From: Coriobacteriaceae bacterium
GTDB taxonomy: Bacteria; Actinomycetota; Coriobacteriia; Coriobacteriales; Atopobiaceae
Assembly (NCBI GenBank): GCA_003862195.1
Contig: QOUO01000003.1
Location: 1-35,027, forward strand
Direction: 5' to 3'
DNA: 35,027 bases
The notes under the pieces were generated by a model. The model had not been told where the DNA came from. It worked only from the letters and a program-made list of their open reading frames with translations, and ran no database searches. This document shows positions 1 to 35,027 of the stretch, one piece after another; position 1 is the stretch's first letter, and each line of letters opens with the position of its first letter. Made by a program: the position numbers and the translations under genes.

Positions 1-204
1 AGGCCCCGGCGACATACCCCCGTCACGGGCGGCCGCCGGCCGCCTGGCCCCTCGTGCCGGAAAACAACGTTCCATATCCGGTTGTCAAGGTGCTGGAAAG
101 GCCGAAGTTGGCCTGGCTAACCTGTTGACAAATCCATAGCTGGCTCCCCCAATCGGTCTGCATGTTACAGATTATATCCGCGGGGAGAAGAACTCAGACG
201 CGCG
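1..204. other. gene-free left edge
   Basis: I see no convincing gene here. The first 50 bases hold GC-rich imperfect palindromes and could be the end of a neighbouring gene. Two short inverted elements, TTGTCAA at 82-88 and TTGACAA at 125-131, look like -35 hexamers on opposite strands, but neither has a good -10 box at 16-18 bases. A short AGGCC/GGCCT stem near 102-117 could weakly terminate the minus-strand gene that ends at 205. Confidence 0.4.
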
Positions 205-1077
205 CTAGAGGGCCCGTCCGCCAATGAAGTCGCTTCCGTCGCGCACGATGCCCCACGACTCGAGGTCCGAACGCGAGAGGCTGAGCTTGTCCGTGGTCGC
301 GAGCGCGTCGAGCCAGGGCGCCGCGTCGCGGGCGGCGGCCCAGAGCTGGGCGAGCCCCACGGGACTCACGGACTGGAACGAGAGCAGGCTGCGCCAGATG
401 ACGCGCGCGAGGTTGGGCGGCACCATGAGGAGGTAGCAATTCTCGCCCGCAAGCTCCGTGGCGATGCAGACGCAGCTGATGCGGCCATCGAGCATGAGGC
501 TCGCCACGCTGCCGGGCGCGGGGAGCGCGTCGGCGCCGCCCACGTAGTCGCCCAGGACGGCCGGCGCCGTGTGGCCCCAGAGCACGAGCGGCACGAGGCG
601 CGTGCTCACGTCCGTCACGTCGAGGCCCTGGTACGGCGCGAAGCCGTCCTGCTCGATGGAGGACACAAAGCTCAGCCACGCCGCCATGACGGAGGCGCGG
701 GGGCTCATGTCAAAGGCAAGCAGCTCGTCGTCGCCGGAGCGCGCGAGCAGCGGGATGGAGGCGAGGCTGCCGTCGCCCAGGAGCACGGGGCCAAACGCGG
801 ACTCGCCCACGGAGAGCGACTCGCTCGCGAAGGCCGCCTGCTGGAAGCCCTCGAGCGGCGCCCCGGAAGAGAGGATCACGCGCATGCCCGTGGCGTCGGC
901 CAGCACGCAGCCCTCGCGCACGGCGGAATCGGCCGCCTGGGCGGAGGCGTAGGCCACCGTCGTGGGGATGCCGAGCTCGCCCTGCGCAAAGCTTGCGCCC
1001 AGGAGCACGTGCTCCTCGTACAGGGCGCCGCGCTTCTCACCCGTCAGGCCCTGCGTGTCGCGTGCGTTGTCCATCAT
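205..1077 (-). CDS. GcvT-like folate-binding protein, short form
   Basis: A 290-residue relative of the glycine-cleavage T protein (aminomethyltransferase, GcvT/YgfZ fold). The N-terminal TGEKRGALYEEH stretch and the C-terminal DFIGGRAL, which resembles the DFIGREAL block of GcvT, support this. The protein stops right after that block, so the C-terminal beta-barrel of about 90 residues found in full GcvT is missing. No gcvP or gcvH lies nearby, so a role in glycine cleavage is doubtful and the substrate is unknown. The ATG at 1077 is chosen because TAGGTGAG precedes it closely; a GTG at 1083 abuts the upstream stop. It is last in an apparent operon with dacA and a pgsA-like gene. Confidence 0.75.
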   Translation of the reverse strand: MMDNARDTQGLTGEKRGALYEEHVLLGASFAQGELGIPTTVAYASAQAADSAVREGCVLADATGMRVILSSGAPLEGFQQAAFASESLSVGESAFGPVLLGDGSLASIPLLARSGDDELLAFDMSPRASVMAAWLSFVSSIEQDGFAPYQGLDVTDVSTRLVPLVLWGHTAPAVLGDYVGGADALPAPGSVASLMLDGRISCVCIATELAGENCYLLMVPPNLARVIWRSLLSFQSVSPVGLAQLWAAARDAAPWLDALATTDKLSLSRSDLESWGIVRDGSDFIGGRAL

Positions 1078-1083
1078 GCTCAC

Positions 1084-2244
1084 CTACACCAGATCGCTTG
1101 TGTTGTAGAACAGGGGCAGCGCGAAGACGTCCCAGGAGGAGGTGCGCACCAGCTTGCTGCCGGCGGTGTACACGTCGCGCGAGACCACGCGCGAGCCCTG
1201 CTTCCACACGCTGCTGCCAAACGGGTCCCCCGCGCCCAGCAGCGTGCCGGACTGCTGCATGGTCGTCGTGTACGTGACGTCCCTGCCGGCGTACACGCGG
1301 CCCACGGCGTCCCACGAGGCGCTTACGGCGCGCTTGCCCCAGAGGCTCGTGGGGTCGGTCACCATGCGCACGATGCGCGACGCGCGCGAGAACTCGATCT
1401 TCTTGAGGTAGCTGTCGTACGCCCAGTCCATGAGCGCCGCCGTGTCCGTGAAGCGTCCCTCGTGCGTCTGGCAGCCGAGCACGGCCGAGAAGAGCTGGAC
1501 GCCCCAGCGCTTGGACGATCCCAGGAAGGTGGTGCCGGACGCCACGGCTCCGGTCTTGATGCCGCAGAGGCCCGCGTAGCTGCCCATGAGGTCGTCCGTG
1601 GAGGAGAGCGTCTTGCTGATGCCGCCCACCGTAACCGTGGTGGAGCGCGTGGTGACCGCCCTCGCGATGAACGAGTAGTGCTCGAGCGCGTAGCGACCCA
1701 TGAGCACGAGGTCGTGGGCGCAGGAGTAGTGGCCGTCCTCCTCGAGCCCGTGCGGGTTGACGAAGTGCGTGTTCGTCATCCCGATCTCCTTGGCCTTCTT
1801 GTTCATGAGCTCGACGAACTTGTCCACGCTGCCGGCCACGTTGATGGCGATGTTTTCTGCCGCGTCGTTGGCGGAGTACACGAGCATGGCCATCATGAGC
1901 TCGCGGAACGTGGGCGTGTCGCTCGAGGTGTAGCCTGCGAGCTGCGCGCCGTCCTGGTACGTCTCGTCGGTGATGGTGCACTTCTTGTCCATGTCGATGC
2001 CGGCGTCGAGCGCCACCATGGCCGTCATGATCTTGGTGATGGAGGCGGGCGCCATATGCTTTGTGGCGTTCTTCTTGGCGAGCACGTTGCCGTCCTGGTC
2101 CACGATCTCGTAGCACTGCGCCTCGGTCACCTGTGGCTTGGACTCCGCGGCGCGTGCGGGCACGGCAGAAAGCCCCAGCGACGCGAGCGCGATCGCGAGG
2201 GCGAGAAGAACGGACCCAACGGCCCGCGTCATCAAACGGTGCAT
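1084..2244 (-). CDS. dacA: D-alanyl-D-alanine carboxypeptidase (PBP5/DacA, peptidase S11)
   Basis: Secreted serine-type D,D-carboxypeptidase that trims the terminal D-Ala of peptidoglycan stem peptides. Of 386 residues, the first 33 form a signal peptide (basic start, hydrophobic core, cleavage near ARAA). The penicillin-binding motifs are in order: SITK near 68-71 (nucleophile Ser), SAN near 124-126 and KTG near 230-232. A C-terminal domain of about 100 residues follows, as in other S11 enzymes, but no clear C-terminal amphipathic anchor is visible. ATG 2244 is preceded by AGGGGAG at 8 bases; the longer open frame upstream overlaps the pgsA-like gene and lacks a signal peptide. It lies 13 bases after that gene. 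Confidence 0.93.
   Translation of the reverse strand: MHRLMTRAVGSVLLALAIALASLGLSAVPARAAESKPQVTEAQCYEIVDQDGNVLAKKNATKHMAPASITKIMTAMVALDAGIDMDKKCTITDETYQDGAQLAGYTSSDTPTFRELMMAMLVYSANDAAENIAINVAGSVDKFVELMNKKAKEIGMTNTHFVNPHGLEEDGHYSCAHDLVLMGRYALEHYSFIARAVTTRSTTVTVGGISKTLSSTDDLMGSYAGLCGIKTGAVASGTTFLGSSKRWGVQLFSAVLGCQTHEGRFTDTAALMDWAYDSYLKKIEFSRASRIVRMVTDPTSLWGKRAVSASWDAVGRVYAGRDVTYTTTMQQSGTLLGAGDPFGSSVWKQGSRVVSRDVYTAGSKLVRTSSWDVFALPLFYNTSDLV
2199..2211 (+). repeat. 13-mer GGGCGAGAAGRNC (copy 1)
   Basis: Exact copy, antisense to dacA within the signal-peptide codons (Val-Leu-Leu-Ala read as GTT CTT CTC GCC), which uses GTT and CTT codons where CTC, CTG or GTC would be expected in this G+C-rich genome. 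Confidence 0.8.
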
Positions 2245-2257
2245 GAGCGTCACTCCC

Positions 2258-3106
2258 CTAGTCGGCCTCTGGCGCACCCGGCACGCCGGCATCGGCCTTG
2301 GAACGCGCGTCCTTCTCGCCCGCGTGGGCTGCCTCGGCCACGGCGTCCGCGGCCTCCACGGCGGCGGCGTCGGCCGCCTCGTCCGTGCGGTGGCCCAGCG
2401 CGAGCGCGCGGCGCTTGATGGCAAACCCGCGCTTGGTGTACACGAGCGCGGCCGCAAGCGAGCACAAAAGGCCGGCGTACACGAAGAAGATACCCAGCGG
2501 CGCGCTCTCGCGGCCCAGGCCAGGCAGCCAGGAGACCTCCACCAGGTTGAGCCCGTGCACGCGCGGCAGGCCCAGCAACAGGAAGCTGAAGCCCGTCATG
2601 AGGAAGGCCGTCGCAAACTTGCCCACGTACACCACGTCGACGGGCCTGCGCTGGTACTTCTGCAGGATCATGCTGCCTATGAAGAGGTAGATGTCGCGCC
2701 CGATCACGAAGATGGCCGTCCACACGGGAAGCTCGCCCGTGAGGATGAGCCCCAGCACGCCCGTGAAGAGCAGCACGCGGTCCATCACCGGGTCCATGAT
2801 CTTGCCGAGCCAGCTCACGGTCTGCGTGCGGCGCGCGACCTGTCCGTCCAGGAAGTCCGTCACGGCGGCGATCACGTAAAAGGTAAGCGCCAGGTAACGG
2901 TTGATGTCGTTCACGAACATATAGAGGAAGATGGCCGTCAGGACAAAGCGACAGAGCGTTATCACGTTGGCGATGGTGAAGATCTTGTGCGAGGGGTTGT
3001 TCGATGTTCCGACCGGGGCCGTGGTGCCGTGCTCCTGGGCAAGGGCGGCGTCGCGTCCAACCTGGTTCTTTATGGAAGTCTCAAACTTTTCGCGCTTGGT
3101 GCCCAA
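2258..3106 (-). CDS. pgsA: CDP-alcohol phosphatidyltransferase (PgsA-like)
   Basis: Integral membrane enzyme of the CDP-alcohol phosphatidyltransferase family, most likely CDP-diacylglycerol--glycerol-3-phosphate 3-phosphatidyltransferase of phosphatidylglycerol synthesis. The family signature D-x2-D-G-x2-A-R-x8-G-x3-D-x3-D is intact around residues 85-110 (DFLDGQVARR followed by GKIMDPVMD). About six membrane segments follow an N-terminal soluble stretch of 40 residues. The C-terminal 45 residues are Ala/Glu/Asp-rich, look disordered and carry one copy of the 13-mer repeat. The start is TTG with AGGAGA seven bases upstream. The cardiolipin or phosphatidylinositol branch of the family cannot be excluded from the motif alone. 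First gene of a three-gene minus-strand unit. Confidence 0.88.
   Translation of the reverse strand: MGTKREKFETSIKNQVGRDAALAQEHGTTAPVGTSNNPSHKIFTIANVITLCRFVLTAIFLYMFVNDINRYLALTFYVIAAVTDFLDGQVARRTQTVSWLGKIMDPVMDRVLLFTGVLGLILTGELPVWTAIFVIGRDIYLFIGSMILQKYQRRPVDVVYVGKFATAFLMTGFSFLLLGLPRVHGLNLVEVSWLPGLGRESAPLGIFFVYAGLLCSLAAALVYTKRGFAIKRRALALGHRTDEAADAAAVEAADAVAEAAHAGEKDARSKADAGVPGAPEAD
2309..2321 (-). repeat. 13-mer GGGCGAGAAGRNC (copy 2)
   Basis: Exact copy in the disordered C-terminal tail of the pgsA-like protein, read in frame as Gly-Glu-Lys-Asp. It faces copy 1 across about 100 bases. Confidence 0.8.
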
Positions 3107-3140
3107 GGGGTCGTCTCCTAAGTACGGATTTAACGTTGCT

Positions 3141-3170
3141 ATGGTAACCCATCGGATGCGGCATTCACAA
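3141..3170 (-). promoter_or_regulatory. possible promoter for the pgsA-like operon
   Basis: On the minus strand TTGTGA (3170-3165) and TACCAT (3146-3141) are separated by 18 bases, about 35 bases upstream of the TTG start at 3106. Each hexamer matches the sigma-70 type consensus at four positions. Confidence 0.35.
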
Positions 3171-3172
3171 AC

Positions 3173-3202
3173 TTGCTCAAGATTTGGCGCCGGCGCGACA
3201 AT
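3173..3202 (+). promoter_or_regulatory. possible promoter for the larA-like gene
   Basis: TTGCTC at 3173-3178 and GACAAT at 3197-3202 are 18 bases apart, 46 bases before the ATG at 3249. The -35 match is weak. It overlaps the divergent minus-strand promoter region, so both units could share control. Confidence 0.28.
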
Positions 3203-3248
3203 GCTTGAAGGACGGTGCGTGCGCGGAAGGCGCCCTTAGGAGGTATTG

Positions 3249-4520
3249 ATGCGATACGAGGTTGGCATCGGCAACCGTACGGAGCGGTTCGAGCTCCCGC
3301 AGGAAGACGTAATAGAGGTCATGCACGCGAACCCCGCGAGCTTTGCGGCCACGGGCGAGAAGGTCGTGCGCGACTCGATCGAGCACCCCATCGGGACGGC
3401 GCGCCTGCGCGAGCTGGTGCACGCGGGCCAGAGCGTCTGCGTCATCACGAGTGACGTGACACGGCCACTCCCCACGGCGACGGTGCTCCCGCCCGTGATG
3501 GACGAGCTCCACGCGGCTGGCGTGCGCGATGAGGACGTGCTTCTGGCCATCGCGCTCGGCAGCCACCGCCCGCAGACGGATGACGAGCTCAGGACCATCA
3601 TGGGCCCCTACTACGGGCGCCTGCGCGTGCTGAACGGCGACTCCAAGGGCCTCAAGCACTTTGGCTACACCTCGCACGGGACGCCGGTCGACGTGCTGCA
3701 GGAGGTCGCGGCGGCAGACGTCCGCGTGAGCCTGGGCAACGTTGAGTACCACTACTTTGCGGGCTACTCCGGCGGCGCCAAGGCCATCATGCCCGGCTGC
3801 TCCACCTTCCAAGCGATCCAGGCAAACCACTCGCTCATGGTCGACCCCGCGGCGCACTCCGGCAACATGGAGAGCCCCGTCCGCCTCGACCTTGAGGAGG
3901 CCTGCGGCATGGTGGGCCTCGACTTCATAGTGAACGTGGTCCTTGATGAGGAGAAGAACGTGGTCTACAGTGCCGCGGGCGACTTTGTGGCTGCTCAGCG
4001 CGACGCCTGCCGCAGGCTGGACGCTCTGTACGGCTGCGAGCTGCGCGAGTATGCGGACGTCGTCGTGGTGAGCCAGGGCGGCGCGCCCAAGGACCTCAAC
4101 CTCTACCAGCTGCAGAAGGCGCTCGACAACGCGAAGCACCCCGTGCGCGAGGGTGGCACCATCGTGCTGGTGGGCTCCTGCGCAGAGGGCCTGGGGCAGG
4201 AGACGTTCGCGAGCTGGATGCACGAGGCCTCGTGTCCGCAGGACGTTGTCGACCACCTGCGCCGCGACTTCAGGCTCGGCGGCCACAAGGCGGCGGCCAT
4301 CGCGCAGATCGAGCTGAGGAACGACATCTACCTCGTGTCCGACATACGTCCCGAGGTGGTCCTCGACTGCTTCATGACGCCCTTCTCGTCCGTGCAGGAT
4401 GCCGTGGACGCGGCCATGGACGCGCAGCGCAAGAGATTGGGGCGCGAGCCGCGCATGCTCATCATGCCCCACGGCGGGTCAACGCTCCCCCTCATGCGGG
4501 TCGAGGGCGACGGGCGCTAA
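3249..4520 (+). CDS. larA: LarA-family nickel-dependent racemase (lactate racemase-like)
   Basis: A 423-residue member of the LarA family, whose founder interconverts D- and L-lactate with a covalently bound nickel-pincer (NPN) cofactor. Residues known from Lactobacillus plantarum LarA are conserved with the same spacing: Asp69 and Arg72 in SDVTRP, His106 in SHRP, His168 and cofactor-anchoring Lys178 in the YHYFAGYSGGAK block, and His194. A later GGAPKDLNLYQLQKALD block supplies the second conserved lysine. LarA homologues act on several 2-hydroxyacids, so lactate is only the default guess. The cofactor genes larB, larC and larE are not in this window. ATG 3249 has AGGAGG at 3238-3243, five bases away; an in-frame TTG at 3246 is too close to it. 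Confidence 0.87.
   Translation: MRYEVGIGNRTERFELPQEDVIEVMHANPASFAATGEKVVRDSIEHPIGTARLRELVHAGQSVCVITSDVTRPLPTATVLPPVMDELHAAGVRDEDVLLAIALGSHRPQTDDELRTIMGPYYGRLRVLNGDSKGLKHFGYTSHGTPVDVLQEVAAADVRVSLGNVEYHYFAGYSGGAKAIMPGCSTFQAIQANHSLMVDPAAHSGNMESPVRLDLEEACGMVGLDFIVNVVLDEEKNVVYSAAGDFVAAQRDACRRLDALYGCELREYADVVVVSQGGAPKDLNLYQLQKALDNAKHPVREGGTIVLVGSCAEGLGQETFASWMHEASCPQDVVDHLRRDFRLGGHKAAAIAQIELRNDIYLVSDIRPEVVLDCFMTPFSSVQDAVDAAMDAQRKRLGREPRMLIMPHGGSTLPLMRVEGDGR
3353..3365 (+). repeat. 13-mer GGGCGAGAAGRNC (copy 3)
   Basis: Exact copy in the larA-like gene, read as Gly-Glu-Lys-Val. Confidence 0.8.
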
Positions 4521-4550
4521 CGTCTGTCAGGGTCCTGAGCTGGCCAAACG

Positions 4551-4570
4551 GACCAATTTCGAAATTGGTC
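4551..4570. promoter_or_regulatory. perfect 20-bp palindrome upstream of tRNA-Pro
   Basis: GACCAATTTC is followed directly by its exact reverse complement. It ends ten bases before the -35 hexamer of the tRNA-Pro promoter and starts 30 bases after the larA-like stop codon. There is no T-run on either strand where a terminator would need one, so a protein-binding operator or activator site is more likely than a terminator. Confidence 0.6.
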
Positions 4571-4580
4571 AAAAATCTTC

Positions 4581-4609
4581 TTGCCTCGGTTCGCGGCAAA
4601 TGATATTGT
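4581..4609 (+). promoter_or_regulatory. promoter of tRNA-Pro
   Basis: TTGCCT at 4581-4586 and TATTGT at 4604-4609 are separated by exactly 17 bases. The tRNA starts 34 bases after the -10 box, a normal leader for a stable RNA. Confidence 0.65.
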
Positions 4610-4642
4610 ATTCAACCGCAGGCGGGCGAGAGTCCGATGCAA

Positions 4643-4719
<77 letters not shown>

Positions 4720-4728
4720 GAAACTTAG

Positions 4729-4759
4729 AGGCCAGACGGGTTTCCCGCCTGGCCTTTTT
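4729..4759 (+). terminator. rho-independent terminator after tRNA-Pro
   Basis: AGGCCAG (4729-4735) pairs with CTGGCCT (4749-4755), with an inner GGG/CCC extension around a short loop, followed by a run of T to 4759. Confidence 0.9.
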
Positions 4760-4839
4760 CGTGTGCAGAGGTGCCTCGACCCCACGGTGCTCCCGCGTTC
4801 ATCACTCCCCTACCCACTGTGCCGCCTGCCGGGCGCGCC

Positions 4840-4870
4840 TTGACTCTCGCGTCGCGGAACCCCCTATAAA
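4840..4870 (+). promoter_or_regulatory. promoter of the Old Yellow Enzyme gene
   Basis: TTGACT at 4840-4845 and TATAAA at 4865-4870 are 19 bases apart (18 if CTATAA is taken). The start codon lies 47 bases downstream. The hexamers are good but the spacing is slightly long. Confidence 0.55.
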
Positions 4871-4917
4871 GGTTGAATGGGCCGCGTGCCGTGCGGCCAT
4901 ACCGGAGGGGATGCCCC

Positions 4918-6177
4918 ATGGCGCTCACGAACGTGCAACCTCAGATACCGCTGTCGCTTCCCGCGCACATCGGGGCGCGCATGGCGCCAAACCGCTTCTG
5001 GGCGCAGCCGATGGAGTGCAACGACGCGGACGATGACGGCGTCTTTACCGACGTGACGCTCGAGCGATACCGCCGGCTCCTGGAGGGCGGCTTTGGCGTT
5101 GTCGAGGTCGAGGCGGTGACCCTCCAGCGCCAGAGCCGGGCGCGCAGGACGCAGCTCGCGCTCGACGTGGACGACCCCCGCAGCCGCAGGGCGTGGGAGC
5201 GCTTCCTCGCGTGGAAGCGGGACAACTATCCCCAGCAGCTCCTCGTGGTCCAGCTGCATCACAGTGGCGAGCTGAGCGACCCCTCGTTCTCGCGTCGCGT
5301 GTGCGTGAAGCAGCGTCCGGGGTATGGCGGAGACCTTATAGACGAGAAGTACATAGATGCCGAGATAGACCGCTGCGTTCGCGCGGCAAACTTCCTCTGG
5401 CGCGCCGGGGCCGACGGCGTGGACCTCAAGTTCTGCCACGGCTACCTGTGGTCGCAGGTGTTCCGTCCCTACAACGACCGAGCCTGGCGCTACGGCGGCT
5501 CCCTTGCGGCCCGCTCGCGCGCCCTTCTGGAGCTGTGCGAGCGCGTGCGCCACGCGACGCCGGACGACGGCTTCCTCGTTGGCGCCAAGCTGAGCGTGTG
5601 GGACGAGTTTCCTGGTGGCGTGGGCCACGACGGGCCGAACAGCCCCATCATCGACCCGAGGGAGACCATCAGGCTGGCTCAGGGCCTGGAGGCGCGCGGC
5701 GCGAGCTGGTTCCTGGAGACCCTTGGGGACTGCGGTTGCGGATGGGGCCTCATGTGCCCCGACCACTACACCGCCGGCACGGTGATGCAGCACATCACGG
5801 CGGCGCGCACGCTTCGCGACAGGCTCGCCCCGCAGACGACCGTCATCTGCGGCGGGCTGAGCGCCCTGAGGGACGGCCGCAGCAACGGGCTCTCGGGCGT
5901 CTCGCCCGAAGAGGCGTCGCTCTTTGCCATGGGCAACGCGCGCATATCTGCGGGCGACTTCAACATGGTCGCCCTGGGCCGGCAGTCGCTTGCGGACCCG
6001 GATACGCCCCGCAAGTACCTGGAGGGCGAGGTGGAGAAGATCAGGTGGTGCACCTGCTGCAACCACTGCGGTGCGCTCGAGGGCGGCCAGGCGCACGTGG
6101 GCTGCGCCACCTACGACGGCACCTACGCAAAGGCGTACGCGCAGCTCTCGCACCGCCACCTGCCCTGCGACGCGTAG
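4918..6177 (+). CDS. Old Yellow Enzyme family NADH:flavin oxidoreductase
   Basis: A 419-residue FMN-dependent oxidoreductase of the Old Yellow Enzyme TIM-barrel family; substrate unknown. Recognisable blocks are QLHHSGE near 112-118 (substrate/FMN histidines) and VDLKFCHGYLWSQ near 168-180, followed by RPYNDR and YGGS near 183-195, the family's HGYL...YGGS signature. Near the C terminus lies a cysteine group at about residues 378, 380, 381, 384 and 396. It resembles, but is not identical to, the four-cysteine [4Fe-4S] site of 2,4-dienoyl-CoA reductase-type relatives. The protein ends soon after, so the second flavin/NAD domain of that class is absent. ATG 4918 follows GGAGGGG by seven bases. 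It is a monocistronic plus-strand unit facing the hxlR-type gene. Confidence 0.86.
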   Translation: MALTNVQPQIPLSLPAHIGARMAPNRFWAQPMECNDADDDGVFTDVTLERYRRLLEGGFGVVEVEAVTLQRQSRARRTQLALDVDDPRSRRAWERFLAWKRDNYPQQLLVVQLHHSGELSDPSFSRRVCVKQRPGYGGDLIDEKYIDAEIDRCVRAANFLWRAGADGVDLKFCHGYLWSQVFRPYNDRAWRYGGSLAARSRALLELCERVRHATPDDGFLVGAKLSVWDEFPGGVGHDGPNSPIIDPRETIRLAQGLEARGASWFLETLGDCGCGWGLMCPDHYTAGTVMQHITAARTLRDRLAPQTTVICGGLSALRDGRSNGLSGVSPEEASLFAMGNARISAGDFNMVALGRQSLADPDTPRKYLEGEVEKIRWCTCCNHCGALEGGQAHVGCATYDGTYAKAYAQLSHRHLPCDA

Positions 6178-6210
6178 CGGACTCCAATCGGGGCAGATGC
6201 CTGCTAGGGG

Positions 6211-6585
6211 CTAGAGGTTCTTCTCGCCCCAGTCCTTGAGCTCCATGAGAATGGGTACGAGCGTGCGCGCGCGGTCCGTCAGGCTGTACTCCACGCGGAC
6301 GGGCATCTCGGCGTACTGGGTGCGCATGACGAGGCCGTCGGCCTCGAGCTCCTTGAGGGAAGACGCAAGCATCGTGTTGGTGATGCCGTAGACGAGCTTG
6401 CGCAGCTCGCCGTAGCGGAGCTCGTCCGTCTGCGACAGCGCGACGATCAGCAGAATCTTCCACTTGCCTCCCACGGCGTCGAGCACCCTGCGCAGCGCGC
6501 AGCCCGAGCCCGTGACAGAGGGGTCTGCGCTCGACAGGCAGGGCGACATAGTTTCTCCACGTGCGTTTGTGCTGGTAGACGCCAT
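6211..6585 (-). CDS. HxlR-family winged-helix transcriptional regulator
   Basis: A 124-residue winged-helix repressor or activator of the HxlR family. The family consensus is clear: LDAVGGKWKILLI near 34-47, ELRYGELRKLVYGITNTML around 54-73, LKELEADGLV, and RVEYSLT followed by WGEK at the end. Cys29 sits just before the conserved LDAVGGKW helix, where the redox-sensing cysteine of YodB and HypR lies; Cys16 is a second candidate. Together with the divergent thioredoxin genes this suggests a thiol-stress sensor, which is inference. The first ATG is preceded by AAGGA at about ten bases; an ATG at 6549 with GGAGA four bases upstream is a real alternative. Its last codons carry the 13-mer repeat. 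Confidence 0.9.
   Translation of the reverse strand: MASTSTNARGETMSPCLSSADPSVTGSGCALRRVLDAVGGKWKILLIVALSQTDELRYGELRKLVYGITNTMLASSLKELEADGLVMRTQYAEMPVRVEYSLTDRARTLVPILMELKDWGEKNL
6217..6229 (-). repeat. 13-mer GGGCGAGAAGRNC (copy 4)
   Basis: Exact copy in the last codons of the HxlR regulator, read as Gly-Glu-Lys-Asn. Confidence 0.8.
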
Positions 6586-6620
6586 GGTCAGATTTTCCTT
6601 ACCACGTCAAACGAAACTGC

Positions 6621-6642
6621 GTACTTGCTCAGAAAAATGTAC
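6621..6642. promoter_or_regulatory. candidate operator in the hxlR-trxA divergent region
   Basis: Two GTAC tetramers (6621-6624 and 6639-6642) flank an imperfect A/T-rich dyad between the divergent hxlR-type and trxA starts. HxlR proteins such as YodB and HypR bind spaced dyads with TAC/GTA half sites, so the placement is suggestive. A TTGCTC hexamer at 6625-6630 with a poor -10 (TAAGCT) 16 bases on could be the trxA promoter. Confidence 0.3.
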
Positions 6643-6707
6643 CACATAAGCTAGTTCGTGAACCAAGGGAGCGCGCCAAGGTGACGCGCGGACGAAAGGA
6701 GAACGAC

Positions 6708-7025
6708 ATGGAGTACAAGTTCACCGCTCAGAACTTCGAGGACGAGGTCGAGAAGAGCGACCTTCCCGTCATGATCGACTTCTACGCTGACTGGTGCGGC
6801 CCGTGCCGCGCGATGGGCCCCGTCGTGGAGAAGCTTGCGGAGAAGTACGACGGCAAGGTGAAGGTCGGCAAGGTCAACTCGGACGAGGAGCCCGCGCTCG
6901 CGCAGGCCTTCCAGGTCATGAGCATCCCGGCGTTCTTCTTCATCAAGGACGGTAAGGTCGTCGACACCGCGATCGGCGGCATGCCCGCGGCCGCCCTCGA
7001 GGCACACGTCAAGAACCTCCTCTAG
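6708..7025 (+). CDS. trxA: thioredoxin
   Basis: A classical 105-residue thioredoxin, a cytoplasmic protein-disulfide reductant. The active site WCGPC is at residues 29-33 and the cis-proline loop (MSIPAFFFI) lies near 74-82. Length and fold order match the family throughout. The ATG at 6708 follows AAAGGAG by about six bases; an in-frame GTG at 6681 would add nine residues without a ribosome site. A second thioredoxin-fold gene starts two bases after its stop and an HxlR regulator is divergent, so the three probably form one redox locus. No thioredoxin reductase gene is in the window. Confidence 0.95.
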   Translation: MEYKFTAQNFEDEVEKSDLPVMIDFYADWCGPCRAMGPVVEKLAEKYDGKVKVGKVNSDEEPALAQAFQVMSIPAFFFIKDGKVVDTAIGGMPAAALEAHVKNLL

Positions 7026-7027
7026 GC

Positions 7028-7342
7028 ATGAGGGAACTTCTTGAGGGCGAGGGCGTCGGCGAGGCTGTCTCGTCGGCGCCCCTTGTCGTTGTGGAGTACG
7101 GGTCCTCCGCGTGCGCACCGTGCGCGGCCCTGCACGGGAGGATCGAGCGGTGGGAGCGGGAGCATCCGGGCGTGCTCGCGCTCTACGTCCCGCTGGAGCG
7201 GCACATGGAGGAGGCGGCCCAGGCCGGCATCATGGGCAGCCCAACCGTCGAGGTGTGGGCGCATGGCAAGCTGGCACTGCGGGAGTCCGGCTACTTCAGC
7301 CTCGACCTGCTTCTTGCGCGCGCCGAGCGCTGGCTTGGCTGA
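7028..7342 (+). CDS. thioredoxin-fold protein with CAPC active site
   Basis: A 104-residue thioredoxin-like protein. It has Cys29-Ala-Pro-Cys32 in the active-site position (YGSSACAPCAAL) and a cis-proline loop in MGSPTVEVW. The usual WCGPC tryptophan is replaced by alanine, so its redox potential and partners probably differ from TrxA. It begins two bases after the trxA stop, so it is co-transcribed and probably translationally coupled. Its last 47 bases overlap the end of the convergent MFS gene. Whether it reduces, oxidises or isomerises disulfides cannot be told from sequence. Confidence 0.82.
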   Translation: MRELLEGEGVGEAVSSAPLVVVEYGSSACAPCAALHGRIERWEREHPGVLALYVPLERHMEEAAQAGIMGSPTVEVWAHGKLALRESGYFSLDLLLARAERWLG

Positions 7343-8504
7343 TGCGGCGGTCGCATGCCGTGATGAGCGCCGTCATGAGGGCGAGAAGGGCCGCCTCCAC
7401 GACTGGCATCAGCAGCGGTGACACGCGCTCTATGATGGCGCCCATGAGGGGCGGGGCGACCATCGAGCCCACGTAGGCACAGGCCATCTGGAGCCCCATG
7501 AGCGACTGCGCGTTCCGGCTGCCAAAGCGGCTTGGCGTGAGCTGGATCATCTGGGGATAGATGGGCGCACAGCCCAGGCCCAGCAGCGTGAGCCCCGCGC
7601 CCAGGACGACGGTCGAGCGTCCCAGGAGCAGCACAGCGATGCCGAGGGCCATGGTCGCCTCCCCTACGCGCAGGAGCTGCTGGCCGTCGAGCCTGAGCGT
7701 GAGCACGCCGGAGAGCAGCCTCCCAACCGTGATGCCGCCATAGAAGAGCGAGACCAGAAGCGCGGCCGTCTGGGTGGGGACGCCATGCCCCATCACGAGG
7801 AACGTGGACGACCAGAGGCCGCACGTCGACTCGATGGAGCAGTAGCACAAAAACCCGAGCATCGCCTGGATGACGCCTGGGCGCCGCGCGAGCTGCAGCT
7901 TGGAGGGACGTTCTTCTCCCCCGGCTTCCGCGTGGCTTTCGTCTGTGTGTGTGCCGCGGCGCTCGTGCCAGAGGGGCAGGCTCACGAGGATGGCCGCCGT
8001 GAGCGCGACCTGGATGAGCCCCACGACGCGGTAGCCGCCCTGCCAGCCGGCGGGCGTCGCCATCTGCCACGACATGACCATCGGCCCCACCGCGGCGCCG
8101 ATGCCCCAGCAGGAGTGCAGCCAGTTCATGTGGCGTGGCGCAAAGTGCGTGGCCACGTACGCGTTGAGGGAGGCGTCCACGGCTCCCGCGCCCAGGCCGT
8201 ACGGGACGGCCCAGAGGACGAGCTGCCAAAAGGACCCTGACGCGGAGAAGCCGAAGAGCGCGATGGCCGTGAGCCCCACGGAGCACGCGGTGAGGCCGCC
8301 GGCGCCCAGGCGCCTGACCAGCCGGTCCGTCATGAGGCTCGACACGATGGTCCCCAGGCAGATCACGAGTGATATCGTTCCCGCAGCTGACACCGCGGCG
8401 CCCAGGCTCGCGTGCATGGTGGGCCACGCGGAGCCCAGCAGGCCGTCCAGCAGGCCGAGGCTCACGAACGCGAGGTAGATGATAACGAGGAGAAGCGCCG
8501 TCAT
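7296..8504 (-). CDS. MFS transporter
   Basis: A 402-residue major facilitator superfamily permease with about twelve hydrophobic segments and a central hydrophilic loop near 185-205 (RRGTHTDESHAEAGGEERPS). The DRLVRRLGAGGL sequence after the second segment matches the MFS loop 2-3 motif. The substrate is not recognisable; it resembles the broad sugar/drug type without a diagnostic motif. It starts three bases after the acyl-CoA thioesterase stop and is probably co-transcribed with it. The 3' end overlaps the convergent thioredoxin-like gene by 47 bases. The antisense strand of codons for LLAL near the C terminus carries the 13-mer repeat. Confidence 0.85.
   Translation of the reverse strand: MTALLLVIIYLAFVSLGLLDGLLGSAWPTMHASLGAAVSAAGTISLVICLGTIVSSLMTDRLVRRLGAGGLTACSVGLTAIALFGFSASGSFWQLVLWAVPYGLGAGAVDASLNAYVATHFAPRHMNWLHSCWGIGAAVGPMVMSWQMATPAGWQGGYRVVGLIQVALTAAILVSLPLWHERRGTHTDESHAEAGGEERPSKLQLARRPGVIQAMLGFLCYCSIESTCGLWSSTFLVMGHGVPTQTAALLVSLFYGGITVGRLLSGVLTLRLDGQQLLRVGEATMALGIAVLLLGRSTVVLGAGLTLLGLGCAPIYPQMIQLTPSRFGSRNAQSLMGLQMACAYVGSMVAPPLMGAIIERVSPLLMPVVEAALLALMTALITACDRRISQASARRAQEAGRG
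7379..7391 (+). repeat. 13-mer GGGCGAGAAGRNC (copy 5)
   Basis: Exact copy antisense to the MFS gene, where the sense codons read Ala-Leu-Leu-Ala with CTT for Leu. Confidence 0.8.
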
Positions 8505-8507
8505 GCC

Positions 8508-9041
8508 CTAGATTCCCTGTTCCTGGCGCTCGCGGCGGATCATCTTGCGGATCTGCGCGAGGCTCCACTCGTTCTTTTGCTCGTCAGTGGCGAGCTCGAG
8601 GCCGTAGCGAATCGGCGTGGGCCGCTCGTCGGCGTCCACATGCACCTCCGTGAGGTAGGCCACGTTGATCTGCTTGCGCTCGCCGGTCTGGATGTCCTCC
8701 ACGTAGGAGTCCACGCGCACCTCGAGCGAGGTCCTGCCCACGTACGTGACGTAGGCGTCCACGATCACGACCTCGTTGAGGTAGGCCGGGTTCTGGAATA
8801 CCAGGCTGTCAACGCACGCCGTCGTGACGGAGCCGCCGCAGTGCCTGCGCGACGCGATGCCCGCCGCCTCGTCTATCCACTCCATCAGCCTGCCGCCAAA
8901 CAGGCGGTTCTCGCCGTTCATGTCCCCGTGGACGACCGTGTGCGTGGTCTCCGTGCGGGACTGGTCCACGGTCTTGAGGGGCCTCGTGTCGCTTGGCGTG
9001 CCGATGGACCTCTTGAGCTGGTCAAGGTCCTTGTCTGTCAT
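8508..9041 (-). CDS. acyl-CoA thioesterase (hotdog fold)
   Basis: A 177-residue cytoplasmic hotdog-fold thioesterase of the YciA/BACH type, which hydrolyses acyl-CoA to free acid and CoA. The hallmark stretch HGDMNGENRLFGGRLMEWID near 37-56, followed by ASRRH, fits the family. The downstream beta-sheet (VDSLVFQNPAYLNEVVIVDAYV and TSLEVRVDSYVED) is also typical. Preferred chain length is unknown. ATG 9041 follows AAGGG by about six bases; a much longer frame runs upstream but lies antisense to the alkyltransferase gene. It is divergent from that gene and just upstream of the MFS gene. Confidence 0.88.
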   Translation of the reverse strand: MTDKDLDQLKRSIGTPSDTRPLKTVDQSRTETTHTVVHGDMNGENRLFGGRLMEWIDEAAGIASRRHCGGSVTTACVDSLVFQNPAYLNEVVIVDAYVTYVGRTSLEVRVDSYVEDIQTGERKQINVAYLTEVHVDADERPTPIRYGLELATDEQKNEWSLAQIRKMIRRERQEQGI

Positions 9042-9064
9042 GTCAACCCTTCCGCGGGAGAAGG

Positions 9065-9107
9065 CCTCCCGTCTGCTAGTGTTAGTGCAAACATAGCAGA
9101 TGGGAGG
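9065..9107. repeat. 14-bp inverted repeat over the alkyltransferase ribosome site
   Basis: CCTCCCGTCTGCTA (9065-9078) and TAGCAGATGGGAGG (9094-9107) are inverted copies with one mismatch, which would be a G-U pair in RNA, around a 15-base spacer. The right arm contains the GGGAGG ribosome site of the plus-strand gene. The repeat sits midway in the 72-base divergent promoter region, so it is either an operator serving both genes or a hairpin that hides the ribosome site. Confidence 0.6.
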
Positions 9108-9113
9108 CCAGGT

Positions 9114-9431
9114 GTGGAAGACGGGTTCTTCTTGCGTGCATATGACGTGGTGAGGCAGGTGCCGGCCGGGCGCGTGGCAACGTACGGCCAGGTGGCCGCC
9201 GCCATGGGCGAGCCCCGCAAGGCGCGCTACGTTGGCTTTGCCTTGCACTCGAGCCCGGGGGTGGCAGGCGGCGTGCCCTGCCACCGCATCGTCTTCGCAG
9301 ATGGGTCGCTTGCGCCAGGCTTCGCGTTTGGCGGCCCCGGCGAGCAGCGTCGCATGCTCGAGGCCGAGGGGGTCGGGTTTCTCCCCAACGGCAAGGTCGA
9401 CATGCGGCGCTACAAGTGGGAGGCGCTGTAG
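9114..9431 (+). CDS. MGMT-family O6-alkylguanine-DNA alkyltransferase, small form
   Basis: A 105-residue protein equal to the C-terminal DNA-binding/active-site domain of O6-methylguanine-DNA methyltransferases, without the N-terminal domain. RVATYGQVAAAMG (20-32) is the helix-turn-helix and PCHR (55-58) keeps the alkyl-acceptor cysteine at residue 56. Alkyltransferase-like (ATL) proteins of similar size usually have tryptophan there, so this one may be a working suicide transferase. The start is GTG with GGGAGG six bases upstream. The ribosome site lies in the arm of a 14-bp inverted repeat. It is a single gene, divergent from the thioesterase and convergent with the DUF1667 gene. Confidence 0.88.
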   Translation: MEDGFFLRAYDVVRQVPAGRVATYGQVAAAMGEPRKARYVGFALHSSPGVAGGVPCHRIVFADGSLAPGFAFGGPGEQRRMLEAEGVGFLPNGKVDMRRYKWEAL

Positions 9432-9452
9432 GCGGGGCAGGCGTCCGCGCGG

Positions 9453-9812
9453 CTACACGTTCTTGGTGGCCACGACGTCCACGCCCGTGCCGCAGACGTC
9501 TGCCAGGACCACGTCGCCAATGTGGACGGGTGCCGTGGTGCGGACGCCCGCGAGTGCGCGGACGACGTCGAGCACCTTGGACTTGGGGACGTCCGCGGCG
9601 GTCTTGACGGACACCATGCGGGCGACGGGCGAGCCCTCCACGGGCACCACCGTCGTGACGGTGCGCGTGGGGTTGGTGACCTCCTTGCGGGCGTACTCGT
9701 CGCCGCGGCGGCAGCCGTTGCCCGTGACGGAGACGACCTCCGTCCCCTCGAGCTCGACGGTTATCTGGCAGCCCTTGGGGCAGCGTATGCAGGTGAGGTG
9801 TTGCGTGGACAT
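9453..9812 (-). CDS. DUF1667 domain protein
   Basis: A 119-residue protein of the DUF1667 family. The N terminus has Cys-x2-Cys-x3-Cys (TCIRCPKGC, residues 8-15) and a further cysteine at about 34 (NGCRRG), a plausible metal or iron-sulfur site. Family members almost always follow a pair of FAD oxidoreductases of the GlpA type, and that holds here: the start is two bases after the stop of the second oxidoreductase. It is likely an electron-transfer or regulatory subunit; the function is not established. Last gene of the three-gene unit. Confidence 0.88.
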   Translation of the reverse strand: MSTQHLTCIRCPKGCQITVELEGTEVVSVTGNGCRRGDEYARKEVTNPTRTVTTVVPVEGSPVARMVSVKTAADVPKSKVLDVVRALAGVRTTAPVHIGDVVLADVCGTGVDVVATKNV

Positions 9813-9814
9813 GG

Positions 9815-11113
9815 CTACTCCTCCTCCAGAAGCAGGCGGATCTCGTCGGCAGGGGCGATGCCCGCGAGTTCCTCGCGCCTGAGCGTGAGCTCCTGCATCT
9901 CGCCGGGGGCCAGGATTTGCTTGCGACGGTGCTGCACGCGGCGGTCGCCCACGTAGAGCGAAACGTAGCGGTTCTGGTAGACGGCCCCCACCCTGAAGCG
10001 CAGGGTGATCTTCTCGTCCATGTTGGCGGGCGAGACAAACGCGGGCACGCTGTAGCGGATGCCTCCGGCGACCCTGACCGGCACGAGGTCGGAGGCCCCG
10101 CGGCCGGCGCCCTCGGCCAGCTGGCGCACGTAGCGGGCGGCCGAGGCCCCGGCGTGGGCGGACTCCTCGCTCACGTAGTCAACCAGGTCGTGCACGTGGA
10201 GCACGTTGCCGCACGCGAAGACGCCCGGCACGCTCGTCATGAGCGAGTCGTCCACAAAGGCGCCGCGCGTGATCGGGTTGATGCGCACGCCCGCCTGGCG
10301 GCTGAGCTCGTTTTCCGGAAGCAGGCCCACGGAGAGCAGCAGCGTGTCGCAGGGGTAGCGGACCTCCGTCCCGGGGATGGGCTTGAGGTGCTCGTCCACC
10401 TGGGCGATGGTGACGGCCTCCACGCGCTTGGTTCCCTCCACGTTCACGACGGTGTGCGAGAGCAGAAGCGGTATGCCAAAGTCATCCAGGCACTGCACGA
10501 TGTTGCGCTTGAGGCCACCGGAGTACGGCATGAGCTCCGCCACGCAGGCCACGTGCGCGCCCTCGAGCGTGAGGCGGCGCGCCATGATGAGGCCGATGTC
10601 GCCGGAGCCGAGGATGACCACCTCGCGGCCGGGCATGAGGCCGTCGATGTTGACGAGGCGCTGCGCGGTGCCGGCCGTGTAGACGCCGGCGGGGCGCGTG
10701 CCGCAGATGTCGAGCGCGCCGCGCGGGCACTCGCGGCAGCCCATCGCGAGGACGACGGCCTTGGCGCGGATGCGGAAGACGCCGCGCTCGGCGCTCACGG
10801 CCGTGACCGTGAGGTCGTCCGCTATGTCGAGCACCGTGGTGCGGAGCATGTGCTCGATCTGGCGCTCGCGCGCCTGGCTGATGTAGCGCGCGGCGTACTC
10901 CGGCCCCGTGAGCTCCTCCTTGAAGGCGTGGAGGCCAAAGCCGTTGTGGATGCACTGGTTGAGGATGCCGCCCAGCTGGGGCTCGCGCTCCAGCACGAGG
11001 ACGGACTCGCAGCCCGCGTCGCGCGCGGATATGGCGGCCGCGAGTCCCGCGGAGCCGCCGCCCACGACCACGATGTCGCGCTCGAGCGTCTGGATGGTTG
11101 CTGTGCTAGGCAT
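9815..11113 (-). CDS. NAD(P)/FAD-dependent oxidoreductase (GlpA/DUF1667 operon)
   Basis: A 432-residue pyridine-nucleotide-disulfide-type flavoprotein. The FAD-binding GGGSAGLAAA lies near the N terminus and a second dinucleotide fold is at GSGDIGLIMARR around 160-171. The cysteine pair expected in true disulfide reductases is absent, but the MGCREC element around 125-130 is typical of this subfamily. The C-terminal region resembles the DUF-type tail of its homologues. The ATG at 11113 overlaps the stop of the upstream gene by eight bases and follows a GGGGG run; a GTG at 11122 is the alternative. It probably passes electrons between NAD(P)H and the GlpA-like partner. Confidence 0.84.
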   Translation of the reverse strand: MPSTATIQTLERDIVVVGGGSAGLAAAISARDAGCESVLVLEREPQLGGILNQCIHNGFGLHAFKEELTGPEYAARYISQARERQIEHMLRTTVLDIADDLTVTAVSAERGVFRIRAKAVVLAMGCRECPRGALDICGTRPAGVYTAGTAQRLVNIDGLMPGREVVILGSGDIGLIMARRLTLEGAHVACVAELMPYSGGLKRNIVQCLDDFGIPLLLSHTVVNVEGTKRVEAVTIAQVDEHLKPIPGTEVRYPCDTLLLSVGLLPENELSRQAGVRINPITRGAFVDDSLMTSVPGVFACGNVLHVHDLVDYVSEESAHAGASAARYVRQLAEGAGRGASDLVPVRVAGGIRYSVPAFVSPANMDEKITLRFRVGAVYQNRYVSLYVGDRRVQHRRKQILAPGEMQELTLRREELAGIAPADEIRLLLEEE

Positions 11114-12623
11114 TGCGCTCACCCCCGCGGGAGTCGTCCTTCTCGTCCGAGGCGGTGGCGAGGCCCTGCTTGTCCGGACCCACGACCATGCGAGAGCCGG
11201 GCCCGCTCTTGGTCACGTGCGCGAGGTCGATGCTGGCGACCTCCTCGGATATGATCTCCATGATGCGCGGCGTGCAGAAGCCCGCCTGGCAGCGCCCCAT
11301 GCAGGCGCCCGTGCGGTGCTTGACGCCGTCGAGCGAGCGGGCGCCCGGCACGCGGCGGCAGGCGTCGCGGATCTGCGCCTCGCTCACGCGGCAGCAGCGG
11401 CAGACGATGGTGCCGTAGGCCGGGTCCTCCTGGATGAGCCGCTGCCAGTCCTCGGGGTCGATGTCGCGCAGGTTGGGGATGCCGCGGCGCGTGGGGACAA
11501 AGCCCTCGTTGGGCGAGAGGCCCAGGATGCCGTTGACGATGCGCGCGACCATGCGCCCGATGGCCGGGCTCGCGCTGAGGCCGGGGCTCTCGATGCCGGC
11601 GCAGTCCACGAAGCCGGGGGCGTCCTCGACCTCGCCGATGATGAACTCCTGGCCGGGCTGGTGCGCGCGCAGGCCGCTGAACGAGGTGATGGTCTCCCTG
11701 AAGGGGATGTCGCGCACCGTGAGGGCGGATTTGCGGCGCACCTCGGCCAGGCCGTCTGGCGTGGTCTGGGTGCCGGACTTGTCCGGGATGTCCTCGGCCG
11801 TGGGGCCGACCAGAAGGTTGCCGTGGATCGTGGGCGTCACGAGCACGCCCTTGCCCATCTTGGTGGGGAGCATGAACACCGTGTGGCGTACGTGGTCGCC
11901 GGCCGTGGTGTCAAGCAGCTCGTACTGGCCGCGGCGGGGCGTGATGGATATCCTGCTTGCGCTCACCATGTTGTGGAGCTCGTCGGCGTGCACGCCGGCG
12001 GCGTTCACCACCACGTGCGAGAGGAACGTGCCCTTGGGGGTCGTGACCTCCCACAGGGCCGGCTCCCCATCGCGCTTGCGGCGCCTGGCGCCCGTGACCG
12101 GTGCGTCGAAGCGGAACTCGACGCCGTTTGCGGCGGCGTTCTCCGCCAGGGCGTCCGTCAGCTCGAACGGGTCGCAGATGCCCGCCGTGGGCGCCCAGAG
12201 CGCCGCCACCGCGGCGTCGGATATGTTGGGCTCCATGCGGACGAGCTCTTCTCGCCCAACTATGCGCAGGTCATGCACGCCGTTGGCGTGCCCGCGCTCG
12301 AGCAGCGCCTGCAGCGCGGGCAGGTCGGCCTCGTTGGTGCACACCACGAGCGAGCCGATCTGCCTGAAGCCAAACTCGAGCTCGCGCGAGAGCTCTGGGA
12401 AGAGCGACGTGCCCTCCACGTTGAGCCTCGCCATGAGCGTGCCTGTCTGGGCGTCGAAGCCCGCGTGCACGATCGCCGAGTTCGCCTTGGAGGTGCCGGA
12501 GCACACGTCGTCCTCCGCCTCCAGCACAAGGAAGCGCCCGTCGAGCCGCGAGAACTCGCGGGCTATGGAGCACCCGCTCACGCCCGCGCCCACGACGAGC
12601 GCGTCATACACCGTTTCTGCCAT
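11106..12623 (-). CDS. GlpA-like FAD-dependent dehydrogenase with BFD-type [2Fe-2S] domain
   Basis: A 505-residue flavoprotein of the FAD glycerol-3-phosphate dehydrogenase (GlpA/GlpO) superfamily. It has an N-terminal VVGAGVSGCSIAREF Rossmann motif and a DAO-type substrate domain. Residues from about 410 form a BFD-like iron-sulfur domain with cysteines in CRCC and further on in ACMGRCQAGFC. The substrate could be glycerol-3-phosphate or another 2-hydroxyacid: no glpK or glpF is near, so the usual name is not secure. ATG 12623 follows GGGAGGGAAGG. First gene of the triad with an NAD(P)/FAD oxidoreductase and DUF1667, a set common in anaerobic Firmicutes and Coriobacteriia. Confidence 0.85.
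   Translation of the reverse strand: MAETVYDALVVGAGVSGCSIAREFSRLDGRFLVLEAEDDVCSGTSKANSAIVHAGFDAQTGTLMARLNVEGTSLFPELSRELEFGFRQIGSLVVCTNEADLPALQALLERGHANGVHDLRIVGREELVRMEPNISDAAVAALWAPTAGICDPFELTDALAENAAANGVEFRFDAPVTGARRRKRDGEPALWEVTTPKGTFLSHVVVNAAGVHADELHNMVSASRISITPRRGQYELLDTTAGDHVRHTVFMLPTKMGKGVLVTPTIHGNLLVGPTAEDIPDKSGTQTTPDGLAEVRRKSALTVRDIPFRETITSFSGLRAHQPGQEFIIGEVEDAPGFVDCAGIESPGLSASPAIGRMVARIVNGILGLSPNEGFVPTRRGIPNLRDIDPEDWQRLIQEDPAYGTIVCRCCRVSEAQIRDACRRVPGARSLDGVKHRTGACMGRCQAGFCTPRIMEIISEEVASIDLAHVTKSGPGSRMVVGPDKQGLATASDEKDDSRGGERNA
12245..12257 (-). repeat. 13-mer GGGCGAGAAGRNC (copy 6)
   Basis: Exact copy in the GlpA-like gene in a different frame, read as Gly-Arg-Glu-Glu. Confidence 0.8.
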
Positions 12624-12707
12624 GTCCTTCCCTCCCCGCAAGGGTCCGTCGCACGTGCGGCCGGAACCATCGTATGCCCTGCGGGTATGAAAGGCGCGCC
12701 CTCTCGT

Positions 12708-14561
12708 CTAGTGGGCGAACTGGCTCTGGTAGAGGTCGCTGTAGAAGCCGCCGGCTGCCAGGAGCTCGTCGTGCGTGCCCGTCTCGACGATGCGGCCGTC
12801 GCGCATGACCACGATGCAGTCCGCGTTGCGCACGGTCGAGAGGCGGTGCGCAACCACGAGCGAGGTGCGGCCCTCCATGATGCGGTCGAAGGCGTCCTGC
12901 ACCTGGAGCTCCGTGCGCGTGTCGATGGAGCTCGTGGCCTCGTCCAGAAGGAGCACCACCGGGTCGCACATCATGACGCGGGCGATGCACAAGAGCTGCC
13001 GCTGGCCCTGGCTCAGGGCGCCGCCGCCCTCCCCCACCTTGGTCTGGTAGCCCTGGGGGAGCTGCATGATGAACTTGTGCGCGTGGGCGCGCTTGGCGGC
13101 GTCGATTACCTCGTCGTCCGTGGCGTCGGGACGGCCGTAGGCGATGTTGTCACGCACGGTGCCCTCGAAGAGCCACGTCTCCTGCAGCACCATGCCAAAG
13201 GCGGAGCGCAGGCTCTGGCGCGTGAGGGTGCGCGTGTCCCGCCCGTCCAGGCGGATGGTGCCCGAGTCAACGTCGTAGAAGCGAAGCAGCAGGTTGATGA
13301 GGGTGGTCTTGCCGCAGCCGGTGGGCCCCACGAGGGCGTAGCGCTTGCCCGCGGGGACCTTGAGGCAGATGTCCTGCAGCAGCGGGTGGTCCTTCGTGTA
13401 CGAGAAGCACACGTGGTCCAGCTCGAGGCTGCCCCTGGGGTTGGCGAGCGCCTTCGCATCGGAGGGGTCGGGCTTCTCGTCCTGCGCATCGAGGAGCGCG
13501 AGGAGGCGGCGGGCGGAGGCGAAGGCGGTCTGCACCTGCGTGACCACGGCCGAGACCTCGTTGAACGGCTTCATGTACTGGTTGGCGTACGAGAGGAAGC
13601 TCTGCACCTGGCCCACGGTCATGGGCGAGGGCCAGCCCGTCACGACGCAGCAGCAGCCCGCCACGGCGACAGCCGCGTACGTGAGGTTGTTGACGAGGCG
13701 CGTGGAGGGGTTGGAGAGCGAGCTCACGAACTGCGCGTGCTCGCCCTTGACGTAGAGGCGCTGGTTGACCTCGACAAAGGCGGCGACCTCGGAGTCCGCG
13801 TGCGCGAAGGCGCTCACGAGCTTCTGGTTGCCGATGACCTCCTCGGCCAGGCCTCCGAGCTCGCCCTGGATGGACTGCTGCGCGCGGAACGACTCCGCGG
13901 AGCGCCTGGTGATGAGGCTCGCCGCCACGATGGAGAGCGGCGTGAGCACGATCACCACGAGCGCGACGGGGACGGAGATCGAGAACATGAAGACGATGGT
14001 CCCCACGATGGTGACGATGCCGTTGAAGAGCTGCGTGAGGCCCTGCAACAGACCATCGCCCACCTGGTCCACGTCGTTGATGACGCGCGAGAGCAGGTCG
14101 CCGTGGGGGTGCGAGTCCAGGAAGGAAAGCGGCAGGCTCTTGAACTTGGCGTACGCGTCGGTCCTGAGGTCGCGCGTCGTCTCGTACGTGAGGCGGTTGG
14201 TGCAGTAGCCCTGCGCCCACTGCGCGACGCCCGTGAGCACCACGACGACCGCGAGCCTCTGCAGCACGGGCACGAGCGCGGCAAAGTCGACCTTGCCGGC
14301 GCGCACCATGAGGTCGATGGCGTTGCCGATGAGGATGGGCACGTAGAGCGAGAGGAGCACGGCGACGGCCGCGCAGGCAAATGCCAGGACGAGAAGGGCG
14401 AGGTACGGCCTGGCGTAGGCCATGAGCCTCCTGAGGACCGTGCGGACGTCGTAGCCGCCCACGTCGAGGCCCTGGTTGGGGTCGGTTCCCGATCCGCGGT
14501 TGCCGCGGACGTTGGCGATGGTAGCGGCGGCGGACCCGCCGGCTGCGTAGGGGTTGGCCAT
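12708..14561 (-). CDS. ABC exporter half-transporter, catalytically consensus subunit
   Basis: A 617-residue half-transporter: about 60 disordered N-terminal residues, six membrane segments, then a nucleotide-binding domain. Walker A is GPTGCGKTT. The signature is LSQGQ rather than LSGGQ, Walker B ends in the catalytic Glu (LLLDEATSSID), and the switch His is in VVAHRLSTV. The LSQGQ form is typical of the consensus partner in heterodimeric exporters such as TM288 and LmrD. Its ATG overlaps the stop of the other half-transporter by one base (TAATG), with GGAGG ten bases upstream. Drug, lipid or peptide export is possible; the substrate is unknown. Confidence 0.9.
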   Translation of the reverse strand: MANPYAAGGSAAATIANVRGNRGSGTDPNQGLDVGGYDVRTVLRRLMAYARPYLALLVLAFACAAVAVLLSLYVPILIGNAIDLMVRAGKVDFAALVPVLQRLAVVVVLTGVAQWAQGYCTNRLTYETTRDLRTDAYAKFKSLPLSFLDSHPHGDLLSRVINDVDQVGDGLLQGLTQLFNGIVTIVGTIVFMFSISVPVALVVIVLTPLSIVAASLITRRSAESFRAQQSIQGELGGLAEEVIGNQKLVSAFAHADSEVAAFVEVNQRLYVKGEHAQFVSSLSNPSTRLVNNLTYAAVAVAGCCCVVTGWPSPMTVGQVQSFLSYANQYMKPFNEVSAVVTQVQTAFASARRLLALLDAQDEKPDPSDAKALANPRGSLELDHVCFSYTKDHPLLQDICLKVPAGKRYALVGPTGCGKTTLINLLLRFYDVDSGTIRLDGRDTRTLTRQSLRSAFGMVLQETWLFEGTVRDNIAYGRPDATDDEVIDAAKRAHAHKFIMQLPQGYQTKVGEGGGALSQGQRQLLCIARVMMCDPVVLLLDEATSSIDTRTELQVQDAFDRIMEGRTSLVVAHRLSTVRNADCIVVMRDGRIVETGTHDELLAAGGFYSDLYQSQFAH

Positions 14562-16303
14562 TACGCGAGCACCTCCTTCTCGGAAAGCTGCGAGAGGCAG
14601 ATCTCGCGGTAGAGGTTGCAGTCCTTGAGGAGCTCGCGGTGCGTGCCGAGGCCAGCCACGCACCCGTGGTCGAGCACGAGGATCTTGTCCGCGCCCATGA
14701 CGGCGCTCACGCGCTGCGACACCACGACGCTGGTCGTCCTGTCCGCAATGCCCGCGAGCGCATGGCGCAGCCGCGCGTCCGTCGCGAAGTCGAGCGCGGA
14801 GGCGGAGTCGTCCAGCACGATGATGCGCGGGCTCCCGACGAGCGCACGCGCGATGGTGAGGCGCTGCCGCTGCCCGCCGCTGAAGTTGCGGCCGTCGGCC
14901 TCCACGGGCTCGTCGAGGCCCTGGGGCTTGGCGCGCACGAAGTCCTCCGCCTGGGCGAGCTCGAGCGCGCGCCAGAGCTCCGCGTCCGTGGCGGAGGCGT
15001 CGCGCCAGGCGAGGTTGGAGCGGATGGTGCCCGTGAGGAGCGAGGCGAGCTGCGGCACGACGGAGACGGTGTTCCGCAGCTGGTCGAGCGGGTACTCGCG
15101 CACGTCGCGCCCGAGCACCCGCACCGTGCCGGACGTGGGGTCGTACAGCCTGTCGAGCAGCTGCACGAGCGTGGACTTGCCCGAGCCCGTGCCGCCGATG
15201 ATGCCGAGGGTCTGTCCCTCCTCGAGGGTGAGCGTCACGTCCGTGAGTGCGCTCGACTCGCCGCCGGCGTAGCTGAAGGTCACGCCCTCGAGCTGGAGGG
15301 CAGGCTCTTCTCCCCTGGCGGGAAGCGCGAGTTCGGCGTCGCTGCCGTCCGTGAGGGCGTCAGGGGTGTTCAGCACCTCCATGATGCGCTGGCTCGATGC
15401 GGCGCCGCGCGTGAAGACCACCACGAGGTTGGCCACGTAGCCCACGGCCAAGAGCGTCTGCGTCATGTAGTTGACGAAGGCCATGACCTCGCCCTGCGTG
15501 AGGTCGCCCACGTTGATGCGGATGGCGCCGCTCCACAGGATCGCGACGACGCCGAGGTTGAGCACGAGGAACGTCGCGGGGTTGAGGAGCGACGTGAGCT
15601 TGCCGGCGGAGATCGCCGTCTGGGCCTGGGCGCGAGCTGCCTCGCCAAAGCGGGTCTGCTCGTCGTCCTCGTGGCGGAAGGCGCGGATCACGCGCATGCC
15701 GGAGAGCGTCTCGCGCGCGAGGAGCGACACGCGGTCGAGCCTGACCTGCATCTGCCTGAAGTACGGCACGGCGTGGCTCATCACGAACCAGAACGCCAGG
15801 CCGATGAGCGGCGTGCACAGCAGGAAGATGCAGCCGAGGCGCAGGTCGATGAGGCAGGCGGCCACCATGGAGCCAACTGCCAAGAACGGCCAACGGATGA
15901 GCTGGCGGATGCCCAGGGCAACGGCAAGCTGCACCTGGTTGACGTCGTTGGTGAGGCGCGTCGTGAGCGAGGGCGTGCCAAAGCGGTCCACGTCGGCGGC
16001 GGAGAGGCCCATCACCTTGCGGAACAGGGCGTTTCGCACGTCCGTGCCCATGCCCTGCGACACGAGTGCCGCCATCTTCTGGCACACCAGCGTAAAGCAG
16101 TAGCCCACGCAGGCGAGAAGGACGAGGAGTCCGCCCAGGCGCACGACCAGGCCCGCGTCGTGCCCGGCGACGCCGCGGTCGATCATGCGCGCCACGATGA
16201 CGGGGGTCATCAGGTCGAATATCACCTCGACCACCTTGGCCGACATGCCCAGCGCCACGCGCCCCCGGTACGGGCGCATGAAGCGAGAAAGAAGCTCGTG
16301 CAA
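14561..16303 (-). CDS. ABC exporter half-transporter, degenerate-site subunit
   Basis: A 580-residue half-transporter with a six-segment membrane domain followed by an ATPase domain. Walker A is GGTGSGKST and the signature FSGGQRQRL is canonical. The Walker B catalytic glutamate is aspartate (IVLDDSASALD), and the switch histidine is glutamine (VVSQRVSAV). These two changes are exactly those of the degenerate subunit in heterodimeric exporters such as TM287 and BmrC. With the overlapping downstream gene it should form an asymmetric exporter with one active ATP site. The start is TTG with AGGAGG nine bases upstream. Confidence 0.9.
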   Translation of the reverse strand: MHELLSRFMRPYRGRVALGMSAKVVEVIFDLMTPVIVARMIDRGVAGHDAGLVVRLGGLLVLLACVGYCFTLVCQKMAALVSQGMGTDVRNALFRKVMGLSAADVDRFGTPSLTTRLTNDVNQVQLAVALGIRQLIRWPFLAVGSMVAACLIDLRLGCIFLLCTPLIGLAFWFVMSHAVPYFRQMQVRLDRVSLLARETLSGMRVIRAFRHEDDEQTRFGEAARAQAQTAISAGKLTSLLNPATFLVLNLGVVAILWSGAIRINVGDLTQGEVMAFVNYMTQTLLAVGYVANLVVVFTRGAASSQRIMEVLNTPDALTDGSDAELALPARGEEPALQLEGVTFSYAGGESSALTDVTLTLEEGQTLGIIGGTGSGKSTLVQLLDRLYDPTSGTVRVLGRDVREYPLDQLRNTVSVVPQLASLLTGTIRSNLAWRDASATDAELWRALELAQAEDFVRAKPQGLDEPVEADGRNFSGGQRQRLTIARALVGSPRIIVLDDSASALDFATDARLRHALAGIADRTTSVVVSQRVSAVMGADKILVLDHGCVAGLGTHRELLKDCNLYREICLSQLSEKEVLA

Positions 16304-16330
16304 GACCGAAAACCTCCTGTGGACGAGTGC

Positions 16331-18148
16331 CTAGTCTATCCCCAGCTTGTCCGAGAGCTCGATCCACTCGGTCTCGAGCTCGTCGAGCTCCGCCTCCGCT
16401 GCGTCCACGTCCTTCTGGGCGTCCATGAGCCCCTGGTAGTCCGATGCGTCGATCTGGGCCATCTTCGCGCGGAGCCGGTCCGGCTCGCCCTGCTTCTTCT
16501 GGAGCTTGCGCGATACGGCGTCGAAGCGCTTCTTGAGCTCGCGGCGCTCGGCGTTGGTGAGCCCGCCGGGCTGGGTGGCCTGCTTGGCAGTGCCGTCGCC
16601 TACGGTAGCGCCACCAGTGCCACCTGTCGAATTCTGGTTTTGTATGCTGGCATTCAACAAGCTTAGGTACTCGTCCACGCCGCCCGGCACGTGGCGCAGG
16701 TGTCCGCCGATCAGGGCGTACTGGTCGTCCGTCACGCGCTCCATGAGGTAGCGGTCGTGGCTCACCAGGATGAGCGTGCCTGGCCACGTGTCGAGCAAGT
16801 CCTCGAGGACGGCCAGCATGTCGGTGTCCAGGTCGTTTCCGGGCTCGTCCAGGATGAGGACGTTCGGTTCGCGGAGAAGGACGCAGAGTATCGACAGGCG
16901 CCGCCTCTGGCCGCCGGACAGGTCCTTGATGAACGTGGGGAACTCGCGGCGCTCGAAGCCGAGCCTCTCGAGCAGCTGTTCCGGTGTCTGGGGCTTGCCG
17001 TCCACCTCGTAGTACTTCTTGAACGTGGAGAGGAGCTCCTGCACGCGCCAGTCGTCCTTCTCGGCCAGCTGGTCGAGGTGCTGGGACAGTATGCCAAAGC
17101 GCACGGACTTGCCGATCTTCACGAAGCCTGAGCTGGGCAGCATGCGCCCGCTCATGACCTTGAGCAGCGTCGACTTGCCGGCGCCGTTCTCGCCCAGGAT
17201 GCCCACGCGGTCGCCCGGCCCGATGAGCCAGTCGATCCCGTCGAGCACCTTGCGATCGCCGTAGCCGGCGCTCACGTTCTTCATCTCGATGACCTGCTTG
17301 CCCAGGCGGCTCACGGCAAGGCGCTTGAGCTCGGTCGTGTTCCTGAGGGGCGGGTCGTTGGCCAAAAGGGCCATCGCCGCGTCAATCCTGAACTTTGGCT
17401 TGCTCGTGCGCGCCTTGGCGCCGTGCGCGAGCCAGTTGAGCTCCTTGCGCAGCGTGTTCTGGCGGCGCTCCTCTGTGACGGCCGCCTGGCGCTGGCGCTC
17501 GACGCGCTGCTGGATGTAGGCGGAGTAGCCGCCCTCGAATGGCTCGATCACTCCGTCGTGGACCTCCCACATGTGCTCGCACACCTCGTCCAAGAACCAG
17601 CGGTCGTGCGTCACGACGAGAAGCGCGCCCTGCCCGGGCTGCCAGCGGTGCTTGAGGTGGTTGGCGAGCCACGTGATGGCGCCCATGTCCAGGTGGTTGG
17701 TGGGCTCGTCCATCAGAATCACGTCCCACGTGCCCACGAGCACGCGTGCGAGGTCGCAGCGCCGGCGCTGCCCGCCGGAGAGCTCCCCCACCTTGGCGTG
17801 CCAGTCGACGTCGCCCAGCAGCTCGTCCAGGATGGAGCGGACGCGCGGATCGGACGCCCACACGTACTCCGGCACGTCGCCCACGACGGCGCGCTCCACG
17901 GTGTCGTCGTCGTTCAGCGAGTCCTCCTGCGCGAGCATGCCCACGGCGATGCCGTTGCGGTAGGTAACGGAGCCGTCGTCCGGCTCGATGCGCCTGGCGA
18001 TCAGCTCGAGCAGCGTCGACTTGCCGTCGCCGTTCTTGCCCACGATGCCGATGCGCTCGCCCTCGTTGATGCCGATGGTCTGGTCCTTCAGCACCTGCTT
18101 GCCGGGCCACTCCTGGCTCAGGTGCTCGCATCCGATGAGGATTCCCAA
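16331..18148 (-). CDS. ABC-F family ATPase (Uup/TlrC-like)
   Basis: A 605-residue soluble ABC-F protein with two ATPase domains and no membrane segments; members act on the ribosome as translation factors or antibiotic-protection proteins. Domain 1 has GKNGDGKST, LSGGQRRR and MDEPTNHLD. Domain 2 has [17 protein letters not shown] and the unusual LDEPGNDLD, where most Uup-type proteins have EPTNDLD. The last 80 residues form a coiled coil rich in Lys, Glu and Asp, as in Uup. The TTG start at 18148 has GGAGG eight bases upstream and lies two bases after the nfo stop; the longer open frame is antisense-like sequence inside nfo. Not enough is visible to claim antibiotic resistance. Confidence 0.88.
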   Translation of the reverse strand: MGILIGCEHLSQEWPGKQVLKDQTIGINEGERIGIVGKNGDGKSTLLELIARRIEPDDGSVTYRNGIAVGMLAQEDSLNDDDTVERAVVGDVPEYVWASDPRVRSILDELLGDVDWHAKVGELSGGQRRRCDLARVLVGTWDVILMDEPTNHLDMGAITWLANHLKHRWQPGQGALLVVTHDRWFLDEVCEHMWEVHDGVIEPFEGGYSAYIQQRVERQRQAAVTEERRQNTLRKELNWLAHGAKARTSKPKFRIDAAMALLANDPPLRNTTELKRLAVSRLGKQVIEMKNVSAGYGDRKVLDGIDWLIGPGDRVGILGENGAGKSTLLKVMSGRMLPSSGFVKIGKSVRFGILSQHLDQLAEKDDWRVQELLSTFKKYYEVDGKPQTPEQLLERLGFERREFPTFIKDLSGGQRRRLSILCVLLREPNVLILDEPGNDLDTDMLAVLEDLLDTWPGTLILVSHDRYLMERVTDDQYALIGGHLRHVPGGVDEYLSLLNASIQNQNSTGGTGGATVGDGTAKQATQPGGLTNAERRELKKRFDAVSRKLQKKQGEPDRLRAKMAQIDASDYQGLMDAQKDVDAAEAELDELETEWIELSDKLGID

Positions 18149-18150
18149 AG

Positions 18151-18999
18151 CTATGCCTCCACGCTTGCCGCGATGCCACGCAGCAGGCTGATCTCCTTCT
18201 TGTATCCCGCCAGGTCGTTGGGCGTCTCCAGGATCATGGGGAGCGTGCGCGTCCTGGGGTTGGTCACCACGGCGCGAAACGCGTCCAGTCCCAGCGTGCC
18301 CTCGCCGATCTTCTCGTGGCGGTCCTTGTGCGACCCGCAAGGGTTCTTCGAGTCGTTTACGTGCAGCGCCTTGAGGCGGTCGAGCCCGATCACGCGATCG
18401 AACTCGTCCAGCACGCCGTCGAGGTCGCCGGCCACGTCGTAGCCCGCGTCGTTCACGTGGCAGGTGTCGAGGCAGACGCCCATGTACGAGTCGAGCCGCA
18501 CGCCATCGAGGATGCGTGCCAGCTCCTCGAAGCTCCGTCCGACCTCCGTGCCCTTGCCGGCCATGGTCTCGAGCAGCACCGTCGTGTGCTGCCCCTCGAA
18601 GAGCGCCTGGTTGAGCCCCTCGCAGATGAGCTCGATCCCGCGGTCGACCCCCTGCTTCACGTGGCTGCCCGGGTGGAAGTTGTAGTAGTTGCCCGGCAGC
18701 TCCTCCATGCGCCTGAGGTCGTCCGCCATGGCCGTGCGGGCAAACTCGACGGTTCGCTCCGTGGAGGAGCAGAGGTTCATGGTGTAGGGGGCGTGCGCCA
18801 CAAGAGGGCCAAAGTCCTTCTCGCCCATAATGCGCCTGAGCTCCGCCACGTCGTCCGGGTCGAGCGGCTTGGCGTTGCCACCGCGCGGGTTGCGCGTGAA
18901 GAACGCGAAGGTGTTCGCGCCGATCTCCACGGCACGCCGGCCCATGGCGGCGTAGCCGTCCGACGTGGAGAGGTGGCAGCCGATGCAGATGTCCGCCAT
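18151..18999 (-). CDS. nfo: deoxyribonuclease IV (endonuclease IV)
   Basis: A 282-residue AP endonuclease of the zinc-dependent Nfo family, which cuts 5' of abasic sites in base-excision repair. Family metal-site blocks are in order: NFHPG near 113-117, LETMAGKGTEVG near 150-161, VCLDTCHVNDAGYD near 184-197, and HVNDSKNPCGSHKDRHEKIGEG near 224-245. Length matches the family. ATG 18999 is chosen because residues before it are unlike Nfo; the ribosome site is weak (GGGGAC). It starts one base after the coaBC stop. One 13-mer repeat lies in frame as GEKD. Confidence 0.95.
   Translation of the reverse strand: MADICIGCHLSTSDGYAAMGRRAVEIGANTFAFFTRNPRGGNAKPLDPDDVAELRRIMGEKDFGPLVAHAPYTMNLCSSTERTVEFARTAMADDLRRMEELPGNYYNFHPGSHVKQGVDRGIELICEGLNQALFEGQHTTVLLETMAGKGTEVGRSFEELARILDGVRLDSYMGVCLDTCHVNDAGYDVAGDLDGVLDEFDRVIGLDRLKALHVNDSKNPCGSHKDRHEKIGEGTLGLDAFRAVVTNPRTRTLPMILETPNDLAGYKKEISLLRGIAASVEA
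18814..18826 (-). repeat. 13-mer GGGCGAGAAGRNC (copy 7)
   Basis: Exact copy in nfo near residue 59, read as Gly-Glu-Lys-Asp. Confidence 0.8.
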
Positions 19000-19000
19000 G

Positions 19001-20200
19001 CTACGTCCCCGCTTCCAGGAGCGCGCCGACGCGGTCCAGCAGCTCGGACGCCACGGACGCGAGCGGCAGCGTGTCCAGCTGCTCCACGTGGTCCGCGTAC
19101 ACGAAGGCGACGCGGTCCGTGTCGGAGCCAAACGTCGAGTCCGCCCGGCTCACGTCGTTGGCCACGATCATGTCGCAGCCCTTGCGCGCGAGCTTGGCCT
19201 GGGCGTTTGCCATGAGGTCGTGCGTCTCGGCGGCAAAGCCCACCACCTTGCGCGCGCCCTTGGCGGCCGAGAGCTCCGCCAGGATGTCCGCGGTCTCCAC
19301 GAGCCTGATGCTGTCCAGGTGCTCGTGGGCCTTCTTGAGCTTGTGGTCGGCGGGCTCGGCGGGCGTGTAGTCGGCCACGGCCGCGGCGCATATGGCCACG
19401 TCCGCATCGTAGAAGGACGAGAGCGCCGCGTCGTGCATCTGCCATGCGCTCACGACGTCGACGCGGTCGACGCCCGCGGGCGTAGGGAGCTCGCAGGGTC
19501 CCGCGACGAGCGTCACCCTGGCGCCGCGGCGAGCCGCCTCGCGGGCGATCGCGAAGCCCATCTTGCCCGTGGAGGCGTTCGCGATGTAGCGCACGGGGTC
19601 GATCGCCTCGTGCGTGGGGCCGGCCGTCACGAGCACGTGCTTGCCGGTGAGGGGGCTCCCCTCAGTGGCGAGGCCCAGGAGCGCGAGCGCGCGGGACACG
19701 ATGTCCTCCACGCTCGCGAGCTTGCCCTCGCCCACGTAGCCGCAGGCGAGCTCTCCGCTATCAGGCATCACGAACTCGACGCCGCGCGACAGGAGCGTCC
19801 TCACGTTCTGCTGGGTGGCCGGGTTTCTCCACATGTTGACGTTCATGGCGGGGGCCACGAGCACCGTGGAGTGGGCCGCCAGGAGCGTGGTGCTCGCCGC
19901 GTCGTCCGCGATGCCGAGCGCCATCTTCGCGACGAAGTTGCCCGTCGCGGGCACCACGAGCACGAGGTCCGCAAAGTCCGCGAGCTCGATGTGGGGGATG
20001 TCGGTCGAGGCGTTGCCGTAGAGCGAGGTCACGACCTCGTGGTGCGTGAGCGCGCGGAACGTCGCCTCGCCCACGAAGCGCGTCGCGTCCTCCGTCATGG
20101 TCACGCGGACGTCGCAGCCCGCCTTCTGCAGCCCGCGAAGGACCTCGCAGGCCTTGTACGCAGCGATGCCGCCGTTCACGACAAGGGTGACGTTGGGCAT
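19001..20200 (-). CDS. coaBC: bifunctional phosphopantothenoylcysteine decarboxylase / phosphopantothenate--cysteine ligase
   Basis: A 399-residue two-domain enzyme of coenzyme A synthesis. The CoaC half (about 1-175) is an FMN-dependent decarboxylase with catalytic His70 (DIPHIELA), the PAMN motif at 117-120 and active-site Cys153 (GELACGYVGEG). The CoaB half (from about 186) couples cysteine to phosphopantothenate and has TAGPTHEAIDPVR, then NASTGKMG around Asn208. Its ATG overlaps the stop of the zinc-ribbon gene (TGATG), with AGGAGG ten bases upstream, so the two are translationally coupled. Confidence 0.96.
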   Translation of the reverse strand: MPNVTLVVNGGIAAYKACEVLRGLQKAGCDVRVTMTEDATRFVGEATFRALTHHEVVTSLYGNASTDIPHIELADFADLVLVVPATGNFVAKMALGIADDAASTTLLAAHSTVLVAPAMNVNMWRNPATQQNVRTLLSRGVEFVMPDSGELACGYVGEGKLASVEDIVSRALALLGLATEGSPLTGKHVLVTAGPTHEAIDPVRYIANASTGKMGFAIAREAARRGARVTLVAGPCELPTPAGVDRVDVVSAWQMHDAALSSFYDADVAICAAAVADYTPAEPADHKLKKAHEHLDSIRLVETADILAELSAAKGARKVVGFAAETHDLMANAQAKLARKGCDMIVANDVSRADSTFGSDTDRVAFVYADHVEQLDTLPLASVASELLDRVGALLEAGT

Positions 20201-20919
20201 CAGTCGGCAACCTCCTGCGTCACGAGCAGGCGGTGGCAGTACGGGCACTCCGTGATGGCGTCGGCCTTCTTGAGGTCGCTAAAGAGGCTCGGCTGCAGCT
20301 TGACGCGGCAGATCGAGGGCACGTTGCCCTGCAGGCGCTCCACCGCGAGGCCGCCAAAGCGCTTGAACGCGGCGTCGTAGCGCCTGATCGTGTCGTCGTC
20401 CAGCGCGGCGAGCATCTGCTTTCGCTCCTCGTTCAGGCTCCTGGCGCGCGCCATGAGGTCGGCCGTGTCGCGCTTGAAGGCCTCCTCCTGGGCGGCGCGC
20501 TCCTCGTCGAGCTTGGCCTCCAGGCCGCGGGCGTTGGACTCGGCCTTGCCCAGGCGCTTGAGGGCCTCGACCTTCTGGCCGTGCTCGAACCCGATCTTCT
20601 CCATCTTCTTGGCAAGGTGGGTGAGCTGGGCCTCGATGTTGGAGGCCTGGCGGTAGTCGGCGTCCGGCGCCTGCGCCGTGGCCCTGACCTCGTCCGTCTT
20701 CTGCATCAGGTGCTCGTGCTCCTGCTCGCAGTCCGCAATCTCCATCTCGGTGTCCTTGCGCTGGCCCACGATCTTCGTGAGCTCGCCGGCGACCTTGTGC
20801 TTTGCCGCGTCGATGGCGGCGATCTTCTTCTGCTGCGGCATGGCCTTGAGCGTCTTGCTCAGGCGCATGAGCTCAAGGTCGATGTCCTGAAGGCGAAGCA
20901 GTGCCTCGTAGTCGTTCAT
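20200..20919 (-). CDS. coiled-coil protein with C4-type zinc ribbon (zf-RING_7 family)
   Basis: A 239-residue protein with a long charged coiled coil (about 1-185) followed by a zinc-ribbon tail. It resembles the actinobacterial family whose members end in Cys-x2-Cys, a spacer and Cys-x2-Cys. Here the second pair is intact (ECPYC) but the first pair has only its second cysteine (PSICRVKL), so three of four ligands remain. The function of the family is not established; nucleic-acid binding is a common suggestion. ATG 20919 has GGAGG five to six bases upstream. It is followed by coaBC with overlapping stop and start. Confidence 0.82.
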   Translation of the reverse strand: MNDYEALLRLQDIDLELMRLSKTLKAMPQQKKIAAIDAAKHKVAGELTKIVGQRKDTEMEIADCEQEHEHLMQKTDEVRATAQAPDADYRQASNIEAQLTHLAKKMEKIGFEHGQKVEALKRLGKAESNARGLEAKLDEERAAQEEAFKRDTADLMARARSLNEERKQMLAALDDDTIRRYDAAFKRFGGLAVERLQGNVPSICRVKLQPSLFSDLKKADAITECPYCHRLLVTQEVAD

Positions 20920-20960
20920 GTCTACCTCCGGCCGAATTCCCACGGCCAATATTCCTATGT

Positions 20961-20980
20961 GCGCCCGTACTGCCGGGCGC
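20961..20980 (-). other. hairpin between the cysteine desulfurase and zinc-ribbon genes
   Basis: A perfect seven-base stem (GCGCCCG/CGGGCGC) with a six-base loop lies just after the desulfurase stop and 41 bases before the zinc-ribbon start. No T-run follows on the minus strand, so it may be an RNA-processing or stability hairpin, or a weak partial terminator. Confidence 0.4.
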
Positions 20981-20986
20981 CGCCGT

Positions 20987-22168
20987 CTAGCGTCCGCCGG
21001 ACGCCACGATTTCCAGAAGCGCGTCGGCAAAGGCGTCGAGGTCCTTCTCGCCCACGCGCTCGTCGAACGATATCCTGAGCGAGCCCAGAGCGTCCCGGCG
21101 CGCGATGCCCATGGCCGAGAGCACGTGGCTGGGGTCGAGCGAGCCCGAGGAGCATGCCGAGCCGGCGGAGACCTCGAAGCCGCGCGCGTCGAGCTTGAGG
21201 ATGAGCGTCTCGGAGTCGAGGGTCGGCACCATGACCGACACCATGCCCGGAAGCCTGTCCTCCCCCACGCTCGCGCTCACGGTCGGGAGGATCCCCGTGC
21301 CCTCGGCGCAGAGCCTGGCGTACAGCGCGTTGGCCCTGCCCTGGACGAGCGCCCTCAGTCGCGGGAGGTCGTCGCAGCAGTGGCGCACCGCTGCCGCGAA
21401 GGCGAGCGCCGCGCGGACGTCCTGCGTGCCGGGGCGCCTGCCCTGCTCCTGGCCGCCGCCAAAGGTCTGCGGCCTGAAGGGCGTACGCCCGCGGATGAGA
21501 AGGGCGCCGATGCCGACCGGGCCGCCGATCTTGTGCGCGGCGACGCTCACGGCGTCGACGTTGACGCAGTCGAGCGGGATGCGCCCGAAGGCCTGCACGG
21601 CGTCCGTGTGCATGAGGGCGCCGGCGGCGTGCGCCACGGCACCGATCTTCCCCACGGGCTGGACGACGCCCGTCTCGTTGTTGGCGCTCATGACGGACAC
21701 CAGCGCGACGTCGGGACCCATGAGGGACTCGACGGCCTCCGCCGTGACGACGCCGTCGCGGTTGGGGCGGGCGAGGTCGACGTCGAAGCCGCGGTTGCGG
21801 AGCGCCGGCACCACGTCGAGCTCGGAGTCGTGCTCGATGGCGGACACGATGACGCGCGTCCTGGCGCGGTCGCGGTCGCGCGCGCCCTCGGCCAGCCCGT
21901 AGAGGGCGAGGTTGTTGGACTCCGTGCCGCCCGACGTGTACGCCACGTCAGCCGGCCTGAAGCCGCCGCCAACGGCCTTTGCGATCACGCGGCGGGTGGA
22001 CTCGAGCTTGGCAGAGGCCATGCGCCCCAGCGTGTGCAGCGAGTTGGGGTTGGCGCCGGCGATCTGGGACGCCTCGTAGTCTCGCTCGGCGGCGAGCGCC
22101 TCCTCGCACATGGGTGCGGATGCCGCGTAGTCCAGGTACACGAACCTATCGCTCATATTCTCGCGCAT
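20987..22168 (-). CDS. cysteine desulfurase (IscS/NifS family)
   Basis: A 393-residue PLP enzyme that removes sulfur from cysteine for iron-sulfur clusters, thionucleosides and cofactors. The start YLDYAASAP, the PLP lysine at 213 in AAHKIGGP, and the persulfide cysteine at 339 in SAGSACSSGSLDPSHVL identify it. The short active-site loop style fits the NifS/IscS group rather than SufS. No iscU or mnmA is adjacent, so its specific acceptor is unknown. The ATG at 22168 lies four bases after the rpe stop; ATG 22156 is an alternative that matches the usual N terminus. One 13-mer repeat lies in frame near residue 373. Confidence 0.92.
   Translation of the reverse strand: MRENMSDRFVYLDYAASAPMCEEALAAERDYEASQIAGANPNSLHTLGRMASAKLESTRRVIAKAVGGGFRPADVAYTSGGTESNNLALYGLAEGARDRDRARTRVIVSAIEHDSELDVVPALRNRGFDVDLARPNRDGVVTAEAVESLMGPDVALVSVMSANNETGVVQPVGKIGAVAHAAGALMHTDAVQAFGRIPLDCVNVDAVSVAAHKIGGPVGIGALLIRGRTPFRPQTFGGGQEQGRRPGTQDVRAALAFAAAVRHCCDDLPRLRALVQGRANALYARLCAEGTGILPTVSASVGEDRLPGMVSVMVPTLDSETLILKLDARGFEVSAGSACSSGSLDPSHVLSAMGIARRDALGSLRISFDERVGEKDLDAFADALLEIVASGGR
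21041..21053 (-). repeat. 13-mer GGGCGAGAAGRNC (copy 8)
   Basis: Exact copy near the 3' end of the cysteine desulfurase gene, read as Gly-Glu-Lys-Asp. Confidence 0.8.
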
Positions 22169-22172
22169 CCCC

Positions 22173-22853
22173 CTATGCCCTCTTCGCGGTGCCGAGCGTC
22201 GCGTTGGTGCGAAGCGCCTCGATCGCGGCGGAGCGGTCCTCCGCCTTGAACACCTTGCTGCCCGCGACGAAGACGTTCGCGCCGGCCGCCGCCACCTCGG
22301 CCACGTTGTCGGGTCCGATGCCGCCGTCGACCTCGACGTCGGGGCTCACGCCGTGCTCGTGGCACAGCTTGCGGAGCGACCTGAGCTTGGCAAGCGAGGA
22401 CGGGATGAAGCTCTGTCCGCCAAAGCCCGGGTTCACCGTCATGACCAGGACCATGTCCAGGTCCTCGATGATGCTGTCGAGAAGGGCGACCGGTGTGGCC
22501 GGGTTGAGCGCCACGCATGCCTTGGCGCCTGCCTCGTGAATCTGCGAGACGATGCGGTTGGCGTGCGTCTGAGCCTCGTAGTGGAACGTCACGATGTCCG
22601 CGCCGGCGTCCAGGTACCAGGGCACCTGCTCCTCGGGGTTGCTCACCATGAGGTGGACGTCGAGGGGAAGGTCCGTCGCCCTTCTCACCTGGCGCAGGAT
22701 CTCCGTGCCAAAGCTCAGGTTGGGGACGAAGTGCCCGTCCATCACGTCGTAGTGGACGAGGTCCGCGCTCTTGATGCTCTGCAGCTCGTCGCCGAGCCGC
22801 GTGAAGTCGGCCGAGAGGACCGACGGTGCTATGAGGATGCTCTTGTCTGGCAT
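22173..22853 (-). CDS. rpe: ribulose-phosphate 3-epimerase
   Basis: A 226-residue TIM-barrel enzyme interconverting ribulose-5-phosphate and xylulose-5-phosphate in the pentose phosphate pathway. Motifs are IAPSVLSADF near 8-17, HYDVMDGHFVPN near 34-45 (metal His and catalytic Asp), DVHLMV near 65-70, VNPGFGGQ near 140-147 and DVEVDGGI around 175-182. Length and order are standard. ATG 22853 follows GAAGGG by six bases. It lies between gpsA and the desulfurase, with short gaps on both sides. Confidence 0.96.
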   Translation of the reverse strand: MPDKSILIAPSVLSADFTRLGDELQSIKSADLVHYDVMDGHFVPNLSFGTEILRQVRRATDLPLDVHLMVSNPEEQVPWYLDAGADIVTFHYEAQTHANRIVSQIHEAGAKACVALNPATPVALLDSIIEDLDMVLVMTVNPGFGGQSFIPSSLAKLRSLRKLCHEHGVSPDVEVDGGIGPDNVAEVAAAGANVFVAGSKVFKAEDRSAAIEALRTNATLGTAKRA

Positions 22854-22868
22854 GATGCCCTTCCCTCG

Positions 22869-23888
22869 TTACTCGACGCCGTCGAGCCCGTAGAACTCGA
22901 CGTGGGGGTCCCTGTCGAGCAGGAGCCCGATGACGTCGTCCAGTTTCCTTCCTTCGTACAGGATCGCGTGAACCGCGTCCGTGAGCGGGGACTCGATGCC
23001 GCGCTCGTGAGCGAGCTCCCACGTGCTGAGTGCGGCGCGGGCGCCCTCCACCACCATGCCGGTGGCGGACTCGTACTCCTCGAGCGTCGTGCCCTTTGCG
23101 TACGCCTCGCCAAACGTGCGGTTGCGCGAGTGGCGCGAGGTGCACGTTGCCACGAGGTCGCCCATGCCGGCCAGGCCCATGCAGGTGAGGGGCCGTCCGC
23201 CCATGGCGTTGGCGATGCGGCTGATCTCGGCCAGGCCGCGCGTCATGAGCACGGCGAGGGCGTTGTCGCCCAGGCCGAGCCCCGCGGAGACGCCACAGGC
23301 GATGGCGACGACGTTCTTGACGGCCGCGCACACCTCCACGCCCACGAGGTCGTCCGAGCGGTACACGCGGAACGCCTGCGAGACGAAGGCCTGCTGGAAG
23401 TACGAGACGACGTCCTCGCGGCTGCCCGCGACCACGGCGGCGCTCAGCATGCCGCGGCTGATCTCCTCCGCGTGGTTGGGGCCGGACAGGGCCGCCACGC
23501 GCTCGGGCTCTCCGAGGACGTCTGCCGCGACGTCCGCCATGAGGAGGTGCGTCTTGGGCTCGATGCCCTTCGTGAGCACGACGATCGGGAGGTCCTTCGG
23601 CACGCTTGGCGCCAGCTCCTCGCAGATGCCGCGGAGGAAGCTCGAGGGGGTGGCCAGGACCATAGACTCGGCGCCATCGAGCACCTGCGCAAAATCGTGG
23701 CTCGCGCTGACGTTGCCAGGCAGGACGTAGTCCTTGAGCTGACGGGGGTTGCGATGGTCGGAGTTGATGGAATCCGCCACGCGGGGCGAGTGCGCCCAGA
23801 TGCGCACCTCGTCCGCGTGGGGCGAGAGGAGCCCGCTGGCCGCGGTTCCCCACGAGCCCGAGCCGATGACCGCGATCTTTCCTGCCAT
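22869..23888 (-). CDS. gpsA: glycerol-3-phosphate dehydrogenase [NAD(P)+]
   Basis: A 339-residue cytoplasmic enzyme that reduces dihydroxyacetone phosphate to sn-glycerol-3-phosphate for phospholipid synthesis. It shows the GSGSWGTA nucleotide-binding loop (9-16), LTKGIE, SGPNHAEE, the catalytic lysine in AAVKNVVAIACG, and GLAGMGDLVATC followed by SRNRTFG. The start is ATG one base after the plsY stop. Order der-plsY-gpsA is a common conserved cluster: GpsA makes the substrate that PlsY acylates. Confidence 0.96.
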   Translation of the reverse strand: MAGKIAVIGSGSWGTAASGLLSPHADEVRIWAHSPRVADSINSDHRNPRQLKDYVLPGNVSASHDFAQVLDGAESMVLATPSSFLRGICEELAPSVPKDLPIVVLTKGIEPKTHLLMADVAADVLGEPERVAALSGPNHAEEISRGMLSAAVVAGSREDVVSYFQQAFVSQAFRVYRSDDLVGVEVCAAVKNVVAIACGVSAGLGLGDNALAVLMTRGLAEISRIANAMGGRPLTCMGLAGMGDLVATCTSRHSRNRTFGEAYAKGTTLEEYESATGMVVEGARAALSTWELAHERGIESPLTDAVHAILYEGRKLDDVIGLLLDRDPHVEFYGLDGVE

Positions 23889-23889
23889 G

Positions 23890-24570
23890 CTACTTGCGGC
23901 CCCCTTCGCTCCCCTGCTTGTGCACCGTGAACTTGCGCTCCGTCCCGTTGGCGAGCTTCACGATGTTCTTCCTGTGCGCGAAGGCGACCACCACCGTCAC
24001 GACGAGGATTGGGATGAGCCTGACGCCACGGATTCCCAGCGCGAACGAGATGATTGGCAGCGCGATGTCCGCGGAGACCGACCCGAGCGAGACGTAGTGC
24101 GAGGGAATCACGAGGACCAGGAACACGAGCAGCATGAGGAGTGCGACGGGCCAGTACAGGCCGAGCGCGGCGCCAAAGCCCACGCTGATGCCCTTGCCGC
24201 CGTGGAAGCCCAGGTACGGCGAGTACACGTGCCCGAGCACGCAGCTCATGTACAGGAGCGTGGCCACCCAGCCGTACGACCCGAGCGGGCTCGTGGCCCC
24301 AAAGTCTCCACCGAACGCCACGTTGGCGACGACCAGCCTGCACAGCAGCATGGCCACGAGGCCCTTGCCCGCGTCGCACAGGAACGTGAGCGCCGCCGCG
24401 CCCGCACCCGCGGATCGTGCGACGTTCGTCATCCCGATGTTGCCGGACCCGACGGTTCGCACGTCCACGTGCTCCTTGGAGTGCTTGGCGATGATGAGGC
24501 CGGAGGGGATCCCGCAGACGAGAAAAGCGGCAAGCATGCACGCGATAGTTGAAATGGCGATGACCGACAT
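23890..24570 (-). CDS. plsY: glycerol-3-phosphate acyltransferase PlsY
   Basis: A 226-residue integral membrane enzyme with about five to seven hydrophobic segments. It transfers an acyl group from acyl-phosphate to sn-glycerol-3-phosphate. The three PlsY cytoplasmic motifs are present: VGSGNIGMTN near 40-49, GHVYSPYLGFHGGKG near 113-127, and HRKN around 198-201. Its partner PlsX (acyl-phosphate synthesis) is not in the window. ATG 24570 lies three bases after the der stop. Together with gpsA and the PlsC half of the cmk fusion it covers glycerol-3-phosphate to phosphatidic acid. Confidence 0.95.
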   Translation of the reverse strand: MSVIAISTIACMLAAFLVCGIPSGLIIAKHSKEHVDVRTVGSGNIGMTNVARSAGAGAAALTFLCDAGKGLVAMLLCRLVVANVAFGGDFGATSPLGSYGWVATLLYMSCVLGHVYSPYLGFHGGKGISVGFGAALGLYWPVALLMLLVFLVLVIPSHYVSLGSVSADIALPIISFALGIRGVRLIPILVVTVVVAFAHRKNIVKLANGTERKFTVHKQGSEGGRK

Positions 24571-24573
24571 TGC

Positions 24574-25899
24574 CTAGACGTCCTTCCTCCTGAACCTGAG
24601 CCTCACGGGGGTGCCCTCGAGGTCGAAGGTCTCCCTCAGGCGGTTCTCGAGGAACCGCTCGTAGTTGTCGTCCACGAGGTCGGGGGCGTTGCAGAAGAAG
24701 GTGAAGACGGGTGGCTCCGAGCCGGTCTGCGTGCCGTAGTGGACCTTGAGCCTGCGGTTCTTGTACGTGACGGTGTGGCCGCTCTCGCGGATGGCCGTCA
24801 CGAGCCTGTTCAGCTCGGACGTCTTGACCTGGCGACGGTGGTTCTGGGCCGCCTTGACGGCGGCCGCGAGCGCCTTGTCCGTCGCGCGGCCCGTGAGCGC
24901 GGACACGTTGACGCTGGGCGCCCAGCGGCAGAACGTCATGCGCTGGTCCAGGCTCTGGACCACGGCGTCGCGCTTCTCGTCCGTGTCGATGAGGTCCCAC
25001 TTGTTGAGGACGATCACGAGGGCGCAGCCGCGGTCGATGGCCATGCCCGCGAGCTTCTGGTCCTGCTCCGTCACGCCGACGCTCGCGTCGACCACGAGCA
25101 GGCAGACGTCGGCCTTGTCCATGGCCTGGAGGCCCCTCACGAGGCTGTAGTACTCCACGTCCTCGTGGACCTGGGTCTTCTTGCGCATGCCTGCCGTGTC
25201 GACCAGGCGGATGCGGTTGCCCTTCCAGTCGATGTGGATGTCGACGGCGTCGCGGGTGGTGCCGGCGATGTCGCTCACGATGGAGCGGTTGCGCTTGGCG
25301 AGGCGGTTCGTGAGCGAGGACTTGCCCACGTTGGGCCTGCCGATGATGGCCACGTTCAGGACGCCCTCGTCCCTCTCCTCCGGCTCGTCGTCATCCTCGG
25401 GCGGGAGCGCGGCGACCACGTCGTCCAAAAGGTCTCCCGTGCCGTGGCCGTGGCCGGCGGATATGCCGCGCGGCTCGCCGACGCCGAGAGAGTAGTAGTC
25501 CCAGGCGTTCAGGTCCTGGTTGGGGTCGTCGAGCTTGTTGACGCAGAGGAACACGGGCTTGCCGGAGCGGCGGACCACGCGCGCGACCTCCTCGTCCTCG
25601 TCCGTGACGCCCACGGTGCCGTCGACCACGAACACGATGACGTCGGCCTCGTCGCACGCGGCGAGCGCCTGCTCGCGGATGCGGGGCGCGAAGACGTCCT
25701 TGCTCTTGATGGACTCGATGCCGCCCGTGTCGATGAGCGTGAACTCGCGACCGTTCCAGTCGCAGTCGTGGTACGAGCGGTCGCGCGTGACGCCGCGAGA
25801 CTCGTGTACGATGGCGTCACGATTGACGGCCAGGCGGTTGACCAGCGTGGACTTGCCCACGTTGGGCCTGCCGACAACGGCGACGATTGGCTTAGACAT
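24574..25899 (-). CDS. der: ribosome biogenesis GTPase Der (EngA)
   Basis: A 441-residue protein with two tandem GTPase domains and a C-terminal KH-like domain, acting in 50S ribosome assembly. Domain 1 has GRPNVGKST at 10-18, the DTGG G3 motif and NKLD. Domain 2 begins with GRPNVGKSS near 190 and has DTAGMR and NKWD. The inter-domain linker is acidic (PPEDDDEPEERDEG). ATG 25899 has AAGGAG four bases upstream. It follows a 133-base gap after ispH and leads the plsY-gpsA cluster. Confidence 0.97.
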   Translation of the reverse strand: MSKPIVAVVGRPNVGKSTLVNRLAVNRDAIVHESRGVTRDRSYHDCDWNGREFTLIDTGGIESIKSKDVFAPRIREQALAACDEADVIVFVVDGTVGVTDEDEEVARVVRRSGKPVFLCVNKLDDPNQDLNAWDYYSLGVGEPRGISAGHGHGTGDLLDDVVAALPPEDDDEPEERDEGVLNVAIIGRPNVGKSSLTNRLAKRNRSIVSDIAGTTRDAVDIHIDWKGNRIRLVDTAGMRKKTQVHEDVEYYSLVRGLQAMDKADVCLLVVDASVGVTEQDQKLAGMAIDRGCALVIVLNKWDLIDTDEKRDAVVQSLDQRMTFCRWAPSVNVSALTGRATDKALAAAVKAAQNHRRQVKTSELNRLVTAIRESGHTVTYKNRRLKVHYGTQTGSEPPVFTFFCNAPDLVDDNYERFLENRLRETFDLEGTPVRLRFRRKDV

Positions 25900-26018
25900 A
25901 TCACTCCTTGCTGTTGGTGCACTGTTATGCCCAGTCTACCATTCGCGCGGCGGGGCTATTCTGTTGGGAACGTCCCACACCAACTGTGCGGAACCGTGGC
26001 GCATGGCGCACCGCGTAC

Positions 26019-26031
26019 GGGCGAGAAGGGC
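26019..26031 (+). repeat. 13-mer GGGCGAGAAGRNC (copy 9, intergenic)
   Basis: Exact copy in the der-ispH gap, ending one base before the ispH stop codon (26033-26035) on the opposite strand. Here no protein constraint can explain it. Confidence 0.8.
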
Positions 26032-26032
26032 G

Positions 26033-26899
26033 CTACGCCATGGTCGCGCCGGAAAGCTCGCGGATGCGGGCGCACACCTCGTCTATCTGCTCCTGCGGGG
26101 TCGAGGCACCGGCCGTGACGCCGATGGTGTCCGCGCCGTCGAACCAGCCTGCCTCGAGCTCGTCAGCCTGCTCCACGTGGTGCGTCTGCGAGCAGGATGC
26201 CGAGCAGATCTTGGCGAGGCGCCTTGTGTTGGCGGACATGCGCCCGCCGATCACGACCATGACGTCGGATTTTGCCGCGAGCTCCGCCGCGGCGGCCTGG
26301 CGTGCTGAGGTGGCCTCGCAGATGGTGTCGATTACGCGGACCTCATCCGTCCTGCCGATGAGGTTTGATACTAGCTCCCTCAGGCGCGCGCGGGACTGCG
26401 TGGTCTGCACCACGACGCCCACCTTGTGCGCGAGCCTGAGGCCGAGCACGTCCTCGGGCGCCTGCACGACGGTGGCGCCGGGCGCGTGGCCCAAGGTGCC
26501 CGTGACCTCGGGATGGCCCTCCTCGCCAAAGACGAGGACCTGGTAGCCCTCGCGTGTGAGGCGCTCCGCGGCCTGGTGCGCGCGGATGACGAAGGGGCAG
26601 GTGGCGTCGAGCACCGTGTCCGCGCTGGCGCGGGCGCGCTCCTCCTCCTCGGGGGTGACGCCGTGCGTGCGCAGGACGAGCGTGCCGCCCTCGAACTGGT
26701 CGGGCTCCTCCGCCACGGTGACGCCGGACTTGGCCAGCGACTCCACGACGGTCGGGTTGTGGATGAGCGGGCCGAGCGTGTGAATGGGTCCGTCTGCCTT
26801 GGCGGCGGCCTCTCGCACGAGGTCGAGCGCACGGTTCACGCCATAGCAGGCGCCCGCCTCGCGGGCCACGACGATGGTCGGCGTGTTCTTCTCCCCCAC
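26033..26899 (-). CDS. ispH: 4-hydroxy-3-methylbut-2-enyl diphosphate reductase
   Basis: A 288-residue [4Fe-4S] enzyme for the last step of the MEP isoprenoid pathway, making IPP and DMAPP. Cluster cysteines are at 18 (AGACYGVNRAL), 101 (DATCPFV) and 194 (DTICEATSARQ); His47 and His79 (THGV) are the conserved substrate histidines. The start is GTG with AGGAGG five to six bases upstream, 25 bases after the end of the cmk-plsC fusion. A one-mismatch copy of the 13-mer overlaps codons 2-5, and an exact copy lies one base beyond the stop codon. No ribosomal protein S1 fusion is present. Confidence 0.96.
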   Translation of the reverse strand: MGEKNTPTIVVAREAGACYGVNRALDLVREAAAKADGPIHTLGPLIHNPTVVESLAKSGVTVAEEPDQFEGGTLVLRTHGVTPEEEERARASADTVLDATCPFVIRAHQAAERLTREGYQVLVFGEEGHPEVTGTLGHAPGATVVQAPEDVLGLRLAHKVGVVVQTTQSRARLRELVSNLIGRTDEVRVIDTICEATSARQAAAAELAAKSDVMVVIGGRMSANTRRLAKICSASCSQTHHVEQADELEAGWFDGADTIGVTAGASTPQEQIDEVCARIRELSGATMA

Positions 26900-26923
26900 G
26901 GGGTCCTCCTGACTCTTCTGCTC

Positions 26924-28456
26924 CTACTTCTTGTTGGGATGCTCCTGGCGGAGTTCGTCGCGCAGGGCGTACACGCGCTCCATGGCGACCTCCTCCATGC
27001 GCTGGGCCTGCTGCTTCCTGCCCTTGACGCCAAGGTCCGAGAACTCGATGCAGTCTCCGGCCTTGCAGAACACGCGGCCGAAGCGCTTCCAGTGCGTGCC
27101 CCTGGGCGTGATGTCGCGCGCGCCCACGATGGCCATGGGCTGCACGGGGGCCTTGGCCATCTGCGCCATGAGCGAGAAGCCGCCATGAATGGTGACCGGC
27201 TGGTCGTCACTCTTGATGCGGGTGCCCTCCGGGAAGATGAGCACGACCTCGCCGCGTTTGAGCGCGGCCTGCGCGCGACGGACCGCCTTGAGGTCGGCCG
27301 TGCCGCGCTTGATGGGGATGGTTCCCGCGCGCGAGAAGACCCACGACACGAACGTGTTGGTGTAGAACTCGCTCTTGGCGATGGCGCGGACGCGCTTGCC
27401 GTGGTAGTAGAGCGAGCAGATGACGATGACGGGGTCGAGCATCGACGTGTGGTTCATGACCACCACGCGGCCGCGGTCGTCATCCCAGAGCTTGCGGGCA
27501 TCCTCGATCTTCCACGGCCACAGCACCTTGGTGACGAAGGTGACGATGGCCGCAGCAACCGCGTAGAGGGCGCGCGCCGGAAGCGGGAACTCGCGCATGC
27601 CGTGGTCGTAGTAGTCGTCAAACGTGTTGCCGGCAAACGCGCGCATCTTGCCGGGCTTGTTCTTCTCGCCCGTTGCGCCCTTGGGAGCAGGCTTCTTAGC
27701 TGGGGCCGCCTCCTGCGCCTTGGCGGCCGCGGGAGCCTCCGGCTCTGCCGGGACGGGCGCCTGGGACTTTGAGCGGGCCTCGTCCATGAGGTCCACGATC
27801 TTCTGGACCACCTCGTCGGGCGCGAGGCCGGAGTTATCGATCAGGTGCGCGTCCGCGGCGGGCTTCAGCGGGGACTCCTTGCGCGAGGAGTCGAGCTTGT
27901 CGCGGCGCACCAGGTCGCGCAGGATCTGTTGCTCCTCGGCCGCGTCAGCCTTGGCGCTCGCGTCCTGGCCGGCGTCCCCGCCCTCGCGCTGCACCGCGCG
28001 GCGGTGGGCACGGGCGGCGGCGTCCGCCGTCAGGAAGACCTTCACCTCTGCGTTGGGGAAGACGACGGTGCCGATGTCGCGACCCTCTGCCACGACGTCG
28101 CCCGTGTAGCCGAGCTCCCTCTGGCGCTCGACCATGGCGTGCCTCACGCGCGGGTAGGCCGCCACGACGGAGACGTTCCTGTCCACCTCCGGAGTTCGGA
28201 TCTGGTGCGTGACCTCCTGGCCGTCGATGAGCACGGTCTGGCCCTCGGCGGAGCGGCCAAAGTCGATGCGCGCTGCCTCGGCCACCTTGGAGACGGCCTC
28301 CTCGTCGTTCACGTCGATCCCGTCCGCGAGGCACTTGTACGTGACCGAGCGGTACATCGCGCCCGTGTCCAGGAACTTGAGGTTGCACCTCTTGGCAATG
28401 GCGTGAGCGGTCGTGGACTTGCCGGACCCGGCCGGCCCGTCGATGGCGACTATCAT
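26924..28456 (-). CDS. cmk: fusion of cytidylate kinase and 1-acyl-glycerol-3-phosphate acyltransferase
   Basis: A 510-residue two-enzyme protein. Residues 1-228 are cytidylate kinase (CMP/dCMP to the diphosphate), with Walker A GPAGSGKST at 7-15, DTGAMYR at 30-36 and EGRDIGT at 124-130. Residues about 229-270 are an Ala/Pro/Lys-rich linker. Residues about 280-510 are a PlsC-type acyltransferase with NHTSMLD at 335-341 (the His-x4-Asp catalytic motif) and FPEGTR at 408-413. No stop or frame change separates the halves. In many Clostridia cmk and plsC are neighbours before ispH, so this looks like fusion of an ancestral pair. The ATG overlaps the upstream phosphatase stop (ATGA). The linker contains the 13-mer repeat. 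Confidence 0.93.
   Translation of the reverse strand: MIVAIDGPAGSGKSTTAHAIAKRCNLKFLDTGAMYRSVTYKCLADGIDVNDEEAVSKVAEAARIDFGRSAEGQTVLIDGQEVTHQIRTPEVDRNVSVVAAYPRVRHAMVERQRELGYTGDVVAEGRDIGTVVFPNAEVKVFLTADAAARAHRRAVQREGGDAGQDASAKADAAEEQQILRDLVRRDKLDSSRKESPLKPAADAHLIDNSGLAPDEVVQKIVDLMDEARSKSQAPVPAEPEAPAAAKAQEAAPAKKPAPKGATGEKNKPGKMRAFAGNTFDDYYDHGMREFPLPARALYAVAAAIVTFVTKVLWPWKIEDARKLWDDDRGRVVVMNHTSMLDPVIVICSLYYHGKRVRAIAKSEFYTNTFVSWVFSRAGTIPIKRGTADLKAVRRAQAALKRGEVVLIFPEGTRIKSDDQPVTIHGGFSLMAQMAKAPVQPMAIVGARDITPRGTHWKRFGRVFCKAGDCIEFSDLGVKGRKQQAQRMEEVAMERVYALRDELRQEHPNKK
27659..27671 (-). repeat. 13-mer GGGCGAGAAGRNC (copy 10)
   Basis: Exact copy in the low-complexity linker of the cmk-plsC fusion, read as Gly-Glu-Lys-Asn. 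Confidence 0.8.
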
Positions 28457-29130
28457 TTGTCCTCGCTTCCCGAGATGTTCTGGGTGGTGTCGATTCCTAT
28501 GAGACTTGGGTCCTTGGCGCGGCGGGCGACCTCCTCCGGCGCGAGCGCGAGCGCCGCGAGCGAGAAGTGCCCGTCCCCGTACGTGAGGACCTGCGAGCTC
28601 ACGTTGGGGAGCGTCACGTGCCAGAACGTGCTGAGTGGCGTGCCGAACACGGCACCCAGGATGGCGCGGGACATGCCGCCGTGGCTGATGCAGGCCGTGC
28701 GCCCCTCGAGCGGAGCGAGGTCGTCCAGCACGGTACGTGCGCGGGCGAGAAGGTCCTCGAAGCTTTCCGCACCCGGTGCGGCGATGGAATGGCCATCCTG
28801 GTCCAGGGGCCAGGGGAAGTCGTATCCCATGCGGTGCACCTCGTCCATGTGCAGTCCCTGCACGCTGCCGAAGTTGATCTCCGCGAGGTTCTGGTGCACC
28901 TCGCACGGCACGCCGAGCGCGAAGGCGGCCTCCTCCGCGATGGAGCGGCAGCGCGAGAGCGGCGAGCACCAGATGCGGTCCGGCTTCCAGGCCACGACGG
29001 CCTTGATGGCGCGGCGCATCTGCTCCTCTCCCCTGGGCGTGAGGTCGACGTCGATCCTGCCGGAAAGGACGCCGGCCATGTTCTCGCGCGTCTCCGGATG
29101 GCGCATGAGCAAAATCCTGTGGCTGGGCAT
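28453..29130 (-). CDS. histidine phosphatase family protein
   Basis: A 225-residue phosphoglycerate-mutase-like phosphatase. The catalytic histidine is in LMRHPETREN near 8-17; most relatives have Arg-His-Gly, here the third residue is Pro. The second histidine is in SHGGMSRAI near 146-154, and SPLSRC with the AEINFG block complete the family pattern. The substrate is unknown; CobC-like, sugar-phosphate or nucleotide phosphatase roles are all open. ATG 29130 overlaps the rluB stop (TGATG) and has GGGAGG eight bases upstream. It overlaps the cmk-plsC start by four bases at its other end. Confidence 0.86.
   Translation of the reverse strand: MPSHRILLMRHPETRENMAGVLSGRIDVDLTPRGEEQMRRAIKAVVAWKPDRIWCSPLSRCRSIAEEAAFALGVPCEVHQNLAEINFGSVQGLHMDEVHRMGYDFPWPLDQDGHSIAAPGAESFEDLLARARTVLDDLAPLEGRTACISHGGMSRAILGAVFGTPLSTFWHVTLPNVSSQVLTYGDGHFSLAALALAPEEVARRAKDPSLIGIDTTQNISGSEDK
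28743..28755 (+). repeat. 13-mer GGGCGAGAAGRNC (copy 11)
   Basis: Exact copy antisense to the histidine phosphatase gene, where the sense codons read Asp-Leu-Leu-Ala with CTT for Leu. Confidence 0.8.
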
Positions 29131-29957
29131 CAGCCCACCTCCCGTTTTGTGTTGTTGCGCGGCGCCTGCGACTCCACGGCCGAGCGCTCCTGGGCCGTGA
29201 GCGGGCGCCACTGGCCCGGCATGAGGCCGCTGAGCCTGAGCGGGCCAAACTCGTCCCGGTGCAGGCGCACGACCTCGTGACCGATGGAGCGGAGCATCTT
29301 CTTTACCTGGTGCTTCCTACCCTCGTGGATGCTGAGCGAGACCACCGCGTGGTTGTAGGGCACGCCCTCCGGCGCCACGGGCAGCGCTGCCGGGTCATCC
29401 GCCGCGAGCAGCTGTGCCTTGGCGGGGGCCGCCACGCCGTCGGGCATCCTCACGCCGTCGCGCAGCATCTGCAGCTGGTGGCGGCTCGGCACGCCCCTCA
29501 CGAGCGCCACGTAGTGCTTCCACACGTGGCTCGAGGGGTGGAGCATGGCGTTTGCCACGTCGCCGTTGGTCGTGAAGAGGAGAAGACCGGTCGTGTCCGT
29601 GTCGAGGCGTCCCACGGGGAAGAGCCCCGGGTATCGGTCGGTCGGCACGAGCGAGGCGACGCACGGGCGGCCCTGCGGGTCGCTCATGGTCGTGACGTAG
29701 CCCGCGGGCTTGTAGAGCATCACGTAGGCGTGCTCGTCCGCGAGGTGGCACTCCACGCCGTCCACGGTCACGACGTCGCGGTCCGGCACGACCTTGCTGC
29801 CAAGCTCGGTCACGACCTGGCCGTTTACGCGCACGCGTCCGGCCGTCATGAGGTTCTCGGACCCGCGGCGGCTCGCGACGCCGGCGCGTGCCAGGAAGCG
29901 CTGCAGGCGCATGGTGTACTCGATGTCGCGGTCGCCATCGGCTGGCGTCTGGCCCAT
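29130..29957 (-). CDS. rluB: rRNA pseudouridine synthase (RluB/RsuA family)
   Basis: A 275-residue pseudouridine synthase that probably modifies 23S rRNA. The S4 RNA-binding domain is at about 16-65 (RLQRFLARAGVASRR), and the catalytic Asp119 lies in GRLDTDTTGLLLFT. EGRKHQVKKML near 220-230 is the third family motif. Its position next to scpA and scpB is the common arrangement for rluB. The ATG at 29957 overlaps the scpB stop as TGATG, with AGGAGG ten bases upstream; an ATG at 29912 would match the usual N terminus but has no ribosome site. Confidence 0.93.
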   Translation of the reverse strand: MGQTPADGDRDIEYTMRLQRFLARAGVASRRGSENLMTAGRVRVNGQVVTELGSKVVPDRDVVTVDGVECHLADEHAYVMLYKPAGYVTTMSDPQGRPCVASLVPTDRYPGLFPVGRLDTDTTGLLLFTTNGDVANAMLHPSSHVWKHYVALVRGVPSRHQLQMLRDGVRMPDGVAAPAKAQLLAADDPAALPVAPEGVPYNHAVVSLSIHEGRKHQVKKMLRSIGHEVVRLHRDEFGPLRLSGLMPGQWRPLTAQERSAVESQAPRNNTKREVG

Positions 29958-30718
29958 CAGCCGTCCACCTCCTGCGAGCCGTCATCCTGGGCATCAGGCT
30001 GCGGCGATGGGGGCTCGTCCTTCTCGCCCATAGCGTTGACAGCGGGCGCGTCGAGGTCCTCGTCCGCGTAGTCGTCGCCCATGAGCTCCTGCTCCTCGTC
30101 GATGTCGTCCGCGGCCTCCTCGAGCGTGGAGGATATGGCGCGGCCGGACAGGCGCTCGCGGATGAAGCGCTTGGACTCCTCGTCGGGCGCGAAGTCCTCG
30201 AGCGGCGGGAGCTCCTTGAGCGACTTGAGGCCGAAGGTCTCCAGGAAGCGCGGCGTGGTGCCAAAGAGCGTGGCCCTGCTGCGGTCGCGCTCGTGGCCCA
30301 TCTCGCGCACGAGGCCCTTCTCCTTGAGGGATGCGATCACGCCGTCGGAGTTGACGCCGCGCACGGCCTTGACGCCCTCGCGCGTGACCGGCTGGTGGTA
30401 GGCAATCACGGCAAGGGTCTCGAGCGCGGCCTGGGAGAGCTTGCGCGTGTCCCACGAGAGCACGTAGCGTTCGACGACGTCGTGGTAGGCGGGGTGCGTG
30501 AAGAGCCGCCAGCCGCCGGCGACCTCGCGCAGCTGGAAGCCGCGGTTGGCGTCGGAGTACTCCGCCGAGAGCTCCGCCAGGGCGGACGCGGCCTCGCTCG
30601 GCTCCACGCCCAGGATGCTGGAGAGGTCCGTCGCTGGCACGGCGTCGGTCGACACGAGCAGCAGCGCCTCGATCGCTCCCTTGAGCGAGTCGTGGTCAAG
30701 GTGTTCGAGTTCCTGCAT
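29957..30718 (-). CDS. scpB: segregation and condensation protein B
   Basis: A 253-residue kleisin-interacting subunit of the SMC-ScpAB condensin. Two winged-helix domains are visible in about 1-165 (EALLLVSTDAVPATDLSSIL, then LETLAVIAYHQPVTREGV and GTTPRFLETFGL). The last 80 residues are acidic and low-complexity (DDIDEEQELMGDDYADEDL), longer than in many ScpB proteins, and hold one 13-mer repeat. The start overlaps the scpA stop by TGATG. Confidence 0.94.
   Translation of the reverse strand: MQELEHLDHDSLKGAIEALLLVSTDAVPATDLSSILGVEPSEAASALAELSAEYSDANRGFQLREVAGGWRLFTHPAYHDVVERYVLSWDTRKLSQAALETLAVIAYHQPVTREGVKAVRGVNSDGVIASLKEKGLVREMGHERDRSRATLFGTTPRFLETFGLKSLKELPPLEDFAPDEESKRFIRERLSGRAISSTLEEAADDIDEEQELMGDDYADEDLDAPAVNAMGEKDEPPSPQPDAQDDGSQEVDG
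30017..30029 (-). repeat. 13-mer GGGCGAGAAGRNC (copy 12)
   Basis: Exact copy in the disordered tail of scpB, read as Gly-Glu-Lys-Asp. Confidence 0.8.
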
Positions 30719-31533
30719 CAGATTCCCTCCTCGATGCTCGTGAGGTCCGATTCGTCCAGCTCGAAGGGCTTGGCGCCCTCCACGCGCGCGACGTCTATCT
30801 CCTCGAAGTTGCGCTCCTGCGACAGCACGACGGAGCCGCGCTTCTCGAGCTCGAGGATCGCCAGAAACGTCGCGACGACGTTCTCGTTCCTCAGGTCGCC
30901 GTCGAGCAGCTCCGAGAAGCTCACGAGCGGCTTGTTGCGCGTCACCCGGTCAACGGCGGCAACCGTGAGCGCGATGGGCATGCGCTTGGGCGCCACGTGC
31001 TCCGCCTCGAGGAGGAACCCCTGGCGGCGGCTGTCGAGGTCCGCACAGATGACGGCCAGCGAGCGCAGCGTGATGCCCTCGAGGTAGTCGGGCATGAGGC
31101 CCATGAACTCGGGGTCGGGCCCGGCGGTCCTGGGCTCCATGAGGCTCTCGGCCTCCATGCGGCTCGCGAGCGCGGCCGCAGCGTTCCTGAACTGCTTGTA
31201 CGCGATGAGCCTTGCGATGAGGACCTCGCGCGCCTCGTCGGGCGAGAGGTTCGCGAGGTCGTCCTCGTCCTCATCCTCGGGCTGCGCCTTGGGGCGGGCC
31301 GCGTCTTGCGGCACGAGCGAGGCGGCCTTCATGTCGAGGAGTGTTGACGCCACCAGCACGAAGTCGCTCGCCACGTCGAGGTCGAGCTCGCCCATGGCCT
31401 GCACCTCGTGCAGGTACTGGTCCGCCACTTCGGCTATCGATATAGACCCGATGGCCAGCTTCTGACGGCTCACCAGCTGCAGAAGCAGGTCGAACGGACC
31501 CGAGTACGCCTGTGTCTTAACGTTGTACGACAA
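30718..31533 (-). CDS. scpA: segregation and condensation protein A
   Basis: A 271-residue kleisin that links the SMC heads in the chromosome condensin. The N terminus YSGPFDLLLQLVSRQKLAIGSI is the ScpA signature, and the C-terminal winged helix (VATFLAILELEKRGSV) is intact. The middle is acidic (PEDEDEDDLANL). The start is TTG directly after the upstream protease stop, with a GGGGG run six bases before it. smc is not in the window. Confidence 0.94.
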   Translation of the reverse strand: MSYNVKTQAYSGPFDLLLQLVSRQKLAIGSISIAEVADQYLHEVQAMGELDLDVASDFVLVASTLLDMKAASLVPQDAARPKAQPEDEDEDDLANLSPDEAREVLIARLIAYKQFRNAAAALASRMEAESLMEPRTAGPDPEFMGLMPDYLEGITLRSLAVICADLDSRRQGFLLEAEHVAPKRMPIALTVAAVDRVTRNKPLVSFSELLDGDLRNENVVATFLAILELEKRGSVVLSQERNFEEIDVARVEGAKPFELDESDLTSIEEGI

Positions 31534-32199
31534 CTATGCCCCCAGGAGCGCCGTCGTCAGGTTCCCCGCCGTCGCGTTGAGGTAGATGCCCAGCGGGTCG
31601 AACCCCAGGACGGAGGGAAGCACGTACATGACCACAAGAAGTATAGGCATCGCATACTGCTGGATCTTGTAGTAGTTCATCTTCGCCTGGCCGTGCAGGA
31701 GCGGCATCACGATCTTGGAGCCGTCGAGCGGCGGCAGCGGGATGAGGTTGAAGAACATGAGCGTCATGTTCACGTACACGTAGATGCTCAGCGCCTGGAG
31801 CACCCAGTACATGGCGTCGGCCTGCCCCGACCAGAACCCGTAGCACGCCCGGAAGGCGAGCGCGCCCACGCAGCCCTGCAGGAGGTTGGACGCGGGACCC
31901 GCCAGTGCCACCAACACCTCGTCCCTGCGGGGGTGCCGCAGGTTGTAGGGGTTGTAGGGCACGGGTTTGGCAAAGGCGAACACCGGACCGCCCAGCCACG
32001 CCATGAGCAGGGGGAGCAGGACGGAGCCCACCGGGTCGAGGTGCGCGAGCGGGTTGAGGGTGAGCCTCCCCGCCTGCTTGGCCGTGGGGTCGCCCAGCTT
32101 GTAGGCAACCCAGCCGTGCGCCACCTCGTGCACGATGGCCGAGAACATGACGAGGGCGACGGAGCCCACGATCATGAAGATTCGCTGGTTGGAGAGCAT
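31534..32199 (-). CDS. site-2 protease family membrane metallopeptidase (M50)
   Basis: A 221-residue polytopic membrane protein of the M50 family that cleaves substrates within the membrane. The zinc motif HEVAH is at 24-28 inside the first hydrophobic segment. The third zinc ligand lies in NLIPLPPLDGSK near 150-161. There is no PDZ domain, so it belongs to the small group found before scpA in many Gram-positive genomes. That position is conserved here, one base before scpA; the substrate is unknown. ATG 32199 lies nine bases after the upstream membrane-protein stop. Confidence 0.91.
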   Translation of the reverse strand: MLSNQRIFMIVGSVALVMFSAIVHEVAHGWVAYKLGDPTAKQAGRLTLNPLAHLDPVGSVLLPLLMAWLGGPVFAFAKPVPYNPYNLRHPRRDEVLVALAGPASNLLQGCVGALAFRACYGFWSGQADAMYWVLQALSIYVYVNMTLMFFNLIPLPPLDGSKIVMPLLHGQAKMNYYKIQQYAMPILLVVMYVLPSVLGFDPLGIYLNATAGNLTTALLGA

Positions 32200-32208
32200 G
32201 CACTTCTC

Positions 32209-32790
32209 CTATCGGTCTCGAAGCTCCCGCGCCTTGCGCGAAAGGAGCCAGTCGACAATAAAGAACGCGACGGCCACCGCCACAAAGTCGCCGCGCAGGA
32301 CGCCGCCAAACGGCGTCTGGTACACGAGCGAGCCAGAAAGCCCGTCGGGGATCCACGATGCGACCGTGCTCGTGATCTCCACAAGGCGTATGCGCAGCGG
32401 GCCGATGTTGAACGCGTTGGCCACCACGAGGGCCGCAAGCGCGATGGCGCACAGGCGGAGCACCACCGCGATGAGCTTGAGCAGCCATGCCGCCCCCGCG
32501 CCGCCGCGACGCACCGGCTCGCGCTGCGCCGCCTGCGCGTTGGGCGAGAAGGGCTGCTGCGCCGGGCTCTCGACGGGTGCCACGTTGGGGCGGTAGGCCT
32601 GCTGCTGCGGTGCGCGGCGCATGGTCTGCGTCACGGGCACGTCGGACGCGGCCTGGGACTGCTGGCGCGCGGGGGGCACGGGCTGGTACTCGGCCGTGTC
32701 ACCGGACACCACGCGGGTCTCCTGCGGGCTCACGACCCTCGTCGCCTCCTCGTCGGCGGCATTCCAGTCCCTGGGGGCGTGCTTAGGCAT
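32209..32790 (-). CDS. hypothetical membrane protein with disordered N terminus
   Basis: A 193-residue protein I do not recognise. The first 95 residues are rich in Gln, Pro and Ala and look disordered. Two hydrophobic segments follow, near 100-125 and 165-185, with a short extracytoplasmic or cytoplasmic loop between them and a basic end ([11 protein letters not shown]). The start overlaps the ABC-F stop by eight bases, so it is coupled to that gene, and it is followed by the M50 protease. One 13-mer repeat lies antisense to codons for PFSPN near residue 80. Confidence 0.7.
32542..32554 (+). repeat. 13-mer GGGCGAGAAGRNC (copy 13)
   Basis: Exact copy antisense to the hypothetical membrane protein gene, in yet another frame (sense Pro-Phe-Ser-Pro). 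Confidence 0.8.
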
Positions 32791-34777
32791 TCAGGCTCTC
32801 CTCGATCTTCTCCGTGAGCTCAAGCCACTCCTCCTCGAGTTGCGGGATCCTCTTGGAGAGGGCGTTGTACTCCTTCATGCACTTGTCAAAGCGCTCGGAG
32901 TCGTTGTAGAGCTCCTCGTCGGCCATCTGCGCCACGAGCTCCTTGTAGCGGTCCTGCGCGTGCTTGAGCTCCGCCTCGATCTGCTTCAGACGCTTCTTCT
33001 CGGCGCGGACGGCCTTGTTGGCGGCGTTTCTGGCCTCGGCCTCGGCGCGGCGCTGCTCCTTGGTCTTGACGTTCCTACCAGTGCCCTGCTGCTGCTTGGC
33101 AGCGGGAGTCGCGGTCGCGGGGACGTTCTTCTCGCCCGCGGCCTCCGTTGGTGACGCCTCGCCCTCGAGCTCCGCGCGCTTGTAGAGGTAGTAGTCGTAG
33201 TCGCCGTCGTACAGCGTGACCTTGTGGTCGCGCACGTCAACCACCTTGTTGGCCACCGCGCGCACCAGGTGCTCGTCGTGGCTGATCAGCACGATCGTGC
33301 CCGGGAAGTTGACGAGTGCCTCCTCCAGCACGTCGACGGAGTCGATGTCCAGGTGGTTGGTCGGCTCGTCCAGGCACAGCAGCGGGTCGGGCGCCACGAG
33401 CATGCGGGCCAGGGCAAGGCGCGCCCGCTCGCCGCCGGAAAGGACGCCGACCTTCTTGTCCACGTCGTCGCCGTGGAAGAGGAAGGCGCCCAGCAGCTTG
33501 CGCTCCTGCGAGGTGGTCCAGCCCGGCGCGGCCTCGTCCATCTCCTGCAGGACGGTATAGGACTCCTTCAGGGTCTCCAGCTGGTGCTGCGCGTAGTACG
33601 AGACGGTCACGTTCTGGCCCAGCTTGACGCTGCCCGCCGTGGGGGCCTCGTGCCCGTTGATGAGCTTCATGAGCGTGGACTTGCCGGCGCCGTTGGGGCC
33701 GACCAGCGCCACGTGGTCGCCGCGGTAGAGCTTGAGGTTGACGTCATCGTACACGTCATTGTCCTCGTAGTGCTTCGCCACACCCTCCAGGCTCACGACC
33801 TCGTCGCCGGTGCGCGGCGGGTCCGGGAACCTGAAGTGCACCTTCTTGGAGGACTCGGGCAGGACCACCAGCTCCTCGCGCACCTTCTCGAGCTTCTTGA
33901 TACGCTCCTGCACCTGCTTGGCCTTGGTCGGCTTGTAGCGGAACCTCTCGATGAAGACCTCCATGTGCTGGATGTCCCGCTCCTGCGCCGCGCGCTTGGC
34001 GCGAAGCTGCTCAAGGTTGTCCTCGCGCTGCTTGAGGTAGCTCGAGTAGTTGCCCGTGTAGGTCATGAGCCGCTTGTTCTCGAGCGCGGCAACGTGGCTC
34101 ACGCACGCGTCCATGAAGGCGCGGTCGTGGCTCACCAGCAGCACGGCGCCGTCGTAGGCACTAAGGAAGCTCTCCAGCCACTTGACGCTCTCGAGGTCCA
34201 GGTGGTTGGTCGGCTCGTCCAGGAGGAGAAGGTCGGGGTGCCTCAGCAGGAGCTTCGACAGGGCTATGCGCATCTGCCAGCCGCCGCTGAACTCCTTGGC
34301 CGGCTTGTCGAAGTCCTCAACGGGGAACCCCAGGCCGCCCAGGATCTGCCTGGCGCGCGCGTCGAGCTCGTAGCCGCCCAGCCGCTCGTAGCGGTCCTGC
34401 GCGGCGCCGTACTTCTCCAGCAGGGCGTACTGCTCGTCGCCCTCCGGCATCACGGAGATCTGGTGCTCCATGTCCTTTATCTTGCGCTCCAGGGTCTTGA
34501 TCTCCTTGGCGGAGTCAATCACCTCTTCAAGCGCGCTCTTCTCGCCCGCGAGCTTCGTCTCCTGCTCGAGGTAACCCACGGTCGTGTCCTTGGCAAAGCT
34601 CACGGTGCCCTCGTCGGGCTCCTCCTGCCCCATCAGGATCTTGAGGAGCGTGGTCTTGCCCGCGCCGTTGGGCCCCACAAGGCCCCAGCGCTCCCCCGCG
34701 TTGAGCTGCAACGTTGCGGCCGTGTACAGGACACGGCCGCCAAATGACTTCGTTATCTTGTCCGCTAGTGCTATCAA
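32783..34777 (-). CDS. ABC-F family ATPase (YdiF/YheS-like)
   Basis: A 664-residue soluble duplicated ATPase of the ABC-F class, expected to act on ribosomes. Domain 1 has [17 protein letters not shown] and LDEPTNHLD; domain 2 has [17 protein letters not shown] and LDEPTNHLD. Both catalytic glutamates are present. The inter-domain linker near 240-300 is helical and basic. Two low-complexity/coiled-coil parts make up the last 120 residues. The start is TTG at 34777, where the protein reads as [13 protein letters not shown]; the frame further upstream runs into promoter sequence. AGGA lies about eleven bases before the start. It heads the operon that continues to scpA and scpB. Two 13-mer repeats are in frame. 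Confidence 0.9.
33125..33137 (-). repeat. 13-mer GGGCGAGAAGRNC (copy 14)
   Basis: Exact copy in the low-complexity linker of the second ABC-F protein, read as Gly-Glu-Lys-Asn. Confidence 0.8.
34535..34547 (-). repeat. 13-mer GGGCGAGAAGRNC (copy 15)
   Basis: Exact copy early in the second ABC-F gene, read as Gly-Glu-Lys-Ser. Confidence 0.8.
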
Positions 34778-34831
34778 GTGCTGTCCGTTCCTACGTGGCC
34801 GGGGCCGTCCCGACCGGGCTTTACCCCACTG

Positions 34832-34837
34832 AGTATA
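34832..34837 (-). promoter_or_regulatory. possible -10 element for the ABC-F/scpAB operon
   Basis: TATACT on the minus strand matches the -10 consensus at five of six positions and lies about 55 bases before the TTG start. There is no clear -35 hexamer at 16-18 bases. Confidence 0.35.
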
Positions 34838-34880
34838 CGCGGACGCGCCCGTGCGCCCGCATCGGCGCGGGTCCGCACAC

Positions 34881-34905
34881 AAAAAAGGACCCCGCGCGGG
34901 GGTCC
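34881..34905 (-). terminator. rho-independent terminator after tRNA-Met
   Basis: On the minus strand GGACCCC pairs with GGGGTCC over a five-base loop and is followed by six T residues. It lies nine bases after the tRNA CCA end, so the tRNA transcript stops before the ABC-F operon. Confidence 0.9.
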
Positions 34906-34913
34906 CGGATGCT

Positions 34914-34989
34914 TGGTGGGCCCAGAGAGATTCGAACTCCCAACCCAGGGATTATGAGTCCCCTGCGCTAACCGTTGCGCCATGGGCCC
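34914..34989 (-). tRNA. tRNA-Met (anticodon CAT)
   Basis: A 76-base tRNA with CCA encoded. The acceptor GGGCCCA pairs with TGGGCCC, the anticodon stem GGGGA/TCCCT encloses CTCATAA (anticodon CAT), and the T arm contains TTCGAAT. The first pair G-C and the anticodon stem fit an elongator tRNA-Met. An initiator would lack the first pair and carry GGG/CCC at the anticodon stem, and an Ile2 tRNA (modified CAT) cannot be fully excluded. Confidence 0.93.
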
Positions 34990-34999
34990 CTAACGAGAA

Positions 35000-35023
35000 G
35001 GGCGGCGACCTAAGCCGCCGCCC
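35000..35023 (-). other. GC-rich hairpin upstream of tRNA-Met
   Basis: An eight-base perfect stem (GGGCGGCG/CGCCGCCC) with an eight-base loop ends 11 bases before the tRNA 5' end. The minus-strand sequence after it, CTTCTCGTT, is only moderately T-rich, so it may be a poor terminator of an upstream unit that continues outside the window. Confidence 0.35.
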
Positions 35024-35027
35024 CCTT

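What the first reader, a model, noticed from the sequence alone, without database searches (positions are those of the whole stretch)
1483..34547. Highly over-represented 13-mer GGGCGAGAAGRNC scattered on both strands
By reading both strands I find 15 exact copies: plus strand at 2199, 3353, 7379, 26019, 28743, 32542; minus strand at 2309, 6217, 12245, 18814, 21041, 27659, 30017, 33125, 34535. The 9-mer core GGGCGAGAA occurs twice more (440-448 and 17187-17195). All 15 copies of GGGCGAGAAG are followed by a purine, any base, then C. Five further sites differ at one base only and still end in RNC: 1483 (+), 7910 (-), 14387 (+), 16111 (+), 26885 (-). At about 66-68% G+C, base composition alone predicts a few hundredths of a copy in both strands of 35 kb (my hand estimate). 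Copies lie in several reading frames, antisense to genes and in one intergenic gap, so protein coding cannot be the sole cause. Average spacing is about 2.3 kb. That resembles DNA-uptake sequences of Neisseriaceae and Pasteurellaceae or Chi-like sites; no such signal is known to me in Coriobacteriia.
Basis: partly seen in the sequence, partly recalled or inferred. Interest (0 to 1): 0.92.

Follow-up and report, generated by a model that had tools for sequence, protein, structure and literature searches.

The report
Genome-wide 13-base signal, likely DNA-uptake tag
Many bacteria of the Olsenella/Atopobium family carry hundreds of copies of one short DNA word on both strands of their chromosomes, apparently a 'self' tag like those that guide DNA uptake in Neisseria and Haemophilus, which would be the first such tag known in Gram-positive bacteria.

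Summary
GGGCGAGAAGRNC occurs 15 times in the window (0.04 expected) and 664 times in the 2.42 Mb genome (336/328 by strand; reversed control 7). In a 413-kb sample, neither synonymous shuffling (93 coding copies against 26) nor a noncoding Markov model (33 against 0.03) explains it. Same-genus genomes carry 444 and 457. In 122 family genomes the core GGCGAGAAGRNC reaches 100 copies and 8 times the control in 54, in 12 of 31 genera; the letter before the core differs by lineage. Outside the family, 144 of 147 class members have at most 61; the other three are one genus. Sites show no replication-strand bias (57:55), turn over by substitution, and the 13-mer is missing from a 41-kb prophage (7.6 expected). 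ComEC (121 of 122) and a pilus-type ATPase (122 of 122) are near universal. Best explanation: a DNA-uptake-sequence-like self tag, the third known and first in Gram-positives, probably read by a Tad/Flp plus ComEA/ComEC system. Uptake is untested, no receptor is known, and patchy loss of the motif is not explained by loss of the machinery.

The parts
2199..2211 (+). exact motif copy, noncoding
2309..2321 (-). exact motif copy, sense in ORF 2258-3106
3353..3365 (+). exact motif copy, sense in lactate-racemase-like gene 3249-4520
6217..6229 (-). exact motif copy, sense, at the end of ORF 6211-6549
7379..7391 (+). exact motif copy, antisense in MFS gene 7296-8504
12245..12257 (-). exact motif copy, sense phase 0 in FAD oxidoreductase gene 11106-12611; differs in the G001 orthologue
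18814..18826 (-). exact motif copy, sense in gene 18151-18999 (xylose-isomerase-like barrel)
21041..21053 (-). exact motif copy, sense in aminotransferase gene 20987-22168
26019..26031 (+). exact motif copy, noncoding; kept in G002
27659..27671 (-). exact motif copy, sense in cytidylate kinase/acyltransferase gene 26924-28456
28743..28755 (+). exact motif copy, antisense in ORF 28453-29106; differs in G001 and G002
30017..30029 (-). exact motif copy, sense in ORF 29957-30718; differs in G001 and G002
32542..32554 (+). exact motif copy, antisense in ORF 32209-32790; kept in G001 and G002
33125..33137 (-). exact motif copy, sense in gene 32783-34678 (two ABC ATPase domains)
34535..34547 (-). exact motif copy, sense in gene 32783-34678 (two ABC ATPase domains)

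Best explanation
The motif (consensus cGGGCGAGAAG-R-A-C-G with a loose C-rich tail; inner core GGCGAGAAGNNC) is a DNA-uptake-sequence-like self-recognition tag of Atopobiaceae. SHOWN: genome-wide excess on both strands; excess in noncoding, sense and antisense DNA of the samples; a shared core with a lineage-dependent first letter; turnover by point substitution; absence of the 13-mer from one prophage; DNA-import (comEA/comEC) and tad/Flp pilus genes in the genome. INFERRED: a surface part of the Tad/Flp pilus or an associated protein binds the motif on extracellular double-stranded DNA, ComEA and ComEC import one strand, and recombination replaces resident alleles. Biased uptake of tagged fragments makes copies accumulate wherever the sequence tolerates them, and the differing first letters favour DNA from close kin.
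For: Genome-wide: 664 copies against 7 for the reversed control. Words of the motif rank first among 9-, 10- and 11-mers (with 15 or more copies) against a fifth-order Markov model in a 378-kb sample. Nulls in 413 kb of G000: coding 93 against 26.1 (maximum 36 of 40 shuffles), antisense 21 against 0.5, noncoding 33 against 0.03; the excess recurs in G001, G002 and G005. Strand: 57 leading, 55 lagging in 29 stretches of closed relative G001 (P 0.92). Core counts: 54 of 122 family genomes with at least 100 copies and 8 times the control; 28 of 29 genomes of genus g4 have 526-1119. First letter of the core-matching sites, whole genomes: G in 72-85% in the three g1 genomes and 70% in G081; T in 48-62% in the five g15 genomes, 64% in G012, 52% in G148. 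g15 samples are 52% G+C yet carry the core. Orthologous sites are unchanged in 11 of 37 (G001) and 12 of 40 (G002) against about 9% for nearby control windows and 19-22% sample-wide. Prophage in G001: 0 copies of the 13-mer in 41,144 bp against 28 in 150,772 shared bp, 7.6 expected, P 0.0005; core 3 copies, 0.73 against 3.34 per 10 kb. Machinery: comEA and comEC, tad cluster, ComEC in 121 of 122, PF00437 ATPase in 122 of 122. Precedent: tad genes are required for transformation of Micrococcus luteus (PMC4322843, passages).
Against: No uptake or transformation data were found for these organisms (capped listings). The motif is patchy while the machinery is not: low-motif G105 (154 core copies), G033 (73) and G010 (48) have comEA, comEC, tadA, tadB, tadC, flp and a tadG-like gene without in-frame stops, as do high-motif G001, G005 and G081. 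No receptor was found; pilin-like tad genes occur in high and low genomes alike. Site conservation is weak: in the Gly-Glu-Lys frame GGCGAGAAG was kept in 8 of 16 and 8 of 21 motif copies, but in 6 of 8 and 8 of 10 copies outside the motif (small numbers), and flanks of sites are divergent (identity 0.72 against 0.81-0.83). Not all unshared DNA is poor in sites: in C1 of G000 the 16.2 kb not aligned to G001/G002 hold 16 of 44 copies, though only one such piece exceeds 2 kb. The mobile-DNA test rests on one prophage, of lower G+C (0.60). Samples of G081 (38 kb, tad and com contigs) held only 1 core copy, and the motif was not among top words in 160 kb of G007. Terminator inverted pairs, common in Neisseria (recalled), were not seen; spacing is near random.
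Confidence: 0.6

Rival explanations
1. Binding site of an intracellular chromosome-organising or segregation protein, spread over the chromosome.
For: Genome-wide scatter on both strands, in coding and noncoding DNA, near-random spacing.
Against: A non-palindromic 12-13 base word with lineage-dependent first letter, fast turnover of single sites, patchy presence within genera and absence of the 13-mer from a prophage are not what I expect of a housekeeping site (inference). Counts per 20-kb stretch of G001 run from 0 to 7 without an obvious gradient, which I did not test formally.
Confidence: 0.15
2. Chi-like recombination hotspot recognised by a RecBCD/AddAB-type enzyme.
For: Over-represented oriented word dispersed over the chromosome.
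Against: No leading-strand excess, 57 to 55 (leading strand taken from local GC skew, which is crude). Chi sites are 5-8 bases (recalled). The AddB model is below its cut-off in 16 of 16 genomes, but it also passes in only 1 of 14 control genomes, and RecBCD and AdnAB were not searched. Presence is patchy between close relatives.
Confidence: 0.08
3. FtsK-orienting polar sequence (KOPS-like).
For: A G-rich oriented word, as KOPS are (recalled).
Against: KOPS are strongly co-oriented with replication (recalled); observed 57 to 55.
Confidence: 0.01
4. By-product of codon and amino-acid usage (Gly-Glu-Lys-Asp/Asn frame).
For: 69 of 126 copies in the G000 sample are sense phase 2, and synonymous shuffling alone yields about 26 coding copies.
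Against: Noncoding 33 against 0.03 expected and antisense 21 against 0.5; the core persists in g15 samples at 52% G+C.
Confidence: 0.02
5. Another process: a word spread by mutation or repair bias without a recognition role, or a self-marker read by a defence system that spares tagged DNA.
For: Patchy distribution, site turnover and absence of the 13-mer from a prophage would also fit a self-marker.
Against: No candidate enzyme or locus was searched for. Copies arise mainly by substitutions in aligned orthologues, so an inserted element is unlikely.
Confidence: 0.14

Closest known systems
DNA uptake sequence (DUS) of Neisseriaceae
   Same: Short non-palindromic word in very many copies; variants (dialects) that keep an inner core (PMC3630211 abstract; PMC12616744 passages).
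   Different: Unrelated sequence; host is an actinobacterium; the only PF00437 ATPase found in the window's genome sits in a tad cluster; no terminator inverted pairs seen; uptake and receptor not shown.
Uptake signal sequence (USS) of Pasteurellaceae
   Same: Hundreds or more copies with one orientation favoured in the reading frame and a bias to gene ends (PMC2346458 abstract); here sense copies exceed antisense 72 to 21 and the outer gene deciles hold 56 of 204. An extended flank, here C-rich at positions 17-22, recalls the USS flank (recalled).
   Different: Unrelated sequence, different phylum; the USS flank is AT-rich (recalled).
Chi sites and KOPS
   Same: Genome-wide short oriented words.
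   Different: Those are shorter and co-oriented with replication (recalled); this one is strand-symmetric in the sample.

Membership tests
DNA uptake sequence (DUS/USS) | Short word far over-represented in the species' own genome | tested here: met
   664 against 7; nulls
DNA uptake sequence (DUS/USS) | No strong replication-strand preference (recalled criterion) | tested here: met
   57:55 in 112 sites of 29 stretches of G001
DNA uptake sequence (DUS/USS) | Dialects with a conserved inner core across related lineages | tested here: met
   Core GGCGAGAAGNNC; first letter G in g1 and G081, T commonest in g15, G012 and G148, mixed in g4, g30 and G013
DNA uptake sequence (DUS/USS) | Host encodes a DNA-import system | tested here: met
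   comEA, comEC and tad cluster; function not shown
DNA uptake sequence (DUS/USS) | Scarce in recently acquired mobile DNA | tested here: inconclusive
   One prophage: 13-mer 0 against 7.6 expected, core 3 copies; other unaligned pieces are not poor in sites
DNA uptake sequence (DUS/USS) | Presence of the word tracks competence genes | tested here: inconclusive
   ComEC and PF00437 ATPase near universal while the word is patchy: machinery may be needed but does not predict the word
DNA uptake sequence (DUS/USS) | Specific surface receptor such as ComP | tested here: inconclusive
   tad pilin-like genes in high and low genomes alike; none singled out
DNA uptake sequence (DUS/USS) | The word raises DNA uptake or transformation | not testable with these tools
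   needs experiment
Chi site | Leading-strand excess | tested here: not met
   57:55
Chi site | Cognate RecBCD/AddAB enzyme | tested here: inconclusive
   AddB model TIGR02773 below cut-off in 16 of 16 genomes; RecBCD and AdnAB not searched
KOPS | Polarity along the replichore | tested here: not met
Codon-usage artefact | Copies explained by synonymous shuffling and confined to one frame | tested here: not met

The most novel reading that the evidence does not exclude
A third, independently evolved DNA-uptake-sequence system, the first in Gram-positive (actinobacterial) bacteria, read by a Tad/Flp-type competence pilus, with lineage dialects at the first base that restrict gene exchange among Atopobiaceae.
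Probability: 0.5. Interest if true: 0.93.

Novelty: new variant of a known kind. Interest (0 to 1): 0.86.

Why it matters
[quoted passage not shown] A third case in a distant Gram-positive lineage would show that self-tagging of DNA evolves repeatedly and is not tied to the outer membrane. It would imply natural transformation in a family where my searches found no report of it (capped listings), suggest motif-tagged DNA for genetic work, and offer pairs of relatives with and without the motif for finding the receptor.

Tried and rejected
Codon/amino-acid origin: rejected by synonymous shuffling and by noncoding and antisense copies. Chi and KOPS: strand symmetry. RNA-level signal: 21 of 126 copies in the G000 sample are antisense and 33 noncoding. 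Terminator inverted pairs: not seen among the 29 noncoding or edge sites listed. Inserted 13-mer: aligned orthologues mostly show substitutions; some sites lie in gapped stretches. Loss of ComEC or Tad genes as cause of low-motif genomes: not supported in G105, G033 and G010 (in one search my gene calls had shown only a short tadC match in G033, which one search shows to be a calling artefact). In G148 the tadG-like match breaks into two frames near a contig end, not pursued. A different motif in low genomes: scans of 100 kb of G105 and 40 kb each of G033 and G010 gave no comparable word; small samples could miss one. Gene contexts for the two g15 genomes are discarded, because my high-GC gene model fails there. 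In the 46-kb sample of G013 the first letter looked T-dominated, but whole-genome counts give T 130, G 108 of 395, so G013 is mixed. Viral contig searches returned only the same prophage and one fragment. A literature search for the 10-mer returned 64 papers, of which the 15 listed look unrelated by title and abstract start.
Full report
OBSERVATION. In the whole genome (2,422,853 bases, 155 contigs) there are 664 copies, 336 and 328 by strand, against 7 for the pattern read backwards. In a 378-kb sample (20 stretches of contigs C1-C6 plus the window) words of the motif rank first among 9-, 10- and 11-mers against a fifth-order Markov model. Of 136 copies of GGGCGAGAAG there, 134 have C at position 13; position 11 is rarely C (5) and position 12 prefers A (70). 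In noncoding and antisense copies pooled from G000, G001 and G002 (n=123) position 0 is C in 76, position 14 G in 68, and positions 17-22, chosen after seeing the data, are C-rich (52% against 38% upstream, P 5e-10).

NULLS. Genes were called with a home-made codon-based finder, so contexts are approximate. In 413 kb of G000, 126 copies divide into 69 sense phase 2 (Gly-Glu-Lys frame), 3 sense phase 0, 21 antisense in all three phases and 33 noncoding. Forty synonymous shuffles give a mean of 26.1 coding copies (maximum 36), 0.5 of them antisense; a first-order Markov model of the noncoding DNA gives 0.03. Coding against shuffled and noncoding against expected: G001 92 against 24.1 and 31 against 0.08; G002 35 against 11.0 and 9 against 0.02; G005 (any first base) 53 against 16.1 and 25 against 0.08. 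The G001 noncoding share may be inflated by poor calls in a prophage. In G000 noncoding DNA holds 26% of copies in 13% of the sequence.

STRAND AND SPACING. Relative G001 is one contig of 2,353,093 bases. In 29 stretches of 20 kb, 112 copies split 57 leading and 55 lagging by the sign of local GC skew. Spacing is near random: CV 0.86 in the G000 sample, 1.16 over 170 intervals with the prophage included. Noncoding copies showed no inverted-pair or terminator arrangement. Sites in genes are slightly enriched in the outer deciles (56 of 204 against 41 expected, P 0.006).

TURNOVER. Aligned with the fetched parts of G001 (81% identity) and G002 (83%), the pattern is kept in 9 of 37 and 10 of 40 sites; the 11 defined bases are unchanged in 11 of 37 and 12 of 40, against about 9% for nearby control windows and 19-22% sample-wide. 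Flanks of sites are more divergent than average (identity 0.72). Against the reading: in the Gly-Glu-Lys frame the 9-mer was kept less often inside the motif (8 of 16, 8 of 21) than outside it (6 of 8, 8 of 10). So sites turn over between species of one genus, mostly by substitution, and sit where constraint is weak.

DISTRIBUTION AND FIRST LETTER. Same-genus G001 and G002 have 444 and 457 copies. The core GGCGAGAAGRNC was counted in 122 family genomes: 56 have at least 100 copies, 54 of these also at least 8 times the reversed control, in 12 of 31 genera by my reading. Genus g4 has 526-1119 in 28 of 29 genomes; G105 has 154. Patchiness: G081 289, G033 73; G148 128, the other twelve g9 genomes 18-80; G012 122, G060 and G061 25 and 39. 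Outside the family 144 of 147 class members have 0-61; the other three (203, 168, 166) are the three g66 genomes. Whole-genome shares of the first letter: G 85, 72 and 73% in g1 and 70% in G081; T 48-62% in the five g15 genomes, 64% in G012, 52% in G148; mixed in G013 (T 130, G 108 of 395) and in g4 (G 31% in G005, 17% in G107, 58% in G126). In a 22-kb contig stretch of Tractidigestivibacter montrealensis 4 of 4 core copies have T; most of the 41 coriobacterial contigs fetched with ComEC had 0 or 1 copy. Samples of g15 are 52% G+C, of G107 (g4) 70%, so base composition is not the cause. In G005 some dispersed repeats outrank the motif, and in 160 kb of G007 and the small tad/com samples of G081 and G148 it is not among the top words.

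HOST. Named ComEC relatives are Olsenella, Tractidigestivibacter, Thermophilibacter, Parafannyhessea and other Atopobiaceae or Coriobacteriales. I infer the family Atopobiaceae; no call names the window's genus.

MOBILE DNA. G001 carries 41,144 bases (709671-750814) without match in the compared G002 and G000 sequence, with terminase, portal, head, scaffold and tail genes. It has 0 copies of the 13-mer; the 150,772 matched bases have 28, so 7.6 were expected (P 0.0005). The core has 3 copies there (0.73 against 3.34 per 10 kb). Its G+C is 0.60. Against: in C1 of G000 the 16.2 kb without match hold 16 of 44 copies and in G002 5.1 kb hold 2 of 38; these are nearly all pieces under 2 kb, likely noncoding or divergent DNA (inference).

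MACHINERY. comEA and comEC are adjacent at C3:11632-14731 (comEA named by my reading). ComEC is found in 121 of 122 family genomes; the miss is 88% complete. The only PF00437 match of G000 lies in a tad cluster (CpaE-, TadA-, TadB-, TadC-, TadG-like and Flp pilin genes, names by my reading); PF00437 is found in 122 of 122, but I looked at neighbours in only seven other genomes. Eight com and tad proteins have matches without in-frame stops in high-motif G001, G005, G081 and low-motif G105, G033, G010; in G148 the tadG-like match is broken near a contig end. So these genes do not explain the patchiness. In Micrococcus luteus tad genes are required for transformation, and tad with comEA/comEC is frequent in actinobacteria (PMC4322843, passages).

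READING. DUS/USS fit best among known kinds: word length, numbers, both strands, a favoured reading frame (PMC2346458 abstract), variants with a constant core (PMC3630211 abstract; PMC12616744 passages), scarcity in a prophage, import genes. The steps from motif to receptor to uptake are inference. 'DNA uptake sequence' with 'Coriobacteri' returned 0 papers; related searches returned 1, 16, 356 and 18, of which 1, 12, 12 and 10 were listed, none about such a motif in this class by title and abstract start. The library is open-access only.

Noticed in passing
L209:13939 onward (G232 contig C1): 44 copies of a repeat word, about 61 bases apart in those printed, that looks like a CRISPR array.
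   Followed up: no
L080, L082, L083, L084 (G005): Dispersed short clusters of repeats containing GGTTGCGGAC, often two to three copies 61 bases apart, at several places.
   Followed up: partly
L225-L228 (G107): Dispersed elements built on GGTACGTACA with about 21-base spacing, direct and inverted copies in groups.
   Followed up: no
L078, L079, L080, L084, L191 (G005): Related word GGCGAGAAACGCC occurs 8 times in ten sampled stretches; it may be a second variant of the motif.
   Followed up: partly
G232, G269, G286 (genus g66, another family): Core motif is enriched (203, 168, 166 copies) in the three sampled genomes of one genus outside the family; parallel gain or transfer is possible.
   Followed up: partly
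G105: The one low-motif genome (154 copies) among 29 of genus g4, with com and tad genes free of in-frame stops; a natural loss case.
   Followed up: partly
window 4643-4719 (+) and 34914-34989 (-): tRNA-Pro(GGG) and tRNA-Met(CAT); DNA like the latter stretch occurs in more than one copy in relatives.
   Followed up: no
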